Source: a virus
Strand: one strand, 5' to 3'
Virus record (IMG/VR): IMGVR_UViG_3300032215_000682
Span: 1-64,000 of that record
Length of the DNA: 64,000 nucleotides
Part shown: positions 1 to 64,000 of the stretch, piece after piece
Numbering within the stretch: position 1 is the first letter of the stretch
How the letters are laid out: each line of letters opens with the position of its first letter
Notes under the pieces: generated by a model
Database searches by the model: none
Told to the model about the DNA's origin: nothing
What the model saw: only the letters and a program-made list of their open reading frames with translations
Program-made: the position numbers and the translations under genes

Positions 1-42
1 ATATTAAAAGAAAATAATAAAGATAAGATAGAATGGATATAG
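1..42 (+). CDS. 3' end of an upstream gene (partial)
   Basis: Frame 1 is open from the window edge to a TAG at 40-42 and reads ILKENNKDKIEWI. The other two forward frames stop within the first 17 bases. It would overlap the next start (ATG at 33) by 10 nt, an overlap style seen repeatedly on this strand. Too little is visible to suggest a function, and it could be chance. Confidence 0.35.
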   Translation: MLKENNKDKIEWI

Positions 43-620
43 AAATAAAACATGATGATGAGAATAAATTTAAGAATTATTTTTATGACAGTACAAAAGC
101 AAGACTTGATGCAATAATGTGTCCATATGATTTAAAAATAAAAGTTTATCATTATAAAGCTGTATATTTTCCAGAGTATTATGGGGGATGGTTTTGGGTG
201 TATGATGAAAATAGATTTATGGGAAAATTCACTATACAAGTGTTTCCTCATTGTTGTGGTGTTGCTACAATAACAGCAGATTATGGAGAATTTTCATTTA
301 GAAATAATGAAAAAGAAAATGATTTTATAATGTTAATGGCTTGTTTGTTAGCAAAAGACTATCCAAATGTTATTGCTATTGATAAATGGGATGAAGCTAA
401 TTATAAATCATATATAAAATATGGATGGAAAGCAAGTGAAATATTTCTAGGAAAAAATGATAGTAAGCTTGTATATTTATCAAAAAATATAACAGATTGG
501 GATGTATTAAAAGATATAAATGATTTATTTAATGAAGAGAATAAGGATATTAAGCAGGCATCCAAGCCATTCACCACTAAGAAATCTTCTACCAAAAGTG
601 GAGAAGTCTTGTGCAGTTAG
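33..620 (+). CDS. GNAT-like protein of the amidoligase cluster
   Basis: Protein of 195 aa. The middle part (about residues 60-155) has the feel of an acetyltransferase fold: strands around KFTIQVFPHCCGVATI, a long helix FIMLMACLLAKDYP, and a late N-x-x-x-Y-x-K-x-GW stretch (NYKSYIKYGWKAS) like the C-terminal part of GNAT domains. GNAT-fold proteins are known members of amidoligase gene clusters, where some are thought to act as ligases rather than acetyl-CoA transferases. The ATP-grasp gene that follows starts inside this gene. The C-terminal 30 residues are Lys/Ser-rich and probably disordered. The family assignment is inferred from pattern and context, without a database match. Confidence 0.55.
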   Translation: MDIEIKHDDENKFKNYFYDSTKARLDAIMCPYDLKIKVYHYKAVYFPEYYGGWFWVYDENRFMGKFTIQVFPHCCGVATITADYGEFSFRNNEKENDFIMLMACLLAKDYPNVIAIDKWDEANYKSYIKYGWKASEIFLGKNDSKLVYLSKNITDWDVLKDINDLFNEENKDIKQASKPFTTKKSSTKSGEVLCS

Positions 621-1317
621 GTTTGGCAGTGTAACAGAGGCTGTATGTGACATAGAAATAAATAGTGTTGAAAGTATTAAAAATAGTGCTTCTAAACTTA
701 GAATGAAGAAATGTTTTACAGAAGCAAATGTTAAAACAGCAGAATGGTGTACATGTTCTAATTTAGAAGATTTAGTTAATAAAGTAATGGATGTTACTAG
801 AAGTTGGAAATATAAACTTGTATGTAAAAGTTTATATGGCTCTAGAAATAGGGGTAATACACTAATAAATAATGAAGATGATTTAGTAATATGGAGTAAT
901 GGTAAAAATTTAGAAAATTATATTTTTGAAAAATATTATAACTATTCAAGAGAATATAGACTCCATATTACAAAAAGTGGATGTTTTTATAGTTGTAGAA
1001 AACTTCTAAAAGAAGATACACCAGATAATCAGAGATGGTTTAAAAATAGTTTGAACTGTGTTTGGATTTTAGAAACTAATGAATTATTTAATAAACCAGA
1101 TAATTGGGAAGAAATAGTTAATGAATGTATTAAAGCATTAAAAGCTATTAAATTAGATGTGGGAGCTTGTGATGTCAGAGTAGCTAAAAATACAAATGAT
1201 TTTAAAATCATAGAAATAAACTCAGCAGCAAGTTTTGGTGATATAACATTATCTAAATATTTAGAACAAATTCCTAAAATTATAGAACAGAAAATAGTAG
1301 AAAAGAATGGGGCATAA
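520..1317 (+). CDS. RimK-like ATP-grasp ligase
   Basis: Protein of about 265 aa. ATP-grasp enzymes join a carboxylate, activated as acyl phosphate, to an amine. Visible signs are a nucleotide-binding Lys in LVCKSLYGSRNRGN (about residues 105-118), SREYRLHI (about 148-155), and the metal-binding end DVRVAKNTNDFKIIEINSAAS, in which E-I-N is the typical Mg-binding pair. The opening ILSRHPSHS resembles other phage ATP-grasp proteins and supports a start at 520 or, equally well, the in-frame ATG at 532. Either start lies inside the upstream gene and gives an unusually long overlap of 89-101 nt in another frame. It ends 11 nt past the start of the next gene. It likely acts with the amidotransferase and amidoligase genes downstream. 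Confidence 0.75.
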   Translation: MIYLMKRIRILSRHPSHSPLRNLLPKVEKSCAVRFGSVTEAVCDIEINSVESIKNSASKLRMKKCFTEANVKTAEWCTCSNLEDLVNKVMDVTRSWKYKLVCKSLYGSRNRGNTLINNEDDLVIWSNGKNLENYIFEKYYNYSREYRLHITKSGCFYSCRKLLKEDTPDNQRWFKNSLNCVWILETNELFNKPDNWEEIVNECIKALKAIKLDVGACDVRVAKNTNDFKIIEINSAASFGDITLSKYLEQIPKIIEQKIVEKNGA

Positions 1318-2026
1318 TGTAAATGTTGATGTATTTAATGATAATGATGAAGTAATAGAAGAAGTAAAAAGATATGCTTGTGATGGAAATATTCAACCTA
1401 AACGTGTTACAAATGGTGTAAAGTGGAATAGATATATAGAAACTAATTGTATATATTCTATAGAAGAAATTCAAAAATGGTGTGATTTTATGTGTGAGTG
1501 TGGGTGGAAATGTGAATTCTCTTCTGAACTTATTACTATCACTATTGATAAATTAGAATTTATAGATGGTAAATATAAAACAGTAGAAAAAGAAATAGAA
1601 TGTTATACAATCACAACATATAAAAAAGACTATATTGATGATGTGCATATGATGATAGCACATACAGCTATTAGAATGATATATTATGATTGGAATGATA
1701 ATCCTTATGAAGATGTTGTAAAAGCTGTATTTGAAATATCTTTAGATATTGATCCTTTAGAAAAATTAATATTAGCACATTATAAAGTGGGAAAATTAGA
1801 AGGAAGTCATGGACTTTTTTGTGTTAAAAATAATTCTAATTATGTTTATGATTTTAAAAATACACATGTAATAAAATTACAGAATTCTAAAAGTTTAGAT
1901 ATAAAAACAAAAGTAAATGAAACATTTGAAATAATAAATGAAGGTGTTAATATAGATGAATTAATATCATTGATGCAAAGTGAGAAATATGAAAAAGCTT
2001 ATAAATTAATTAAAAATGAAAAATAA
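1307..2026 (+). CDS. conserved-looking unknown protein in amidoligase cluster
   Basis: Protein of 239 aa that I do not recognise. The first 80 residues contain a cysteine-rich stretch (WCDFMCECGWKCEF, about residues 62-75) that could bind metal. The rest alternates strands and helices and ends in a charged helical tail. It overlaps the ATP-grasp gene by 11 nt, and its last base is the first base of the following start codon (TAATG), so it is translationally linked to both neighbours. Its place between the ATP-grasp and the class I amidotransferase suggests a role in the same modification pathway, possibly as substrate or scaffold. That is inference only. Confidence 0.7.
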   Translation: MGHNVNVDVFNDNDEVIEEVKRYACDGNIQPKRVTNGVKWNRYIETNCIYSIEEIQKWCDFMCECGWKCEFSSELITITIDKLEFIDGKYKTVEKEIECYTITTYKKDYIDDVHMMIAHTAIRMIYYDWNDNPYEDVVKAVFEISLDIDPLEKLILAHYKVGKLEGSHGLFCVKNNSNYVYDFKNTHVIKLQNSKSLDIKTKVNETFEIINEGVNIDELISLMQSEKYEKAYKLIKNEK

Positions 2027-2664
2027 TGAATAAAAAAGTATATGTAGTAGGAAATCAAACAGGATATGCTAATTGGCTATTAGAAATGGGAATGAAACTT
2101 GTAGTAGATCCTTATATAGCTGATATAGCAATGTTTACAGGAGGTGCAGATGTTGATGCTTCTTGGTATGGAGAAAAGAATGGTAGTAGAAACTATCCTG
2201 ATTATCAAAGAGATGTATTTGAAATCAAATATTATAAATTGTTCTTAGAATTAGGAATTCCCATGATAGGAATATGTAGAGGAGGTCAATTATTCACTAT
2301 AATGAATGGTGGAAAACTTGTTCAACATTCTTCACATCCTTATGCCCATATTATAAAAACAAAAGATGGAGAAGTATATGAAATAAATAGTATGCATCAT
2401 CAACAATTTCTTCTTACAATGCCTGAAGAAGATTATGAGCTTATAGCATGGAGTGATAATATTTCTAGAATGCATTTAGGAGAAAATGATATAGACTATT
2501 GTTTTAATGAAGATTATAAAGAACCAGAAGTTGTATTTTTTCCAAAAACACAATGTCTAGCAATTCAATGTCATCCTGAATGTATTGAGAATAATAGAAC
2601 AATGGAATGGTTTAAAGAATTAGTAAATGTATATTTATTAAAAGAAGAAAATGTTGAAGCATGA
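2026..2664 (+). CDS. class I glutamine amidotransferase-like protein (peptidase C26 type)
   Basis: Protein of 212 aa with the class I amidotransferase triad: nucleophile Cys84 in GICRGGQLF, and His183 and Glu185 in CHPE near the C-terminus. The oxyanion part FTGGADVD (about residues 38-45) and the MHHQQF motif match the gamma-glutamyl hydrolase / PuuD (peptidase C26) branch. Such enzymes hydrolyse gamma-glutamyl or other amide bonds, or release ammonia from glutamine. In amidoligase clusters a C26-type enzyme is thought to trim or remove the amide-linked group. Start and stop overlap the neighbouring genes by 1-4 nt (an ATGA junction at the 3' end). All active-site residues are present, so it should be active. 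Confidence 0.85.
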   Translation: MNKKVYVVGNQTGYANWLLEMGMKLVVDPYIADIAMFTGGADVDASWYGEKNGSRNYPDYQRDVFEIKYYKLFLELGIPMIGICRGGQLFTIMNGGKLVQHSSHPYAHIIKTKDGEVYEINSMHHQQFLLTMPEEDYELIAWSDNISRMHLGENDIDYCFNEDYKEPEVVFFPKTQCLAIQCHPECIENNRTMEWFKELVNVYLLKEENVEA

Positions 2665-2864
2665 AAATAACTTTAAAAGAAAATTTAGTAGACGCAAAAA
2701 TAGGAGATGTAGTTAAAAATACAGTTGTAAATCAAATTGGTATTTTAACTAGTAATAAAACTCATATTTGGCAAGTATTTTCATTAAGTACTCTTAAATA
2801 TCAAGATTGGGTTACGTGTAATATAGAAAAATTTAATGGTACAATAACATTAGAAAATAATTAA
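2661..2864 (+). CDS. small unknown protein (67 aa)
   Basis: The start overlaps the stop of the amidotransferase gene (ATGA). The protein reads as a small beta-rich domain: MKITLKENLVDAKIGDVV, then alternating hydrophobic strands with ILTSNKTHIWQVF and WVTCNIEKFNGTITLE. No motif is recognisable. The tight coupling suggests it is made together with the amidoligase-cluster enzymes; SH3- or KOW-like small barrels have similar spacing, but that is only an impression. Confidence 0.6.
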   Translation: MKITLKENLVDAKIGDVVKNTVVNQIGILTSNKTHIWQVFSLSTLKYQDWVTCNIEKFNGTITLENN

Positions 2865-2866
2865 AA

Positions 2867-2980
2867 ATGAAAGTATTTAAATTAAATTATTTCAACTTTT
2901 GTCCTCAATGTGGGAGTACAAACATAGAATTAACACCCTATCAATTTAGCATTTGTAATGATTGCTATTATCAAGATTAA
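2867..2980 (+). CDS. zinc-ribbon mini-protein (37 aa)
   Basis: A short gene 2 nt after the previous stop, ATG at 2867 and TAA at 2978-2980. It encodes MKVFKLNYFNFCPQCGSTN followed 15 residues later by CNDC. The two CxxC knuckles (CPQC and CNDC) are the standard four-cysteine zinc ribbon. Peptides like this often serve as adaptors or carriers; amino-carrier proteins of amide-ligation pathways also contain zinc ribbons, but nothing here proves that role. The codon style matches its neighbours. Confidence 0.6.
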   Translation: MKVFKLNYFNFCPQCGSTNIELTPYQFSICNDCYYQD

Positions 2981-3005
2981 AAAACAAAATAAAAACAAAT
3001 AATAA

Positions 3006-4679
3006 ATGTGTGGAATTTGGGGATATAATGGAGACAGCCCTCCTAATGAAAATGCTTTGAAAATACTAGCTATGTATAATCTCAATAGAGGAGATGATGG
3101 CGTAGGAGTATTTTGGGATGGAAAAATAATAAAAGGTGTAGGAACAGAAGCTAATATTTTTAGATTTTTAGAAAAACATGCTTTACTTCCTATTGAAAAA
3201 TTATTCACTGTTATAGGACATAATAGAAAATCTACAGCAGGTGCAAACACTATAGCAAATTGCCATCCTTTTAGTTATTTTACTAAGAAACAAAATCAAA
3301 AAGAAGAAATTCCATTTGCTGTAGGTGCTCATAATGGCACTATTAAAAATAGAGAAGAACTTATTAAGAAATACAAGGTACAAAGCCAAAATGTTGATTC
3401 TGAAGAAATTCTTAATATTATTATCAATTCTTATTTTGATGAGAAAAATATAGATGTTCTTAATGATTATGAAGGATTTGGATGCTTTGTATGGACATTT
3501 CCTAAAGAAAATAAGCTTTTTATATTTAGAGGAAAAAGTGGACAAGGTGAAGATGTATCTGGTGAAAGACCAATGTTCTATTGGAAAAAACAAGGAGAAA
3601 ACAAAATCTACATTTCTTCAATGAAAGATTCTTTGCTTTCTATATGTAATGATGAAGGTAAAGAAATAAAAGAATTTGAAGCTAATAAAATTCATATTAT
3701 TGAAAATGGTGTATTAAGCACATTTAAAAGAACATTTGATAGAACAGCTAGAAATTTTGTAGAGCCTTATACACAAACATACACATATACAAGTAATGTA
3801 AAAAATGTTGATGCTAAAGATGTATTTATAAACTTTCCTTCAAAAGTAATAGCTAAATTTAATAAGAAAAATCCAAAAAGAGACTCTAACGGTAATGTAA
3901 TGCTTGCAACAGAACCTTTTATTGATATTAGAGAGCTAATGAAAATTAGAAAAGATAAAACTCTTGGAGGTAAAATACATTTTTGTGCAGGTAGATGGTG
4001 GAAAAATGGTCATGTTATTGGTAATAGACTTAAAGAAGGCGATTCTTTAATTCTTGATGACAATGGATATTTTGCTTCTTCTAATAGTCATGATAAAAAA
4101 ACAGCTAAAGAATATTTCTTTTGGGGAGGATGGATGTGTAAAAGTAAAGAATCTATGGAAGAAATGATTGAAATTTATAAAAAAGGAGAACATATGGAAA
4201 ATATAAATTCCATGAATTGTTTTAATGTTTATAAGTGTAAAAAATTCTTTCTTGGGCTTGTATTTGATGATAATAGACTTGGTGGATATAATGCTCTTAG
4301 TAAAATGGAAGACATTCAAGGGTATTCCTATATAACAGGAAATTACACACCTCCATTTAATCAAGGTAAAACATATACTTTTAATAGTGGACATTTTAAG
4401 AAAGTATTAATAGACATTCCTATAGAAGAAAATGACACAGAAGAGACTTTTGATGATGAAGAGCCAGATACAACAGGTGAAATATTGTTTGAAGCTGTAG
4501 AAACTCTACAAAATCTCACTAAAGATTTAGAAAGTGCTAATGTAACAAATAATAAGAAAAAAGTACAAGTGTTAAAATGGCTTGGAGAAGCCTATATATT
4601 TATTAAAGAACATTTTGATGCTTATACAAAAGAATTAAAAGAAGAAGTGCCATTTAAAAATTATAATGAAATTTATTAA
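3006..4679 (+). CDS. class II (Ntn) glutamine amidotransferase with C-terminal extension
   Basis: Protein of 557 aa. The N-terminus is MCGIWGYNG, so Cys2 becomes the catalytic N-terminal nucleophile after Met removal, as in GlmS, PurF and AsnB. Further class II signs are LNRGDDGVGVFWDG (about residues 27-40), GHNRKSTAGANTIANCHPF (about 79-97), AHNGTIKNREEL and VDSEEIL, which form the glutamine pocket. The domain covers about residues 1-230 and releases ammonia from glutamine. The remaining 300 residues show no known synthase domain; they include an aromatic, lysine-rich middle and an acidic C-terminal region. It lies 2 nt before the amidoligase gene, so ammonia or an amide transfer step shared with that enzyme is likely by inference. 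Confidence 0.85.
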   Translation: MCGIWGYNGDSPPNENALKILAMYNLNRGDDGVGVFWDGKIIKGVGTEANIFRFLEKHALLPIEKLFTVIGHNRKSTAGANTIANCHPFSYFTKKQNQKEEIPFAVGAHNGTIKNREELIKKYKVQSQNVDSEEILNIIINSYFDEKNIDVLNDYEGFGCFVWTFPKENKLFIFRGKSGQGEDVSGERPMFYWKKQGENKIYISSMKDSLLSICNDEGKEIKEFEANKIHIIENGVLSTFKRTFDRTARNFVEPYTQTYTYTSNVKNVDAKDVFINFPSKVIAKFNKKNPKRDSNGNVMLATEPFIDIRELMKIRKDKTLGGKIHFCAGRWWKNGHVIGNRLKEGDSLILDDNGYFASSNSHDKKTAKEYFFWGGWMCKSKESMEEMIEIYKKGEHMENINSMNCFNVYKCKKFFLGLVFDDNRLGGYNALSKMEDIQGYSYITGNYTPPFNQGKTYTFNSGHFKKVLIDIPIEENDTEETFDDEEPDTTGEILFEAVETLQNLTKDLESANVTNNKKKVQVLKWLGEAYIFIKEHFDAYTKELKEEVPFKNYNEIY

Positions 4680-4681
4680 AA

Positions 4682-6268
4682 ATGATAGAAATAATAGGAA
4701 AATTGGAAATGGTGAAGACAATTACAGGAGCAATTGTTAAAAGAAATAATTGTATTCAAGATAAAATGACAGGAAAATATTATGAAAAAAATGTTTCTTG
4801 TTTTCAAGTGAAAGTTGGTGATGGAAGAATGAAGTGGAATAGAATTGATAATGGAAGAATTGGCTATTATTATAATGCTCAAAAATGGTGTTTAATTTCT
4901 CAACTTGAGAATTCAAGGCTTTTAAAAGGTTTTTATTCTACAGATAATACAATGGGATGGTTTGATGATTCTCCAGAAGTGGTGTATTTAAAAGATGGTT
5001 TGAAGTCTTATAGCAGCATTCCATGTGTTAATAAAGAAATAGCTTTAAAATTAGGTTATTTAGAGAGCTTATGGGACAATTATTATTATAATGGAAGAAC
5101 TCTCAGTGTAGCTGATAAAATGGCCTTAAAAGAGCCTAGAATTGTAAAATATAAGAATTTAGAATTTAATTACAATGCTGCTGATAATAATTCTGCTTTT
5201 ATTAAAATAAAACAAGAATATGCTAAGAATGAATTAAAAATAGAAGGAAGAACACATGATGTTTCTAAATTGTTATTTGGAAAAAGTTTTGGCATAGAAG
5301 TCGAGAGTAGAAATGGAAGCATTCCTGAACACCTTTTAGGCCCTCTAGGACTTGTTCCATTAAAAGATGGCTCATTAAGACTTGCTAATGGAGAAGAACC
5401 TTATGAATATGCTACAGTGCCTTTTTATGGAGCTAAAGGACTACAATCTATTAAAGGAATTTGTGAAGAATTAAACAAAAGATGTTTATTTGATGATGGA
5501 TGTTCTTTACATATTCATTTAGGAAATGTAAAATATGATAAGCTTTCTATTATAGCTTATTACATGCTTATACAAGCTATTCAAGAAGAACTTTATTCCA
5601 TATTTCCAATGTATAAAAGAAGTGAGATGAAATATTTGAATAAGCAAAAAGACTACAATGCTCCTCTTCCTAATATAGGTTTGCTTACTAATACTTTGTA
5701 TAAAAAGAAATATACATCTGCTATTGAATTTAATTTAGATGTTGAAAAATATTTTTCAAAGATAATTGAATTTCTTACTGATAATAAATATTCTCAATGG
5801 GATAGTTGGGAAACTAATATGACTAGCCACCCTCTTGGAGATACCAAATGGAATATCATGAGTAGGTATAAAATTTTTAATGTAAATGGTTTAATATTTT
5901 CTAATACTCGTACTATTGAGGCAAGAATTCATCCTGGCACATTTAATTATACCAAAATAACAAATTGGCTTTTTATTTGTATAGCTATTATAACATATGC
6001 TGAGAAAAATCAAAAAGATATTATTTCAAGAAAAGTAAAACCAACATTAGAAGATATTCTTAATGGATTTAAAAATGCTTTTGGAGAATATCAATTTGAA
6101 GATGTTACAGGAAGTGAAATAGCTAAATATTTAATTGATTATGTTAATTTTAGAAAAGATGCTATTAAATATGCTAATGATGGAGGTGATGTTCATGCTA
6201 GAAATATAGAATTTGAAGCTGACAAAAATTTTAAATTTAATAATGGTGTTTTAAATACAATTTATTAA
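4682..6268 (+). CDS. amidoligase (COOH-NH2 ligase, glutamine-synthetase fold)
   Basis: Protein of 528 aa. The catalytic part, about residues 200-440, has the amidoligase series: FGIEVESRNG (about 202-211) with metal-binding acidic residues, KDGSLR with EYATVPF, the CSLHIHLGN motif (about 275-283), and TIEARIHPGTFN (about 411-422). The His and Glu/Arg residues are the expected metal and ATP ligands. The family forms amide bonds between carboxyl and amino groups and is related to glutamine synthetase and glutamate-cysteine ligase. The 200-residue N-terminal region is separate and unrecognised; it may bind the acceptor protein. It lies 2 nt after the class II amidotransferase. This is the key enzyme of the cluster; substrate unknown. 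Confidence 0.82.
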   Translation: MIEIIGKLEMVKTITGAIVKRNNCIQDKMTGKYYEKNVSCFQVKVGDGRMKWNRIDNGRIGYYYNAQKWCLISQLENSRLLKGFYSTDNTMGWFDDSPEVVYLKDGLKSYSSIPCVNKEIALKLGYLESLWDNYYYNGRTLSVADKMALKEPRIVKYKNLEFNYNAADNNSAFIKIKQEYAKNELKIEGRTHDVSKLLFGKSFGIEVESRNGSIPEHLLGPLGLVPLKDGSLRLANGEEPYEYATVPFYGAKGLQSIKGICEELNKRCLFDDGCSLHIHLGNVKYDKLSIIAYYMLIQAIQEELYSIFPMYKRSEMKYLNKQKDYNAPLPNIGLLTNTLYKKKYTSAIEFNLDVEKYFSKIIEFLTDNKYSQWDSWETNMTSHPLGDTKWNIMSRYKIFNVNGLIFSNTRTIEARIHPGTFNYTKITNWLFICIAIITYAEKNQKDIISRKVKPTLEDILNGFKNAFGEYQFEDVTGSEIAKYLIDYVNFRKDAIKYANDGGDVHARNIEFEADKNFKFNNGVLNTIY

Positions 6269-6269
6269 T

Positions 6270-6551
6270 ATGAAAAAATATTTAACATTCATTTGTAATA
6301 CTTATTATCCTTTAGGAGGTTTTAGTGATTTTTATAAATCTTTTGACACTTTAGAAGATTTTTATAATGATATTATAATACTAGGATTAAGAGAAGATGG
6401 TAGTGGTGTTATTCAAGTGAAAGAAAATTTTATTTCTACTTATGAATTAGATTGTAAATTTTATGATAGTGATTACTTTGGAAAAATTCAAATAGTAGAT
6501 AGAGATACTTTTGAAATAATAGCTATTCCTAAAAGTTGGCTAAAAGATTGA
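6270..6551 (+). CDS. small unknown protein (93 aa)
   Basis: Starts 1 nt after the amidoligase stop and so belongs to the same transcription unit. Mixed alpha/beta with many aromatic residues (TYYPLGGFSDFYKSFDTLEDFYND) and a strand-rich C-terminal half. No family recognised. It is the last gene before the TTGAA-type element that begins to appear in front of genes from 6.5 kb onward. Confidence 0.6.
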   Translation: MKKYLTFICNTYYPLGGFSDFYKSFDTLEDFYNDIIILGLREDGSGVIQVKENFISTYELDCKFYDSDYFGKIQIVDRDTFEIIAIPKSWLKD

Positions 6552-6557
6552 AAATAA
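6548..6557 (+). promoter_or_regulatory. TTGAA element, 24 nt before start
   Basis: TTGAAAATAA, overlapping the stop of the 93-aa gene; the TTG start of the HNH gene follows at 6572. The same 10-mer occurs at 6971, 12195 and 15232 at almost the same distance from a start. Confidence 0.5.
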
Positions 6558-6571
6558 CATAAAATAAAATA

Positions 6572-6994
6572 TTGTCAAAAAAGAAAATAGAAAAGGTAGA
6601 AACATTGAAGAAAAGTAGATATACTACAAATAAAACCATAAATAGTAATACTATGACTTCTTCAATGTTTTTTTCATGGCTTCGCAGTGGATTAAGGAAA
6701 TTAACAGTAAGAGGCTGGAAACCAATTAATGAGTGTAGACAAGAGGCTAAAATTCCTTATGTAGGAGATAATAAAAGAATGAAGTGGCTTTATGTATGCA
6801 ATGAATGTAAAGAAGCTTTTCCAGATAAAGAAATAAGTGTCCACCATATAAAACCTGTTGGATCATTATTATCTTTTGAAGACCTTCCACAATTTTGCAA
6901 AAATCTATTTTGTGAAAAAGAAGGATTGAAAGTACTTTGCACTTCCTGTCATACAAAAGAACATGAAAAATTGAAAATAAATAAAGAAAAATAA
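6572..6994 (+). CDS. HNH-type nuclease-like protein
   Basis: Protein of 140 aa with a TTG start, chosen because no ATG lies nearby in frame and the TTGAA element sits 24 nt upstream. The C-terminal half is an HNH domain with zinc-binding cysteines: CNECKEAF (about residues 75-82), VHHIKP (the catalytic His pair, about 91-96), then CKNLFC, CTSCH and the closing HTKEHEK. The family nicks or cuts DNA; in phages such proteins are homing endonucleases or packaging/recombination helpers. The N-terminal half is basic and may bind DNA. The last base of the stop codon is shared with the next start (TAATG). Confidence 0.75.
   Translation: MSKKKIEKVETLKKSRYTTNKTINSNTMTSSMFFSWLRSGLRKLTVRGWKPINECRQEAKIPYVGDNKRMKWLYVCNECKEAFPDKEISVHHIKPVGSLLSFEDLPQFCKNLFCEKEGLKVLCTSCHTKEHEKLKINKEK
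6971..6980 (+). promoter_or_regulatory. TTGAA element, 23 nt before start
   Basis: TTGAAAATAA inside the end of the HNH coding sequence, followed by an A-rich stretch and the ATG at 6994. Confidence 0.45.
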
Positions 6995-7422
6995 TGAAAA
7001 AACAATTTGTTAATTATAAAACAGCTTTAAAATTAAAAGAATTAGGATTTGATGAAGAATGTTTTAGTATATACAATACTGATGATAACTCTTTAATTAC
7101 ACCTATTATACATTCTGGAAAATTTGGAGAATTTGCTCAACATGATACTATTTATTATGATTGTTTTGTAAAAACTATAATAGGAGTAAAAGCACCTCTA
7201 TATCAACAAGTAGTGGATTGGTTTAGAGAAGAACATAATATTATTATTACAATAGAATATCTTTATACAGATAAAAATAATATAGATTGGTTTACTGATG
7301 GTTTAATTTATGATGAAGCTATAGAATTTGATGATGGTATTAACTATAAAGATTATTATAAAGCTTTAAATAAAGGAATAGAAACAGCAATTGAAGTTTT
7401 AGAAAAAAGAAATAAAATATGA
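6994..7422 (+). CDS. phage protein of unknown function (142 aa)
   Basis: Begins MKKQFVNYKTALKLKELGFDEECFSIY and contains APLYQQVVDWFREEHNIII followed by a late helix YKALNKGIETAIEVLEKR. This plan (short N-terminal helix naming a column-like residue pattern, a WxREKxN helix, and a C-terminal EAxxxGIxxAIxxLE helix) is common in small proteins of Bacteroidetes phages and mobile elements, none with an assigned function that I can name. It overlaps the following nuclease gene by 4 nt (ATGA). Confidence 0.65.
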   Translation: MKKQFVNYKTALKLKELGFDEECFSIYNTDDNSLITPIIHSGKFGEFAQHDTIYYDCFVKTIIGVKAPLYQQVVDWFREEHNIIITIEYLYTDKNNIDWFTDGLIYDEAIEFDDGINYKDYYKALNKGIETAIEVLEKRNKI

Positions 7423-8372
7423 ATTATTTTGAAATAAAAGCTCTTTCATTTTCTAGTTTAAGACTTCTTCAACAATCTCCCTCATTATTTTATAATATGA
7501 AGGATAAAAAACCAGCATCTGAAGCTTTAACATTGGGTACAATTGTTGACCATGTTTTGACAGAAGGAATGGAAACATTTAATGATTTATTCATATTAAT
7601 AAAAGCTAAAGAACCAACAGGACTTATGCTTAATTATGTAAATTGTTTATTAAATAATGGAGAAGATTATGAACAAGCATATACATGTAGTGGTTTTAAG
7701 CAAAATCCAGCTTCTATAAGAGAGAAATTTGAGAAAGAACACTTAGACTACTACAATGAAAAAAAAGAGCTTAAAACAGGACTATTGCTCTACACACAGG
7801 AACAATTAGACACAGCTAAAAGTATTGTTGATTCTTTAAATTCCATAGAAACAATAAGAAATTGTTTTATTGCTCTTGAAAATGAAGAAATATATAAACA
7901 ATTAGAAATATTTTGGGAATATAAAGGTGTAAAGTTAAAATCTAAACTTGATGTTTGTAAAATTAATAAGACATTAAAGAAAATAACTATTATTGATTTA
8001 AAAACAACAGGCTTTTCTGTAGATTCATTTAAAGAATCAATTGAAAAATATCAATATTGGCTGCAAATGGTAATGTATGGAATGGCTGTATATCAACATT
8101 TTAGCAAAGAAATAGAAGATATTGAAAGTTATGACATAGAATTTAAATGGGTGGTGGAGTCTACAAAATATATAGGAAGTCCTTGTATTTATAAAATGTC
8201 TCAAAAAGATGCTGATAGAGGTGTGCATGGAGGAAAGATTGGAGACAAATATTACAAAGGATTTATAGAACTCATGGATGATTATATGTGGTATGTAGAA
8301 CACAATCAATGGCAAATTCCTAGAAATGTCTATCAATCAAACTTTGAAGTTGAATTAAATGTTTTTAATTGA
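7419..8372 (+). CDS. PD-(D/E)XK exonuclease-like protein
   Basis: Protein of 317 aa resembling the exonuclease VIII / RecB-like phage nuclease group. Signs are LTLGTIVDHVLTEG (about residues 36-49) with the early acidic/His helix, IFWEYKGVKLKSKLDVCKIN carrying the D of the PD motif (about 165-184), the IIDLKTTGF motif (D-x-K, about 192-200) and a YWLQMVMYGMAVY helix (the Q-x-x-x-Y motif, about 213-225). These nucleases resect DNA ends in recombination or degrade host DNA. It ends with a TTGA overlap into the next gene. I saw no partner recombinase in the window; it may lie elsewhere in the genome. Confidence 0.75.
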   Translation: MNYFEIKALSFSSLRLLQQSPSLFYNMKDKKPASEALTLGTIVDHVLTEGMETFNDLFILIKAKEPTGLMLNYVNCLLNNGEDYEQAYTCSGFKQNPASIREKFEKEHLDYYNEKKELKTGLLLYTQEQLDTAKSIVDSLNSIETIRNCFIALENEEIYKQLEIFWEYKGVKLKSKLDVCKINKTLKKITIIDLKTTGFSVDSFKESIEKYQYWLQMVMYGMAVYQHFSKEIEDIESYDIEFKWVVESTKYIGSPCIYKMSQKDADRGVHGGKIGDKYYKGFIELMDDYMWYVEHNQWQIPRNVYQSNFEVELNVFN

Positions 8373-8947
8373 AATTTAATAATACAACAAGATTTGTAAT
8401 GCCTATTATATTTGATGATAGTGTTTTTCAAACATTAACAAGAAAAATAATAGGAATTACATTATTTGATTATTTCTTAATTAATGGATTTAAGAATACA
8501 TATTTAAATGACACCACATATCCATTAGAAAATTGTATATATTTTTATTTTATGCCAGAAGAATGGACACAAAGATTTAAAGAATTTTGTGAAACATTAG
8601 AAGGGCATAAAGAATATAAATGTACATATGATGTGGAAAAAGGTGTTATAATAGTATTTAATATCCCAGAGAAATTTAGAAAAGATGTGGAATTAGTTAA
8701 AGAGGGAAAATATTCTAAAACAAGCCTAGCTTATAAGAAATTATTCCCTCAAAATGTAAAAGATAAAAAAGGAAATAAAACATTATTTGAAATCTGGATG
8801 ATATTAAATAAACATCCACAATTTAAGAAGAGAATGGAAGATAAAGTGGGGCAAAGTATTAATAATGAAGCTGAATTATGGGATGCTTTTAATATTAAAG
8901 ATGAAATAATAAATTATAATGAAGAATTTGTAGACATAAATTTTTAA
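8369..8947 (+). CDS. unknown protein, possible nuclease partner (192 aa)
   Basis: Begins at TTG 8369, overlapping the stop of the nuclease gene; the in-frame ATG at 8399 is an alternative start. Hydrophobic first 40 residues (VMPIIFDDSVFQTLTRKIIGITLFDYFLIN), then a globular middle with VEKGVIIVFNIPEKFRKDVELV and a basic helical C-terminal part. No family recognised. Coupling to the PD-(D/E)XK gene hints at a shared DNA-processing task. Confidence 0.65.
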   Translation: MKFNNTTRFVMPIIFDDSVFQTLTRKIIGITLFDYFLINGFKNTYLNDTTYPLENCIYFYFMPEEWTQRFKEFCETLEGHKEYKCTYDVEKGVIIVFNIPEKFRKDVELVKEGKYSKTSLAYKKLFPQNVKDKKGNKTLFEIWMILNKHPQFKKRMEDKVGQSINNEAELWDAFNIKDEIINYNEEFVDINF

Positions 8948-8963
8948 CCTAAAAATAAGAAAA

Positions 8964-9515
8964 TTGACAGCAGAACAACATATAAGAACAGCATATGGAG
9001 CTAATAAAACAACAACATATGCTAATAGTGAAAGATATTATCAAGAGTATATGGAAAGTAAATGGCCTCCAGCAAAAGAAGAAGATGTTATAAAAAATGC
9101 TATAAAACTGTATAATAAAAGAGAAAATAAATATAATACAAAAAATGTAGACATCATACCTTGGACAGGTCAAGAAAGAATGAATGAAACTGAATATTCT
9201 GCTCATGAAGATGTTATATATTATACTTGTGATAGTTATTATAGAGAATATCAAATAAAACAAAAAACTAGTTATATAACACCATTTTCTACATTTACAT
9301 TTAAAGCTTTAAATAATATTTATAAAAATGATGTTATTGTAATAGAAAATGGTAAATATGAATATAGAGTGAAGGATATTTCTTCTTACATGGTGGATGA
9401 TACACTATTTCATTTAATGAATATTCATGACCCAAGAGAAACTTATCAATTAGACAGAACAGAATTTTTACAACTATTAATTACTAACAATGTACCATAT
9501 CAAAATAGTCTCTAA
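8964..9515 (+). CDS. unknown phage protein (183 aa)
   Basis: TTG start at 8964, reading MTAEQHIRTAYGANKTTTYANSERYYQ. The N-terminal half is polar and helical with many Tyr and Lys; the C-terminal half (about residues 95-175) looks beta-rich, with NDVIVIENGKYEYRVKDISSYM. No domain recognised. Its end overlaps the next reading frame if that gene starts at 9490. Confidence 0.6.
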   Translation: MTAEQHIRTAYGANKTTTYANSERYYQEYMESKWPPAKEEDVIKNAIKLYNKRENKYNTKNVDIIPWTGQERMNETEYSAHEDVIYYTCDSYYREYQIKQKTSYITPFSTFTFKALNNIYKNDVIVIENGKYEYRVKDISSYMVDDTLFHLMNIHDPRETYQLDRTEFLQLLITNNVPYQNSL

Positions 9516-9741
9516 GGATGTTAATATGACACCAAAGCCAAATTTATATTCTTGTAATTTTAAAGGAATTTATAATGATATAGAGTACACTGGAAAAAAA
9601 TACAACTTTCAAATAGTGAAAGTATTACAAAAAAATAATGAATATGCTTATAAAATAAAAATATTAACAAATCTTAGTATAAAACAAGAAGAATATTTTA
9701 TGAGAAATATTTTAAATGATGTAAAAGAAATAACAGCTTGA
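9490..9741 (+). CDS. small basic unknown protein (83 or 71 aa)
   Basis: The frame is open from ATG 9490, which overlaps the previous gene by 26 nt. The ATG at 9526, preceded by a purine-rich TAAGGA, is at least as likely a start and gives 71 aa. Beta-rich and basic (NLYSCNFKGIYNDIEYTGKKYNFQIVKV). Followed directly by a TTGAA element and the ribonucleotide reductase gene. Confidence 0.55.
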   Translation: MYHIKIVSKDVNMTPKPNLYSCNFKGIYNDIEYTGKKYNFQIVKVLQKNNEYAYKIKILTNLSIKQEEYFMRNILNDVKEITA

Positions 9742-9747
9742 AATTAA
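9738..9747 (+). promoter_or_regulatory. TTGAA element, 25 nt before start
   Basis: TTGAAATTAA overlapping the stop of the previous gene, exactly 25 nt before the TTG start of the ribonucleotide reductase. An ATG at 9758 lies between but is out of frame. Confidence 0.5.
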
Positions 9748-9762
9748 AATAATAAAAATGAA

Positions 9763-11982
9763 TTGGATAGAGGAAAAGAATTTCTGTCAGAGCTAAAACT
9801 ATACTCTGATTATATGAAATGGAATGATGAACAAAATAGATATGAAACTTGGGAAGAAGCATGTGATGATGTGTTACACGTTCATTATTCAAAATATGGG
9901 GATAGAGTAAAAAAATATATTGATGAAATATCCCCATTTTATAAAAATAAAGACTTTCTTGTAAGTCAGAGAGCTTTACAATTTAGAAATAAAGAACTTC
10001 TAAAAAATAATTGTAGACTTTATAACTGTTCTGTAGCTTATTGCTATAGTCCAAATGTATTTAAAAAAGGATTTTTTATGCTTCTTAGTGGAGCAGGATT
10101 TGGATTGAATTTAAAGAAAAAATATGTTTCTCAGCTTCCTAAAATTAATAAAAGAGGGAAAGAAACTATTACATTTACAATTCCTGATTCTATTGAAGGA
10201 TGGTGTGAAGCTATACATGTTTTAATAAGCTCTTATTGTATACATTCTTCTTTATATAAAGAATATTATGGAAAGAAGATAAGAATGGATTATTCTCTAA
10301 TTAGAGAAGAAGGTTCTTTTATATCAGGGGGATTTAAAGCTCCAGGGCATAAAGGACTTCAACAATCATTGGAAGCTATAGAAGATTTTATTGAGAAACA
10401 ATTAGGAGAAAATTCTTCAATTATATTTAGATCTTTTATTGCTTATAATATATTTATGCATCTTTCTAACTCTGTACTTTCAGGAGGTGTTAGAAGAAGT
10501 TCTATGAATATTATTATTGATGTAGATGATACAGAAATGGTATATGCTAAAACTGGTAATTGGAGACAAACTAATCCTCATTTTGCTAGAAGTAATAATA
10601 GTGTAGGAATGATGAAACATTCCTTTACTATTGGAGAATTTAAATGGCTATTAGATTTAAATCAAGGAGATAACGATATTGGTTTTGTTCTTTTAGAAAG
10701 TGAAGATCAACTTTTAAATCCTTGTTACGAAATTTCTTTTGATTTCTATAATCAAATAACTGATTATAATGACACTGTTATACAAATGTGTAATTTATGT
10801 GAAAATAATGCTTCTAAATTTAAAGATAAAAATGGTAAGTTTGATGTAAATAAGTTTTATACTATATGTAGAATTTCTACAATAGCAGGAACATTACAAG
10901 CAGGGTATACAGATTTTGCTTATCTTGGAGAACAAACAGAAAGAATTGTTAAAGGAGAGGCTTTATTAGGTGTATCAATTACAGGATGGATGGATTGTTT
11001 GGAACTTTTTAATGAAGAAATTCTTAAAAAAGGAGCTGAAATATGTGTAGAAACAAATAAAGAAGTGGCAGAATTTTTAGGAATTAATTATGCTGCTAGA
11101 ATAACTTGCACAAAACCATCTGGAAATGCTAGTGTTGTTCTTAAAACACCTTCTGGTATTCATCCTGAGCATTCTAAGAGGTATTTTAGAATAATGCAAC
11201 TTAATAAGGAAAATGAAATTTCTAAATGGCTTTTAAAGAATTATCCTGAAATGTTAGAGGAGTCTTCATGGAGTCCTACTAAAACAGATTATGTTGTATA
11301 TGTTCCTTGTGAAAATTCTCCTAATGGTAAATTTAAAGATGATTTAAGAGACATAGATCACTTAGCAATGATAAAATTAGTACAAAATTCATGGGTAGTA
11401 AATGGTAAAAATGCTTCTACAGCTTACAATCCTAAGATTAATCATAATGTGTCTAATACAGTGATGATTGATAATAAAGAAGATGTTATTAAATATATTT
11501 TTGAAAATCAAGATAGTTTTGTAGCTGTTTCATTTCTATCAAGATATGGAGATAAAGAATTTAATCAGGCCCCATTTACTTCTGTACTAGATAGCAGTGA
11601 ACTTTTAGAAAAATATGGAAATGGTGTGTTATTTGCATCAGGACTTATTGTAGATGGACTTCATTATTTTAATAATGATTTATGGACTGCTTGTAAATAT
11701 ATTTCTGAAGGAGAGCTTAATTTAAATGACACTAGAGACAAGGTGTTATTACAAAAAGATTGGCTTAGAAGAGCTAAAAAGTTTGCTAAAAACTATTTTG
11801 GAGGTGATGTTAATAAAACAATTTATTGCATAAAAGATGTCCATTTGTATCATAAATGGTGTAATATAAAAAGAACATTTAAAACTCTTCCTGATTTTAG
11901 TGTTCTATTACCAAAACCTGAGTTTAAAAATATAGATACATTAGGAGCAATAGCTTGCGCTGGAGGAAGTTGTGAAATTTGA
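9763..11982 (+). CDS. rtpR: adenosylcobalamin-dependent ribonucleoside-triphosphate reductase (class II)
   Basis: Protein of 739 aa, the same length as the monomeric Lactobacillus-type enzyme, which reduces NTPs to dNTPs using coenzyme B12. Sequence signs are an early redox cysteine in LKNNCRLYNCSVAYC (about residues 84-98), SGGVRRSSM in the substrate site (about 241-249), the CNLCE active-site loop (Cys343, Cys346), GTLQAGYTDFAYLGE, and the C-terminal pair Cys732/Cys737 in ACAGGSCEI that passes electrons from thioredoxin. Start taken as TTG 9763; the nearby ATG at 9758 is out of frame. It needs host cobalamin and a thioredoxin, neither encoded here. With the MazG-like gene downstream it forms a dNTP-supply set. 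Confidence 0.9.
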   Translation: MDRGKEFLSELKLYSDYMKWNDEQNRYETWEEACDDVLHVHYSKYGDRVKKYIDEISPFYKNKDFLVSQRALQFRNKELLKNNCRLYNCSVAYCYSPNVFKKGFFMLLSGAGFGLNLKKKYVSQLPKINKRGKETITFTIPDSIEGWCEAIHVLISSYCIHSSLYKEYYGKKIRMDYSLIREEGSFISGGFKAPGHKGLQQSLEAIEDFIEKQLGENSSIIFRSFIAYNIFMHLSNSVLSGGVRRSSMNIIIDVDDTEMVYAKTGNWRQTNPHFARSNNSVGMMKHSFTIGEFKWLLDLNQGDNDIGFVLLESEDQLLNPCYEISFDFYNQITDYNDTVIQMCNLCENNASKFKDKNGKFDVNKFYTICRISTIAGTLQAGYTDFAYLGEQTERIVKGEALLGVSITGWMDCLELFNEEILKKGAEICVETNKEVAEFLGINYAARITCTKPSGNASVVLKTPSGIHPEHSKRYFRIMQLNKENEISKWLLKNYPEMLEESSWSPTKTDYVVYVPCENSPNGKFKDDLRDIDHLAMIKLVQNSWVVNGKNASTAYNPKINHNVSNTVMIDNKEDVIKYIFENQDSFVAVSFLSRYGDKEFNQAPFTSVLDSSELLEKYGNGVLFASGLIVDGLHYFNNDLWTACKYISEGELNLNDTRDKVLLQKDWLRRAKKFAKNYFGGDVNKTIYCIKDVHLYHKWCNIKRTFKTLPDFSVLLPKPEFKNIDTLGAIACAGGSCEI

Positions 11983-12001
11983 AGATAAATAATAAATAAA
12001 A

Positions 12002-12223
12002 TTAAGAAAAAGAATATTCTACTTTCACTATAACAAACCTGAAAGCACAAAACAAAATAAACCTCAAGTGACAATTCACTATAAAGGTGTATGTCATATA
12101 GTGGATAATTTAGAATGTAATGTAAATACATTTGGGTATATTAGAAAAGAACAACCTAGGTTTATAATTAAAGGAAAATGTAATGAAATTATTTTTGAAA
12201 ATAAAAAAGCTATAATTAATTGA
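12002..12223 (+). CDS. small open frame without a standard start codon (about 73 aa)
   Basis: The 237 bases between the reductase and the next gene are open in one frame from the TAA at 11993 to a TGA at 12221-12223. The frame contains YNKPESTKQNKPQVTIHYKG and ends GKCNEIIFENKKAIIN, which looks like real protein. There is no ATG, GTG or TTG in frame at the front; ATA at 11996 and TTA at 12002 are the only places that would fit the spacing from the TTGAA-like element at 11979 (23 nt to 12002). Its stop overlaps the following TTG start exactly as other linked genes do here. Either it uses an odd start or a start codon was lost by mutation. Confidence 0.5.
   Translation, partial: LRKRIFYFHYNKPESTKQNKPQVTIHYKGVCHIVDNLECNVNTFGYIRKEQPRFIIKGKCNEIIFENKKAIIN
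12195..12204 (+). promoter_or_regulatory. TTGAA element, 25 nt before start
   Basis: TTGAAAATAA, 25 nt before the TTG at 12220; lies inside the end of the preceding open frame. Confidence 0.5.
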
Positions 12224-12486
12224 AAATCCTAAACATTATAGAAACAACAAGAGGAATAATAAATTCTATAACATCATTTCCTATGGATTATGAACTAGAT
12301 TATATTTTAGATTATGATTCTTATGAAAAAGAAATAGTAAAAAAAGCAGAAAATCTTTTTATTGAGAAAGTTAAACAATTTGATAAGGATATAGATGTTG
12401 AATATTATTTAGAAGAAGCATATTGGGAAGATATGAATGGAAATGAAATTATGTTAATTTGGAGTAATAAAATTGAAAATGACTAA
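12220..12486 (+). CDS. small acidic unknown protein (88 aa)
   Basis: TTG start overlapping the stop of the previous frame (TTGA). Begins KILNIIETTRGIINSITSF, followed by an acidic helical middle (LDYILDYDSYEKEIVKKAENLF) and YYLEEAYWEDMNGNEIMLIWSN. Small acidic phage proteins of this kind are often inhibitors or regulators, but no family is recognised. Confidence 0.6.
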   Translation: MKILNIIETTRGIINSITSFPMDYELDYILDYDSYEKEIVKKAENLFIEKVKQFDKDIDVEYYLEEAYWEDMNGNEIMLIWSNKIEND

Positions 12487-12512
12487 AAAGTCAAAAGTTG
12501 GATTTTAATAAA

Positions 12513-12544
12513 TTAGGAAATGTCAAATTAATTTTGTATCTTTG
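12513..12544 (+). promoter_or_regulatory. TTAGGAA-N17-TATCTTTG promoter
   Basis: TTAGGAA at 12513-12519, 17 nt spacer, TATCTTTG at 12537-12544. The second box fits the Bacteroidetes -7 consensus TAnnTTTG. The ATG of the HNH gene follows after only 5 nt, so the transcript would be leaderless or nearly so. It is the only plus-strand copy of a motif otherwise found before minus-strand genes. Confidence 0.7.
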
Positions 12545-12549
12545 TATTT

Positions 12550-13206
12550 ATGAAAAATTTAATTAGTAAAGAACAAGCTAAATCTTTAAATCAAGTATGG
12601 TATTTTACAGGAAAACCTTGTAAAAATAATCACATTTGTAATAAGTATGTATCTACAGGTGTTTGTTATCAATGTAAAAGAGATAACATGAATAAAGATT
12701 ATTTAAGAAATACTGAAAGAGTTTGTAAAACTAATAACAAGAGTTATAATAAAAATAAAGAAAAAAGAATTAAAAACTCTTTAAATTGGGCTAGTAACAA
12801 TAGAGAGAAATCTAATTTTATAAAAAACAAAAGTAAATTAAAAAATATTCATAAAGTTAGAAAACAAGCTTGTGAATACCAAAAAATAAAAAGACAAGAT
12901 AATTCTACAAGATTATCAAAAAATTTATCTAAAGCTATCTGGAATTGTTTAAAGGCTAGAAAAAATAAACAATCTTGGAAAAATTTAGTAGATTTTACAT
13001 TAGAAGAACTTGTAAGTCATTTACAAAATAGATTTTCAAAAGAAATGACTTGGGAGAATTATGGAAGTTATTGGCATGTAGATCATATTAAACCTTTAAG
13101 TTGGTTTAATTTAGATAAAGAGTTTAAATTGGCATGGTCTTTAGATAATTTACAACCTTTAGAAGCTTCTATAAATTATTCTAAATGTAATAGATATGCA
13201 GGTTAA
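12550..13206 (+). CDS. HNH homing-endonuclease-like protein
   Basis: Protein of 218 aa. Cysteines at GKPCKNNHICNKYVSTGVCYQCK (about residues 19-42) form a zinc-binding head, followed by a long Lys/Asn-rich helical linker. The C-terminal HNH is LVDFTLEELVSHLQNRF, MTWENYG and WHVDHIKPLS (catalytic His pair, about 175-184), then FKLAWSLDNLQPL and a closing Asn/Cys (NYSKCNR). This is the usual layout of free-standing phage HNH endonucleases that spread by cutting alleles lacking them. It carries its own promoter, as a mobile gene would, and interrupts the nucleotide-metabolism block. Confidence 0.85.
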   Translation: MKNLISKEQAKSLNQVWYFTGKPCKNNHICNKYVSTGVCYQCKRDNMNKDYLRNTERVCKTNNKSYNKNKEKRIKNSLNWASNNREKSNFIKNKSKLKNIHKVRKQACEYQKIKRQDNSTRLSKNLSKAIWNCLKARKNKQSWKNLVDFTLEELVSHLQNRFSKEMTWENYGSYWHVDHIKPLSWFNLDKEFKLAWSLDNLQPLEASINYSKCNRYAG

Positions 13207-13216
13207 TTGAAATTAA
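13207..13216 (+). promoter_or_regulatory. TTGAA element, 25 nt before start
   Basis: TTGAAATTAA immediately after the HNH stop, 25 nt before the TTG at 13232. Here the element is fully intergenic, so it is not a by-product of coding sequence. Confidence 0.55.
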
Positions 13217-13231
13217 GTAATAAATAAAAGT

Positions 13232-13615
13232 TTGAAAGAACAAATAAAAAAAGTGGAAGAATTCCAGAAAATGTTTGAAATTGGTAATAATTATTCACCT
13301 TGTCTAATAGATAAAGATGAATTTTTACTAAGACATAAACTTGGAATGGAGGAGTTGGATGAATATCTTGATGCTTGTATTAAAGGTGATATTATAAGCA
13401 TCTCAGATGCTCTTGGTGACCAGTTATACATCTTATGTGGTACAATACTAAGACATGGACTTCAAGAGCTTATAGAGCCTATATTTGAGGAGATACATTT
13501 TTCAAATTTAACGAAGCTAGAAAATGGAATTCCTAAGAGAAGGGCAGATGGAAAAATTATTAAAGGTGCTAATTATAAAGCTCCAAATCTTAAACCAATA
13601 ATATATGGAGAATAA
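13232..13615 (+). CDS. MazG-like / HisE-like nucleotide pyrophosphohydrolase
   Basis: Protein of 127 aa with a TTG start. The all-alpha NTP pyrophosphohydrolase signature is present: GMEELDEYLDACIKGD (E-E-x-x-E type helix, about residues 36-51) and ISDALGDQLYILCGTILRHGL (the D-x-x-x-D metal helix, about 55-75). The tail SNLTKLENGIPKRRADGKIIKG is the basic loop typical of phage members, which contact the phosphates. Such enzymes hydrolyse (d)NTPs to monophosphates or lower alarmone levels. It sits between the class II reductase region and the co-chaperonin gene, overlapping the latter's upstream ATG by 11 nt. Confidence 0.8.
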   Translation: MKEQIKKVEEFQKMFEIGNNYSPCLIDKDEFLLRHKLGMEELDEYLDACIKGDIISISDALGDQLYILCGTILRHGLQELIEPIFEEIHFSNLTKLENGIPKRRADGKIIKGANYKAPNLKPIIYGE

Positions 13616-13904
13616 TAAAATGAATAAAACTGATGAAATTAGATTTATACCAATAACAGGTAGTATGAATAAAATAATAGTGTTAAGAGATAAACCTATT
13701 GAAATTACTAATGGAGGAATAATCCTTGGGTACAAAGATCCTCCTAACACTGGCATTGTTATTTCAATTAGTGAAAAAGATGATGTTGAATTAAAAGCTG
13801 GTGATAAAATACAATTTAGTCCACATGGAGGAACACCTGTTAAAATTGATGATGTTGAATATTTAGTGATGATTGAAAGAGATGTTTTGTTAAAATTTAT
13901 TTAA
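13605..13904 (+). CDS. GroES-like co-chaperonin
   Basis: Protein of 94-99 aa. ATG 13605 overlaps the previous gene by 11 nt; ATG 13620 is an equally good start. The cpn10 layout is clear: KIIVLRDKPIEITNGGIILG (strand, then the mobile loop region around residues 30-43), NTGIVISIS, the LKAGDKIQFSPHGGTPVKID roof loop and VEYLVMIERDVLLKFI at the end, like the EYLxMxExDIL of GroES. Phage co-chaperonins cap host GroEL, often so that the large capsid or giant virion proteins can fold. No GroEL gene is in the window. Confidence 0.8.
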   Translation: MENNKMNKTDEIRFIPITGSMNKIIVLRDKPIEITNGGIILGYKDPPNTGIVISISEKDDVELKAGDKIQFSPHGGTPVKIDDVEYLVMIERDVLLKFI

Positions 13905-13938
13905 CAAAAATTGAAATTTATATAAATAAATAAAATAA

Positions 13939-14109
13939 ATGAATAATAAAGCAATAGAACTATTACAAGATGTACTTCTTTGTACATTTAATGAAGAAGA
14001 ACAAGATAAGGAAATTTATGAATATCTTAAACAAGAAGGAAGTGTTCCTGAAGATTTTATTCCTTATTGGGAAGGAGAAGATGATTTAATTGAAAGTGAT
14101 GAAGACTAA
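13939..14109 (+). CDS. small acidic protein (56 aa)
   Basis: ATG at 13939 and TAA at 14107-14109. The product, MNNKAIELLQDVLLCTFN through WEGEDDLIESDED, is a short amphipathic helix followed by a strongly acidic tail. A TTGAAATTTA element lies 28 nt upstream, and a hairpin terminator follows, so it appears to be the last gene of a transcription unit. Function unknown. Confidence 0.65.
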   Translation: MNNKAIELLQDVLLCTFNEEEQDKEIYEYLKQEGSVPEDFIPYWEGEDDLIESDED

Positions 14110-14118
14110 ATAAAAAAT

Positions 14119-14151
14119 AAGAGAGCTTTGAAATATAGGCTCTCTTTTAAA
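14119..14151 (+). terminator. hairpin terminator
   Basis: AAGAGAGC at 14119-14126 pairs perfectly with GCTCTCTT at 14139-14146 across a 12-nt loop and runs into TTAAATT. It lies 9 nt after the stop of the 56-aa gene and 8 nt before the next start. Confidence 0.6.
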
Positions 14152-14159
14152 TTAATAAT

Positions 14160-14849
14160 ATGAAGATTTTGGCCATTAGTGACACACATGCACAACATTC
14201 TCATTTTCCAAAAGATTATTTTGATGGTATAGACATGGTAATACATGCAGGAGATGAAAGTAATTATAGAGATCCTATAATGAATGAATTTGAATGTTTT
14301 GATTTTTTGAATTGGTATAAAAATATACCAGTGAAGTATAAAATATTTGTAGCAGGTAATCATAGTTTAGCTATATTTAATAAAAGAATACCTAGAAAGT
14401 TTATAGAAGATATGGGTGTAATATATCTTGAAAATGAATCTGTAGAAATAGAAGGAATAAATATTTGGGGAAGTCCTTATTCTCCTACATTTGGAGATTG
14501 GTGGTTTATGAAAGCAAGAGATAAAATAAATGATATATGGAAAAATATTCCTGAAAATACAAATATTTTAATAACACATACACCTCCTAAAGGAATATTA
14601 GATTTATCATTTGATAGAGAAGGAACATTAGAATTTTGTGGATGTAAGTCTCTTATGAGACATGTGGAGAGGGTGCAACCATCTTATCATATATTTGGAC
14701 ATATTCATACTATGGAAGGTGTAATAAATGCTGGAATAAGAACTCTACCATATTTAAAAACTAAATTTATTAATGCTTCTTGTGTTACAGATGGTAAGTT
14801 TAATATGGGACTTTCTAGTATGGGAGAAAAATTTGAATTTAATAAATAA
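14160..14849 (+). CDS. calcineurin-like metallophosphoesterase
   Basis: Protein of 229 aa with all five motif blocks of the superfamily: MKILAISDTHAQH (D-x-H, residues 8-10), HAGDES (GD, about 31-36), VAGNHSLAI (GNH, about 64-72), ILITHTPP (H, about 137-144) and IFGHIHTMEG (G-H-x-H, about 178-187). These bind two metal ions and hydrolyse phosphoesters; related phage enzymes act on nucleotides, 2',3'-cyclic phosphates or DNA ends, and the substrate cannot be read from sequence. It begins right after a hairpin terminator. Confidence 0.85.
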   Translation: MKILAISDTHAQHSHFPKDYFDGIDMVIHAGDESNYRDPIMNEFECFDFLNWYKNIPVKYKIFVAGNHSLAIFNKRIPRKFIEDMGVIYLENESVEIEGINIWGSPYSPTFGDWWFMKARDKINDIWKNIPENTNILITHTPPKGILDLSFDREGTLEFCGCKSLMRHVERVQPSYHIFGHIHTMEGVINAGIRTLPYLKTKFINASCVTDGKFNMGLSSMGEKFEFNK

Positions 14850-14855
14850 AAATAG

Positions 14856-15164
14856 ATGAATAAAGATTTATTTGGAAATGATATTCCTTGTACAGATAAA
14901 ATAATAGAACAAGTTGTTGCTAAATTAAGAAGTAGAAGTAATATAGGTCTTAAAAAGTATAATACAACTGTTTGGGAAAATGTAGATGAAAATTATGAAA
15001 ATCATCTTTTAGAGGAATTATTAGATGCTTGTGTGTACCAAACCCAAAAAATAAGACTTGGAGAATTCACTACTAGAATGATAAAACTAATAGAAAGCAC
15101 TCCTAATGATAAAGAACTTGGAGAAGAAATTAGAAAAGAATATTTTAAATTAATGGAAATATGA
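14856..15164 (+). CDS. helical phage protein, possibly nucleotide-related (102 aa)
   Basis: Starts 6 nt after the phosphoesterase. The first part names no domain; the middle KLRSRSNIGLKKYNTTVWEN followed by HLLEELLDACVYQTQKI (about residues 46-62) resembles phage proteins in which R-S-x-x-G-x-x-K-Y precedes an acidic EExxD helix, a pattern related to all-alpha pyrophosphohydrolases. Only one acidic helix is clear, so enzyme activity is doubtful. The 92 bases that follow hold a 26-codon open stretch without a start and a weak bulged hairpin. Confidence 0.6.
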   Translation: MNKDLFGNDIPCTDKIIEQVVAKLRSRSNIGLKKYNTTVWENVDENYENHLLEELLDACVYQTQKIRLGEFTTRMIKLIESTPNDKELGEEIRKEYFKLMEI

Positions 15165-15231
15165 TAAATTAGAAAGAAAAGGCTTTGATAAAAAAGCTTC
15201 TTTTAGAAATTTAAAACATAGAATAAAATAA

Positions 15232-15241
15232 TTGAAAATAA
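15232..15241 (+). promoter_or_regulatory. TTGAA element, 25 nt before start
   Basis: TTGAAAATAA in a non-coding stretch, 25 nt before the TTG at 15257. Confidence 0.55.
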
Positions 15242-15256
15242 TTAACAAAAAGTTAA

Positions 15257-16990
15257 TTGAAAACAAAAAAAGAAGGAATTGTAAAAATCTTGTGTTTAGA
15301 TCAAGAGCATAGTGGGAGCAGATTCCACAGATTGGTGCTCCCATACAAAGAATTACAAGGAAAACAAATTGATATAGGAGAAGAAAAAGCTACATTAGAA
15401 ATATCATTTAGACAATGTAATGTATATGAATATGTACTACTAGAAGATGATTTTAAAAATAATGATGTAATTGTAGTGAATTGGGTGTATTTTAATCCAA
15501 TTATAGAAATATCAGAGTGGAAAACTAAATATAATTGTGCTTTAGTGCAGGATATTGATGACTGGATTGAATTACCTAAGTCACATATTAATAGTGGTTC
15601 TAATTATGAGAAACTAATACCTCAAGCTGTAATAGCAGATGTTGTTACAACAAGCACAGAAAGACTATCAGCTCATTTTATACAATTTAATGATATGGTG
15701 TCTATTAGTCCTAATTATTTACCAAATAAAGGACAATTTGTAGAAAAACCTGAAAGAAAAAAAGGAAAAGTGGTATTAGGATTTTGTGGAGGTGTTTCAC
15801 ATTATAATGATTGGATGAGCATTAAAAATGTCATAAACAAAATATGTAATGATAAAACTATACAAGAAAAATGTAAATTTGTATTAGCAGGATATTCTGA
15901 TAATAAATGGTGGAATGAAGTGAAAGCAATGTTTGATAAAAAGAATATTGAATTAGAAATTGTTAATGCTCTTTCTGTTGAAGAGTATATGAAAGCTTAT
16001 GACAGTATTGACATACTTTTAGCCCCTCTAATCCCATCAGAATATGCTGAATGTAAAAGTGCTTTAAAAGTGATAGAATGTGGAATTAAACACATACCAA
16101 TTATAGGTTCTCCTATATATTTAACAAAAGAGGTACCATGTGTATTACCAGCAGATAGTCCTAAAAGCTATTTAGATGCTATTTTAGACCTTATTAATGA
16201 TGATAAGTATATTTCTGTAGGAAAAGAAATGAATGAGGCTGTAATGGCTTTAAATCATTTTGATAAAAGAATAGAAAATCTTGGTTCTATAATAGAATAT
16301 TTAATGAATGAAGATTTGGAAAAGGTACCTGAAAATTTGAAAATTACAGGAATATGTTATAAAGAAGAACAATTTACACCTTTTAACAAATATTTAAATG
16401 TAAATAAAGAATTTCCTTGGAGATTTGAGTATCAAGTGATGCTAAATAAACTTGAAGAAATTAAAGCCTATAAAGAAACAGATTATGTAGGATTTTTGTC
16501 TCATAAATTTCAAACTAAAACAGGAATTCCTGCTAAAGTGTTGTATAAAATGTGGGAAGAAATTCAAAATATTGATGAATATGATTTTGTTAATCTAGCT
16601 CCTACTTATTGGCATTCTGGTAAAGGTTATTTAATCTTTAGTGAAGTACAACATTGTGGGCTTACTAATTTAGTAATAAGAACATGTAATCATTTGGGTA
16701 TTAAATATAATGATAATCCAGAGTGTGTAACATATTCTAATTTCTTTTTAATGAAGAGAGATGTATATATAGATTATTTAGAAAATTATATTATTCCAGC
16801 TATTAAATTTCTTGAAAATGAAATTTGGGAAGATGTTAATAGAGATGCAGGATATGTTGGAGGACTTTCAAGAGAAGAGTTATTTAAAGCTTGTGGATTA
16901 ACACATTATAACTTTTTAACATTTATTCTTGAGAGGCTGGTATTACAATATATTTCTCATAAAAAATTGAAATTTATAAATACAATATAA
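15257..16990 (+). CDS. two-domain glycosyltransferase
   Basis: Protein of 577 aa with a TTG start. The N-terminal GT-B part (about residues 8-355) opens KILCLDQEHSGSRFHRL. It has VVLGFCGGVSHYNDW (about 172-186), where the donor domain begins, and DILLAPLIPSEYAECKSALKVIECG (about 253-277), the GT4-style donor-sugar loop with the E-x7-E relative. The C-terminal part (about 365-577) is separate. Its YSNFFLMKRDVYIDYLENYI and NFLTFILERLVLQYI resemble the end of DUF4422-type GT-A glycosyltransferases. Its last base is the first of the next start codon. It could add two sugars in sequence; the acceptor is unknown. Confidence 0.72.
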   Translation: MKTKKEGIVKILCLDQEHSGSRFHRLVLPYKELQGKQIDIGEEKATLEISFRQCNVYEYVLLEDDFKNNDVIVVNWVYFNPIIEISEWKTKYNCALVQDIDDWIELPKSHINSGSNYEKLIPQAVIADVVTTSTERLSAHFIQFNDMVSISPNYLPNKGQFVEKPERKKGKVVLGFCGGVSHYNDWMSIKNVINKICNDKTIQEKCKFVLAGYSDNKWWNEVKAMFDKKNIELEIVNALSVEEYMKAYDSIDILLAPLIPSEYAECKSALKVIECGIKHIPIIGSPIYLTKEVPCVLPADSPKSYLDAILDLINDDKYISVGKEMNEAVMALNHFDKRIENLGSIIEYLMNEDLEKVPENLKITGICYKEEQFTPFNKYLNVNKEFPWRFEYQVMLNKLEEIKAYKETDYVGFLSHKFQTKTGIPAKVLYKMWEEIQNIDEYDFVNLAPTYWHSGKGYLIFSEVQHCGLTNLVIRTCNHLGIKYNDNPECVTYSNFFLMKRDVYIDYLENYIIPAIKFLENEIWEDVNRDAGYVGGLSREELFKACGLTHYNFLTFILERLVLQYISHKKLKFINTI

Positions 16991-17253
16991 TGATAGAAGA
17001 ATCAGCTAAAAAAGCCAGCTTAATACTAAAAAGAAAATCAGAATTAAATGAAGATTTGTCTAAATTAATGAATCTTAGAGATTTAAATATATTTGTAGAA
17101 GAAAAAACTGAAGAATGTTATCTTTATTATGGATATGGAGATAAACAACACTTGTCTAAAGATTTAAAAGATAAAATAGTAAATCTTCTATTAGAAGAGA
17201 TAAATAAAGAACTTCAAGAATTAGATGGTCAATTGAAAATGTTAAATTGTTAA
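16990..17253 (+). CDS. small coiled-coil protein (87 aa)
   Basis: Starts on the last base of the glycosyltransferase stop (TAATG), with TTGAAATTTA 23 nt upstream. Mostly helical and charged (EESAKKASLILKRKSELNED; LLLEEINKELQELDGQLKML), with a short aromatic break (ECYLYYGYGDKQ). Probably forms a coiled coil. No family recognised. Confidence 0.6.
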   Translation: MIEESAKKASLILKRKSELNEDLSKLMNLRDLNIFVEEKTEECYLYYGYGDKQHLSKDLKDKIVNLLLEEINKELQELDGQLKMLNC

Positions 17254-17254
17254 A

Positions 17255-17446
17255 ATGAATATAACAGGATGGCCTTTAGGAGAAAATGATTTAATAGAAG
17301 CTTATGAGGAGTACATTAAAATTCTTTATAGAAAAATAAATGATATATCAAAAACAGAAAATTATTTAGACTCTAAATTTACAAAAGAAACTATGAAAGC
17401 AAGAAAAAATATTGAAGATATTAAAAAGAAATTAAAAAATGGATAA
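17255..17446 (+). CDS. small helical unknown protein (63 aa)
   Basis: Starts 1 nt after the previous gene and ends 8 nt inside the GT2 gene. Opens MNITGWPLGENDLIEAYEEY and continues as a charged helix. A W-P-x-G-E-x-D-L-I start is seen in small phage proteins, but I cannot assign a function. Confidence 0.6.
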   Translation: MNITGWPLGENDLIEAYEEYIKILYRKINDISKTENYLDSKFTKETMKARKNIEDIKKKLKNG

Positions 17447-18164
17447 TTTATTAGAAGTTTTTGTTACAACATGGAATAATGAAGCTATTATACAAGATTT
17501 TATTGATTGGTACAGAGATAGGATTCCTAATTGTAGGATAACAATGTATGATAATATGTCTTCAGATAACACTGTTGAGATTTGTAAAAATAATGGATGT
17601 AATGTAATATCATTTGATACAAATGGAAAAATGGATGAATCTAAATTAATGGAAATTAGAAATAATTGTTGGAAAGAATCTAAATGTGAATATGTATGTA
17701 TTGTTGATTCAGATGAACTTGTAGATATAAATGAAGAAATTCTTAAAGAATTTAAATTCAATATTATTAAATGTACAGGATATGAAATGTTTGGAAATGA
17801 GGGAGATAAATTAGAAGATTTAGTGTATGGTGTACCTAGCATTGGCTATTCTAAAACAGCTATTTTCCACAAAGATTCTATTGAAAAAATAAATTATGGA
17901 GCAGGAAGTCATTCCTGTTCTCCTATTTCTACTAATAATAAAGGTGTAAGAGAACAATTAGTATATAATGATGTTGAAATACCTCTTTATCATACTAAAT
18001 GGAGAAGTTGGTCTAATGGTATTGGAAAAGCTCATGAAATAGCTCCTAGAAGAAGTGAGGGGGATATATTAAAAGGATGGAATTTCCATTATTCATTACA
18101 TGATAATGTTCATATGGATTATTATAGGTCAGGAATGAAAAATAGAATTAAAATAAAAGAATGA
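17439..18164 (+). CDS. family 2-like glycosyltransferase
   Basis: Protein of 241 aa. Starts at the ATG overlapping the previous stop. GT-A features are LLEVFVTTWNNEAIIQDFIDWY at the N-terminus, YDNMSSDNTVEICKNNG (the N-x-S-x-D-x-T nucleotide-sugar motif, about residues 36-52) and VCIVDSDELVDINEEIL (the D-x-D metal site, about 86-102). The C-terminal part contains HTKWRSW and a final basic region. Glycosyltransferases of this type use UDP- or GDP-sugars. Between a two-domain transferase and a GT11-like gene, it should take part in building a short glycan. Confidence 0.8.
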   Translation: MDNLLEVFVTTWNNEAIIQDFIDWYRDRIPNCRITMYDNMSSDNTVEICKNNGCNVISFDTNGKMDESKLMEIRNNCWKESKCEYVCIVDSDELVDINEEILKEFKFNIIKCTGYEMFGNEGDKLEDLVYGVPSIGYSKTAIFHKDSIEKINYGAGSHSCSPISTNNKGVREQLVYNDVEIPLYHTKWRSWSNGIGKAHEIAPRRSEGDILKGWNFHYSLHDNVHMDYYRSGMKNRIKIKE

Positions 18165-18430
18165 AAGAAGAAATAGAAAGAATAATTAAAGAATTTTCTT
18201 TTCAATATGATGATAATGCTGAAGAAATTGTTATAAGTAAGGTAGGTTTAAAAACTACTTGTACAAACTTAGCTAGATTCATACAAGAAAGAGAAGAAAA
18301 AGCCTTTATAATAGGAGCATTAATTAAAGATGAATATAGTGTTATTAATAATGACGGTGAAATTGTAGATGATCCCTATATTATAGCTAATTTTGAAGAT
18401 TATAAAAATTCAAAAGAATATTCTTTATGA
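18161..18430 (+). CDS. small unknown protein (89 aa)
   Basis: Overlaps the GT2 gene by 4 nt (ATGA) and the next gene by 4 nt. Helical N-terminal half (MKEEIERIIKEFSFQYDDN) and a short strand-rich end (SVINNDGEIVDDPYIIANF). No recognised family. Confidence 0.55.
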   Translation: MKEEIERIIKEFSFQYDDNAEEIVISKVGLKTTCTNLARFIQEREEKAFIIGALIKDEYSVINNDGEIVDDPYIIANFEDYKNSKEYSL

Positions 18431-18663
18431 GTTTGTTTGAACAATATAAAAAGTATTATTACATTTATAATCATGCTTTATTAAAATTAAATAATATAAA
18501 ATATAGAAAAACAATGATAAATAAAATAAAAGAAAAAGATGTTTCAATAGAACAATTGGAGCATAGTACATCATTTCTTCTTATTATAGGAGATAAACAA
18601 CAATGGGTTAGTGTTAGAGACTTGTTGAATTTGAAAATAGTGCTAGATCAATGGAATGACTAA
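18427..18663 (+). CDS. small unknown protein (78 aa)
   Basis: Overlaps both neighbours (ATGA at the front, 8 nt at the end). Basic and helical start (FEQYKKYYYIYNHALLKLN), then an amphipathic region ending LKIVLDQWND. Function unknown. Confidence 0.55.
   Translation: MSLFEQYKKYYYIYNHALLKLNNIKYRKTMINKIKEKDVSIEQLEHSTSFLLIIGDKQQWVSVRDLLNLKIVLDQWND
18631..18640 (+). promoter_or_regulatory. TTGAA element, 25 nt before start
   Basis: TTGAAAATAG inside the end of the 78-aa gene, exactly 25 nt before the ATG at 18656. Confidence 0.45.
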
Positions 18664-18823
18664 AGAATATTTAAAAACATTATGTGAAAAAATAGAATCT
18701 TCTAATATGGATTCAAAATGGAAATATGTTGTACAATTACAACTAAAAAACTATTTTAAATCAACAGAAGATATAAATAAATTGAAAAAAGCATTTAATA
18801 TAATTAAAGAATATGGAGAATAG
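18656..18823 (+). CDS. small helical protein (55 aa)
   Basis: ATG 18656 to TAG 18821-18823. Reads MTKEYLKTLCEKIESSNMDS and ends KKAFNIIKEYGE. Two helices, Lys-rich. It overlaps the previous gene by 8 nt and the next by 11 nt, filling the only gap between them, which supports it as real. It is also a clear case of TAG used as a stop. Confidence 0.65.
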   Translation: MTKEYLKTLCEKIESSNMDSKWKYVVQLQLKNYFKSTEDINKLKKAFNIIKEYGE

Positions 18824-19175
18824 AAAACAGAAAAAAGATTGGCTTAATATTCCAGATGATTGGGAAGAAATATTAGAAGGATCTTTTGAGCAGGTAATAA
18901 CAAGAATTAGAGATTTAAAGCAAAATTGTATTGATAGATATGGAGATAAATATTCTAATTATGAAATTTCTACAGATTATTATGATGAAGGAGGATTTAA
19001 AGTAGAAGTATATGGAATTAGAGAAGAAAATGATGCTGAATTAGCTAATAGACTTGCTTCTGAAGAAAGAATAAGAATTCAACAAAAGAAGAATAATATA
19101 TTAAGAGAACAAAAAGAATTACAAGAATATCAAAGATTAAAATTAAAATATGAGTGCACCAATAATACACAGTAA
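18813..19175 (+). CDS. unknown protein with C-terminal coiled coil (120 aa)
   Basis: Begins MENRKQKKDWLNIPDDWEEI, then a helix and a short aromatic acidic stretch (YEISTDYYDEGGFKVEVYG, about residues 50-68), then a long charged helix (about 75-115) rich in Glu, Gln, Arg and Lys that should form a coiled coil. Overlaps the next gene by 26 nt. Confidence 0.6.
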   Translation: MENRKQKKDWLNIPDDWEEILEGSFEQVITRIRDLKQNCIDRYGDKYSNYEISTDYYDEGGFKVEVYGIREENDAELANRLASEERIRIQQKKNNILREQKELQEYQRLKLKYECTNNTQ

Positions 19176-19539
19176 ATCCTCACAGAAAAAATGGGGTGGA
19201 AAAGTAGAAGATTATTTATCAATTCATGAATTAATGGACTCTACTAAAGGAGCTTTTCCAGATAACAGGCATAGATGTATTACACATAACATTTGGTTTT
19301 GTGTTAATATAATTCCTAGAATATTTGGACAGGAAGCCATTAATTCAGATGGAAAATATTATATACCTAAGGATGTAGCAGAATTACATATTTTAGAAGA
19401 TTATAGAATGAAATTTATTCCTAGTATTCAAGATTATTTAGAAAATATGGAAATGAAACCTTGGATGCAAAATGGACTAGGAGAAATTCCTAATAGTAGA
19501 AATAAATTGAAAATGGTAGAATTAAATATAATAGACTAA
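19150..19539 (+). CDS. DUF6915-like phage protein
   Basis: Protein of 129 aa. The opening IIHSKSSQKKWGGKVEDYLSIHELMDSTKGAFPDNRHRCITHN matches my memory of the DUF6915 pattern: H-x-x-S-S-x-x-x-W-G-G-x-x-E-D-Y-x-x-I-H, then a D-x-S-K element and D-x-R-H-R-x-x-x-H. The conserved His and Asp residues suggest a metal site, but the function is unknown. It starts inside the previous gene, and its last base is the first of the next start. Confidence 0.65.
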   Translation: MSAPIIHSKSSQKKWGGKVEDYLSIHELMDSTKGAFPDNRHRCITHNIWFCVNIIPRIFGQEAINSDGKYYIPKDVAELHILEDYRMKFIPSIQDYLENMEMKPWMQNGLGEIPNSRNKLKMVELNIID

Positions 19540-20189
19540 TGAGAACAAAAGAAATAATAGAAAAAGAACTTGATGATTTAATAAAAGAGCAAAACACTAG
19601 GTGGTATGCATTATTAAAAAAATGTCCAGGATTTTGTGATTTTTCAGATGAAGACTTTGATTCTAATGAAGGGTTAGAAAATATTAAAAAAAGAAGACTG
19701 GGGGATAATTATAAAGAATATTTAGAAATAATGAATTATAACAATTTATTCTCACCTTTATATCAAGAATTAGATGCTCTTAATTTTGAAAAAGCAAAAG
19801 AAATATCTCCAACAGTGTTAGATAAATCTGTAGCTTTAGAAGTACATAGTATATTATTAGAACAAGATTTTTATAATAAACATATTAGCAAAGATGAGGA
19901 TTTTAATTATGCTAAAATATTATATTCTTGTTGCTATAATGATAATTGGAATGATTTAATTGTAAAAGAAATTCATTTATTAAAAGATTTAGGAAAAGAT
20001 ACAATTCCTTTAAAAATAATTGAAATATATAAAGAAGAAAATCTTCCTAATGATGAATATGAATCACAATATAAAGATCATTCTAGCATTGAAATTGAAA
20101 TGTATCATTGTTCTATTTATTCTTTTAATGATAATTGGCAATCATTAATTATAACAAAAGAAAGAATGTTTAATTTAAAGAAAATATGA
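19539..20189 (+). CDS. unknown acidic protein (216 aa)
   Basis: Starts on the last base of the previous stop (TAATG) and ends with an ATGA overlap. Opens MRTKEIIEKELDDLIKEQNTRWYALLKK. The second half (ILYSCCYNDNWNDLIVKEIHLLKDLGKDTIPLKIIEIYKEE, then HSSIEIEMYHCSIYSFNDNW) contains two N-D-N-W pieces about 100 residues apart, perhaps a duplicated unit. No family recognised. Confidence 0.6.
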   Translation: MRTKEIIEKELDDLIKEQNTRWYALLKKCPGFCDFSDEDFDSNEGLENIKKRRLGDNYKEYLEIMNYNNLFSPLYQELDALNFEKAKEISPTVLDKSVALEVHSILLEQDFYNKHISKDEDFNYAKILYSCCYNDNWNDLIVKEIHLLKDLGKDTIPLKIIEIYKEENLPNDEYESQYKDHSSIEIEMYHCSIYSFNDNWQSLIITKERMFNLKKI

Positions 20190-20536
20190 CAGAAAAAGAA
20201 ATAAAAGATAAAATAGAAGTTTTAAAAAAATCATTTCCTAATTTAGATGCTATATTAGTAGATTATAATGGAAGTGGAGATAGTTTTGATAGTTTTAATT
20301 ACATAAGAGGATTAAAAGAAAAAGAAGAAATTAATATTAATATTGATTATGATACAGATTTTAATTCTTTACTGTGGGAAATATTAGATAAATCAGATGC
20401 AGATTTTAATAATGAAGGTAGTGAAGGTACTATCACTATAGATTTAAAAAATATAAATGTCATTTGTGAAAATTATTATATTGAATACACAAGAGTATTA
20501 TCTGGTAAGTTTTTCCTTTTAAATAATAAAGAATGA
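20186..20536 (+). CDS. DUF6878-like protein
   Basis: Protein of 116 aa. The pattern is AILVDYNGSGDSFDSFN (V-x-Y-x-G-S-G-D-S, about residues 21-37), then NIDYDTDFNSLLWEIL, DADFNNEGSEGTITIDLKN and YYIEYT. The order G-S-G-D-S, then N-x-x-G-S-E-G-x-x-x-I-D, then Y-x-x-Y fits what I recall of DUF6878, small proteins of unknown role found on plasmids and phages. Overlaps both neighbours by 4 nt. Confidence 0.6.
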   Translation: MTEKEIKDKIEVLKKSFPNLDAILVDYNGSGDSFDSFNYIRGLKEKEEININIDYDTDFNSLLWEILDKSDADFNNEGSEGTITIDLKNINVICENYYIEYTRVLSGKFFLLNNKE

Positions 20537-21381
20537 TTTTATACAAAGATTGGGGAAAGCACATAAGGTTGGGTAATTGGCTTTTTATTTATTCAGGACT
20601 TTCTGCTATATCTTATAAAACTGGTAATCCTATGTATTTACCAGAAAATTATTTCTTATGGCAATATTTAAAATATCCTCCAGAATTTGATAATAATATT
20701 TCAGTAGATGAAACATTTCATTTTAGACAAACTAACTATACTAAAGATGAATTTAATTATCTAATAGATTATTTTTCTTTAAATAGAGATAGAAATATAA
20801 ATATAAATTTAGGGTCACATCTTCAATCAGAAAAGTTTATAGAAAGTGATATAGATTATATTAAAACTATAATGCAATTTAAAGAAGAAGAAGTGCAAAA
20901 AGTTAGAAATAAATATTCTCATATTTTAAATAAAAAAACTATTGGAATAGGAATCAGACTTGGAGATTTTGTTAATCATGGATGCTTTTATCAAATACCT
21001 CTAGAATGGTATTTAAAAGCTCTACAAGCTGAGTTTAAAGATTGGATGGACTGTAACATATTATTTTTCTCAGATGACATAGAGAAGCTTAAAACTATAT
21101 TTAAGAGAGAGAATTATTATTTTGCAACACCAAATAATACACATACACATATTGACTCATTTAAGCATTATCATGGTAATCCTATGGAGCAATTTATATT
21201 AGGAACATTATGTCAAGGATTTGTGGGAGGTTCTAGCACCTTTAGCTGGTGGCAAATGTGGTATATACATAATAATGGAGGAAAAGTAGTACATAGTGGA
21301 CAAAACTTAGCTGGAGAATGTTTACAGAAATTTTATAATCCTGATTACTATCCAAAAAACTGGAAATTATTTCCTTGTTAA
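20533..21381 (+). CDS. GT11-like alpha-1,2-fucosyltransferase family protein
   Basis: Protein of 282 aa. RLGNWLFIYSGLSAISYKTG (about residues 12-31) corresponds to the G-x-L-G-N-Q-x-F start of GT11. TIGIGIRLGDFVNHG (about 136-150) is the H-x-R-x-G-D nucleotide-sugar motif with the His replaced by Gly. GGSSTFSWWQMW (about 234-245) matches the S-x-S-T-F-S-W-W block. GT11 enzymes move fucose from GDP-fucose to galactose. It is the third sugar-transfer gene of the cluster, and the missing motif His may mean an altered donor or reduced activity. Overlaps the DUF6878-like gene by 4 nt. Confidence 0.78.
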   Translation: MILYKDWGKHIRLGNWLFIYSGLSAISYKTGNPMYLPENYFLWQYLKYPPEFDNNISVDETFHFRQTNYTKDEFNYLIDYFSLNRDRNININLGSHLQSEKFIESDIDYIKTIMQFKEEEVQKVRNKYSHILNKKTIGIGIRLGDFVNHGCFYQIPLEWYLKALQAEFKDWMDCNILFFSDDIEKLKTIFKRENYYFATPNNTHTHIDSFKHYHGNPMEQFILGTLCQGFVGGSSTFSWWQMWYIHNNGGKVVHSGQNLAGECLQKFYNPDYYPKNWKLFPC

Positions 21382-21440
21382 ACTAATAGAAAACCAAATC
21401 CTCATTAGATTCCTATAAAGGTTTCTTTTGGGGATTTTTA

Positions 21441-21450
21441 TTGAAATTAC
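21441..21450 (+). promoter_or_regulatory. TTGAA element, 25 nt before start
   Basis: TTGAAATTAC, fully intergenic, 25 nt before ATG 21466. The preceding gene ended at 21381, so coding constraint cannot explain it. Confidence 0.55.
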
Positions 21451-21465
21451 AAAAAAATAATTAAT

Positions 21466-21765
21466 ATGAAACAAAACAAACAAAAATTAGATTTTTATTT
21501 TCTTGATGAAGCAAGATTAATAGCTATATCATTACATAAAAAAGAGCAAAATAAACTTCCTAAACTAACATTACCTATATTTAAAAAAATAATAGAAACT
21601 CAATCGCCTTATGCAGGATTATGTGAATTTAACTATTATCTTTCTAAATATTCTATTTCAGATAAAACTAGAAAACAATTAGTTGATCTTGGGTATAATG
21701 TTATTTATATTACTGGAACTCTTACAATACAAATACCTTATGCTCATTATAACTATGGGAAGTAA
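21466..21765 (+). CDS. unknown protein, last gene of the plus-strand block (99 aa)
   Basis: Reads MKQNKQKLDFYFLDEARLIA, with a helical basic first half, SPYAGLCEFNYYLSKYSISD, then a strand-rich end (GYNVIYITGTLTIQIPYAHYNYGK). No family recognised. Preceded by an 84-nt gap containing a TTGAA element and followed by the terminator that ends plus-strand transcription. Confidence 0.6.
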   Translation: MKQNKQKLDFYFLDEARLIAISLHKKEQNKLPKLTLPIFKKIIETQSPYAGLCEFNYYLSKYSISDKTRKQLVDLGYNVIYITGTLTIQIPYAHYNYGK

Positions 21766-21790
21766 GAAATTTAAATATAATTTAAATAGC

Positions 21791-21840
21791 AAAATGCTCT
21801 ACAAAGATTTCCATAAAGGATTTCTGAGTAGAGCATTTTT
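21791..21840. terminator. bidirectional terminator at convergent junction
   Basis: AAAATGCTCTAC at 21791-21802 is the exact reverse complement of GTAGAGCATTTT at 21828-21839. With A-run on one side and T-run on the other, the 12-bp stem can stop transcription from both directions. It lies between the last plus-strand gene and the last minus-strand gene. Confidence 0.85.
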
Positions 21841-21881
21841 ATTTTATACTCTTTGTTTGAGTTGCCTGAGGTAGCAGGAAG

Positions 21882-21992
21882 TTAACAGCCTTTTTTATTC
21901 ATCTTGCCACCATTTTTCATTTTAGGTGCAAGCTTAGGCATTGGTGAAGGAGATTTCACTGGTTTTGTAGGTTTTTTAGTTGTCTTTTTCAT
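21882..21992 (-). CDS. lysine-rich mini-protein with GG motif (36 aa)
   Basis: ATG at 21992-21990 and TAA at 21884-21882. The product MKKTTKKPTKPVKSPSPMPK continues to KMKNGGKMNKKGC. It is basic, proline-rich in the middle and carries an N-G-G-K element like those of the 982-aa virion protein upstream in the same transcription direction. A TTGAATAAAT sequence sits 26 nt before the start. Possibly a DNA-binding or virion-associated peptide; that is inferred only from composition. Confidence 0.6.
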   Translation of the reverse strand: MKKTTKKPTKPVKSPSPMPKLAPKMKNGGKMNKKGC

Positions 21993-22018
21993 TTTTGTTT
22001 ATTTATTTATTTATTCAA

Positions 22019-22336
22019 TTATTTTCCCCAATTTTCTTTTAAATTACCTTTCTCATCTATATCTGATTGATAAAAAGGTTTAAATATTCCTTCATTAATA
22101 TGTCTTTGTTGAATAAGATTTCTCACTGTTATACAATTAAGAACAGTTTTATTCTCTTCTTCAAATTCTCTAAGACCTAGTGTCAAAGCACTAAATTCTT
22201 TTCCTGTTAATGTTACTACTGAGTCTTCACTCCATGCAAATCCTAGAGGTTGTTTAGCTCCTGTCATAGCAACTTCTACTGTAGGCTCATCTACACCATA
22301 ATCTTTTTCCATTTTTGTTTCTTTTTGTTTTTTCAT
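22019..22336 (-). CDS. unknown protein (97-105 aa)
   Basis: ATG at 22336, or the in-frame ATG 24 nt later (MEKDYGVDEP). Contains VEVAMTGAKQPLGFAWSED and a helix GKEFSALTLGLREFEEENKT. This looks like a small soluble domain with a C-terminal charged tail. It belongs to the short group of genes transcribed after the giant proteins. No family recognised. Confidence 0.65.
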   Translation of the reverse strand: MKKQKETKMEKDYGVDEPTVEVAMTGAKQPLGFAWSEDSVVTLTGKEFSALTLGLREFEEENKTVLNCITVRNLIQQRHINEGIFKPFYQSDIDEKGNLKENWGK

Positions 22337-22342
22337 TTTTAA

Positions 22343-22594
22343 TTATTGTTTTTGTTTTAATTCAATTTTTTCTGAGTATTTAATAAATATACCTAATAGA
22401 GAGTGGGCAAGATGTCCTAGATATTCATCTTTAAGTGTAATAAATTCTCCATTAGAAAGAAATATTCTAGTTTCTCCATAAGGATTTTGTAAAATAGTGT
22501 AGATTAAGTCTTCATCTTGTAAATAATCACTAGTAGAATCTTTGTAAAACTTTCTAACAGAAAAGAACCCATCTGTTGTCATTTCTAAATTCAT
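22343..22594 (-). CDS. unknown protein (83 aa)
   Basis: Opens MNLEMTTDGFFSVRKFYKDS and includes ILQNPYGETRIFLSNGEFITLKDEYLGHLAHSLLGIF, a beta sheet followed by an amphipathic helix. First gene of a short unit with its own TTTGGAA-N17-TACTTTTG promoter. Function unknown. Confidence 0.65.
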   Translation of the reverse strand: MNLEMTTDGFFSVRKFYKDSTSDYLQDEDLIYTILQNPYGETRIFLSNGEFITLKDEYLGHLAHSLLGIFIKYSEKIELKQKQ

Positions 22595-22621
22595 TTTTAA
22601 TTTTTAATTAATATCAATATA

Positions 22622-22653
22622 CAAAAGTAAGGAATATTTTTCAATATTCCAAA
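22622..22653 (-). promoter_or_regulatory. TTTGGAA-N17-TACTTTTG promoter
   Basis: On the minus strand TTTGGAA (22653-22647), 17 nt, TACTTTTG (22629-22622). 27 nt separate it from the ATG at 22594. It gives the short genes after the giant proteins their own start of transcription. Confidence 0.65.
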
Positions 22654-22674
22654 TATTTAATAATTTTTAACAGA

Positions 22675-22693
22675 AATAGTTTGAAAAACTATT
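22675..22693 (-). terminator. weak AT-rich hairpin after the 3212-aa gene
   Basis: AATAGTT and AACTATT form a 7-bp stem around a 5-nt loop, overlapping the stop codon. Weak because nearly all pairs are A-T; it could thin out read-through into the next unit. Confidence 0.3.
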
Positions 22694-25600
22694 ATTTAGC
22701 TTTAGAATTAATAGCTCTTCTATAATTAATAGCAGCAGTTTGAGGATCAGCAAATTTACCATAAAAGCTCCATACACCTGTTAATTCTAACAAATCTTGT
22801 TGCCATTTTAAGTCTCCTTTTTTATGTAAAGCTGTTGTTTTCTTAAATTCTTCTTGTGAAGCTAAATCAGAAAATACATTTAAATAAGATGTAATAACAG
22901 AAGCTGCTGAAGGAGCCATAATAAAATCTTTATATTGTGTAGGACTAACAATTGTCTCTGTTTCATTCTGGAGTCTTAATAATTGATATAATAAATAAGC
23001 CTCTCCATCTGACATCTGATTAATAGCTCTATTTTTATCTTTATCACTTCCACCTCCTATTAATAATGATGTTACAGTGTATAAAATAGCCATTACTCCT
23101 AACTCTTTAAAGAATTTTAATGTATTCATTTTCTCTTCTTCTGTTAAATAAGAATAATCAAATGATTTATTTCTATACATTTTACTAAAAGTATTAAGAG
23201 CTGAGGCCCAATATCCTAAATATGTTCCTGTTATAGGATTATATCTTGGAGCTATTGTAAATCCATCTTTTATACTAAAGCTACTGTTAGCAGAGTCATA
23301 AGCAAAGTGATTTAGAAACTTTTGTATAAAGAATTTCTTTAAGAACAAGGCAAAATTGATATAAGTGTATTGTTCTAATAATGTTCTATCAGCTTTTGCA
23401 TAAGCACCTTGACTATCTCTTACAGATTTTTGAATGTTTCTTTTTAAATCAAGAAATTTCTCTCCTGTAAATAATTCCCATTCTTTGTCAACACCAGCTT
23501 TTAATTGTATATTTCCTTTAGAATTAAGCTCATAAGCATCAGCTAATGAAATAAGCCCTTCTTTTGAATCAACCTTGGTGGCATACATATAAGCAGAATA
23601 AATTCTTGATTGAGCATAATATTCTGTTTTAGATCTAAGCCCCATTAGTACATCTAATGACATTCCATATTTTAATTTAGATTTTCCTTGTGCTAATGTT
23701 TCATGTAATGTTTTTTCTTGAACACCTTCAAAAGCTCTAAATAACAATGTATCAGCAGAATATTTACCCAACTCATTAAAGAAATCATTAAATGTATTTC
23801 CCATTATTCTTGTATGTAAAGCTGCTGATTGGTGATACTGTCTTTGTGTATAATGATTGTTTCCAGCATTAATAAAATTCTGTGTCATTGCATCTGTAAA
23901 GTTTACAATATCACTAGAAATATTAAATTTAAGGAATTTTAAAGCTCCTAGTCCTTTAATAACTCCCACCACTTTATCTGCTGTAGGCCCCATTTCATAC
24001 ACCTTAGATTGTCCATAAAACTCTCTAGCAACATAAACATCTAAAGCATCAAGTCTATTATTTTTTCCAGAAGATATTCCAAATAATTTTTTATCATTAG
24101 TTTTAGGAACATTTTTTTCAAATATTTCTCTCAATGATTTAGCATAAGGCAAAGCTTCTTTTAACACTTCATTAGTTTTTAAAGCCATTCCATATTGTAA
24201 TAAGGATTTTCTCAAGTCTGTAGAAACATCATTAATATCCATTTCATCTAAATAAGGAACAGCAATATCAGCAGCTCCTTTCTTTAAAGAAAATACATCA
24301 GGAGATTCATCAGATATTGTATCATCTGTTATTTTAAAATTACCTGTTTCTGAAGAATATTCTTGAAGTCCTTTGAACCAACTTTTCACCCTATCCCATG
24401 TATTAGCACTAAAATCTTGGGGTTTTCTAACAGCATTAACATTTCTTTCATAAGAGTCTTTTCTTTCTCTAGGAATTTCATTCCAAAGTTTTTTCTTCTT
24501 TTGAACAGCTAATTCTTGATTGTATAAATGATATTTCTTTTGAATTTCAAGGATATTAAATAATGCTTTGTCTTTAGGGTCTGTGCTATTTTGCAACCTA
24601 AAATAATCTTTATTAACATATTTATCAGAAGACAATTTAGGAAGAAAATTGCCTCTATTATCTGTTGTAATTCCTACAATTTGTTTAGTTTTATATTCAT
24701 CTTTAAGTAGTCTTATTGTATAATCTTTAGAAGGCAATGTTTCAATGAATTTAGGGTCTGTTGGTTGCACTTTTGACCATTGATATAGTCTATTCCATTT
24801 TTCCACTTTATGTCCTATAGCTTCATCATATACTAGAGATTTAAAATGGTTTTTGTCCCACCATTCTTTAAATTCTTTATTTTCTAATAATTCATTTAAT
24901 TGTGGAGAATTTAATATGTCAACTCCATTAAGCCTCCCATCATCATCTATTTTAATATTAGAAGCATCATTAAAAGCTTGAATATAATAAGGTGTAGGTT
25001 GCCTAGATTGCATTTCTCTAAGCTGTATAAAAATAGACTTAATTTCTTTCATTTTAGCTTTAGAAAGAGAAGAAGCTTTACTTTTACCATCAAGCTCTTT
25101 AAATTCCTCATTTTCTGCTGTAGAAAGTCCTTTATGACGTTTATCATATAATTCTTTCCACCTTAAAGAATCTTTTTCATTAAGTCCAGAAAATGAATTA
25201 AATGTTTCTTTTATTTTCTCAATCTCTTCTTGTAATTCTTTAATTTTAGCAGCAGACTCCTCACTAATATCTGTTCCTACAGGTTGTCCATCTACATCCC
25301 TATATCCATATGTTAAATCAAATATTTTTTGATATTTTTCTCCAATGTTTGTTTTACTAAAATCAGAATTAGGAATTTCAGAAATAAGCTCATTAAGTCT
25401 AGCAGAAAGAGCATTTCTAAGAGCATAAAAATCTTGGCTTATTACTTGTCTAGTATTTTCTTTCTCCCATTTAGCTGTTCCATCAATATATTCTTGGGAA
25501 TCTATTCCATATTTAGCTATTAACAAATTCATGTTATTAAGCTTATCTCTTTCAAAAGCTCTAGTGTTTGTAACATAATCATAATGTTGATTGTCCACTT

Positions 25601-28600
25601 TAGCTATTTCTTGTGCTCTTTGAGCTATTTGTAATTCTATTCCTGTTTTATATTCTCCATTTTTATTAGTGAGTCTTTTTAGTTCAATAAGTTGTTCAGA
25701 ATACATAGCCTTATCAGCTTTCTCTTGTTCTGTAGCTGTACCTTCTGATATTTTAGAATCAATATATTCTAATTGATTGTAAATAACACTTCTTCTTTCT
25801 CTTAGTTCACTTCCTATTTCATCATTATATAATTTATCATATGTTTCATAATATTCATCTGTCTTACTTCTCACCATATGTTTAGCTTGCCATTTAGCAT
25901 ATTCTAGTATTTTAGCCTTTAATTCAGCATCAACATTCTCTCCTTGCTCTTTTTTAATCTTTAAATCTCTAATTGTATGAAGAAATAAATCTCTATCATA
26001 CATATAATTTTTGTATGGATTTAAATAAGTCAGCACTTTCTTCATATTTCCATCTCTATCCATTTGTGTATCAGCAAATGTAATTAAATCAGAAAGTCTT
26101 TTAGTAAAAGCAATGGGATCAAAGCCTACAGCTTTATAATGAGGAGCGAGTTCTCTATCCATAGAAATTTGTATATCATTTCCATATTTAGTAACTTTTT
26201 CCTTCATACTTTCAACATAACTAACAAATCCTCCTAAAATAGGATCTGCAATATCTCTAAAAGAATTAAAGAATTTAGAATTTCTACTTAAATCTCCTTT
26301 TAACCCTTTTAAAAATCCTAGAATATTCTTGTCATTAGTAAAATCATAATCTTTAATTGATTTCTCATGATTTTCTATTCTTTGTTTTGTATTCCTAATA
26401 AGGGCTACATCATTTTTTTTCTCAGCCCTTGCAAGAATTAGCTCTTCAGATTTAATTTCTTTTCTATGCCAATCTTGCATGTGTGTTGCAGCAGAATTCA
26501 TATATTTCTGTAAAAAGGACACCATTCCTGTTGTATCATTTCTTAAAACATATCTTCTAGCATCTTCTATTTTTCCTAATGTATGTATGACATCATTATA
26601 TATCTCATGAGGAAATCCTTCATTCATAGCTCTTACAGTTTCTAATGAAGCTTCATAAGAATTCATTAATTCCATATAATTAGCTAATAAAGAAATATTT
26701 TCTTTAGCATTTTTACTATCACTAGTTATTTCTTTTATTCTATTAAAAGAAAGCTCTGTTAATTTTTTAATTGTAGCAATTCCATCACTTAAAGCAAGTA
26801 TTTTCAAATCAATGTCTCCACTTTTAATAGCAGAATCCAGTCTTCTTGATATTTCAAAATAAGCATTACTATTTGTAATGTCATCTTGATACAATTCTCT
26901 TTGTTCTTTAAAAGGAGCTGTCTTTAAATCAAATTCATTTCTTTTAAAATATTTTAATATTTTCTCAAGCATTGGTTGAACACTAGCTTCTTCTATTGTA
27001 TTTTTTAATAGAGTGTTATACTTTAAAACATCTTCTTTTACATCTTCCCTGTCTTGAGAATCTAATGCTGTTAGTACATAATTGTTTTTATCTATATTAC
27101 TTTCTAAAACATCTTGAGAACTATTATAAGCTTCTTCTACTACATCTAATGATTTATTTAATAAATGGTCTAATAATGTATATTCTTTAAAATTAAGTCC
27201 AAACATTTGTGTAAGAGCATTCATCAAGAATGATTTTATTTCTTCCCATTTATTTGTATAAGCTTTATATGGAGAAGGTTTTGATGCTAATAGTTTTTGG
27301 AAAGACTCATCTGTTAAAATAGCTGTTAAAAATTCATCAACATTAGTGAAGCCATATTCTTTTTGTTCACTTTCAGACATACTTTCCTTGGTAATTCTGT
27401 AAAGATTACCAAATTCCTTAGCAAGCTTTTCATTAGAATGTAAAAAGTCTCTTGTATTAGCATGTAATATTTCATGTAAAATTAAACCTTCTAAATTCTT
27501 TGAGGGTTTATCAACAATTATTATTACATTATTTTTAGGATCATAAAATCCTGCTATATTTTTAACATCTGCTTCTTTATATACTTTTAATTTATTATCT
27601 AAAATATATTGTTCAGCTTCTTCTTGAGAAAGTAATGAAATTGGAACAGGATTGTGTTCATATCTAGCTATAATACTGCCTAATTTTTGAATATAAGGGG
27701 TATTAGAGCTATTAATTATTCTATTTAATACATCTGTACTATTTACAATAGTTTTGTCTTTAAATAGCTTGTTTTTGATTATATTATATTTCTCTTGTGT
27801 TTGTTTTTCTCCATCTTTAGAAAGTAGTATATGATTTTTAATGGTGTCATCAATACTTAATTTCCACCATTGATTATCATATTCATCAGTAATTCTTTCT
27901 ATTTTATCTCCATATATTTTCCTTAAAGTATTACCTACTCTAGTTTCATAAAATGTCCAAATAGGTTTTAAAGCTCCAAATCCTTCAGTTTCTACTCTTT
28001 GAATTTCATTTTTTAATTGTTGAATCTCATTATCAATTCCTTCTATACTTTTTTCAAAAGTTCCAGAAATAGCTTTTTCATTTCTAGTTTTATTAAAACT
28101 TTCTGTAACATCTTCTACTTTATAATAATCTTCTACCCACCAATCTTTCTTTTTAGCTTCTTCTAAGCTAGTAGCAAAATAATTTTGATGATAACTAGGA
28201 TCATAATTTTCGGGTTTAAAACTTAATACTTTTTCTTTTTTAGTACTAAATTCTTCTCTTTCTCTTAAAGTATTTTCTTTTCTTTTTTCTAATTCTAATA
28301 TTCTACCTTCCTTTTCTTTTTTAAATTCCTCTAAAGTACTGTGACCTTCTATTTTACTAGCTGTATCACCTGTAGGAAACCAAATTTCTTTCATTCCCTG
28401 TTTTGCAGCATCTTGTATTTGAGCTTTAATAAAGAAACTCACCCAATTTCCTTCTTTGTTTAGGAGTTGTAGGAATTGATTTTTAGATGTATTAGGATTA
28501 GGTAAACTGTATTTTAAATAATTATCTGTAAAAATATCTTGAAAATAATTAACTCCTTTGTAAGTATATGAAAATTGACCATCTTCATCTTCTTCTTCAA

Positions 28601-31600
28601 CTCCTAATCTTTTTGAAATTTCAAACTCCTCTTTATTAGAATCTGTTATATTAAAAGACATTTCATTGTCTTGTACTAAATCTTTTTTATCCCTACCTTT
28701 TTGAAATAAATCACTTTGGTTTTCATTTACAGCTAATATACCTTTTTCTTTATTTATTGTTACTCTACTCCACCCAATTCCATTATCTGTACTAAATTGA
28801 GCATGACCTTTTATACTAGGAATAATTCCTGGTACAGCTATTTCTCTTTCCTCATACTCCCAACCATTTGATTTAGTATGTCCTGTGGCTGTTAGATTTG
28901 AATAATATTGTGTGTTTATATTTTCTTCCTGGGTTTTTTTATTTAAAGCCTTTTCATATTCTTTATCAGATATTTCTTTACCATCTTTAAAATATATATC
29001 AAAAGATGGATTTTCAAATCCTCTATGATTCTCTTCTCCTCCTACTATTTCTACTCTATATTCAGAACCATTCAAATCAAAATTTGGAGAATTTAGCCTT
29101 AGTTTAGCAGCAGTATTGTATTCTTTTTCTTTAGCAGTATTAATCTCAACCCCATAACTTAAATCAGCTAATACTCCTGTAATAATATCATTAATAGATT
29201 CAGGTTTATTATTTTTAGCCCAATCAACTATTATCTCTTTTTGTTCTTTAGGTATTTGAAGTTCTGTAAGAGTTTTATTTAAATCCCATCCAGCTTTTTT
29301 ACCTTTATTCCAAATTTCTTGAGCTTTTGATGTAGATAATAATTCAATAGCTTTTAGTTTATATTGTACTTCATTATCATTTGCTTGAGAAGGTATTTTT
29401 TGAAAAGGTAATTCATCATTATTAAATAAATCACTATTATTATTTTCTTTCTTTACCTCACTTCTAATTAAAGAAGCTGGATACTTTTTAGATACTTCTT
29501 TTAAGGCTGATATTTTTTTATTTATTAGAGTTTGAGAATTTTTTTCTTTAGATTCTATATTTTTAAGAATTTCTAACTCTACTTTAGCATCTTTTAGCAT
29601 TTTTTCATTTTGCTCTTTAGAATAAACTTTAAAGTTATTATTTTTTAAAGCAAGAGTACTTTCCTTTATAATATGCTCTAAAGTACTTATTCTACCTTCA
29701 TCACTTATATTACTTTTAATTTCACTAAGACTTAATTTTAAATCATTTTTAGTAATGGTAGGTGATATTCCTTTTTGAGCATCTACTTGAATACTAGTTA
29801 CTATATAACTATGTTGATAGTCTAGTTGAGATAATCTATTTGCTAATGTTTGAGCTTCTTCTCTTGTATTAAATATATTAGGCTCTCCTTTAACTTTAAA
29901 TTTAGTAACTTTTTCTTTATCTTGTGTGTTAATTTCAGGTTTCTCTAATTTACCAAACTTTTGATCTAATATTTTATTAATATTATCAATTAGTTTTTTA
30001 GTTGTATATGGAACTGTATCATCATATTCAAGTCTAAAATTATTATTAAGAGCAATTCCAAGTTCATTATGATGATGGGACAAATTATCTACAATATCTA
30101 CAAGATTGGGTTGTACAGAATTAATATTATTTAAAGATGGGTATTTTGTATAAGAAACTCCTAATAATTCTGATTGCTTAGATTTATTAATTTTTGCTGC
30201 TGCATCCCATACACTTCCTGAATAAGCATCTGTATTAGTTGCCCATTTAATATCTTCAGATTTAGGATATATTACAAATTTAATTTTACTTCCATCCTCT
30301 AAATGTCCTATTTTTCTATCTATAGGTTTAGTAAATGCTGAAATAGTAAATTCTCCTCCTGCTTTTTGATTATCTTCAATATGATGTAAAATGTTTTGAA
30401 ACATTAAATTAACATCAAAATCTGAATATGCTCCTACAACAGAATAAAATCCTTGCCCTCTTGAATATATTTCTTCAGGATTATATTTTATACCATTTAT
30501 TTTTTTCCATTCTTCTATTATTTCTTTAGATTGTTCATATTCTTTATTTTTATTTTTAAAATCATCTAAAGTATTTTCACCAAACTCTTTGTGAAAATCA
30601 ATATGATTTTTTTCTATAAACTCTTGAAAAGAATCAAAATTAGTAACAGCATTATATCCACTATCATCCCCATAAAACTCAGGTTGCCAATTTTCACCAT
30701 AGGAATAATTAAAATGAAGCCATTCTCCATCTGCTTGTAGGAACAGTTTTCTAATATCATTAAGAATATGTTCATTATCTAATCCATTAGAGATTGCCTT
30801 ACTGATAAAATCATCTAACATTACTCCATATTTATTATAAATAGGTTGTCCTTTATCAATACTTTCTTGAGCAGTAGTATTACTTAAATCAGGTTCTATA
30901 GCATTTTTAGCTAATTCTCCAACATGTTTTAATGCTTGAGAATATGTGCTAAACTTATTATTATCAGGAGTGGTATATTCCACTTTATATCCTGGAAGAA
31001 TAATTTTAGAGTTAGAATAAGCTAATAAATCAGATAGTTCTCCTAAAGTAAGATTTTCAGGGAGACTTTCTACGTTAATTTCTTTTTGTTTAAGCAAATC
31101 TCTTACAAAACTTTTAACTTCTGCTAATACTCTTTTAAGAAGAGAAATAAGTTTTCCATCTTTTACCCTATCTAGCTTTTCAGCAGTGTATTCTCCAAGT
31201 AATTGTACAATAGCTTCTTCTTGTTGTTCTTCTAGAGTATAAGGAATATTAGTTGCCTCTAATTCAGATTCAGCTTCTTCCCTATTTTTAAAGAAAGTAC
31301 TTCTTTGTTTTGCAGTACTTGAAACATTATAACCTTTAATAATACCATTTTCTATATAAGGTACAAGATTAAAATCATTTTTAAACTGATAATCCTTTTT
31401 AATTCTATCTAATACTTCCTTACCTCTTCCTTCTTCTAATTCTTTAAGAAGATTTTGGTATAATACATTAGGCTCATAATTATTATCAGATTTTTCTCCT
31501 ATCTTATCAATAGTTCTTAATACTAAATTACCATCTTTATCGTAGGTACCAGACTTACTTTTAGTTCCATCTTTTAAATAAAAATCTTTTTCTTTTAAAT

Positions 31601-32330
31601 TATTTTTTAAAGCTCTTATAATAGGATGGGCTAGTATTTCATGAATTGGTGTGTCTAAAGTAGCATAAGCAAGATTTATAATAGCAACATTATTTTCTAT
31701 TTTACCTTTAAACTCCTGACTTCTATCAGAAATAAATTTATATTTAATTCCTATTCTATCAGATATTCTTTCAGCTAAATCTTTTAAAGTTTTTTCTGAA
31801 GATATTATACCATTAGGAGAATCTTTTTGAAATAATGTCTGTTGTTCACCTTTTTTAACACCACCTTTAATTTCTTTAACAGACCAATTATCACTTTGTC
31901 CTAATTGTTTCCATTCTATATAAAAGTTTGTGTTATTTTTAATATTATATTTACCAATCTTCTCTTGTATCATATTTCTATTAAGAGAAGAATAATATTT
32001 TTTTCCTAGTCCTATTTCTTTAGAAAATTCAGATATGCTAACTTCTTGTTTTTTAGAAATGTCTTTAGAAATAGAATTATTATTCAATTTATTAAACTCT
32101 TCAGAATTAAATACAGCTTTTCCATCTTTTTCTGAAATTAAAGTATTAACATTTTTATTCTTAGACACAGCTTTATCTGTAAGCCATTTAACAGCATCAT
32201 TAAAATCTATTGTATTAAGAATTGTAGTATTTTCATTAATAATTTCATGAGCTTTTAAGAAATTCTTTGTAGAATTTAAAGCATCATCTTTAATGAAAAC
32301 ATATTTTTTATCACATTTTGGATTGAACAT
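22692..32330 (-). CDS. giant polyvalent-type virion/injected protein with zincin motif (3212 aa)
   Basis: Last large gene of the late block, 18 nt after the RNA polymerase giant. Around residues 1195-1215, GWSRVTINKEKGILAVNENQ followed by SDLFQKG resembles the 'V-x-E-I-Q-S-D' unit of polyvalent proteins. It is followed at about 1295-1325 by FFIKAQIQDAAKQGMKEIWF-PTGD, matching their 'AA-x-x-G-x-x-x-I-x-W-T-T-G' unit, and later FYETRVGNTLRKIYG. A zinc-peptidase motif HEILH is at 1619-1623, and a related H-E-I-L-A-H near 230. Long coiled coils fill about 1700-2500. A hydrophobic segment (LGVMAILYTVTSLLIGG, about 3070-3090) lies near the end. Polyvalent proteins are packaged and injected with DNA to counter host defence. 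Domain naming is by pattern recognition. Confidence 0.75.
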   Translation of the reverse strand: MFNPKCDKKYVFIKDDALNSTKNFLKAHEIINENTTILNTIDFNDAVKWLTDKAVSKNKNVNTLISEKDGKAVFNSEEFNKLNNNSISKDISKKQEVSISEFSKEIGLGKKYYSSLNRNMIQEKIGKYNIKNNTNFYIEWKQLGQSDNWSVKEIKGGVKKGEQQTLFQKDSPNGIISSEKTLKDLAERISDRIGIKYKFISDRSQEFKGKIENNVAIINLAYATLDTPIHEILAHPIIRALKNNLKEKDFYLKDGTKSKSGTYDKDGNLVLRTIDKIGEKSDNNYEPNVLYQNLLKELEEGRGKEVLDRIKKDYQFKNDFNLVPYIENGIIKGYNVSSTAKQRSTFFKNREEAESELEATNIPYTLEEQQEEAIVQLLGEYTAEKLDRVKDGKLISLLKRVLAEVKSFVRDLLKQKEINVESLPENLTLGELSDLLAYSNSKIILPGYKVEYTTPDNNKFSTYSQALKHVGELAKNAIEPDLSNTTAQESIDKGQPIYNKYGVMLDDFISKAISNGLDNEHILNDIRKLFLQADGEWLHFNYSYGENWQPEFYGDDSGYNAVTNFDSFQEFIEKNHIDFHKEFGENTLDDFKNKNKEYEQSKEIIEEWKKINGIKYNPEEIYSRGQGFYSVVGAYSDFDVNLMFQNILHHIEDNQKAGGEFTISAFTKPIDRKIGHLEDGSKIKFVIYPKSEDIKWATNTDAYSGSVWDAAAKINKSKQSELLGVSYTKYPSLNNINSVQPNLVDIVDNLSHHHNELGIALNNNFRLEYDDTVPYTTKKLIDNINKILDQKFGKLEKPEINTQDKEKVTKFKVKGEPNIFNTREEAQTLANRLSQLDYQHSYIVTSIQVDAQKGISPTITKNDLKLSLSEIKSNISDEGRISTLEHIIKESTLALKNNNFKVYSKEQNEKMLKDAKVELEILKNIESKEKNSQTLINKKISALKEVSKKYPASLIRSEVKKENNNSDLFNNDELPFQKIPSQANDNEVQYKLKAIELLSTSKAQEIWNKGKKAGWDLNKTLTELQIPKEQKEIIVDWAKNNKPESINDIITGVLADLSYGVEINTAKEKEYNTAAKLRLNSPNFDLNGSEYRVEIVGGEENHRGFENPSFDIYFKDGKEISDKEYEKALNKKTQEENINTQYYSNLTATGHTKSNGWEYEEREIAVPGIIPSIKGHAQFSTDNGIGWSRVTINKEKGILAVNENQSDLFQKGRDKKDLVQDNEMSFNITDSNKEEFEISKRLGVEEEDEDGQFSYTYKGVNYFQDIFTDNYLKYSLPNPNTSKNQFLQLLNKEGNWVSFFIKAQIQDAAKQGMKEIWFPTGDTASKIEGHSTLEEFKKEKEGRILELEKRKENTLREREEFSTKKEKVLSFKPENYDPSYHQNYFATSLEEAKKKDWWVEDYYKVEDVTESFNKTRNEKAISGTFEKSIEGIDNEIQQLKNEIQRVETEGFGALKPIWTFYETRVGNTLRKIYGDKIERITDEYDNQWWKLSIDDTIKNHILLSKDGEKQTQEKYNIIKNKLFKDKTIVNSTDVLNRIINSSNTPYIQKLGSIIARYEHNPVPISLLSQEEAEQYILDNKLKVYKEADVKNIAGFYDPKNNVIIIVDKPSKNLEGLILHEILHANTRDFLHSNEKLAKEFGNLYRITKESMSESEQKEYGFTNVDEFLTAILTDESFQKLLASKPSPYKAYTNKWEEIKSFLMNALTQMFGLNFKEYTLLDHLLNKSLDVVEEAYNSSQDVLESNIDKNNYVLTALDSQDREDVKEDVLKYNTLLKNTIEEASVQPMLEKILKYFKRNEFDLKTAPFKEQRELYQDDITNSNAYFEISRRLDSAIKSGDIDLKILALSDGIATIKKLTELSFNRIKEITSDSKNAKENISLLANYMELMNSYEASLETVRAMNEGFPHEIYNDVIHTLGKIEDARRYVLRNDTTGMVSFLQKYMNSAATHMQDWHRKEIKSEELILARAEKKNDVALIRNTKQRIENHEKSIKDYDFTNDKNILGFLKGLKGDLSRNSKFFNSFRDIADPILGGFVSYVESMKEKVTKYGNDIQISMDRELAPHYKAVGFDPIAFTKRLSDLITFADTQMDRDGNMKKVLTYLNPYKNYMYDRDLFLHTIRDLKIKKEQGENVDAELKAKILEYAKWQAKHMVRSKTDEYYETYDKLYNDEIGSELRERRSVIYNQLEYIDSKISEGTATEQEKADKAMYSEQLIELKRLTNKNGEYKTGIELQIAQRAQEIAKVDNQHYDYVTNTRAFERDKLNNMNLLIAKYGIDSQEYIDGTAKWEKENTRQVISQDFYALRNALSARLNELISEIPNSDFSKTNIGEKYQKIFDLTYGYRDVDGQPVGTDISEESAAKIKELQEEIEKIKETFNSFSGLNEKDSLRWKELYDKRHKGLSTAENEEFKELDGKSKASSLSKAKMKEIKSIFIQLREMQSRQPTPYYIQAFNDASNIKIDDDGRLNGVDILNSPQLNELLENKEFKEWWDKNHFKSLVYDEAIGHKVEKWNRLYQWSKVQPTDPKFIETLPSKDYTIRLLKDEYKTKQIVGITTDNRGNFLPKLSSDKYVNKDYFRLQNSTDPKDKALFNILEIQKKYHLYNQELAVQKKKKLWNEIPRERKDSYERNVNAVRKPQDFSANTWDRVKSWFKGLQEYSSETGNFKITDDTISDESPDVFSLKKGAADIAVPYLDEMDINDVSTDLRKSLLQYGMALKTNEVLKEALPYAKSLREIFEKNVPKTNDKKLFGISSGKNNRLDALDVYVAREFYGQSKVYEMGPTADKVVGVIKGLGALKFLKFNISSDIVNFTDAMTQNFINAGNNHYTQRQYHQSAALHTRIMGNTFNDFFNELGKYSADTLLFRAFEGVQEKTLHETLAQGKSKLKYGMSLDVLMGLRSKTEYYAQSRIYSAYMYATKVDSKEGLISLADAYELNSKGNIQLKAGVDKEWELFTGEKFLDLKRNIQKSVRDSQGAYAKADRTLLEQYTYINFALFLKKFFIQKFLNHFAYDSANSSFSIKDGFTIAPRYNPITGTYLGYWASALNTFSKMYRNKSFDYSYLTEEEKMNTLKFFKELGVMAILYTVTSLLIGGGSDKDKNRAINQMSDGEAYLLYQLLRLQNETETIVSPTQYKDFIMAPSAASVITSYLNVFSDLASQEEFKKTTALHKKGDLKWQQDLLELTGVWSFYGKFADPQTAAINYRRAINSKAK

Positions 32331-32348
32331 TATTTATTATTTTTTGGT

Positions 32349-35300
32349 TTAAAAAGGAACAACACATCCAGGATTTTCTTCCTCTTCTATATTTTCATTA
32401 GTTTTCTCTTCTGGAAGAATATCTTCATTATTAGAAATATTTTCTTGGTCTATGTCATCTTCTATTTCTAAATTAGGAATTTTTGTTTTATCATTATCAT
32501 ATTTACTATTTAATTCTTCAATTTTTACATCACTATCTTCAACTTTAAGAGAAGATATTACAATGGCAATATTTTTAGGTCTTGTTAAAGCTGTATAAAT
32601 ACTTTCAGATTTTTCTTTATTGGAAATAGGCCCAACAGACATAATATCTTTTTCATCCACTACCACTATATCATAAGTACTACCTTGTGATTTGTGAGAA
32701 GTGATGGCATATCCATAATCTATTTTAGCATATTTGTTTTTAAATCCCCAAGCTTCTTCTAAAGCATTTCTATATTCAGGAGAACCTTTTAAAGCAAAAG
32801 CTCTTTTAAACTTCTGAGAAACTAATTCTGCATATTTTTCTTTATCTTTTGACATTATAACATCTATTTCTCTAGGTACATCTTCTAATAATATTATAGC
32901 AGAAACATAAGAAAGGTCATATCCATCTCTTTTAGGTAAAGATACAGTACTTATTTGACTCTCAAAAGAATTTTCTATATCTCCATAAGCGTCATTAAAA
33001 ATTATAAGTTCATTAGGATTGTATTCAGGACTATTTACACCAAATATAGAATCATGAACAAATTTATTAATACTTTGTCTAGTATTATTTTTATATGTCA
33101 CTACTTTAATGTGATTTGGATTATTAGTGTTTATAGCTTCTTTAAAACTCTCTAAAACATCTTGTTTAATATCATTAAAACTATTAGTGAAGATTAAAGC
33201 TCCTTTATCAGAGATAATATTTTTTCTTTCTTTTGCAGGATTTTCATCTGGAGTGTTTTTTTGAGAATTTTCCCAAAAATGGTCTGCAAATGGAAGTATT
33301 GGAGAATCTTCTCCCTGTCTTACTCTTTCTAATAATTTACTCTTATTTTTCCCTTCAAAAACAGGAGACTTTTTACTAAGAAGTTCTTTTTTATCTTTAT
33401 AATAAGAATTTTCAACAGTTCTTATTGGAGGAAGTTGACCCACATCTCCTAAAAATATCACTTTACTATTCTTAGATTTTTTTTCAAATATAAGTTCCAT
33501 AGCTTGTTCATTAATCATAGAAGCTTCATCTATAATAATAATATCAGCATTTTCAATAGGAACAGATTTTCCTTTCTGAGGAGCTTCAAATATTCCATTT
33601 TCTAAATTCATAGATTGTCCTAATAAAGAAGCAATACTTTCAAATCTAGCAAATATTTTACTTTTTCTAAATTTTTCCCTAATAACAGATTTAGCTTTAT
33701 GAGAAAGAGCTGCTACATATGTTGCACTATTAGGAAATTCTCTCACTATTTGTTCAGCTATTGTAGTTTTACCTGTACCTGCTTTTCCTTCAATGACATA
33801 ATATTCTTTAGGATTTCCATTTTTAATAAAATCAATTGCTCCTTTTACAGCTATTTCTTGCTCTGGATTTAATTTTACATTATTAACAGGAGTAGCATTC
33901 TTAGTTTCTTCTATATATTTCTGTTCTTGAGATTTAATTTCTATTTTAACAGGAGTTTTAAGTCTATAAGCTTCATCAGGATAAGTGTGTACAGTAATCT
34001 TCTTACCATCTTGTGTTACAGTTTTAATAAGTCCCAACCCTCTTTTCACTTTAGGTTTGATTATCTGAGCATTATTAGGAACAAAATACTTATCATACCA
34101 TTCTTCTAAAGCTCCATTATTTTCAACAATTTCTTTCATTAATGGTAACACTTTCTCTATTTCATTAGAAATCTGTTCTGTAGGAAGAAGGTTAGTCATA
34201 TATAAAGGACTCTTTTGTAGTCCAGATTGTATAAAAGCAAATGATATGTAGTCTTTAAAGAATTCTCTTACCTCTAAATTATCATCAAGTAGTCCTTTTT
34301 TAATTTCATCAATAGCAAGATTGACATCATTAGTTTCTCTAATTTCTGATTTAAGTTTTAGATTTACAATATCTTTTCTTAATGTTGATGTATTTCCTAC
34401 AAGATTTTTTAAAATAGAATATTTTTTAATTAATTCTGGTTGATCCTTTAATAGAGTGTTAAGTCTATTTATCATCTCCCCATTAAATTGTGGTCTAATA
34501 GTTTGAAAACTATTACCAAAAGCATTATAAGCATATCCTATTAAATCATTCTTAAATCTGGATTCAAACACTTCTTTATTTCCAAAAGAAGCATCATTAA
34601 TTTTAGACAATAGAAATTCATTCACTTGAGGAAGTTCTACAAGTTTAAAAAACTTTGTAAAATTCTTCTTAACAAAATCATTCATATCTAACATAGAAAT
34701 AACAGAATCTTTTTTAATAGCTTCTATTCCTTCTTTATTAAATATATTTTTAGATAGCACTTGTTGATATAATTCTTCTTTTTCAAAAGCTGCAAACACA
34801 CTACTTAAATTAGCTGTATCAAAATCTAAAGCACTTGTTAATTCTCTCAATCCTTGTGCTTGTTGCTCAAGTTCTATATAATGTTCTAAATAAGCTCTTT
34901 GTGTCTTATTACTACTTTTAGAAATGTTTTCTTTTAATGTTTCTTCATTGTATATATCAGAAGATTGTACAATAGCTTCTTTAACAGGAAATTTAGCTTG
35001 TAATATTTCTTTAATTTTTTTGTCAGTAAAATTATTATTTTGATATAAGCTATTTAACAATTTACCCATTTGAAAATTCTTTAACTTCTTTAAAGCTAAA
35101 TATTCTCTAATAATAGACTGATTTACTAAATAAATAGCCTCTCTAATAGGAACACCTGCATGATTTAAATATAGCAATGTTGGTGTAGCTTCAAATGTAG
35201 CACCTAAATCAAACACCCAAGCATCTTTAGCAACATCCACAAAACCATTCATAAATTGTGAAATGATTTCAGATATTTTATATTCTCCATTAGCATCATA

Positions 35301-38300
35301 TTCTTTAGCTAGAGATATATTTTTATATGGGCCATTTTGTATAAAATTATGTTTTAATAATATTTTATTTTCTACTCTTCCATCTGCATATTTAAAAAAA
35401 TTATTTAAAAACACATTATGTTGTTTAAAAAGTTGACTAAATGTATTATTCTTAGCAGCTATTCCTAATGATTTTTTACCCACTAAATTAGCTTCAAATT
35501 GATTAATTTGTGTACTATAATCAAATAATGTAGAATAACCCACTTTTTCTCCTCTTCCTACAATTTTTTTTATTTCATCAGCTAATGGTTTTAGGACAGA
35601 TGTACTATTAGGAGTGATTAAAGATTCAAACATTTCAGGTTGCTCCAAACTTTCTGAAAGCAAACTTATCATTTCATTTTGAAGAATAGATTTTTTATTA
35701 GTACTTGGTAAATCTTTTGTATATTCTTCAATTCCTTTGTCTAACACTTGTTTTAAAGCTGTTATTTTAACATGTATTGCATCACTTTTATCTCTAATGC
35801 TGCTAAAATGTTCATAAAGTTCTATAATATATTTTTCTATTTGCTCATCTCTTTCTTTTTTATTTTCAGCAGACTCTAATATATCTCTTACATCTTGTCT
35901 AACAAATCCAGGAAAACTTTCCAACACTCTATCATTTATTTTTTCACCAGAGCTTTTTTTATTAAATCTTGGTAATTTTCCATCCTCTTTAAAATTAGGA
36001 ATGTACATTGACACTTTATCAATATCAAAGTCAGATCCTGCAATTGCTGTAATTTCGCTAGGAAAAACAATTAAAGAACCTGTAGAAGCTGGAAGAAATT
36101 CTTGAACAATACAATTAAGCATAGAGTTAGCTCCTTGTACAGGAATCCTAACACCCACCATTGTTAATTCAGCTTCATGTTCTTTCACCCATTCTTCATC
36201 TTTTAATAGTTGATTTAAAGCTATTAAAGCTTTTCCTTCATCTATCTCATCAACTAACTTTAATAAAGGTTTAAATTTATTAATGCTCACCTTCACTTGC
36301 ATTTTAGAGACATATTTCTCTCCATTTTCTCTTTCTTTTATTTCATAAAGCTTTAATGTACTATCTTTGTCCCATCCTGTAAATGCTGTTTGAACAAAAT
36401 TATCACCATTAAGTTTATTTTTTATCAGCCTATTATTTACAATAGAAAGAAGAATATTAGTGATTTGTTGTCTAGCTAATGATGAATCAAGAGAATACAC
36501 TAAATTACCTTCATTGTCTGTTCTAATGAAGTCTTGTATATTATCAGGAACATCTTTAGTTTTAAATTCTTTTTGTAATAAAGAAGCAAGAGCTTTAAAA
36601 TTAATTGGCTCATTTTCACCTCTTATTCCAAGTTCTTTTCTTACTTTTTTAAGTTCTATATCAACTAATTGTTGTCTAGCAGCATTATATTTAGCAGAAA
36701 TAGCACCAATCTTTTCAGAAATAGGCTTACCTTCAGCAAACATATCTACATTAAACAATTTATTAAACTGTGTAGCAAATATAATATTAGGTTTCACTTT
36801 AGGCTCAATATACACTTGCTCTTTAAGATAGTGAAAATACTTATCATTTGTTAAATATGGCACTTCTCTATTCTCAAAATTCTCATATTCTCCATTATTT
36901 TGTAAAGCAGCTTTTTTACTACCACTTTCAAATATTCCATATCCTATATTTTCTTTAACAAGTTTATCATTAAATCCTTCTAATGGTTTACCTTTAATAG
37001 CTGTAGGTATCATAGGAATAAGAGCAAATTTATCAAATGCATCTATTCTCATCTCTTGTCCAAAATGTTGCTCTGTATTAGCTATTGTGCCTGAATACTG
37101 AGCCTTAATAGGAACAAAGTAATACAATTCATCATTAGATAGTTCAATGCCCTTAGCAGCCTTTATATAAGCTTTTTCAGCAAGGTCATTCCATTGTCCA
37201 ATTATAATTTTAAAATTTCTATAAAAGTCTAATGTACACAAACCAAGAGCATCTGTTTCATTTACTTCTTTAAAAGCTTTTAATGTATTGAATATATTAA
37301 ATGGAGCATCTTTGAGAGCTTCTTTAGCTTCATCTATGTCCATATTAATTAATTCTTCAGCATTCAATTCTTTTCCAGAATTTTTAATAACAGTGTTTAA
37401 ATAATCTTTTAAATAATTAGAAATTATCTCTCTGTCTTTTAATACAACAGACTTATAGAATTCTTCTACTTGTGATTTTTTATTAAACAAATGTTGTTCT
37501 TGCTCTCTGCCTGTAGCATTTAAATAATATTTAATAATAGGAGACATTACACTAAAATCTCCTGTAGCAGAATCAGCACTAAGCCTTTTATGTACATCTT
37601 CTGGAGATTTAAATTGTGTTACATCACCATTTATAAACATCATTTGTTCATAATTGTAAATATAATTACTTACAACAAAAGCATTAAGAGCATCTGAATA
37701 AGAAAGTCCTTTAGTATCTTTAATACCTATTTCATCAGAAAGGAAATTTCCTTTATTTGTAATTCCTTGTCTAATTTTATCCTTTAATACTTCCACCCTA
37801 TCTTTAAAGAATTTTTCTAAATAAAGCTTAATATCAATATCTTTAAATATATCATCAACATTATTATTAATATTTTCTAATATTTGTTGTTTAATTTCTT
37901 CAGGAAGAATATCTGTAAACATTCTAAATCCATTTCCTGTTTTGTCATATTTAGCAATAGTTATTCCTTTTTCTTCTTTAGCTTTTAAATATATTTTATT
38001 ATACCTTTGAATTTCAAGAATTGTGCCTTTTAAATAATCTTCAAATATATATTGAACAGGAGAAGGTATTAATTCACCATCAAATTCACTAATAGCAACA
38101 GGGTAATTACTGTTAGTGGTGTTATACTTAATTTGTGTACCAAAAGCACTTCCTTTATCACCATATCTCATATGCTCTACAATATTATTTGCAAAGAATG
38201 AGTTTATGTCATAGAATATTTTATCTACACTAAATAAGTCTGTAGTTTTATTACCAACAGTGTCTCTATCAGTTTTAGTTTTAAATCCTCCAATATCTAT

Positions 38301-41300
38301 TAATTCAATTTCAGAATTTCTTCTTTTTCCAAATTCTTCACCTTTTATAATAGAACCATCTTCATTTCTTATTTGAAACAAGGAATTCATCCAAAGTGTA
38401 TAATATAATGTAGGAGAAGCTTCAACAGAATACTCTGGAAAAACTTTAATAAAATCATCTAAATGAGGATATTTTTCTTTATTATTAATTTCAGCATATA
38501 TAAGGCTAGTTTTACTAAATTGAGAATATTGTGATTTCATATCTCCACTAGGAAGCATAGCCATATCTTCTTGCCATTCATTTGTAGCATCTACTTCTAT
38601 TTGTAATAAAGCATCAATATTTGTAGCTTCTGATTTATATTTAAATTCTTTAATTACACTAGCTACACCACTAATATCTTTAATAGGAGATGTTATTTTT
38701 TCACCATAGCTATTAAGATGGTTCATTCCATTGAATATTTGATTCAATGTATCTCTATTATCTGTAATTAAATCATTAAAAGCTTTAGAATTAATTGTAA
38801 CATCACTAAGATCTATACCTAAAGATTTAATAAAAGCAATTCTTGTAGCCTTATCTTTCTTTAAATATGTAACACCATCTTTAACAACACCAAAATCTTT
38901 ATTAACAGAAGCAACATCAAGAACATTTTCTCCAATATTATTTTTAATTATATAAGAAGATTCTTCTATTGTTTTAAAATTAGCTGTATAATATGCTCCT
39001 AATTTATCAATAGCTTTTGTAGCAGATTTAGTGTTATAAAACCCAAACCCTCCTTTAGTGACATCATATACACCTTCATATAAATCAATTTTAGGTTTAG
39101 AAAAAGCTTGTATAAAGGATTGTAAAAGGCTTATTTGTTTAATATTAAAATCTGGATAATTTTCTAATTTAGGAAGTCTTTGTGTGCCATCTTTATCATT
39201 ATTAACCAATTGCTTATACTCTGGATATGTATTTCCAAGTTTAACAATAACATCATACATTTCAACAGGATCTGTTATTCCTTGTGTTTGAGATTGTAGT
39301 CTATACCATGTAGTGCTTAATGGAAGAAGCTTTGGAAATCCAAATTCATTTAATTCTCCTCTACTAAGAGTACTCATTAAAAATACAATTTGCTTAGAAG
39401 CTTGTTTAATTGCTGATTTTTTATTCTTTTCAGCCCATTCTACAGCACCATCTCTTGAAGTTATTTCTTCTTCATCTATTTCTTCCTCTGTTTTAATACC
39501 ACTAAATATTGATGAATTCTCAATATAAGTTTTCTCAAACCCAAGCTTACCATTAAAATTATCATATAGAAATTGTAATTTATCTTGTTGTTCTTGAGGA
39601 AGTGTTTTTGATTCTAGTTTTTCTTGAATGCTAAGCCTAGCTATTTCATATAAACCATCAAAGTTTTTCTTTTTATCTTTCTCATCTGCTGTAAATAAAA
39701 CAAACATCTTACCCCTTCTTTCTAAACCAGAAGTTATAATAGAATCAATTGTGTTAATATAATTATTTACATCTACACTACCTATAATAGTACCATCTTC
39801 AGCAGTGTAAGCTTTATTAAGCTTTCCAAATAATGCATTATCTAATGAAGGAACATTATTAAAATTTCCTTTATATAATTGTTTATAAACATTCTTAATA
39901 GCATCAGGACTTATTAATTCCTTAATGAAATTCCACATTTTTTGAAATATTGTCTGCTTAGACAAATCTTTATCAAAATACATTGTTCCATTAGAATCAG
40001 CATATTCCTCAAAATTATCACCTAGCACTTCCTCAGCTTCTCTATTTGTTAATTGAGAATATGATTTAGAAACTAAATTTCCAGATTCATTAATAACATC
40101 TACAACACCAGATTTCTTTCTTAATTCATTATATAAATTAGTTTTTTGTCTTTTTGTTAAGAATAATTGTGAAAATCCATGATAGGCTTCATGATATAAC
40201 ATTCTTGGTGTAGCAGTGTTATATAATGTAACAACATTATTAAAGAATGTTGCATGAGCACCGCTATTAACAATATTGATAAAGTGATTTAAATCAATGT
40301 ATTTAGAAAGAGGAGAATTACTCCACCAATTTTTTACATCATTCCATTCTGTTTTAGAAAATTTAGATTCTAGTTTTCTATCTTTATTTAAAGTATCAAA
40401 TATATCATCTATACTTTTCTCAGGTTTTTGTTTAATTTCTTGCTTAACCTCTTGTTTTGTTTCAGGAACAATGTTTGAATTATCCAACATCATGTAAGTG
40501 CCTGGAAAAGCTTGTACACCATTTTCAGCAAGTGTGTTAGAATCTTTATTATCATTTACATCCTGATAAATTTCTGTATTATCTATTATGAATTTCTCAT
40601 AATTTGCAGGTGTAAAACTAAGCTTTCCCTCTGTAAATATAGGAATATTAAAATTCTCAATATTTTCAGGAGATTTTATATTTAATTTCTTTTGTCCTAA
40701 AGCATGTTCTAAAGCTGTTTTAAATGCTTCAGAATTATTTTCAGAGATATTAAAATAATAAAAATCACCAACAGCTTTTACATTTTCTATATTAGAAACA
40801 GAATATCCATCAAAAAAACTTTTATTAATTTTAAAAGCTTCTCCATTTTTATTCTTAATTAGATTAATAGAAGCATCATCAAAATATACATATCTATCTA
40901 AATAAGCTTTTCTAGCTTCAAATGTATTTAATGTTTTACTAACATTATTTTCTGTTCCTATTTTAATAAGAGCATCAATAAAGCCTTGCAATTGAACATT
41001 AGCTAAATAAGGTCTTGAAATAGGGAAATTAAATCCATATTTACTATCTGTTAAATAAGATTGTCCTTCAACTCTATCAACAGAAGGTGTTGTACTAACA
41101 AATAATTTTAAATCAGGAAGTGTGTATTCAGCTTGTTCTAATTTTCCATTTAAATTTTTAATAAATGATGATGTAGAAATAGGCTCTGTTACAAACTTTG
41201 TAACAATTCCCATCCCCATTCTTTGAATACTAATAAGAGAAATAGGTGGATTTTTTCTCAAAGCCTCTAAATCTTCTAATGACTGTCTATATGTTGCAGC

Positions 41301-44300
41301 ATCTTCTTCTTTTTCATCAATATCTTTTCTTTTAAAACCTATTGTATTAGTTTTTTTATCATACACTTCTGTAGCAGATCCTGTTATTTTACCATTAGTA
41401 TCTTTATAAATTGTAGGAACATTGTGTATAGAGGGAATTCCTCCTTCTATAACAACATTTCCTTTTTCATTAAAATAAACAATTTGACCAGCATTATCTA
41501 CTAGAACAAGTTTAACATGAGTGTTTTTTTCTTCAATAGCATCTATTTCTTCTTTAGTTTTTGTATCATAACCATTTTCTTTCCAATAGTTATAATCATT
41601 TTCAAATAAGTCTTTAATAGCTTCAAGTCCTCCTAATCTTTCAATTAATTGAGAAGGTCTAAGCACTAACACTTTAAAATCATTAATAGTTTCTTTATTA
41701 ATTATCTGTTTTAAGCTATTCTGAGCTGTTTTAAATGCTTTGTCAACTGTTGTAGTGCCTTTTAGAAACAAATTGCCTACAGAGGTTCCTATGCTATGTA
41801 AAACAGAAGCAGGTACAGGTGGTGGTAATACTTTTTCAACATCATCAATATCAACATCAATTTCATTAGGAATATTTTCTGAATGTAATTCATTTATTCC
41901 TTTTTGTATTTCTATGTCATTATTTATTAATTCTTCAGCACTTACATCACCTTCTTCAGCTTTTGTATTAATATCTTCTATTTCTTTTTGAGAATACACT
42001 TTTTTAAATGGAGAAAGTTCTTTTACAGGTATATTATTTAATACATGTTCACCATCTACTAATGTTACAACATTATCAACAGGAAGAGAACCTAATTTAT
42101 AAGCATTTCCTTTATATTGAACATCATCATTTACTTTTAAGTTTTTAACAAACTCTTCTTTATTAATATTTCCTTCTAAAGGAATATCACTTCTTGATTC
42201 AATATTTTTAATAGCAGCTTCAATTTGAGCTTTTTGATGATCTTCTAATACTACACCAGATTCTCTTATTCTTTTTTCAAAATCTTCTAAAACTTGAATA
42301 GCATTGTCTTCCTTTTCTTGAGGTGTTCCTTCTTTAGCATAAATAGCCTCAGCTTGTTTAATAGCTTCATCAATATTTAAAGCAGCTTTTTTCTCTTGTT
42401 CTATTTCTAATTTTCTATTTTCTAATTTAGTTTTGATTTCATCTAAATTTTTTAAATACTCTTTAGAAATATTAGGAATATTACCTTCAGATTTTATAGC
42501 ATTTAATCCCTTGTCAAGTTCTGATGGGTCATTTATCTTTTTAATATTTGCATCAGAATATTCTTTATTAAATACTTCTAATGAAGATTTTGTATAATCA
42601 TTAGGAATTGTTTCTTCTTGAGCTTTTGCTATAGTTTCTTCAGAAGTGGGTATATTAGCAGCTTCTTCTTGATATTCTGCTTGTTTTTCTTCATTTTTAG
42701 TTAATAGAACAGCTTCACCAAGATTTTCTCTCTTGATTTCATTTTGAAATATCTCAAATTTTCTAGACTCTTTAACAGAATCAGAAAGATGTGGCATACT
42801 ATCTATTAAAGTATTCCAAGATTCATTTCTATCAAATATTTCTTTATATACATCCACTAATTTATTTCTTCTATCAGCTTCTTCTTTAGTTATAAAACCT
42901 TTTTCCACCATATCATCTATATTACTTTTATAAATGCTAGGAGACATTCCCACTCTATATTGACTATATTGAAGTTGTGTATTATTATTTTTCATTCCTA
43001 ATACACCTTCTAATGTAGATTGTGGAAGCATTGTTGCTATAGTTTGTAAAGCTGTATTAACAATGTTTTCTAATGTAAGAGGATCTGTATTTTGATAATC
43101 TTTTTTATAATTAGCTTGAGCATATTTAGTAGCAAAATGATTCATAAAAAGTCCCATTTCTTCTTCTAAAGTTTCTGCACCACTAGTTTTTAGAAATCCT
43201 TTTGCAAATTGTTTAAGAGCATCTCTATCTGTTTTATATAAAAATTTATATAATAGTGGAGCTGCTTCCTTACTTGTAATACTTTCTAATGTTCTTTCAA
43301 TAGCTTTTCTAAATACAGCATCATCTGTAAGTTTTATCAAATCATGTATCTCACCACCAGCAATAGCTAATTTAGTGTTTACTAAAGCATCTACACCTAT
43401 TCTTTCTGTAAGTCCTTCTATACCAGCTCTAACAGCTCCAAGCTTTGTAGATTGATTTAATGTAAGTCCTTTATCAAGTTCTTGTTTAATCATTTCAGGC
43501 CCAAATAAATATACAGAAGGAAGTATAAATCCTGTTGTTGTTCCTATAGCATATTTTGTAGCTTGTAATGTTCCAAGTTCTGCATATTGTGCAGCTTTAA
43601 CAAAAGCATTTGTACCTTCTTTAGCTAATAAACCTTCTTGATATTTTATTGTATTTCCTAATAAAGCTTCTTCAAGTCCTTCTCCTGCAAGTCCTGGTGT
43701 ACCTATTAACACCATATCAAGTCCTACATTACCTATTTGATATAACCAACCAGCAACATCTACTTTAGGCATCAATGTTCCAGCTTTCCATTTAACAGAT
43801 TCTAATTGAGAAAGATTAACTTTCTGACCATTTCTAGTAGTTTGGAGTTCTTGTGTATCTTCACCAGTATTCCATAATGATAATAATGCAGCTTCTTTAT
43901 AAGATGCTTTTCTACCATCATTTAATGTAATAGTGCCATCTTTACTAAAATCTGTAAAACCATTTGTTGCAGCAGCATAAGCTCCCCAAAATCCTGAATC
44001 TTTTTTTAGCATTAAAGCTTTACCTCCTAATAAAGAAAGAGCACCAAGTCCCACTTTACTAGCCCAATTAGAGTTTTCCCACATATTATTTAAATAATCT
44101 TGATGGGCTTCATAATGTGTTAAATCAGGAATTTCTTTTTTAATAACATCATCTACTCTTTTTATATATTTATTTTCTTCTTCAATTTTACTTTGAAGAT
44201 TTATTTTCATTTTAGTAAGGTCTGCATATTGTTGTTTACCTTCATCAGATAATTTGTTTACAGGATCTTTTAATAAAACATCAAACTGTTTTAATTGTTT

Positions 44301-45485
44301 ATTAATATCATCTAATATAGGTTGATCTTTATATTTTATTAAAGCTTGCAAACTCTGTTTATCATTTACAGCTCCATTATATAAATATCTTTGAACATCA
44401 ATAGACCCATCTTTCAATCCTGTTCCATGATTTGTTAATTGTAATTGAGCAAGAGCTTTTATTTCTCCATTCTCATTACCAGCATTTTGCACTTTAATTG
44501 CATTATCTATCCATTTATCTTTTAATGCTTCAGTGTTTAAAAGATTTGTATTCTTTAAAAATTTAACAGAGTTTTCTAAATCTTGATTAGTAGAAGTTAA
44601 ATCATTTAAATCTTGTATAGGATCTAACACTTTCTTACCATCTTCTGATTTAGTAGAAGAAATAGATTTATCTGTAGCAAGTTTAGTTTTTACATTTGTT
44701 AATAATTCATTTAAGGCTTTATAAGCTTTTTCTGAATTTTCTATTGTAGTAGCATTCTGTTTTTGTAAATTTTGTCTAATAACAGGATCTGATTCATCAG
44801 CTATTGCTAATTGTGCAGATGTAGAAGCAGTTTTATGTTTCCACATTTCATTTGTAATCTTAGCAGCCTCATCAGAAAGTTGCTTACTATCATAAACTGG
44901 AGTAGTTTCAGAATAAGTTTTCTTACCATCTTTGTTTACATCCACTTGATAACCTAAACCAGCAGTGTTTATATTATAATATTGTGAAGCATTTTCTAAT
45001 ACTTTTCCTAAATTATCAGAATATGTTGTAGCATCTATACTATTAGAAGGAAGATTAGAATTAGTTAAAAGTTTATTAGTTGTATTTCCTACATTAATAG
45101 TATTAGTAGTAGGTTTTAATAATGAAGTAAATTCATTAACATCTCCTTTGAATCCTTGTTGTTTATTATTTAAATAATGATCTACAATAAATCCAGAAGC
45201 TAATGGAACTGCTAAAGCACTAAATACCATTCCAGCCCAATCTGTCTTCTCTTCTTTTGGTGGAGCAGGTGTAAAAAATTCAGGAAATTTAGAATTAAGT
45301 TCTTCAGGAGTTTTATATTTTCCTGATGAAACTGTTGCTACATAATCATGAGCAGACTTTACTAAATTACTATCTCCATTAAATTCAGGAAATTTAGTAA
45401 GCAAATCTCCATCTGTTAAATATGGTTTTGCTTCTATTGTAGATTTAAAGTCATCTAATGTTTGTTGATTTATATTATTTGGCAT
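32349..45485 (-). CDS. giant virion RNA polymerase with zincin and superfamily 1 helicase domains (4378 aa)
   Basis: Starts 1 nt after the 545-aa gene. A hydrophobic segment near residues 84-103 and further ones around 560-660 could interact with membrane. The YHEAYH zinc-peptidase motif has H-E-x-x-H at 1765-1769. The RNA polymerase core is marked by SDFDIDKVSMY, with the Mg-binding Asp residues at 3152, 3154 and 3156; DFDID is the crAss-like signature in place of the cellular DFDGD. A helicase follows at about 3880-4340. It has Walker A GKAGTGKTT (about 3900), IIIIDEASM (about 3985), GDVGQLPPI, TSHKSQGSTYD and YTALTRPKN, the RecD2/Dda-like SF1 motif set. Crassvirus polymerases are carried in the virion and transcribe early genes. 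The fusion may be cut into parts during assembly. Confidence 0.88.
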   Translation of the reverse strand: MPNNINQQTLDDFKSTIEAKPYLTDGDLLTKFPEFNGDSNLVKSAHDYVATVSSGKYKTPEELNSKFPEFFTPAPPKEEKTDWAGMVFSALAVPLASGFIVDHYLNNKQQGFKGDVNEFTSLLKPTTNTINVGNTTNKLLTNSNLPSNSIDATTYSDNLGKVLENASQYYNINTAGLGYQVDVNKDGKKTYSETTPVYDSKQLSDEAAKITNEMWKHKTASTSAQLAIADESDPVIRQNLQKQNATTIENSEKAYKALNELLTNVKTKLATDKSISSTKSEDGKKVLDPIQDLNDLTSTNQDLENSVKFLKNTNLLNTEALKDKWIDNAIKVQNAGNENGEIKALAQLQLTNHGTGLKDGSIDVQRYLYNGAVNDKQSLQALIKYKDQPILDDINKQLKQFDVLLKDPVNKLSDEGKQQYADLTKMKINLQSKIEEENKYIKRVDDVIKKEIPDLTHYEAHQDYLNNMWENSNWASKVGLGALSLLGGKALMLKKDSGFWGAYAAATNGFTDFSKDGTITLNDGRKASYKEAALLSLWNTGEDTQELQTTRNGQKVNLSQLESVKWKAGTLMPKVDVAGWLYQIGNVGLDMVLIGTPGLAGEGLEEALLGNTIKYQEGLLAKEGTNAFVKAAQYAELGTLQATKYAIGTTTGFILPSVYLFGPEMIKQELDKGLTLNQSTKLGAVRAGIEGLTERIGVDALVNTKLAIAGGEIHDLIKLTDDAVFRKAIERTLESITSKEAAPLLYKFLYKTDRDALKQFAKGFLKTSGAETLEEEMGLFMNHFATKYAQANYKKDYQNTDPLTLENIVNTALQTIATMLPQSTLEGVLGMKNNNTQLQYSQYRVGMSPSIYKSNIDDMVEKGFITKEEADRRNKLVDVYKEIFDRNESWNTLIDSMPHLSDSVKESRKFEIFQNEIKRENLGEAVLLTKNEEKQAEYQEEAANIPTSEETIAKAQEETIPNDYTKSSLEVFNKEYSDANIKKINDPSELDKGLNAIKSEGNIPNISKEYLKNLDEIKTKLENRKLEIEQEKKAALNIDEAIKQAEAIYAKEGTPQEKEDNAIQVLEDFEKRIRESGVVLEDHQKAQIEAAIKNIESRSDIPLEGNINKEEFVKNLKVNDDVQYKGNAYKLGSLPVDNVVTLVDGEHVLNNIPVKELSPFKKVYSQKEIEDINTKAEEGDVSAEELINNDIEIQKGINELHSENIPNEIDVDIDDVEKVLPPPVPASVLHSIGTSVGNLFLKGTTTVDKAFKTAQNSLKQIINKETINDFKVLVLRPSQLIERLGGLEAIKDLFENDYNYWKENGYDTKTKEEIDAIEEKNTHVKLVLVDNAGQIVYFNEKGNVVIEGGIPSIHNVPTIYKDTNGKITGSATEVYDKKTNTIGFKRKDIDEKEEDAATYRQSLEDLEALRKNPPISLISIQRMGMGIVTKFVTEPISTSSFIKNLNGKLEQAEYTLPDLKLFVSTTPSVDRVEGQSYLTDSKYGFNFPISRPYLANVQLQGFIDALIKIGTENNVSKTLNTFEARKAYLDRYVYFDDASINLIKNKNGEAFKINKSFFDGYSVSNIENVKAVGDFYYFNISENNSEAFKTALEHALGQKKLNIKSPENIENFNIPIFTEGKLSFTPANYEKFIIDNTEIYQDVNDNKDSNTLAENGVQAFPGTYMMLDNSNIVPETKQEVKQEIKQKPEKSIDDIFDTLNKDRKLESKFSKTEWNDVKNWWSNSPLSKYIDLNHFINIVNSGAHATFFNNVVTLYNTATPRMLYHEAYHGFSQLFLTKRQKTNLYNELRKKSGVVDVINESGNLVSKSYSQLTNREAEEVLGDNFEEYADSNGTMYFDKDLSKQTIFQKMWNFIKELISPDAIKNVYKQLYKGNFNNVPSLDNALFGKLNKAYTAEDGTIIGSVDVNNYINTIDSIITSGLERRGKMFVLFTADEKDKKKNFDGLYEIARLSIQEKLESKTLPQEQQDKLQFLYDNFNGKLGFEKTYIENSSIFSGIKTEEEIDEEEITSRDGAVEWAEKNKKSAIKQASKQIVFLMSTLSRGELNEFGFPKLLPLSTTWYRLQSQTQGITDPVEMYDVIVKLGNTYPEYKQLVNNDKDGTQRLPKLENYPDFNIKQISLLQSFIQAFSKPKIDLYEGVYDVTKGGFGFYNTKSATKAIDKLGAYYTANFKTIEESSYIIKNNIGENVLDVASVNKDFGVVKDGVTYLKKDKATRIAFIKSLGIDLSDVTINSKAFNDLITDNRDTLNQIFNGMNHLNSYGEKITSPIKDISGVASVIKEFKYKSEATNIDALLQIEVDATNEWQEDMAMLPSGDMKSQYSQFSKTSLIYAEINNKEKYPHLDDFIKVFPEYSVEASPTLYYTLWMNSLFQIRNEDGSIIKGEEFGKRRNSEIELIDIGGFKTKTDRDTVGNKTTDLFSVDKIFYDINSFFANNIVEHMRYGDKGSAFGTQIKYNTTNSNYPVAISEFDGELIPSPVQYIFEDYLKGTILEIQRYNKIYLKAKEEKGITIAKYDKTGNGFRMFTDILPEEIKQQILENINNNVDDIFKDIDIKLYLEKFFKDRVEVLKDKIRQGITNKGNFLSDEIGIKDTKGLSYSDALNAFVVSNYIYNYEQMMFINGDVTQFKSPEDVHKRLSADSATGDFSVMSPIIKYYLNATGREQEQHLFNKKSQVEEFYKSVVLKDREIISNYLKDYLNTVIKNSGKELNAEELINMDIDEAKEALKDAPFNIFNTLKAFKEVNETDALGLCTLDFYRNFKIIIGQWNDLAEKAYIKAAKGIELSNDELYYFVPIKAQYSGTIANTEQHFGQEMRIDAFDKFALIPMIPTAIKGKPLEGFNDKLVKENIGYGIFESGSKKAALQNNGEYENFENREVPYLTNDKYFHYLKEQVYIEPKVKPNIIFATQFNKLFNVDMFAEGKPISEKIGAISAKYNAARQQLVDIELKKVRKELGIRGENEPINFKALASLLQKEFKTKDVPDNIQDFIRTDNEGNLVYSLDSSLARQQITNILLSIVNNRLIKNKLNGDNFVQTAFTGWDKDSTLKLYEIKERENGEKYVSKMQVKVSINKFKPLLKLVDEIDEGKALIALNQLLKDEEWVKEHEAELTMVGVRIPVQGANSMLNCIVQEFLPASTGSLIVFPSEITAIAGSDFDIDKVSMYIPNFKEDGKLPRFNKKSSGEKINDRVLESFPGFVRQDVRDILESAENKKERDEQIEKYIIELYEHFSSIRDKSDAIHVKITALKQVLDKGIEEYTKDLPSTNKKSILQNEMISLLSESLEQPEMFESLITPNSTSVLKPLADEIKKIVGRGEKVGYSTLFDYSTQINQFEANLVGKKSLGIAAKNNTFSQLFKQHNVFLNNFFKYADGRVENKILLKHNFIQNGPYKNISLAKEYDANGEYKISEIISQFMNGFVDVAKDAWVFDLGATFEATPTLLYLNHAGVPIREAIYLVNQSIIREYLALKKLKNFQMGKLLNSLYQNNNFTDKKIKEILQAKFPVKEAIVQSSDIYNEETLKENISKSSNKTQRAYLEHYIELEQQAQGLRELTSALDFDTANLSSVFAAFEKEELYQQVLSKNIFNKEGIEAIKKDSVISMLDMNDFVKKNFTKFFKLVELPQVNEFLLSKINDASFGNKEVFESRFKNDLIGYAYNAFGNSFQTIRPQFNGEMINRLNTLLKDQPELIKKYSILKNLVGNTSTLRKDIVNLKLKSEIRETNDVNLAIDEIKKGLLDDNLEVREFFKDYISFAFIQSGLQKSPLYMTNLLPTEQISNEIEKVLPLMKEIVENNGALEEWYDKYFVPNNAQIIKPKVKRGLGLIKTVTQDGKKITVHTYPDEAYRLKTPVKIEIKSQEQKYIEETKNATPVNNVKLNPEQEIAVKGAIDFIKNGNPKEYYVIEGKAGTGKTTIAEQIVREFPNSATYVAALSHKAKSVIREKFRKSKIFARFESIASLLGQSMNLENGIFEAPQKGKSVPIENADIIIIDEASMINEQAMELIFEKKSKNSKVIFLGDVGQLPPIRTVENSYYKDKKELLSKKSPVFEGKNKSKLLERVRQGEDSPILPFADHFWENSQKNTPDENPAKERKNIISDKGALIFTNSFNDIKQDVLESFKEAINTNNPNHIKVVTYKNNTRQSINKFVHDSIFGVNSPEYNPNELIIFNDAYGDIENSFESQISTVSLPKRDGYDLSYVSAIILLEDVPREIDVIMSKDKEKYAELVSQKFKRAFALKGSPEYRNALEEAWGFKNKYAKIDYGYAITSHKSQGSTYDIVVVDEKDIMSVGPISNKEKSESIYTALTRPKNIAIVISSLKVEDSDVKIEELNSKYDNDKTKIPNLEIEDDIDQENISNNEDILPEEKTNENIEEEENPGCVVPF

Positions 45486-45486
45486 A

Positions 45487-47124
45487 TTATCTTACTGTTC
45501 CTTTATTTATTTGTGTATTATTAGAAGAAGCTGTTTTAGTTGCTGGTTTTAATCTATCTCCTATTGTAGCAGCAAAACTATTAATATCTATTGGAGTAGA
45601 AGCTTCAGTGTCCCATACATGTCCTTTAATACTATAAGTGATTTTATCTCCCTCAAGTTTTACTTTTGTCACTTCATCATCTTTTGGAATATTAAATTCT
45701 GCTTTATATTCAGGATCATTTAACCATTCTTGAATAGTTTTATTAACACTAGCTTGTACATCTGTAGATTTAGCACTAAGATTTTCAGCATTTTTTAATA
45801 GATTATTAAATTCTGCAACTTTTGGATTATTAGAAGTGTTAGCTAATTTTTTAATTTCAGCTTTAGTTTGTAATAGATTTTTCTGTCTTTGTTCTATTAT
45901 ATCTGAATGAGCTTGTGCTTTTTCTAATTCTAAATCATTAGTTCTTGTTGCAGCTTCTTGAGCAGCTTTTAGTCCTTTAGGTGTATGTATTCCATTAATA
46001 ATTAATGAAGGATCTGTAGCTTCACCAGTGGCAGGATTTAATGCTCCAGGTATAATTCTATCAGCCACTTGTTCTTGTATATGTTTACCAATAGCAAGTT
46101 TTTGCTCATAATCTTTTAGTCTATATGCTTCTTCTTTGTGAGATTTTAATGTAGAATAAGCATATGACTGAGCATTATCTAATGCATAATTATTCAATGT
46201 TTGTTCCATTAAATCATTTTTATATTTATTAACATCAGGATCTTTTGCCATTTTTGCCCATTGAGCATATTGAGCTTCAGCTTTTTGAGCATCTAAAATA
46301 TGTGTTTTATATCCCACCATATCATGCTTACTTGCAGCAATATTAGCAAGTCCATAAGCATTTTGAGCATTAGTACCAGCATCACTAGCCATTTTTCCAT
46401 AATCCATTCTAGCTGTGTTTTCCCAAGGTGTATTCTGATGTTCAAAATTAAATTTTCTTTGAAATTCAGCATAAGCTTGTGGGTCATTTTGAAACCTTCT
46501 TTTAATATTAGCTGCTAATGCTGCTTGATATTTAGTTTCAGTTTCATCAGTGTAGAGTCCACTGGCATCAGGTTTAAATTCATTAGTGGCATGTGTCTCT
46601 TTAGCTGCTTCATCTAATATTTTATTAAAATCAGCACTCTTATAAATATCTCCACTAAAATCATAATTTTTAATGTATTTTCCTTGTGCTATATAATTTT
46701 GATATTTTTGTAAAGGAAGAGCATTCCATGCACTAACAGTTTCACCTTTTTCTGTTAAATCATTATATTTTTTTAACTTTTGATGATAATCATTACCTCT
46801 TTGTACAACATTCTGAAAATCAGGATTTGATGTAATAGAATTAATATTTTGCTTAATTTGAGCTTGAACATTGCTGTTAGACAAATCATTAGAAGCTAGT
46901 CCATTAACACTTTCTGTTAATTTTTGTAAAGCTTGATTTTTAATATCAGTGTCAGCTCCAGGCAATGTAGGCATATTAGCTATATTATCTAATTGAGCTG
47001 TAAGATTATTAGCAGCTTTATCTGCCTGATCTTTTTGATGCATCACCCCATGAGCAAGAATATCTAAACTCACTGGAGGTACATATTGTGGAGAATTCTG
47101 TATTAGCTGACTTGAATAGTTCAT
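45487..47124 (-). CDS. helical cargo-type virion protein (545 aa)
   Basis: Almost entirely alpha-helical and polar, rich in Ala, Asn, Gln and Lys, with repeated aromatic-free helices (DQADKAANNLTAQLDNIANM; LEKAQAHSDIIEQRQKNLLQ). A small beta-rich domain sits at about 470-520 (KVKLEGDKITYSIKGHVWD). It lies directly before the RNA polymerase giant and has its own promoter. In crAss-like phages a helical protein in this place is an internal cargo protein stored in the tail or capsid; the assignment here rests on position and composition. Confidence 0.65.
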   Translation of the reverse strand: MNYSSQLIQNSPQYVPPVSLDILAHGVMHQKDQADKAANNLTAQLDNIANMPTLPGADTDIKNQALQKLTESVNGLASNDLSNSNVQAQIKQNINSITSNPDFQNVVQRGNDYHQKLKKYNDLTEKGETVSAWNALPLQKYQNYIAQGKYIKNYDFSGDIYKSADFNKILDEAAKETHATNEFKPDASGLYTDETETKYQAALAANIKRRFQNDPQAYAEFQRKFNFEHQNTPWENTARMDYGKMASDAGTNAQNAYGLANIAASKHDMVGYKTHILDAQKAEAQYAQWAKMAKDPDVNKYKNDLMEQTLNNYALDNAQSYAYSTLKSHKEEAYRLKDYEQKLAIGKHIQEQVADRIIPGALNPATGEATDPSLIINGIHTPKGLKAAQEAATRTNDLELEKAQAHSDIIEQRQKNLLQTKAEIKKLANTSNNPKVAEFNNLLKNAENLSAKSTDVQASVNKTIQEWLNDPEYKAEFNIPKDDEVTKVKLEGDKITYSIKGHVWDTEASTPIDINSFAATIGDRLKPATKTASSNNTQINKGTVR

Positions 47125-47151
47125 AAATTTTTATATATATTATATATAACA

Positions 47152-47183
47152 CAAAGATAATAAAAATAAATGAATATTCCTAA
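47152..47183 (-). promoter_or_regulatory. TTAGGAA-N17-TATCTTTG promoter
   Basis: On the minus strand TTAGGAA (47183-47177), 17 nt, TATCTTTG (47159-47152), 27 nt before ATG 47124. Upstream it also has TTCACATAA 10 nt before TATTAGGAA, an arrangement shared exactly with the promoter at 59.9 kb. It should drive the cargo protein, RNA polymerase and 3212-aa genes together. Confidence 0.75.
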
Positions 47184-47209
47184 TATCTCAGTGTTTTATG
47201 TGAATTTAA

Positions 47210-50158
47210 TTATTTTTTTAATTTTTTCTTTAACATTCCACCATATTTCTTCTTTTCAACAGTTTTAGTACTCACTTCACCTTTAGCATTTCTACTAGTG
47301 GTGTTAGTTACATCTGCTGAAGCATTATATGGAGCTGTCATTCCTGGAGCCATCCATTGAAATGTAGAATTAGGAGAATTACCATAGACATCTTGAATAT
47401 ATTTAGCAGAAGCATTATAAGCATTAGCATTATACATATTCTGTGTAGAAGCATTAGCATCAAATCTTTTCTGACTATCAATAACACCTTTACCTTTATT
47501 AATTAAGTCCATAAATCTATTTCTTTCTTGTAAATTTTGTTGGTCTACAGCAGAAAGTTCTCTAGCATTGAATTCATCAACACCTATCTTACCTTGTTGT
47601 GCTCTATTAAAATTATCACTATATATTCCTTGTTTAGCTCTCCATGTATTAGCAAAAGATTGAGCACTATTAGCAAGTCCCATAGGGGATGTATCTAAAC
47701 CTTTAGTTGTAACTCTAAATCCTCTATTAGCTTCTGCAATAGCAGGTTCTATATCTGTAGGTCTATAATTAATTAAATGAGGATTTAGTTGACTAGTTTG
47801 TAATGGGTCTTCTTGATATGTGTTCATTACAGGAAAAGGAAGTCCATTAAAATTCATTCCATTAGATTTTTGTCCAGAAGTTCCTTTAATTTTATTTACA
47901 TTAAAATTAGCTTTATCATTTGGTGATACAGGTGTAGTAGGTGTAACAGTCTCATCTTTTAACTCATTAATATTAGGAAATCTATAATCCCAAAGACCAT
48001 CTTTAAATCCAGCAAGTTTTTGATTATCTGTATAATTACTTCCTATTGGATTTTTGTAATAAGGGTCATTAAATGCTTCTCCTTTAGCTCCATATAATTT
48101 AACACCAAAGTCTGTCATAGGTTGATGTCCCATATATTCAGCAGTTTGCTTAGGGTATGTAGAAGCCATCCAATTTTGTAATGATGCTATATCTTTAGCA
48201 CCTTTATAACCTTTAGCAATAGCATCTTGATATATATGATCTACATTTTCATAACTACCTGTAGGCCCAAATTGTCCTGTTATTGTTGGAAATAGTCTTT
48301 GAAATGGAGCTTCTACATTTACATTATTTGTTTCTTCAATATTAAAAGGATTTGTTGGAGAAACATTATTATTTACATTTAAATTATAAGGAATTATATT
48401 AGGATTTTGTCCATAATATGTACCATCATTATTTACTTCATTTCCTTTTAGTAATGTTTTTCCACCTTCTTTATATTTAGAAATAAAACCTCCAACAGCT
48501 TTTTTCATTCCTTTAAATTCTCCTATTCCATTATGCATTTTAAATGCTTGTTGAATATTATAAATATTGTCAACTTTTTCATTTTTTATTTTTAAATTTA
48601 AATTAGCTGTATTTCTTTCAATAGAGTCAGCATATTTATTATTTAAATTCTCAACATCACTTTCTGTAGAGTATTTTTTAGCTTCTTCTGCAAAAGATTT
48701 TTCTTTTTTATTAGGCATAAACTGAAATTTTAGTCTATCTGATAATACTTTTGTATTAGGAGCATTAACTGGTATACCACCTTGCTCATGTTTAGGGCCT
48801 TGCATATCATTTATAAGACCTTCTGGTGATTGAATAGTTTCTCCACCTTCTATTTCAGAATTACTATTTCTTCTAGTAGTTCTAAAATCATTTACATTAA
48901 ACATCTTTGGAAGTTTGTTTGTAATAGAAGGAAGTGTTTCTTCTGATAATTGTTCTTTTGGAATGCCATTTTCATTTTCTTCTATTTCTCCACCAGTGTC
49001 ATATTTTATTTTACCACCATTGTGAAACTGTAAAGGCTTTCCTGTCTTAGCATCAAAATACTCCATTTCTCCACTTTCACCATCTTGCTTAGGTCTTGAA
49101 AAGTATTTTGGATATTGAGGTTGCATTTTAGGTACTTCATACTTACCTAAGATTGGTTGCTGTGTATTATCTCCTTGTGGAAATGGTTGAGTTATAGATT
49201 GTATGTTATTTTGAGGTCTGTTTTGTTTTTTTACTAGTTCAGATGTATATGATTTTTCAAGAGTATTGTTTTTTAATCCATTATAAGAATTAGTAATAGT
49301 TGTATAAGAAGGCTCATATTTTTGTGGAGATTTATTATTTTGTACTAAATTATAAGTAGCAAAATGTTCTCCATTTTGGTCATATACTGGATGATTATAA
49401 ACATTTTTATTTATAGAACCATTATCAAAAGTTTGAGTATTACCACCATCTCCATATTTAATAGTTCCTCCATAAGCATTAAAAAGCCCTTGTTTCATTT
49501 CTCCATGTAAATCATTTGGTGTGAAATTGGAGAATCCATCTCTAAGACTACCATCTAATTGAGAAAATAATTGATTATTATCATAGTTTTTAGTATATCT
49601 ATTCTGCATTGTATCACCAACAGCTTTAGCTATTCCTTTAGTGAAATCCTTTCCAGCAGATATTCCTTGTCCTATTCCTTGTGCAGGTGTTTCAGCATTA
49701 ATAGAATTAATTGTATGCATTCCTGCTGTAGTAAAATAATCTCCATGTCCTGACATTGGAAGAGAATATATTCCTTTTCCATATGGAGATTTTGTATTAT
49801 TTTTCTGATTAATTAATCCTTGAAAATCTATATTAGGAGCTGGTAATGGTATTCCAGAATTATCCACTCTATTTGCAGGATTTGCAGGATCATCAGGGAG
49901 ATTGGAATAAGGATTATCATCTTCTCTTGGTAGAGGCATAAAACCACCTTCACCATATTTTTTAGCAAATTCTAATAGATGTTTATCATATATGGGATCA
50001 CCTGAAATAAGTCCTCCTTCTGCTTTTTTATGAAAACCATGATGTTTTTTCAAAGTTTTAGCTAATGCTTTCCTTTTAGGAGTACATGTTGATTTTGTCA
50101 TTGGGGTACAATATCCTTTATGTTTAGGATTTATACCCATAAATTCTTTCTTTGACAT
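47210..50158 (-). CDS. 982-aa virion protein with repeated GG motifs
   Basis: Proline-, asparagine- and glycine-rich protein with long low-complexity stretches. Short K/Y-x-GG elements recur along its length: KAEGGL (about 50), KYGEGGF (about 70), YGGTIKYGDGG (about 225-235), NGGKIKYDTGG (about 385-395), EQGGIPV (about 456), VGGFISKYKEGGK (about 565-577) and KKYGGMLKKK at the C-terminus. The EGGETIQSPEGLINDMQGP and KHEQGGIPV segment is a pattern I associate with structural proteins of Bacteroidetes phages. It precedes the cargo and polymerase genes, so it is probably a virion or ejection protein. Its basic ends could bind DNA. Confidence 0.65.
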   Translation of the reverse strand: MSKKEFMGINPKHKGYCTPMTKSTCTPKRKALAKTLKKHHGFHKKAEGGLISGDPIYDKHLLEFAKKYGEGGFMPLPREDDNPYSNLPDDPANPANRVDNSGIPLPAPNIDFQGLINQKNNTKSPYGKGIYSLPMSGHGDYFTTAGMHTINSINAETPAQGIGQGISAGKDFTKGIAKAVGDTMQNRYTKNYDNNQLFSQLDGSLRDGFSNFTPNDLHGEMKQGLFNAYGGTIKYGDGGNTQTFDNGSINKNVYNHPVYDQNGEHFATYNLVQNNKSPQKYEPSYTTITNSYNGLKNNTLEKSYTSELVKKQNRPQNNIQSITQPFPQGDNTQQPILGKYEVPKMQPQYPKYFSRPKQDGESGEMEYFDAKTGKPLQFHNGGKIKYDTGGEIEENENGIPKEQLSEETLPSITNKLPKMFNVNDFRTTRRNSNSEIEGGETIQSPEGLINDMQGPKHEQGGIPVNAPNTKVLSDRLKFQFMPNKKEKSFAEEAKKYSTESDVENLNNKYADSIERNTANLNLKIKNEKVDNIYNIQQAFKMHNGIGEFKGMKKAVGGFISKYKEGGKTLLKGNEVNNDGTYYGQNPNIIPYNLNVNNNVSPTNPFNIEETNNVNVEAPFQRLFPTITGQFGPTGSYENVDHIYQDAIAKGYKGAKDIASLQNWMASTYPKQTAEYMGHQPMTDFGVKLYGAKGEAFNDPYYKNPIGSNYTDNQKLAGFKDGLWDYRFPNINELKDETVTPTTPVSPNDKANFNVNKIKGTSGQKSNGMNFNGLPFPVMNTYQEDPLQTSQLNPHLINYRPTDIEPAIAEANRGFRVTTKGLDTSPMGLANSAQSFANTWRAKQGIYSDNFNRAQQGKIGVDEFNARELSAVDQQNLQERNRFMDLINKGKGVIDSQKRFDANASTQNMYNANAYNASAKYIQDVYGNSPNSTFQWMAPGMTAPYNASADVTNTTSRNAKGEVSTKTVEKKKYGGMLKKKLKK

Positions 50159-50159
50159 T

Positions 50160-50777
50160 TTAATTATTTTTAATTATTTCTTGACAATAATATTTTAATT
50201 CATCTAAATTTAAATCACTTTTCATTTGATTTATTACCATACATACTAATTGGACATTATCTTTTAAATATCCTTTATTAGAATCTATTCTATCAACACT
50301 AACATTTGTATATATTCTACCTTTACCCATTAAATAGGTCATTTGTATTTTACTAATAGCACATAAACCTTTTTAAGATTCCCATAACTTTAATAAAAAA
50401 TCTTGTTTAAAATCTATTAAATGTCCAGATTTTTTTGCTCTTTCTCTCAATCCACAAAACCTTTCCAATAACATTCTTTGAAGATTATTTGGTCTATTTG
50501 AAATAAGTCTTTGTTTTCTTTGTAATTCTTTACAAATCTTACATCTTGTACTCCTATTATTTCTATAAGATTTTTTAGGATCTACACTAAAAAATTCTTC
50601 ATCTTTAGTTTCTCCACAACTTAAACATAATAATTTTCCATCACAATAATGTTTTTCTTTATTTCTAATTAAAGATCTACAATTATTACAAATTAAAGAA
50701 AATCCTCCTACACAATTTTTACATTTATAAAATTTTGAAAATTCTTTTTCTATATTACATTGACTACACACTTTCAT
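50160..50777 (-). pseudogene. HNH homing-endonuclease gene broken by an in-frame TAA
   Basis: The first part (50777-50373) encodes a zinc-finger-rich head with MKVCSQCNIEKEFSKFY, CKNC, CNNC, CLSC and CKIC, ending at LLKLWES-stop. The same frame continues after the TAA as KGLCAISKIQMTYLMGKGRI, then VSVDRIDSNKGYLKDNVQLVC and MVINQMKSDLNLDEL. That second part is the standard HNH end of phage homing endonucleases. A CAA-to-TAA change at 50373-50375 is enough to explain the break, since LWESQKGLC is what the family would have. The gene sits between virion genes, a typical homing site. The second half could still be translated from ATG 50342. Confidence 0.85.
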
Positions 50778-50801
50778 ATATGAATTTTATTTTTCATTAT
50801 T

Positions 50802-51203
50802 TTAGCTTAAAGAGAGTAAATATAAAGTTTCATTAATTAAATTCTCTACAGAATCTAACTCATTTTGAATAGGTGTATTATTTCTATCAAATACTATATA
50901 TCTTTGTACTTTGACATATTGCAATACTTCTTTTAAATATGTTAAAGGATTAGCATTTTCATACTGTGCTATAGGAAAATCTTTATATCCTGATAAATGT
51001 GCTCCTAACATTCCAGATGATTTTTCTGCTATACTATCTGTTAGTTCTAATATTTCATCATAAAAAGAATTCATGGCTTTATGAGTTGCAAAGCTATTAG
51101 TTTTTAAATGAAGTATGTGAGAGATTGTTCTACATGCAAATAAATAGCTAATAAACTCAGCTACTTTTGATGTATTCTTTTTTTCTATAAATTTGATTTC
51201 CAT
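50802..51203 (-). CDS. helical late protein (133 aa), DUF5856-like
   Basis: All-helical, reading MEIKFIEKKNTSKVAEFISY through HILHLKTNSFATHKAMNSFYDEILELTDSIAEKSSG, and then a helix YLKEVLQYVKVQRYI. The H-x-x-H and E/D spacing in the first two helices is reminiscent of ferritin/Dps-like four-helix proteins, and I associate the family with DUF5856 found in crAss-like phages next to the lysozyme. This match is from memory and is tentative. It lies 11 nt after the lysozyme gene. Confidence 0.6.
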   Translation of the reverse strand: MEIKFIEKKNTSKVAEFISYLFACRTISHILHLKTNSFATHKAMNSFYDEILELTDSIAEKSSGMLGAHLSGYKDFPIAQYENANPLTYLKEVLQYVKVQRYIVFDRNNTPIQNELDSVENLINETLYLLSLS

Positions 51204-51214
51204 TATTATTAATT

Positions 51215-51730
51215 TTAAAATTTAAATGAATTAATTCTTCTTAGCCAGCCCACTAAAAATTGATTTTGACTTGGGGTAGTTTTACATATATTATTTACAA
51301 ATGTTATTCTATCATTTTGTAAATCTTTAAATAATTGTTCTTGATTAGCAGAATTAATAGCTTTAATTGTATTAGGGCCTATTATACCATCTGCTGTTAA
51401 TTTTAAAATAGTTTGTAAATGTTTAATAGCATAATATCCACTATTATAAAACCAGTCACATATAAAATTTGCAATTGATTGATTTTGTATATCATCACAA
51501 TGTAAAACATCCCAATAATATTTTTTAAGAATAAAGACAAATTCTTTTTTTCCTAATAGTTTAATATCATCACAATTAATGATGTTATCACCATTCATAT
51601 CCCATCCAAATTTTTGCCATGTAGCAAGTGTTATACCTTCATTAGTACAACCACCTAAGTCTGATTTATTATTTACATATCCTCCTTCAAATTGCAAAAG
51701 CATATCTGAAAATTTGTTTACATCTGCCAT
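51215..51730 (-). CDS. GH108-type lysozyme (N-acetylmuramidase, endolysin)
   Basis: Protein of 171 aa, the usual length. Catalytic Glu15 is in FEGGYVNN, followed by DLGGCTNEGITLATWQKFG. A calcium-binding EF-hand-like loop, DMNGDNIINCDD, comes next, as in other GH108 proteins. The C-terminal half (KYYWDVLHCDDI, FICDWFYNSGYYAIKHLQ, LTADGIIGPNTIKAIN) is the peptidoglycan-binding PG_binding_3 part. It cleaves the glycan strands of peptidoglycan. It has no signal peptide, so release needs a holin, or it may act as a tail lysozyme since it lies directly after the tail-hub-type gene. Confidence 0.9.
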   Translation of the reverse strand: MADVNKFSDMLLQFEGGYVNNKSDLGGCTNEGITLATWQKFGWDMNGDNIINCDDIKLLGKKEFVFILKKYYWDVLHCDDIQNQSIANFICDWFYNSGYYAIKHLQTILKLTADGIIGPNTIKAINSANQEQLFKDLQNDRITFVNNICKTTPSQNQFLVGWLRRINSFKF

Positions 51731-51732
51731 AA

Positions 51733-54700
51733 TTATGTTTTACTTATTGTTTGATTATTAATTTGAAATTTCATTATATATTTGTGTTGTGAATCATTAT
51801 TATTAGAAAGTCTAACAATAAAAGCATCACTTCTTAATTGTTTTGTTAAAAATTCTTCTTTATAATTTAATGCTTTAGTATTAATATTTTTATAAGGAAC
51901 TTCACATGTATAAGTCATTAAAGGTTGTCCTTTAACACTAACATCTGTTATTGAATTAAATCTCCAATTATTTTCTATATTATCTACTAAAATGTCTTTA
52001 GAAAAGTGATTAATTTTTGGATAGGCAATTGATTGTTGCATATCATCTTTTTTAGCTACAATTAAATTTAACTGTCCTGTAGTTTGATTTTGATTATAAA
52101 TTAAAACCCCATCTAATGTTCTATCATTTACAAAGAAATAATTTAACATGTCTTCATATCTTAAAACATCACATTGATATTCTATAAAATCTACAGTGTT
52201 ATTAATAAATTTATCTTGTGTAACATATTCTATTATAAAAGGAAACAATTCTTCATAAAACACTTGATATGATTTGTTTGTTAATAAATGACTCCAAAGT
52301 CCTGTGCTATTTCCTGATTGAAAATATGTATTATTAGAGATATAATAATTAGGAATAAAAGAATAAAAACTAATCCATTCACCATTAATAGGAGAATAAG
52401 CTAATGTCCATGATTTATTACAAAAATATCTCTTGTCTTTTAAATTTATTTCTTCTCCATTTAAATAAAAAGCATTATTTTTATATTCCACTTTTCCTTT
52501 ATATTGAGAATTTAAAGCATAATCAAGTTTGGTAATAAACATCCTATCATATTTATTATCCCATGTAGTTGCTATTCCTATTTTATTATAAGCATCATCA
52601 ATATTAACATCTGGAAAATCTTTTCTAATACTAAAAGGAAGATGTTCTCTAAACCATGCTCTCATTTTAGGTTTATCTTTTCCTCTTGTTATATCTATTA
52701 GCTGATTTCCTCCTAATTGAAAAATAGAAGGATTTTCACTATTAACATAAAAATGTCCAAATGGTGTACTTTCAAAACTTTGATGTGTAGAACCACCAAA
52801 ACCTAAATCAGATTTATAATATTCTTGAGGCTTTGTAGCAAACATATTGCCTATGCTCACTTGTTGTTGTTCTAATGATGTATTAATTGTTATATAAGCA
52901 TTAAATACTTTTGTAGAATTGGTTTGTCTACATACCACCTTATCTTGTTCTATTCCATTTAAAGCTATTAGAGCACCATCTTCTAATGGAAAATCATAAT
53001 AATCATTGGCAGAATAATTAAGCCAATTAGGAACACCTTTATTAGAATAAATTGCTCTATTAGGAAATTGATTTCTTATATAAGAAAGGGCATTTGTATA
53101 ATCATTTCTAAGAATGTAATAAGGATTTTCTAAATTTTGTTTAGAATAATCAGAATTATAAAAATAATAATTATCAAATGATATTGGGTTCAAATATTGT
53201 TGAGTCCATGTTACAATATCTCCTACATAAGGATAGAAATTCTTTTCTTGATAATTTTCCCCATGTCTCATATCCACATTATAATCACTTTCACAAGCAA
53301 AATATGGAATGCCATATGAATACATTGGAAAATATCCTCTCTGATAAAACACACTACTTTCATCAACTATTGCATGAAGTTCTGGTGGTGTAAAATTAAA
53401 AAAGGCTTGACTGCCACTAGGATCTACAGGAGCTGTATCCATATAATATTTACTAAAAGCAACATTGCTTAATAATGAATATTGGACATCTGTATTAGGC
53501 TGGTCATTTATTCTATCTTGAATAAAAAAAGGCATTTTTCTCTTTAGTCCAAAATTATTAATATATGTATCACCTCCAAATATTGTATCACATGAAGAAT
53601 CTTGTATATTATTCCAATCTATTATACCACAATACCCTGTATCTACCCACTCAATATTTTCTATTGTTCCATACTGATCTGGTACATAAATTTTATTAGA
53701 AGCATAATAACTAGCTATATTAGAATATACACCTGTTTGAAGTTGATTAGAAGCTGCTATATTATTAAAAGCATCTGTTCTACTTGTATCACCTGTTAAA
53801 TTTCCATTAACATCATATATTAATGCCCCATTATTTAATACCCAATCAACACATTGAAAAGCTTTAGCAGGAATAATAACATCAGGAGTTGTAGCATCAT
53901 AAGCTGGAATAGAAAAGAAAATAGAACTTTCTCTCTCAAAATTATTAATTCTTACACTGGAATAATTATCATTAATTTGTATATTTCCAGGATTTAAATA
54001 TATATTGTTACTAGTGACACTAATTTTTTTATAAGGCCCATTTTCTATAAAAGAAGAACTATTATATTTACCATCAGAAATATAATATATTGTAGGATTT
54101 CTAGGAATTCCAAGAGATTTAAATAAGTCTGTAAACTCTTTAGTATATTTACCTTGATTAGTAGCAAAACCAAATCCTATACCTATTGCAAGTTCTATAG
54201 CAAATCCTACTAATGGAGCACTTGTTCCAAATATTGTTATAGGAGCTGCTGCTGATGCTGCATTAAAAGCATCTATAACTATTTCAAGAGCTGCTAACAC
54301 TTCTGCAAATGTATAAGCTTGTTTAGTTAATAATGTATAAGGAGCATGTTTCACCACTTCTACATATTCACCTCTTGATATTCCATATTGAATAGATTCA
54401 AGTTTAATAATATTTCCTAAAAATGGTTTATTAAAACTTGTATTAGGAGAGTGAAATGTATATCTAGCATTAACATAATTATTATTTTTATAAGGGTGCT
54501 TAACATTGCTTCCTCCTCTTTTATCTAAAAGATAAACATCTGTATTTAAATCATTATAAGAATAAGATGGATAGTATATTTTTTCAAAGCTTTGACTACC
54601 ATCTAATGCTTTTATAGGCTCTCCTTTAGAATTTAAAGCATTTGATTTCCATACATCATATAAAAGCCCATTAGCTAAAATAGATTTATTGCTTCTTCTA

Positions 54701-57633
54701 TTACTTCTTTTAATTCCATAACCTACAATATTAAGCCTTTCTTCATTAGAAATTAATTTAGAAATCTCAGCATCTATTAATATTTCTTTTACACTTTCAA
54801 CATCTAAATTAACCCCTATAGGATAGAATTTATTTTTTATAGTATATTGTGTAGGTCTATTAGCTACACTTCTATCAGAAGCATTGTAAGCACTATTTTG
54901 AATGTTTGCCACCCTACAATCAGGAAATTTAAAATGTCTAATTGGTTGTGAACATAATTCAGCATAAACATCTTTATTATTTGGATAGGATTCACTACTT
55001 TTCCAATAGGCAAAATCACCTATATGATAGGTTTGTTTTTCACATTCAGCATTAACATATACTTGTGTAGGTGTAGGGACTAATGATTTATAAATACATT
55101 CAAATTCATAAATTCCAGGTATATCAATAATTTTACTTCCAATAACTGTAGGAGTGGTGATACAAATTGTAGCAAATCCCCATTTAGCTTGTCCAAAAAG
55201 TCCACTATTTTGATCCCAAGAAGGATTTGCATCATTTGTAATAGTAGTGGGATCTGGAGTAAATATTCTAAAATAGTATGTTTGCCCCACTGTTAAAGCA
55301 ATTTGACCATTTGCTACATCTCCTACTAGTAAATATATCCCTGTAGAAGAATCTTGTGGACTTGAACAAGCTATTGGACAACTTCCTAAACAATCTTGAA
55401 ATACTTCTAAACTAAATTTAGTATTAGTAAGACCAGAATTTATACCACTGAGTCCTAAATTAATAGCATGTGTTTTAGCTGTAGCTATAAATGAATACCA
55501 CACTTGATTATCTGTATAACATGTACCAAAACTATTACATGATTGACATCCTGCACATCCTGATGGATTATATAAATCTGTTGGTGATGACACTCTTGCT
55601 AAATAAGCATAATCATTAGGTTGATTAGTTGTAGGATTGAGTCTACATGCACCATTAGTACTTGGAGCTATTTGTAAAGCTGTTGCACATGTTTTATTAA
55701 TAGGAACAAATAAATCTGAGTTTAACACTTGACTGGCAGCATTACCTGTTCCTGCTCCAAAAGCATCTGCAAATGTTGTATTATATTTTGGACTATGTAT
55801 TAGATTAGTTTGAGTGTATGTTGAAACACTAGTGTTAATTTGTGGTGCTTGTAATGTTTTAAATATTATTGAATCTGCAATATTATTATAGCCACTAGGA
55901 ATTATACATCCACAATTTGTTAATAAAGTGTTATTAATATTATAAAATGTAATATTATCTGAGCTATATATCTTTGTATTAGGCTCAATACCACCAATAT
56001 TATTAATTTTTGAATAATAAAAAGGTGGTGTAGAAGATTGTGGATCATTAGTATATAAATCACTATTACAACTAAAGTATTTATATGTGTCTACTATTTG
56101 TACACCAGAAGCATTATAGGGACAATTTGGAGATTGTCCTTCATCTTGTGCTGTATTATATACTTGCCATAATTTATTAATTTCTTGTGAAGGACAACCT
56201 TGTGCTGTCAACTCATTGCCATCTGTAACAATATAATCAACATCTAAAACATCTGTTGTATTTATATAATTATCTATGGTGTCTTTCATTTTATAAGCAT
56301 CTTTATAATACTGCTTATCATTATTAGAAAGAATAAAATCTGCTGTTGTTCCTCCTCCTTTTAATTTAAAATATATACTAAAAGCATATACTTCATCTCT
56401 ATTATATCCTACATAATTAGCAGCATTATTACTATTAGAATAAAAATCAGATGGCACTTCTATTGTTTGCCATTTTAAATGTAATTTATTAACTACAGGT
56501 TGTAAATTTAACTCTCTTTGAGCTTCTAGTCCATACCAAAATAGAAAATCATTAGCTTTTGTTATTCCCTCAGCTTTATTATAAAGAGGTCTTCTTCTTA
56601 ATACATCATCAATAGTAAGTCTTGCTTCACTATCATATTCATTACCTGTAAATGTATAAATAAAATTATTAGAATTAATAGAAAATGTCCCTATTTGAAA
56701 TATAGATGTTGTGTTATTTACTGTTATTAGAACAATAATATTTATATAATTATATCTTTTAGCATCTAAATTACTAATAGAAAGTTTAATTGCTTGACTT
56801 GTTAAATAATCTGTATTAACTGTAATAGTGTTAGTGGTATCATAAATAGGAAATGGGTTGGATATTGTAAAATAATCTGTTAATTCTACACCAATACTAT
56901 TAGAATAGCTTACACTAAATTGATATGTTCCAGCTTTTAAACTTCCTCCAATAACATCTTCTATTGTATTTAAACAAGGAATATTAAAAGGTTCATTCAC
57001 TAATATTTTAGAACAATCTAATTGATTTGTATATATAATTTCTCCACAATCTCCTGTTGATTGTACAATATAAGGAATATGAGAAATATCTAAAAATCTC
57101 ATTCCATTATTATAGTCTGTAAAATAAATAACAATTGATTCATTATTAGGAAGATTATTATTAGGATTGTATCCAATACTAAAAGAACTTCTAATAGGAA
57201 AATTTATATTAAAATTAAGACATGGAGCATTAATTATTGTTTCATATTGACAAAGTTCTTTCTGTTCTATTAATTCTAATGGCTTTCCTTCAATATAAGA
57301 AGCATTACATGTAGAACAAAATACTTTTTCATCAGCAATGTCTTCATAATTAGAACTTCTAATCATTCCAATTTCTGAATCTTTTGTTGATTCATTTACT
57401 AGAAAGAATATAACAATATTTTTAATAGAAATATTTAATGTTCCTATTACAGAATATCCTTCTTTAAATCTTGTACATAGCAAATTACTAGGCTCATTAG
57501 AAATTCTAAATAAGTTTCCTGATACATCTTGTATATTAGCATTTACTGCAAGACTATAAGAGTTTGGAGACATGTTTGAGATATGAGAATCCATATCCAT
57601 CCCAACACTTGTCTGATTTATTTCTTGTGACAT
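51733..57633 (-). CDS. large tail-hub / stabilization-type protein (1966 aa)
   Basis: The opening NQTSVGMDMDSHISNMSPNSYSLAVNANI, then SGNLFRISNEPSN, is the pattern I associate with the large tail proteins of crAss-like and other Bacteroidetes phages (G-M-x-x-D, then N-S-Y-x-x-A-x-N, then N-E-x-x-N). The body is beta-rich with many Asn, Tyr and Ser. A cysteine-rich insert lies at about 640-760, with YNPSGCAGCQSCNSFGTCYT, resembling an extracellular carbohydrate-binding-type domain. A hydrophobic Ala/Gly-rich segment is at about 1110-1160 (AFNAASAAAPITIFGTSAPLVGFAIELAIGIGFGFA). Size and position between ring-type proteins and lysozyme fit the tail hub or stabilization protein. Some parts may contact the host receptor. 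Confidence 0.7.
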   Translation of the reverse strand: MSQEINQTSVGMDMDSHISNMSPNSYSLAVNANIQDVSGNLFRISNEPSNLLCTRFKEGYSVIGTLNISIKNIVIFFLVNESTKDSEIGMIRSSNYEDIADEKVFCSTCNASYIEGKPLELIEQKELCQYETIINAPCLNFNINFPIRSSFSIGYNPNNNLPNNESIVIYFTDYNNGMRFLDISHIPYIVQSTGDCGEIIYTNQLDCSKILVNEPFNIPCLNTIEDVIGGSLKAGTYQFSVSYSNSIGVELTDYFTISNPFPIYDTTNTITVNTDYLTSQAIKLSISNLDAKRYNYINIIVLITVNNTTSIFQIGTFSINSNNFIYTFTGNEYDSEARLTIDDVLRRRPLYNKAEGITKANDFLFWYGLEAQRELNLQPVVNKLHLKWQTIEVPSDFYSNSNNAANYVGYNRDEVYAFSIYFKLKGGGTTADFILSNNDKQYYKDAYKMKDTIDNYINTTDVLDVDYIVTDGNELTAQGCPSQEINKLWQVYNTAQDEGQSPNCPYNASGVQIVDTYKYFSCNSDLYTNDPQSSTPPFYYSKINNIGGIEPNTKIYSSDNITFYNINNTLLTNCGCIIPSGYNNIADSIIFKTLQAPQINTSVSTYTQTNLIHSPKYNTTFADAFGAGTGNAASQVLNSDLFVPINKTCATALQIAPSTNGACRLNPTTNQPNDYAYLARVSSPTDLYNPSGCAGCQSCNSFGTCYTDNQVWYSFIATAKTHAINLGLSGINSGLTNTKFSLEVFQDCLGSCPIACSSPQDSSTGIYLLVGDVANGQIALTVGQTYYFRIFTPDPTTITNDANPSWDQNSGLFGQAKWGFATICITTPTVIGSKIIDIPGIYEFECIYKSLVPTPTQVYVNAECEKQTYHIGDFAYWKSSESYPNNKDVYAELCSQPIRHFKFPDCRVANIQNSAYNASDRSVANRPTQYTIKNKFYPIGVNLDVESVKEILIDAEISKLISNEERLNIVGYGIKRSNRRSNKSILANGLLYDVWKSNALNSKGEPIKALDGSQSFEKIYYPSYSYNDLNTDVYLLDKRGGSNVKHPYKNNNYVNARYTFHSPNTSFNKPFLGNIIKLESIQYGISRGEYVEVVKHAPYTLLTKQAYTFAEVLAALEIVIDAFNAASAAAPITIFGTSAPLVGFAIELAIGIGFGFATNQGKYTKEFTDLFKSLGIPRNPTIYYISDGKYNSSSFIENGPYKKISVTSNNIYLNPGNIQINDNYSSVRINNFERESSIFFSIPAYDATTPDVIIPAKAFQCVDWVLNNGALIYDVNGNLTGDTSRTDAFNNIAASNQLQTGVYSNIASYYASNKIYVPDQYGTIENIEWVDTGYCGIIDWNNIQDSSCDTIFGGDTYINNFGLKRKMPFFIQDRINDQPNTDVQYSLLSNVAFSKYYMDTAPVDPSGSQAFFNFTPPELHAIVDESSVFYQRGYFPMYSYGIPYFACESDYNVDMRHGENYQEKNFYPYVGDIVTWTQQYLNPISFDNYYFYNSDYSKQNLENPYYILRNDYTNALSYIRNQFPNRAIYSNKGVPNWLNYSANDYYDFPLEDGALIALNGIEQDKVVCRQTNSTKVFNAYITINTSLEQQQVSIGNMFATKPQEYYKSDLGFGGSTHQSFESTPFGHFYVNSENPSIFQLGGNQLIDITRGKDKPKMRAWFREHLPFSIRKDFPDVNIDDAYNKIGIATTWDNKYDRMFITKLDYALNSQYKGKVEYKNNAFYLNGEEINLKDKRYFCNKSWTLAYSPINGEWISFYSFIPNYYISNNTYFQSGNSTGLWSHLLTNKSYQVFYEELFPFIIEYVTQDKFINNTVDFIEYQCDVLRYEDMLNYFFVNDRTLDGVLIYNQNQTTGQLNLIVAKKDDMQQSIAYPKINHFSKDILVDNIENNWRFNSITDVSVKGQPLMTYTCEVPYKNINTKALNYKEEFLTKQLRSDAFIVRLSNNNDSQHKYIMKFQINNQTISKT

Positions 57634-57642
57634 TATTATTTT

Positions 57643-58602
57643 TTAAAAGTGTCTTACATTCATTCTCTCATAGGAATAGTATTGATTCCTAAGCCTTCTG
57701 CTATCTTCAACAAGTTTATTAAAACTAGGTAATTTTGAAAGGAATCTTGCCTCAGCCATACTTTTAGCTGATTTTTCATTCCAATATTTTAATTTATTTT
57801 CTAAATTAACATCTTGACTATCAGACCACATAGCTTCAAAAAAGAATAATATTAAATAATCTCTAAGAGCTTGTAAGAGCACAGGATGATCTCCCACTAA
57901 TGGCAACCCTGTTTTTTCATCAAAAGGCCCTGAATAATATCTAATAAACATCATAGGGTGCTTTAAATTAGAAAAGACATAATAAGTGTTTCCTTGTTTT
58001 CTAATAGAAATATCATGTACACCACCTCCTTTAAAATTTTTACAATGTTTATGACAAAATGTTTCTGTTAATTTATTTCCAAGTTTTAAAAGTCTTGGTG
58101 TAAAATTCCATTCATAATTAGCATTAGCCCATGAATTTCCTTCAACATATTCTTTAATAGTCACTTTTTCTATTACATTTTCTGGAGCACAACCATTTAT
58201 ATAAACACCATAAGTGGGTTGATTACATATTCCTCCAGGCTGTTGTATCATTTCACAATCTTTATGTGTATAAACAACAATTTTATCTTGAAATTCTCTC
58301 CAATGAAAAGGCTTTATTTCTTTTCCATTATATGTTTCATTTTCTAATTCTCTATGATTTTCTTTACAAAGCCAAGCAGAATCTAACATCATAAAGTCAC
58401 AAGGAAGTTGTCCTTTGTGATCTGTAAGTGTTATCATAGTGTCTTTTCTTTCAAAGAGAGAAAGTCCTAAATTAGAATTAAACCAAGCTATTTGGTCATA
58501 AAATTTACCAACATCTAAAAGACCATTAGCTGAATAAGAAGCTAAATAGTCCTCTATATAGTTCATTGTGGAGTCACAACTTATTAAATTAAAATCACTC
58601 AT
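57643..58602 (-). CDS. ring/connector-type virion protein (319 aa)
   Basis: Begins MSDFNLISCDSTMNYIEDYLASYSANGLLDVGKFY, followed by ITLTDHKGQLPCDFMMLDSA, a beta-rich middle, then YYSGPFDEKTGLPLVGDHPVLLQALRDYLILFFFEAMW and a helical tail. A 'G-x-P-x-x-x-D-x-x-L-x-x-A-x-x-x-Y' unit close to the C-terminus is typical of connector proteins of the crAss-like neck and tail. It overlaps the previous gene by 1 nt, and the next begins 9 nt on. Exact identity (which ring protein) cannot be set from sequence alone. Confidence 0.6.
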   Translation of the reverse strand: MSDFNLISCDSTMNYIEDYLASYSANGLLDVGKFYDQIAWFNSNLGLSLFERKDTMITLTDHKGQLPCDFMMLDSAWLCKENHRELENETYNGKEIKPFHWREFQDKIVVYTHKDCEMIQQPGGICNQPTYGVYINGCAPENVIEKVTIKEYVEGNSWANANYEWNFTPRLLKLGNKLTETFCHKHCKNFKGGGVHDISIRKQGNTYYVFSNLKHPMMFIRYYSGPFDEKTGLPLVGDHPVLLQALRDYLILFFFEAMWSDSQDVNLENKLKYWNEKSAKSMAEARFLSKLPSFNKLVEDSRRLRNQYYSYERMNVRHF

Positions 58603-59165
58603 TATATTATTTGATTAATTCTTCTTTTATAAAAATCTTGAAATTTATAAGAATAAAAATTAGCATCAGTTTTTACTTTCTTAGCTAATTGTTGTTTTAA
58701 TTGTTTTGTAGGTTCCCATCTATAAACATGTGCTTTTTTAGAAGTTGTATTCTTTCTATTAAACCACATAAATCTAAACCAATCTAAATAGTGTTCTAAA
58801 TTCATATATCTTTGTGGGTGAGAATATTTTTTTAGTCTTCTTTCTTTTAAATATTCTGAAAGATTAGAATTCTTTATTTTTTCTATTGTTTCTTCTTTAT
58901 TTTCTCTATGGTTAATAGGTGTATATTTAGACACCACTAATGTTCCCATATTTTTAAAAATATTAAAACCTTCAGGATTTTCTAATAGCCATTTACCTAT
59001 TTCTATATTAGAAAGCATTATCACTTGGTAAATATCTGAATTAGAAAGTTGCCTTCTATTCATCTTAAATCTCTTTCTGATTTTTTTACATAATTCATTA
59101 GAAAATACAGAAGTTTTTTCTCCATATTTTAGAATTCCTTTAGATGTTTCTATCTTTTGACTCAT
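58602..59165 (-). CDS. basic helical virion-module protein (187 aa)
   Basis: Strongly basic, with many Lys and Arg (KKIRKRFKMNRRQLSNSDIYQVIML; WFNRKNTTSKKAHVYRW). Reads IEIGKWLLENPEGFNIFKNMGTLVVSKYTP, a strand-turn piece reminiscent of phage proteins that gate or anchor DNA. Both ends overlap neighbours by 1-4 nt, linking it to the two connector-type genes. Likely a structural or head-tail joining protein; not recognised with certainty. Confidence 0.6.
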   Translation of the reverse strand: MSQKIETSKGILKYGEKTSVFSNELCKKIRKRFKMNRRQLSNSDIYQVIMLSNIEIGKWLLENPEGFNIFKNMGTLVVSKYTPINHRENKEETIEKIKNSNLSEYLKERRLKKYSHPQRYMNLEHYLDWFRFMWFNRKNTTSKKAHVYRWEPTKQLKQQLAKKVKTDANFYSYKFQDFYKRRINQII

Positions 59166-59881
59166 TCTTTTGGTTGTATTGGTTGTTTAGTTTTGATATT
59201 TGAATCAAGGTCAGGATTGGAATCTTTTACAAACTTGCCATAAACAGAAGCTAATTCTGTTATAAGTTGTTGTTTAACATTATGTAAAAGATATTCAGGA
59301 CATACAAATTCATAATCTAAAGGACTATCTATACAATCAGGCACATCACATGATTCACATTCATCTTGTATTAAACTATCTACAAGCCAAGGTTTTTTAA
59401 AATAAGCTTCTATTGTAATAGTTTCAACATCAGAATTAGGAATATAAATATATCCATCAATAAAAAAATAATATTTCTTTCTAAAATCAACATATTGTCT
59501 ATTTTGAATAGCTCTCCACTGTTTGGGAAATATAGGTTCATAATAAGTTTCTAAATTGACACTAGAGACATACTTTATTAGATTGCCATATCTTGTAGAA
59601 AATGTGCTTGGAAGCCTGTATTTAGTCCTCTGTAGCCTTTTACATACATAAGTGTCAAGAGCTTCACAACTTGTTATAGGTACATCTATAAGGTTTAAGC
59701 AATTAATAACTTTCCACCCCTCCTGTAATTTATACACCCTTCTGGAATCATTTTCCTTTTTAATGTAGTCTGCTGCTATATCAATAGCTTTACTAATTAC
59801 AAATTGTGGAGGAAGATAATCATCTACTGAAATTGCACGAAGATCATTCCATGTCTCACTAATTAATTGTCTGTTGGTCAT
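59162..59881 (-). CDS. connector-type virion protein (239 aa)
   Basis: Helical first half (ETWNDLRAISVDDYLPPQFVISKAIDIAADYIKKENDSRRVYKLQ), then YYFFIDGYIYIPNSDVETITIEAYFKKPWLVDSL and CDVPDCIDSPLDYEFVCPEYL. The 'I-x-D-G-Y-I-Y-I-P-N-S-D-x-x-x-I-x-I-x-A-x-F' beta unit and final helices match small tail or neck proteins found in this position of crAss-like late modules. First gene of its operon, with the promoter only 7 nt before the ATG. It ends with a 4-nt overlap into the next gene. Confidence 0.6.
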   Translation of the reverse strand: MTNRQLISETWNDLRAISVDDYLPPQFVISKAIDIAADYIKKENDSRRVYKLQEGWKVINCLNLIDVPITSCEALDTYVCKRLQRTKYRLPSTFSTRYGNLIKYVSSVNLETYYEPIFPKQWRAIQNRQYVDFRKKYYFFIDGYIYIPNSDVETITIEAYFKKPWLVDSLIQDECESCDVPDCIDSPLDYEFVCPEYLLHNVKQQLITELASVYGKFVKDSNPDLDSNIKTKQPIQPKE

Positions 59882-59888
59882 AATTGTG

Positions 59889-59920
59889 TAAATATACTAA
59901 TAATTATTGAATTTTCCTAA
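59889..59920 (-). promoter_or_regulatory. TTAGGAA-N17-TATATTTA promoter
   Basis: On the minus strand TTAGGAA (59920-59914), 17 nt, TATATTTA (59896-59889), then 7 nt to ATG 59881, so the message is expected to be leaderless or to have a very short leader. TTCACATAA lies 10 nt before TATTAGGAA, as at 47.2 kb. Directly downstream of a terminator, it starts the virion operon afresh. Confidence 0.7.
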
Positions 59921-59957
59921 TACCTCATAAAATTATGTGAAATTAGTGAATATAAAT

Positions 59958-59989
59958 AAAAAACCCCTAGAGGATGTCTCTAAGGGCTT
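59958..59989 (-). terminator. rho-independent terminator
   Basis: On the minus strand GCCCTTAGAG and CTCTAGGGG form a GC-rich stem (one bulged base) with a short loop, followed by TTTTTTA. It lies 10 nt after the stop at 60000 and before the promoter at 59.9 kb. Confidence 0.8.
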
Positions 59990-59999
59990 GTGTTAATTG

Positions 60000-60392
60000 T
60001 TAATTTAAGTATTCCAAACTAGAAGATAGCAATGTTTGGTTAATTTGCCCTAGAAGCTCTTCAGACATCTCTACAAGCTCTTCATCTCCTATGTCTATAC
60101 TCCAATCTAATAAGTCTTCTACAAAGCTTGCAAATGAATCTAATAGCATTTTATTTGATAAATCTTCATTTACATCTGCTGTAATAGTTTCTGGAATATG
60201 TTCATATTCTCTCATTACATGTTCTGGTATAGCTTCTGCATAAAAAAGTGTTATTTTATATAACTCTTCTAATGCTAGTCTTTCTGTAGCTCTTTCTGTA
60301 ATTGACATATTAAAAGTTAGTTGCTCAGGGAAAACTACAAAACCTAGAAATATATCTTCAATGGTAAATTCATCCTCTATTTTATTTTTCAT
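60000..60392 (-). CDS. acidic helical unknown protein (130 aa)
   Basis: Reads MKNKIEDEFTIEDIFLGFVVF, continues NMSITERATERLALEELYKITLFYAEAIPEHV, and ends with acidic helices (LLDWSIDIGDEELVEMSEELL). Starts on an ATGA overlap with the 46-aa gene. No family recognised. Last gene before a strong terminator, in a unit with the exonuclease. Confidence 0.65.
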   Translation of the reverse strand: MKNKIEDEFTIEDIFLGFVVFPEQLTFNMSITERATERLALEELYKITLFYAEAIPEHVMREYEHIPETITADVNEDLSNKMLLDSFASFVEDLLDWSIDIGDEELVEMSEELLGQINQTLLSSSLEYLN

Positions 60393-60529
60393 TTTATTAT
60401 TTCTACTTTTCTTACATTCATTCCTTCCACATCTTTTGCTAAAATATTAGCCATTTGTGATGTATAATTGCCTAAACAATTCATTATTCTGTATGTACCA
60501 TCAATACATTCTATTTTTATTTTAGTCAT
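60389..60529 (-). CDS. small unknown protein (46 aa)
   Basis: ATG 60529-60527 and TGA 60391-60389. MTKIKIECIDGTYRIMNCLG, then NYTSQMANILAKDVEGMNVR, a small beta-hairpin plus helix. It overlaps the exonuclease gene by 8 nt at the front and the next gene at its stop (ATGA), filling the gap exactly, which supports it as a real gene. Confidence 0.65.
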   Translation of the reverse strand: MTKIKIECIDGTYRIMNCLGNYTSQMANILAKDVEGMNVRKVEIIK

Positions 60530-61298
60530 TTCTGAATTTTTTTATCTGACAATAATCTTGCAATTTCTGATATACTTTTTTAGTAATTATTACATCATTT
60601 TCACAGTAATCAATCATGTTTTTCAATGCTTCCTTATCTTTTTTAAGAATAACATCATTCCATAATTGTAAACCACCAGTTGATACTTTTTCACCAAGTC
60701 CAAGAAATTTAGCTATATAATCAAGTTTATTGTTATTAAAACTAAAACTATTTCTAGCCATTTTCAATGTATCAATTGTTTGAAGTTTAGCAGGAAATGG
60801 TATTCCATGATATATGCATCTTGTCCTAATAAAAGGAATGTCAAACCCATCAGAATTATGTCCTACTAGAATAACATCTTCATTTAAAAGTTTGCTAAAT
60901 TCTAATAGAAGTTTAGCATCACCATCACTATTCCAAGAAAGTGTTTGCACTTTATCACTATCATCCCAAGAATAACTAAGGCATATAATCTTTTTTTCTT
61001 CTATTATATTATCATGTGAAAGGTTAATTTTACTACCAATTCTCCATGAAGATACAATATTAAATGAAGACTCAATATCAATAAAAAGCTTTCTTTTAGG
61101 AGCTTTAACTTCTAAGACAGAATCATCATTTTTAATTCTAATCTTTCTAAACCTATTTCTGATATATTCACTGGACAAACCTTCACCTATCTCACTTGCC
61201 ACTAAGCTCCATCTAAATTGTGTGTCTTTAGTTCTCCAATCTTCAATAAATGCATAATTTTCTAATAGAAAAGCATCAACTTTTTGTTTTAAATTCAT
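60522..61298 (-). CDS. DnaQ-like 3'-5' exonuclease
   Basis: Protein of 258 aa. Residues 1-60 are a basic helical region (RWSLVASEIGEGLSSEYIRNRFRKIRIK) that looks like a helix-turn-helix. The exonuclease then begins with KLFIDIESSF (D74-x-E76). The second Asp is in LVGHNSDGFDIPFI (about 148-161), and the final block is LKNMIDYCENDVIITKKVY (Y-x-x-x-D, about 228-246). All DEDD metal ligands are present. No polymerase domain is attached; it resembles family B polymerase exonucleases and YprB-like RNase H proteins. Its promoter and a TTGAA element lie upstream. It may trim DNA ends or cut RNA during infection. Confidence 0.82.
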   Translation of the reverse strand: MNLKQKVDAFLLENYAFIEDWRTKDTQFRWSLVASEIGEGLSSEYIRNRFRKIRIKNDDSVLEVKAPKRKLFIDIESSFNIVSSWRIGSKINLSHDNIIEEKKIICLSYSWDDSDKVQTLSWNSDGDAKLLLEFSKLLNEDVILVGHNSDGFDIPFIRTRCIYHGIPFPAKLQTIDTLKMARNSFSFNNNKLDYIAKFLGLGEKVSTGGLQLWNDVILKKDKEALKNMIDYCENDVIITKKVYQKLQDYCQIKKFRND

Positions 61299-61313
61299 TA
61301 ATTATATTTAATT

Positions 61314-61323
61314 AAAATTTCAA
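61314..61323 (-). promoter_or_regulatory. TTGAA element, 25 nt before start
   Basis: On the minus strand TTGAAATTTT, exactly 25 nt before ATG 61298, and only 5 nt after the TATCTTTG box. Here the two signals coexist, which places the TTGAA element at or just after the likely transcription start. Confidence 0.5.
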
Positions 61324-61328
61324 TAATA

Positions 61329-61360
61329 CAAAGATATGAATAATAATTCACAATTCCTAA
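61329..61360 (-). promoter_or_regulatory. TTAGGAA-N17-TATCTTTG promoter
   Basis: On the minus strand TTAGGAA (61360-61354), 17 nt, TATCTTTG (61336-61329). It lies 30 nt before ATG 61298, in the gap after the tail fibre gene, and should drive the exonuclease and the two small genes that end at the terminator at 59.96 kb. Confidence 0.75.
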
Positions 61361-61373
61361 TTTTTAACAAAAA

Positions 61374-63488
61374 TTAATTATAAATTACATAATTTAACAA
61401 AGAGGTGTCTAAAGTGTTTATAACACCTGTAGGCCCAACAGCACTTATAGTAAGTGTATTAGCTGTACATACAGCAGTGTAATTAAATGTGTTAGTTAGT
61501 GTGCCTCCAACAGATACTAATTGTAAAAATGCTCTTGAAGATGTTGTAAGTCCTGTTATTGTTATTGCTTTTGTTCCTGCTACTAAAGCTATTTGACCTA
61601 ATCTACCTCCAGATCCTTCAGTGATTGTGATTTTATTACCTGCTGTTCCTAAAGTTAAATTTCCATTAGATGTCCAGTTTCCACTAGAATCACTTTGAAG
61701 TCTTATATGACCCTGACCATCAGCTAAAACAATATTATTGGCTAATGAGGAACTTAAACCAGTTATTTGACTGCCTATTACAGTATTATAAGAACCTGTT
61801 GTTATTCCCACTTGAGTTGTCCCAGCTCCTATAATTATATTATAAGAGCCACTTTGTATATTTTGGCTCATAGCATAACCTATACCAATATTTCCATCAC
61901 CAGTTGTATTAAATAATGCTGCATAACCTAATGATGTTCCATAGTATCCATTAACATAACTACCTCCTGCACCATAACCAACATGTGTGTGATATAAACC
62001 ATTTGTAATTAATGCTCCTGCTACTGATCCCACAGCAACAGAATTTGAACAAGATGTTGCTTTTTGAAGAGCTTGATACCCCAATGCTGTATTATTTCCA
62101 CCAGTTAAAGAAACACTACTTAAAGTACTAACTCCAATAGCTGTGTTTGTACTTATAGCCCCAACTCCCTTTCCTATAGTTAAACTATTTATTGTAGAAT
62201 CATTAGTACATGTAAATGTATTTGCAGTTAATGTAGTTCCATTAAATGTTAAATTTGCACTTTCACTCACTACACCACTATTATCATATAAAATTCTTGT
62301 AGAAGTTCCAGAAGTTATAGCTGTAGTTCCTATTGTAATTCCTCCTGATGCAATTGTTCCCCAAGAAGTATTAGTACCATCAGTGGTAAGATATTTACCT
62401 GAATTGCTTGTTTGTAAAGGTGCTAATGCATTAAAAGCTGCATTAGCTGTTGTTTGTCCTGTTCCACCATTAGCTATTGCTATAGATGTACCATTCCATG
62501 TTCCTGATGTTATAGTGCCCACTGTTGCTATATCACCTCCTACTAATTTACTTGAAGCAATACTACCTGCTAACATAGCATTTGTTACAGCACTAGCTGC
62601 TATAGTTGTTGTTATTGTTGTTGTACCTGAGCCAGTAACATTACCACTTAATGTTATTGTTTGATTACCTGTTATGTATGAATTAGAATCTAAACTTCCA
62701 TCAGCTTTTATAAATTGGCTTGATGTGCCAGTTATATAACTTAAAGTTCCTGCTGTAGATTTTATTATTCCTGTACCATTTAAAGCTGTTGTTAAATCTG
62801 CTGTTGCTATAGCTCTAAAAGTTGGGATACCATTAGAACCATTAGGAGCTAATAAACAATAATTTGCTGTTTGTGAAGGTATGCTAAATACACCAGTGGT
62901 ATTATTATAACTTAATGGAGCAGAAGCTGATAAACTTAACAAAGAAGATTTATTATTAAATGTAGACCAATCTGAGCTAGAAAGTAATCCTCTATTAGAA
63001 GCACTAGCTGTAGGAATATTAAAAGTATGTGTACTACCTGAAGAATTTATTGTAAAATCTGTACCACTACTCCCTGTTGTAAGAAGTTGTGCAGAAGAAG
63101 TGAGAGTGTTAATTGAATCTATTCCACTAGCTGTATTTGTTTGTATAATAGAGCCATTATTATTTAAATATAAAGTGCTATAAGCAGGGAGAGAGGCTGT
63201 AAATGAAACTAAATGAGCATTTGTTATTCCATTGACATAAAGTTTTATATTAGTGACAGCACTACTAGAATAATTAACAATATTAATATTAGAAATGTCT
63301 ATATTAACAGATAAACCTGTATTAACAGAAGAATAAGTGTATATTGTACTAACACTATTATTTAAAGTTATTTGAGCTAAAGGGGCATATAAATTTTCTG
63401 CTCCTACATTATACCACCCAAATAATGTACAAGTGACAGCAGCATCTGCATATCCTGAAAGAATGTCATTTTCTTTTAAAGTAATCAT
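61374..63488 (-). CDS. tail fibre / receptor-binding-type protein (704 aa)
   Basis: Ser/Thr/Asn/Gly-rich with repeated short beta units. Residues about 250-400 hold fibre phrases such as GNVTGSGTTTITTTIAASAV and SGTWNGTSIAIANGGTGQTT. Residues about 450-590 have hexad-type repeats (GNNTALGYQAL, SNSVAVGSVAG, GDGNIGIGYAM, GSYNIIIGAGT, GSYNTVIGSQI) like the left-handed head domain of trimeric adhesins. It probably forms a trimeric fibre binding the host surface. The C-terminal 90 residues are a separate beta domain without the S74 self-cleaving peptidase motif. Base composition is visibly richer in G and C than the neighbours, which may show recent exchange. It overlaps the next gene by 4 nt. Confidence 0.78.
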   Translation of the reverse strand: MITLKENDILSGYADAAVTCTLFGWYNVGAENLYAPLAQITLNNSVSTIYTYSSVNTGLSVNIDISNINIVNYSSSAVTNIKLYVNGITNAHLVSFTASLPAYSTLYLNNNGSIIQTNTASGIDSINTLTSSAQLLTTGSSGTDFTINSSGSTHTFNIPTASASNRGLLSSSDWSTFNNKSSLLSLSASAPLSYNNTTGVFSIPSQTANYCLLAPNGSNGIPTFRAIATADLTTALNGTGIIKSTAGTLSYITGTSSQFIKADGSLDSNSYITGNQTITLSGNVTGSGTTTITTTIAASAVTNAMLAGSIASSKLVGGDIATVGTITSGTWNGTSIAIANGGTGQTTANAAFNALAPLQTSNSGKYLTTDGTNTSWGTIASGGITIGTTAITSGTSTRILYDNSGVVSESANLTFNGTTLTANTFTCTNDSTINSLTIGKGVGAISTNTAIGVSTLSSVSLTGGNNTALGYQALQKATSCSNSVAVGSVAGALITNGLYHTHVGYGAGGSYVNGYYGTSLGYAALFNTTGDGNIGIGYAMSQNIQSGSYNIIIGAGTTQVGITTGSYNTVIGSQITGLSSSLANNIVLADGQGHIRLQSDSSGNWTSNGNLTLGTAGNKITITEGSGGRLGQIALVAGTKAITITGLTTSSRAFLQLVSVGGTLTNTFNYTAVCTANTLTISAVGPTGVINTLDTSLLNYVIYN

Positions 63489-64000
63489 TTATGAGTGTAT
63501 ACATAAAATAATGTTTCTACTAGTGTTGCTACACTAAACCCTATTACACCTCCTATTACAAAAGTTTTAATAGGCTTTTTAGAAATATTTTGTTTAACAA
63601 AAATATTTTTTGTATCAGATTGTTCTAAATATTTATTAGAATTTTTAATTTTAACAATTGACTCTGTTTTAAATAGTCCTTTTTTAACATCTCCTATAGT
63701 TATTTCCACCTTATTTGGAATGTTTAAATGTTCTATTACAAAACCATCTTCTGTTATAACTCCATACATTTGTAAATTAGAATCAATATTTTCTATTTTT
63801 ACTGGAAGTGGAAGACATTTAAATGAATCTATTTTTCCATTAATTGTATCTATTATTTCTACTAATTTAGTAGAATCTTTATATCTTATAGTATCATGTA
63901 CAACTTTTATAGATGTGTTATATTTAATTTGACCTATTAAAGAAGACATTTTATTTTCTTTCTCAATATGCTTCACTATCTCTTGATTTTTATTAGTTAA
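63485..64000 (-). CDS. Rz/spanin-like membrane protein (partial at window edge)
   Basis: The frame is open to the right edge; a GTG at 63976 could start it, but eight further open codons precede that and the true start may lie outside. A periplasmic-style middle (VVHDTIRYKDSTKLVEIIDT, about residues 25-45 from the GTG) is followed by a beta-rich part and a clear C-terminal membrane segment, TFVIGGVIGFSVATLVETLFYVY (about 136-158). The 'V-x-H-D-T-I' piece and terminal membrane anchor resemble Rz-like or DUF6808-type proteins of Bacteroidetes phages. A lysis role is possible, but it lies beside the fibre gene rather than the lysozyme. Confidence 0.5.
   Translation of the reverse strand, partial: LTNKNQEIVKHIEKENKMSSLIGQIKYNTSIKVVHDTIRYKDSTKLVEIIDTINGKIDSFKCLPLPVKIENIDSNLQMYGVITEDGFVIEHLNIPNKVEITIGDVKKGLFKTESIVKIKNSNKYLEQSDTKNIFVKQNISKKPIKTFVIGGVIGFSVATLVETLFYVYTHK

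What the first reader, a model, noticed from the sequence alone, without database searches (positions are those of the whole stretch)
33..6551. Amide-ligation cluster with two amidotransferases in a crAss-like phage
One operon holds a GNAT-like protein, an RimK-like ATP-grasp, a C26/class I amidotransferase with intact Cys84/His183/Glu185, an N-terminal-Cys class II amidotransferase, an amidoligase with HIHLG and IEARIHPG motifs, a zinc-ribbon peptide and two to three unknown proteins, all overlapping or within a few bases except the 25-nt gap before the class II gene. Clusters mixing amidoligase, ATP-grasp, GNAT and amidotransferase genes are known from genome surveys and predicted to make peptide tags or modify cell wall or proteins, but the chemistry is unproven. 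Here enzymes for both making and removing amide bonds are present, together with a possible carrier (zinc ribbon, 2867-2980). Possible targets are the host cell wall, the virion, or an injected metabolite.
Basis: partly seen in the sequence, partly recalled or inferred. Interest (0 to 1): 0.8.

Follow-up and report, generated by a model that had tools for sequence, protein, structure and literature searches.

The report
Phage gamma-glutamyl ligase cassette, crAss-like
A crAss-like phage carries a known but biochemically untested set of phage enzymes that appear to build and trim gamma-glutamyl amide bonds; part of the set lies about 16-17 kb away and had been missed, and what the enzymes act on is still unknown.

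Summary
Bases 33-6551 encode a co-directional operon with a RimK-like ATP-grasp, a C26 class I amidotransferase-fold hydrolase, a class II (Ntn) amidotransferase and an Amidoligase_2 enzyme, all with intact catalytic residues. It is not a new kind of cluster. It belongs to the phage cassette already called a putative "peptidoglycan modification module" (phiEco32, LUZ24, PA11, RIO-1/HP1), predicted by Iyer 2009 and Hardies 2013 and never tested biochemically in any paper I could search. The record is circular (123-bp terminal repeat), and two more members lie 16-17 kb upstream across the record ends: a COOH-NH2 ligase (genome 100002-100862) and a second C26 (98254-98892). A survey of viral contigs found the ATP-grasp, COOH-NH2 ligase, class II amidotransferase and amidoligase together on one strand in 99/99 loci, with amidotransferase and amidoligase adjacent in 108/109. 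Structure models give a GlmS/EgtC-like Ntn domain and a glutamine-synthetase/GCL-fold ligase. The common denominator is gamma-glutamyl chemistry: two GS-fold ligases make gamma-glutamyl amides; C26 and Ntn enzymes, and GGCT in most relatives, remove them. The substrate is unknown. The zinc-ribbon "carrier" is private to this phage.

The parts
33..620 (+). GNAT-like protein, 195 aa; lineage-specific; probable degenerate acyl-CoA loop
   Evidence: No Pfam/PHROG/NCBIfam hit; no viral relative found. Motif-level alignment (PHCC......GWK...) to GNAT-like genes near relatives' cassettes, L021/L119/L120; L021's gene passes the Pfam Acetyltransf_1 cut-off, 20.8 vs 20.7 bits. A profile of those three did not report this protein.
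520..1317 (+). RimK-like ATP-grasp ligase, cassette core
   Evidence: phrog_2599 7e-32; K103, E137, E145, R147, D218, E232 98-100% conserved in 125 homologues.
1307..2026 (+). unknown 239-aa protein; one distant homologue, next to ATP-grasp and COOH-NH2 ligase in L021
   Evidence: hmmsearch E 3.6e-4 to L021:9217-9987 only.
2026..2664 (+). Peptidase C26 / class I amidotransferase-fold gamma-glutamyl hydrolase (C26A)
   Evidence: PF07722 5.5e-16; Cys84-His183-Glu185 conserved; PDB matches of the C26 profile: Lin1909, 7d4r/7d53 amidotransferases, PuuD.
2661..2864 (+). 67-aa protein; counterpart upstream of the class II gene in the nearest relatives only
   Evidence: Similar 79-aa ORF at the same position in L088/L089.
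2867..2980 (+). 37-aa zinc-ribbon ORF, not conserved
   Evidence: CxxC...CxxC; found in 1 of 108 cassette loci.
3006..4679 (+). class II (Ntn) glutamine amidotransferase-like protein, cassette core, with an unassigned C-terminal region
   Evidence: PF13522 6e-8; C2/R74/N110/G111/D131; model pLDDT 79, residues 2-260 align to PurF/GlmS (Z 22-25) and EgtC (Z 22).
4682..6268 (+). Amidoligase_2 carboxylate-amine ligase, cassette core, with extra N-terminal domain (residues 1-180)
   Evidence: PF12224 4e-7; model pLDDT 92; residues 181-515 have the GS/GCL fold, best Z 11.5.
6270..6551 (+). 93-aa protein of phrog_1411 (unknown); not part of the conserved cassette
   Evidence: phrog_1411 4e-7; no cassette-locus homologue at E 1e-3.

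Best explanation
This is a member of the conserved phage COOH-NH2-ligase/amidoligase cassette (phiEco32/LUZ24/RIO-1 type) in a crAss-like phage, split over two sites of a circular genome. Most likely mechanism: two glutamine-synthetase-fold ligases (Amidoligase_2 in the window, COOH-NH2 ligase at genome 100002-100862) activate a glutamate gamma-carboxyl with ATP and join it to an amine. The RimK-like ATP-grasp adds a further amino acid. The Ntn class II enzyme and the two C26 enzymes act on gamma-glutamyl amides, either hydrolysing glutamine for ammonia or removing gamma-glutamyl groups that served as carrier or protecting group. Shown: homology, intact active sites, fold (modelled for amidoligase and class II enzyme), co-conservation and synteny. 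Inferred: gamma-glutamyl specificity and order of steps. Unknown: the substrate. Cell-wall peptide precursors, which contain a natural gamma-D-Glu link, are the leading published guess.
For: Family hits. The missing partners were found in the same circular genome. Four core genes sit on one strand in 99/99 loci, and class II-amidoligase are adjacent in 108/109. HP1, whose cassette is published as a peptidoglycan-modification cassette, carries homologues of all core genes (PMC5498523). The amidoligase fold matches glutamine synthetase, 1-naphthylamine GS, YbdK, plant glutamate-cysteine ligase and Dop. The class II domain matches EgtC as well as GlmS/PurF. C26 matches PuuD-type hydrolases. 87 of 88 core-complete loci with adequate left flank also carry C26 and/or GGCT. 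That GS-fold ligases activate Glu gamma-carboxylates, and that EgtC, PuuD and the butirosin enzyme BtrG remove gamma-glutamyl groups, is established knowledge from memory.
Against: No biochemistry exists for any phage cassette in the papers I could search. The 87/88 figure equals what independence predicts (1.1 expected with neither, from the counts), so a functional swap of C26 for GGCT is not shown. Class II domain similarity to GlmS and PurF is as strong as to EgtC, so it may be an ammonia source. Two cassette-bearing records had neither C26 nor GGCT in the searched DNA (L009, L063), though both may be fragments. The GS fold of the COOH-NH2 ligase is taken from the family literature, not modelled here. 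The class II C-terminal region and the amidoligase N-terminal domain have no assigned role.
Confidence: 0.6

Rival explanations
1. Peptidoglycan precursor modification: the cassette adds or removes amino acids on UDP-MurNAc-peptide or lipid II during infection, to block superinfection or to ready the wall for lysis (the published hypothesis).
For: Published for homologous cassettes (PMC5498523; PMC11945000 citing Hardies 2013; PMC10580990 citing Iyer 2009). Stem peptides contain gamma-D-Glu links (established knowledge). Present in phages of very different hosts.
Against: No muropeptide data found. In the crAss-like set the cassette sits between primase and UDG/exonuclease genes rather than with lysis genes. 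Both ideas, superinfection block and lysis aid, are untested.
Confidence: 0.3
2. DNA or nucleotide modification: the cassette builds an aminoacyl or amide group on a modified base, since it lies inside the replication module.
For: Location among primase, UDG, exonuclease, RNR and polymerase genes. Amino-acid-modified thymines are known in other phages (established knowledge).
Against: No thymidylate synthase/hydroxymethylase homologue in 6 of 10 cassette genomes including this one. No QueC in any of the 10, with the control positive in 12 genomes. HMUDK gave nothing anywhere, so it is uninformative.
Confidence: 0.08
3. Cofactor tail or virion glutamylation: the cassette remodels glutamate tails of folate-like cofactors or adds Glu to a phage or host protein, RimK-style.
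For: The ATP-grasp scores alike with MptN (H4MPT:alpha-Glu ligase, 1.7e-7) and RimK (2.9e-7). C26 is the fold of folylpolyglutamate hydrolase. T4 folate-polyglutamate baseplates and RimK glutamylation of S6 are established precedents.
Against: Both scores are far below the curated cut-offs (about 30 bits vs 350 and 143). Cassette genomes do not consistently carry thymidylate synthase. No target protein co-varies with the cassette: the other frequent families near it are, where identified, replication genes.
Confidence: 0.15
4. A small gamma-glutamyl metabolite is made as a counter-defence or host-takeover compound rather than a modification of a macromolecule.
For: Enzyme logic resembles secondary-metabolite pathways with gamma-glutamyl protection, such as butirosin and ergothioneine (established knowledge; EgtC-like fold).
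Against: No direct evidence; no export or regulator gene was seen to travel with the cassette.
Confidence: 0.2

Closest known systems
Putative peptidoglycan modification cassette of RIO-1/PSA-HP1, LUZ24, tf, PaP3, PA11, phiEco32, CW02 (Iyer 2009; Hardies 2013; PMC5498523, PMC3890496)
   Same: ATP-grasp, COOH-NH2 ligase, Amidoligase_2 and class II GATase, most relatives with GGCT, on one strand in the early/replication region (papers).
   Different: Here two sites about 16 kb apart, two C26 hydrolases instead of GGCT, and private extra genes (GNAT-like, 239 aa, 67 aa, zinc ribbon).
Cassette of Crassvirales Cellulophaga phi14:2 and cr108_1, and of Leptolyngbya phage Lbo-JY46
   Same: Same core, similar order, next to primase and/or UDG in the two Crassvirales.
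   Different: phi14:2 has GGCT and no C26 in its whole genome. cr108_1 has C26 and no GGCT found. Lbo-JY46 has both.
Gamma-glutamylation/deglutamylation pairs: PuuA-PuuD, butirosin BtrJ-BtrG, ergothioneine EgtA-EgtC
   Same: Works like: GS-fold, GCL-fold or ATP-grasp ligase paired with a C26, GGCT or class II Ntn gamma-glutamyl remover (from memory).
   Different: Not homologous as pathways; the phage set has three ligases and an unknown substrate.

Membership tests
Phage COOH-NH2 ligase/amidoligase cassette | RimK-like ATP-grasp | tested here: met
   phrog_2599 7e-32; homologous to the phi14:2, Lbo-JY46, HP1 and PA11 genes.
Phage COOH-NH2 ligase/amidoligase cassette | Amidoligase_2 (PF12224) | tested here: met
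   4e-7, 30.6 bits over cut-off 22; GS/GCL fold.
Phage COOH-NH2 ligase/amidoligase cassette | phiEco32-like COOH-NH2 ligase type 2 (PF14395) | tested here: met
   In the same genome at 100002-100862, 1.2e-6, 28.4 bits over cut-off 25. A genome-level search missed it.
Phage COOH-NH2 ligase/amidoligase cassette | class II amidotransferase directly upstream of the amidoligase | tested here: met
   3006-4679, 2 nt before 4682; adjacent in 108/109 loci.
Phage COOH-NH2 ligase/amidoligase cassette | a gamma-glutamyl-removing enzyme (GGCT or C26) | tested here: met
   Two C26. GGCT not found (control positive in 9 genomes); GGCT is absent from 10 of 88 core-complete loci, so it is not defining.
Phage COOH-NH2 ligase/amidoligase cassette | modifies peptidoglycan | not testable with these tools
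   No biochemical test found in the papers searched.
Pup-type protein tagging | small peptide carrier conserved with a PafA/Dop-fold ligase | tested here: not met
   Dop is among the fold matches, but the zinc-ribbon candidate is private (1/108) and the 67-aa protein is shared only with L088/L089.
Crassvirales (host phage) | crAss-type TerL, portal and capsid | tested here: met
   phrog_6681 TerL, phrog_6547 portal, phrog_35737 virion structural protein. TerL and capsid match crAss-like phages, nearest isolate Lbo-JY46 at 38%.

The most novel reading that the evidence does not exclude
The cassette makes a previously unknown gamma-glutamyl-linked product (a wall modification or small counter-defence metabolite) by a build-with-protecting-group-then-trim route. 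It would be a phage-exclusive pathway shared by crAss-like gut and marine phages, Pseudomonas and cyanobacterial phages. The ATP-grasp lineage is almost absent from cellular genomes: 2 loci among 84,980 species, one on a 9-kb contig that carries much of the cassette.
Probability: 0.3. Interest if true: 0.8.

Novelty: new member of a known kind. Interest (0 to 1): 0.42.

Why it matters
The cassette is one of the more widespread untested enzyme sets in phages, predicted in 2009 with no chemistry found since. Showing that it is a core feature of many crAss-like and related phages, that it is essentially phage-specific, and that its parts converge on gamma-glutamyl chemistry gives a concrete, testable substrate class. 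It also points to isolates (phi14:2, HP1) in which the long-standing peptidoglycan guess can be checked. No open-access paper I could search mentions crAss-like phages and amidoligase together.

Tried and rejected
Single-sequence search for amidoligase relatives in viral contigs found none; the alignment search worked. Idea that C26 and GGCT replace each other: 69 loci with both, 9 GGCT only, 9 C26 only, 1 neither, which is what independence predicts. Whole-record searches then found extra C26 in several 'GGCT only' records, so it is dropped as a statistical claim. Zinc-ribbon carrier: private. The 67-aa protein as a family-wide partner: only L088/L089. The class II C-terminal region and amidoligase N-terminal domain are not related to each other by profile, and no PDB match covered either (barely tested, so not proof of a new fold). 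No relative of gene 33-620 in viral contigs. PF14395 genome-level search gave a false negative. HMUDK search uninformative. Iyer 2009 and Hardies 2013 are not held, so their content is taken from citing papers.
Full report
**What is there.** Profile searches place four of them firmly: RimK-like ATP-grasp (520-1317), Peptidase_C26 (2026-2664), class II amidotransferase (3006-4679) and Amidoligase_2 (4682-6268). The GNAT call for 33-620 has no family hit. It aligns by motif with GNAT-like genes found near relatives' cassettes (L021, L119, L120), one of which passes the Pfam cut-off, but a profile of those three did not report it. I treat it as probable but weak.

**The window shows only part of the set.** The record is 115,636 bp with a 123-bp terminal direct repeat, so base 1 is an arbitrary cut. 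A UDG-superfamily gene (just under the Pfam cut-off) lies immediately upstream across the junction. About 16-17 kb upstream lie a second C26 gene (genome 98254-98892; PF07722 3.7e-22) and a COOH-NH2 ligase (100002-100862; PF14395 'Phage phiEco32-like COOH.NH2 ligase-type 2', 1.2e-6, over cut-off). The nearest relative by cassette (L088, 40% identical amidoligase) is split the same way, with its COOH-NH2 ligase and both C26 genes at a separate site upstream of the DNA polymerase. A genome-level PF14395 search had missed the gene, so negative genome-level searches here should be read with caution.

**Host phage.** Terminase, portal and virion structural proteins match crAss-like PHROGs. The closest isolate by TerL is Leptolyngbya phage Lbo-JY46, followed by csAssE-Sib and Cellulophaga phi17:2/phi4:1. 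'crAss-like' is supported.

**Conservation as a unit.** Alignment-based scans of viral contigs returned 80 loci by ATP-grasp and 80 by amidoligase. After removing duplicates, ATP-grasp, COOH-NH2 ligase, class II enzyme and amidoligase occur together on one strand in 99 of 99 loci that hold all four. The order was ATP-grasp, COOH-NH2 ligase, class II, amidoligase in 78, and with the first two exchanged in 20. Class II and amidoligase are adjacent in 108 of 109, with a median gap of 2 bp. These loci were chosen by ATP-grasp or amidoligase, so the figures describe such loci, not all phages. The module usually lies between primase and UDG/RusA/exonuclease genes. A scan of 84,980 bacterial and archaeal species gave only two ATP-grasp relatives, one on a 9-kb contig that carries GGCT, ATP-grasp, C26, split COOH-NH2 ligase and class II genes. 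This ATP-grasp lineage therefore appears to be essentially viral, within the limits of pattern-based scanning.

**Active sites and folds.** Across 64-125 homologues, the ATP-grasp Lys/Glu/Asp set, both C26 triads, the COOH-NH2 ligase G-D-E motif and the amidoligase E-x-E, H-x-H and E-x-R motifs are 96-100% conserved. C2/N110/G111/D131 of the class II enzyme are invariant and R74 nearly so in 77 sequences. The amidoligase model (pLDDT 92) has a GS/GCL fold over residues 181-515. Its best matches are 1-naphthylamine GS, YbdK, plant glutamate-cysteine ligase, glutamine synthetases and Dop, tied within Z about 10-11.5. The class II model (pLDDT 79) matches PurF, GlmS and EgtC over residues 2-260.

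**Mechanism.** From established knowledge, GS-fold ligases activate a glutamate gamma-carboxyl. C26 enzymes such as PuuD, Ntn enzymes such as EgtC, and GGCT enzymes such as BtrG remove gamma-glutamyl groups. Everything in the cassette apart from the ATP-grasp therefore converges on gamma-glutamyl amides. I propose a build-and-trim route, in which gamma-glutamyl serves as tag, carrier or protecting group while the ATP-grasp adds another residue. Homology, folds, intact catalytic residues and co-conservation are shown. Specificity, order and substrate are inferred. I tested whether C26 and GGCT substitute for each other: the counts (69 both, 9 and 9 single, 1 neither) are what independence predicts, so I do not claim it.

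**Known status.** The same set was described in LUZ24-like phages (PMC3890496), as a 'peptidoglycan modification cassette' in RIO-1-like phages with phiEco32, PA11, tf, LUZ24 and PaP3 as relatives (PMC5498523), and again in 2025 (PMC11945000). These accounts trace the idea to Iyer 2009 and Hardies 2013, neither of which is held here. Homologues of the cassette genes in HP1 were confirmed directly. I found no biochemical test in the papers searched. This is therefore a new member of a known kind, with a split layout and lineage-specific extras.

**Targets considered.** Peptidoglycan remains the published guess. DNA modification is disfavoured: thymidylate synthase/hydroxymethylase is absent in 6 of 10 cassette genomes and QueC in all 10. 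Cofactor or protein glutamylation and a small metabolite remain possible. The zinc ribbon is not a conserved carrier.

Noticed in passing
L119:6103-6879, L081:6767-7687, L169:7845-8693, L130:10625-11458, L020:15683-16483: LAGLIDADG endonuclease ORFs sit between two pieces of the COOH-NH2 ligase or amidoligase genes in several relatives, suggesting introns or similar mobile elements aimed at conserved cassette genes. An Rfam search of seven such loci found no known intron family.
   Followed up: partly
window 15257-16990, 17439-18164, 20533-21381; L006:12356-13498: Four glycosyltransferase-like genes (GT1-like, GT2, GT11, GT2-like), possibly for virion or host-surface glycosylation.
   Followed up: no
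L021:15288-16808, L009:16045-17493 and 12 other loci: A second, diverged class II amidotransferase-like protein of about 420-500 aa, often just downstream of the amidoligase.
   Followed up: no
window 1-123 and the last 123 bases of the record: Exact 123-bp direct terminal repeat: the virus record is complete or circular, so gene clusters at base 1 continue at the other end.
   Followed up: yes
L003:4174-6075, L151:5778-6578, L159:4635-5645, window 1307-2026: A 240-330-aa unknown protein often follows or neighbours the ATP-grasp gene but differs between lineages; possibly a fast-evolving substrate or partner protein.
   Followed up: partly
L119:1457-1975 and L140:2753-3271 (with neighbouring second copies): Two tandem GGCT-like genes in one subgroup of cassettes; the first copy is diverged (in L119 just under the Pfam cut-off).
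   Followed up: no

What the first reader, a model, noticed from the sequence alone, without database searches (positions are those of the whole stretch)
6548..21466. Recurring TTGAA(A/G)(A/T)T(A) element about 25 nt before start codons
Seen directly: TTGAA plus an AT-rich tail lies 22-29 nt before the start codon at 6572, 6994, 7419, 8369, 9763, 12220, 13232, 13939, 14856, 15257, 16990, 17255, 17439, 18656, 21466, and on the minus strand before 21992, 22336 and 61298. Eight of these are at exactly 25 nt. TTGAAAATAA occurs four times in this role. Several copies are non-coding (13207, 15232, 21441); others lie inside the end of the upstream gene, so amino-acid use alone does not explain them. 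The amidoligase cluster and most virion genes lack it. It has no -10 partner at 17 nt. Two readings: a promoter for the phage's own virion RNA polymerase giving single-gene transcripts with short leaders, or a translation-initiation signal replacing Shine-Dalgarno. At 61.3 kb it sits just downstream of a TATCTTTG box, which favours a leader or start-site role. I know of no description of it.
Basis: partly seen in the sequence, partly recalled or inferred. Interest (0 to 1): 0.85.

Follow-up and report, generated by a model that had tools for sequence, protein, structure and literature searches.

The report
Phage-specific ATTGAA gene-start element
In one uncultured, AT-rich crAss-like phage, about half of the genes in one block carry the same short DNA word (ATTGAA plus an AT-rich tail) roughly 25 bases before their start codon; the pattern is statistically solid, is not seen in any relative examined, and most likely marks where the phage's own transcription machinery starts single-gene messages, although a role in translation is not excluded.

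Summary
Without assuming a motif, ATTGAA is the most position-enriched hexamer before start codons in the 115.6-kb genome (16 genes vs 1.0 expected, P 2e-14; shuffles 2.8, maximum 8, against 20 observed). TTGAA lies 22-29 nt before 17 of 29 genes at 6.5-22.4 kb, but only 1 of 38 at 22.4-83.3 kb (virion/vRNAP arm). Intergenic ATTGAA copies sit at 24-28 nt. Consensus A-TTGAA-A-W-T. Homologue alignments support several of the unusual TTG starts. The genome encodes a crAss-type virion RNA polymerase (GSDFDIDK active site) and no detectable sigma factor. 22 crAss-like genomes and a closer relative (57% TerL) that keeps parts of the gene block lack ATTGAA enrichment; many instead have host-type TAnnTTTG boxes before starts. 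Best reading (about 0.5): a lineage-specific core promoter or start-site element for the phage polymerase (or phage-modified host polymerase), giving short-leader, often single-gene transcripts. Main rival (about 0.3): a leader element acting in translation, favoured by tight spacing, six TTG-start genes all at 24-25 nt, and two host-type promoters whose predicted transcripts begin at ATTGA. Only 5'-end mapping can decide.

The parts
6547..6557 (+). ATTGAAAATAA, 24 nt before TTG start 6572 (HNH endonuclease gene)
   Evidence: TTG start fits one of three relatives' N-termini well, another starts at ATG 6653
6970..6980 (+). ATTGAAAATAA, 23 nt before ATG 6994
   Evidence: inside upstream gene
7390..7400 (+). 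ATTGAAGTTTT, 28 nt before ATG 7419 (exonuclease)
8344..8352 (+). TTGAAGTTG, 25 nt before TTG start 8369; a second copy, TTGAAATTT, begins at 8369 itself and lies 30 nt before the alternative ATG 8399
   Evidence: homologue similarity extends upstream of ATG 8399
9738..9748 (+). TTGAAATTAAA, 25 nt before TTG start 9763 (class II ribonucleotide reductase)
   Evidence: a relative's initiator Met aligns with this TTG
12195..12204 (+). TTGAAAATAA, 25 nt before TTG start 12220
13206..13217 (+). ATTGAAATTAAG, non-coding, 25 nt before TTG start 13232 (MazG-like)
13910..13921 (+). ATTGAAATTTAT, non-coding, 28 nt before ATG 13939
14833..14843 (+). TTGAATTTAAT, 23 nt before ATG 14856
15231..15241 (+). 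ATTGAAAATAA, non-coding, 25 nt before TTG start 15257 (glycosyltransferase)
16966..16977 (+). ATTGAAATTTAT, 23 nt before ATG 16990
17232..17242 (+). ATTGAAAATGT, 22 nt before ATG 17255
17411..17421 (+). ATTGAAGATAT, 27 nt before ATG 17439
18631..18640 (+). TTGAAAATAG, 25 nt before ATG 18656
21440..21450 (+). ATTGAAATTAC, non-coding, 25 nt before ATG 21466, directly after a terminator-like hairpin and U-run
22009..22019 (-). ATTGAATAAAT, 26 nt before ATG 21992
22356..22366 (-). ATTGAATTAAA, 29 nt before ATG 22336
61314..61324 (-). ATTGAAATTTT, 25 nt before ATG 61298 (DNA polymerase exonuclease subunit), 12 nt downstream of the start of a TATCTTTG box at 61336
61329..61336 (-). host-type -7 box TATCTTTG; predicted transcription start falls on the A of ATTGAA
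32349..45485 (-). putative virion RNA polymerase (GSDFDIDK at residue 3152) with C-terminal SF1 helicase; candidate reader of the element

Best explanation
The element A-TTGAA-A-W-T, 22-29 nt (mostly 24-25) before start codons, is a lineage-specific core promoter or start-site element of a crAss-like phage. Read by the phage's own RNA polymerase (the co-injected vRNAP is the obvious candidate) or by a phage-modified host polymerase, it gives transcripts with very short leaders, often one per gene, in the accessory and nucleotide-metabolism block at 6.5-22.4 kb, plus a few early or middle genes elsewhere. Late virion genes lack it and would use host-type TAnnTTTG promoters or read-through. Shown: the sequence, its positional enrichment, its restriction to one block of genes, its absence from the relatives examined, and the presence of the vRNAP active-site motif. 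Inferred: that it acts on transcription, which polymerase reads it, and where transcripts start.
For: Top hexamer of an unbiased scan and far above shuffles. Gene-class restriction: 17/29 in the block vs 1/38 at 22.4-83.3 kb; a general translation signal should also serve capsid genes, whereas the ordinary initiation signal TTAAAA near -16 is found on both arms of relatives. vRNAP motif GSDFDIDK, identical to that in phi14:2, and no sigma70 region 2 or 4 found. Published: phi14:2 vRNAP makes rifampicin-resistant early and replication transcripts, late genes probably go to host RNAP (PMC10136315). Precedents: single-block AT-rich or short promoters of other phage RNAPs (P23-45, AR9). In the relatives searched, TAnnTTTG boxes at -31..-21 are enriched in most genomes and boxes at -40..-22 more on the structural strand, but at -31..-21 not in this phage (2 vs 1.6). 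At 21440 the element directly follows a terminator-like hairpin, 25 nt before the next gene.
Against: Intergenic spacing (24-28 nt) is tighter than that of the TAnnTTTG boxes in relatives. Many copies sit before overlapping genes in tight arrays where separate promoters seem unnecessary. All six TTG-start motif genes have spacing 24-25. At 61298 and 22594 the ATTGA word falls at the predicted start of a host-type promoter's transcript. Terminator-like hairpins also sit 6-29 nt before other genes that lack the element, so the 21440 argument is weak. Most replication genes at 89-115 kb lack the motif. No relative shows it, so there is no conservation test.
Confidence: 0.5

Rival explanations
1. 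A leader element acting in translation: UUGAA near the 5' end of a ~25-nt leader helps the SD-blind Bacteroidota ribosome (or a phage factor) to initiate, which lets several genes keep weak UUG starts.
For: Tight intergenic spacing to the start codon; six of six TTG-start motif genes at 24-25 nt and non-ATG starts over-represented among motif genes (6/25 vs 4/111, P 0.003, post hoc); relatives use ATG where this phage uses TTG for RNR and a glycosyltransferase; two host-type promoters whose predicted transcripts start at ATTGA; copies before overlapping genes.
Against: Absent from nearly all virion genes; the ordinary A-rich initiation region is intact in motif genes; ATG-start genes show spacing 22-29; no known ribosomal partner for UUGAA; within the block alone the TTG association is not significant (P 0.19).
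Confidence: 0.3
2. An RNA-processing site: a nuclease cuts a polycistronic message at AUUGAA, giving single-gene messages with 25-nt leaders.
For: Copies inside upstream coding regions and a fixed position before starts; terminator-like sites in the block no more frequent than in shuffles.
Against: No cleavage enzyme or precedent identified here; intergenic copies do not sit in a common hairpin.
Confidence: 0.1
3. No function: compositional by-product of TGA stop codons, Ile/Leu-Glu/Lys codons and A-rich leaders.
For: 27% G+C genome; several TTGAA contain the upstream TGA stop.
Against: Unbiased scan and shuffles; non-coding copies at 24-28 nt; no such enrichment in relatives of equal G+C (G004 26.7%, G023 26.9%); copies occur in all three frames.
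Confidence: 0.04

Closest known systems
Phage virion/non-virion RNA polymerase promoters (P23-45 AT-rich motif; AR9 AACA-6N-T(A/G) and AAATATATATTAT-6N-G)
   Same: Short single-block, AT-rich motif before a class of phage genes in a phage that encodes a DxDxD-type RNA polymerase of its own
   Different: Those are tied to mapped transcript ends; here no transcript data, and a tight distance to the start codon
Crassvirales vRNAP-dependent early transcription (phi14:2)
   Same: The genome encodes the same active-site motif (GSDFDIDK) and most motif genes belong to the non-virion arm
   Different: No ATTGAA enrichment in phi14:2 (0 vs 2.1 expected); I could not read the phi14:2 polymerase paper itself
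Bacteroidota sigma-A promoter (-7 box TAnnTTTG)
   Same: In relatives the box often lies 22-28 nt before starts
   Different: Different sequence; apart from 61298 the motif genes have no TAnnTTTG box at a usable distance
Mimivirus AAAATTGA and poxvirus A/T-rich early promoters
   Same: Look-alike core A-ATTGA-A, class-specific use
   Different: Unrelated eukaryotic viruses; in mimivirus it lies anywhere within 150 nt upstream rather than at a fixed 25 nt; treated as chance likeness
Bacteroidota translation-initiation region (A at -3, -6, -12/-13)
   Same: Present in the same leaders
   Different: Lies downstream of the element and is equally present in genes without it

Membership tests
Phage RNA polymerase promoter | Sequence motif enriched at a fixed place before genes of one expression class | tested here: met
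   (gene class inferred from position and function, not expression)
Phage RNA polymerase promoter | Phage encodes its own RNA polymerase | tested here: met
   GSDFDIDK motif; overall homology to the solved vRNAP not detected by sequence
Phage RNA polymerase promoter | Primary transcript 5' ends at a fixed distance from the motif | not testable with these tools
   no infection transcriptome for this uncultured phage
Phage RNA polymerase promoter | Motif kept in phages with the related polymerase | tested here: not met
   no ATTGAA enrichment in 22 crAss-like genomes or in G023; promoter words can change between lineages, so this is weak evidence
Bacteroidota sigma-A promoter | TAnnTTTG -7 box ending about 5 nt before the transcript start | tested here: not met
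   boxes at -31..-21 not enriched in this phage (2 vs 1.6); the element itself does not fit TAnnTTTG
Shine-Dalgarno replacement / translation signal | Used by all gene classes of the genome | tested here: not met
   1/38 genes at 22.4-83.3 kb, 0/7 at 0-6.5 kb
Shine-Dalgarno replacement / translation signal | Constant distance to the start codon | tested here: inconclusive
   non-coding copies 24-28 nt, TTG-start genes 24-25, coding-embedded copies looser

The most novel reading that the evidence does not exclude
A 5'-terminal leader word (A)UUGAAAWU acts as a phage-specific initiation signal for translation in an SD-blind host, produced both by host promoters and by phage start sites, and lets the phage use UUG start codons across a gene block.
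Probability: 0.2. Interest if true: 0.8.

Novelty: new variant of a known kind. Interest (0 to 1): 0.55.

Why it matters
I found no published crAss-like promoter word for the virion RNA polymerase in the held library (the key paper could not be read). A short, strongly enriched candidate word in a phage that encodes such a polymerase makes the question directly testable. Its apparent absence from the closest available relative, which keeps parts of the same gene block, suggests fast turnover of a regulatory code. If it acts on translation instead, it would be a new kind of initiation aid in bacteria that ignore Shine-Dalgarno sequences.

Tried and rejected
De novo EM motif search collapsed onto the general A-rich leader, so position-resolved word counts were used. 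ATTAAC/TAACAA words peaking at -26..-21 in several relatives were examined as possible equivalents: less gene-class specific and partly stop-codon derived, not pursued. Codon-preserving shuffles show ATTGAA somewhat depleted inside genes (75 vs 100), but many AT-rich hexamers are more depleted, so it decides nothing. Sigma-70 -35/-10 pairing: promoter-like sites no more frequent than in shuffles. F. psychrophilum TAnnTTGY box: no TA at the needed offset (alignment). Rfam: no match in the window. Terminators between motif genes: too few, and similar hairpins precede genes without the motif. TerL, portal, RNR and 1966-aa-protein searches for near relatives found only G022/G023 as closer relatives. 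Literature: the Drobysheva phi14:2 paper is not held.
Full report
WHAT IT IS IN. The window is bases 1-64000 of a 115,636-base virus record with 26.9% G+C. TerL, portal and a capsid-like protein match phage families. TerL's nearest public relatives are Leptolyngbya phage Lbo-JY46 (38%) and the gut phage csAssE-Sib (35%), followed by Crassvirales. The 4378-aa protein at 32349-45485(-) has EITAIAGSDFDIDK, like EIPTKTGSDFDIDK of a phi14:2 protein, fused to an SF1 helicase. It is therefore very probably the virion RNA polymerase, although sequence searches found no overall match to the solved enzyme. No sigma70 region 2 or 4 was found.

THE OBSERVATION. All sites are as described. With simple gene calls, the most enriched hexamer of all before starts is ATTGAA: 16 genes at -30..-23, 0.99 expected, P 2e-14. 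Dinucleotide shuffles give 2.8 (maximum 8) against 20. Aligned copies give A-TTGAA-A-W-T with no other conserved column. All intergenic ATTGAA copies with a gene close downstream are at 24-28 nt, except one at 50 nt inside a hairpin in front of a promoter. Seventeen of 29 genes at 6.5-22.4 kb carry TTGAA at -29..-22, 0 of 7 at 0-6.5 kb, 1 of 38 at 22.4-83.3 kb and 7 of 62 beyond. The one at 22.4-83.3 kb is the DNA polymerase exonuclease gene at 61298.

TTG STARTS. Non-ATG start candidates cluster in the same block: 7 of 29 genes vs 3 of 107 elsewhere. In a relative the initiator Met of RNR aligns with the TTG at 9763. Glycosyltransferase 15257 and gene 8369 are likewise supported; HNH 6572 is supported by one relative but another starts at the internal ATG 6653. 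All six TTG-start motif genes have spacing 24-25 (P 0.005, post hoc).

RELATIVES. Twenty-two crAss-like genomes (18 from IMG/VR plus Lbo-JY46, phi14:2, crAss001 and csAssE-Sib) show no ATTGAA enrichment: 24 genes vs about 21 expected, pooled. The closest relative, G023 (168.9 kb, TerL 57%), keeps relatives of block genes (metallophosphoesterase, two glycosyltransferases, a small gene) with ATG starts and without this word before them. The relatives' host-type TAnnTTTG boxes peak broadly at -40..-22 and sharply at -12; the sharp peak matches a transcript start 12 nt after the box's first T, i.e. leaderless messages (box position from F. psychrophilum, PMC9723704). Boxes at -40..-22 are more frequent on the structural strand (85/1066 vs 69/1644). 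In this phage, boxes at -31..-21 are not enriched (2 vs 1.6). Four lie close to genes, at -13, -35, -35 and -38. By the same rule, transcripts of 61298 and 22594 would begin at ATTGAA and ATTGAT, to within a base.

READING IT. For transcription: restriction to one gene class, own polymerase, published vRNAP dependence of early and replication genes (PMC10136315), and precedent of AT-rich or short phage-polymerase promoters (PMC10770324, PMC5312081). For translation or leader action: tight spacing, TTG starts, copies before overlapping genes, ATTGA at predicted host-promoter starts. Against the SD-replacement idea: the A-rich initiation region described for F. johnsoniae (PMC6847099) is equally present in motif and non-motif genes. 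I put promoter or start-site element at 0.5, translation leader 0.3, RNA processing 0.1.

LIMITS. Gene calls are mechanical; the record may be incomplete and its host is unknown. Relatives are distant, so the element's conservation cannot be tested. Several statistics on TTG starts are post hoc. No expression data exist here, and the phi14:2 polymerase paper could not be read.

Noticed in passing
22 crAss-like relatives, pooled upstream regions: TAnnTTTG boxes show a sharp peak starting exactly 12 nt before start codons (37 genes), as expected for leaderless transcripts; this phage has one at 12537+ (13 nt before 12550).
   Followed up: partly
window 12507-12544 (+) and G000:C1 89193-89323 (-): Host-type promoters share an upstream box like GGAAATGTCAAA(TTAA) before TAnnTTTG; looser versions precede 22629-, 47159- and 61336-.
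   Followed up: no
window 6600-6672 (+): 13-bp hairpin AAACATTGAAGAA...TTCTTCAATGTTT followed by a U-run inside the start of the HNH endonuclease gene (z -4.3); terminator- or attenuator-like.
   Followed up: partly
window 14119-14147 (+), 21396-21439 (+); L009:2054-2077 (-); L011:7789-7830 (+): Terminator-like hairpins with U-runs end only 6-29 nt before the next start codon, leaving little room for an ordinary promoter.
   Followed up: partly
window 32349-45485 (-): Putative virion RNA polymerase fused to a C-terminal Dda/RecD-like SF1 helicase.
   Followed up: partly
crAss-like relatives G004, G009, G010, phi14:2: ATTAAC word peaks 21-26 nt before starts; possibly a counterpart element (44/1644 genes on the non-structural strand, 20/1066 on the structural).
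   Followed up: partly
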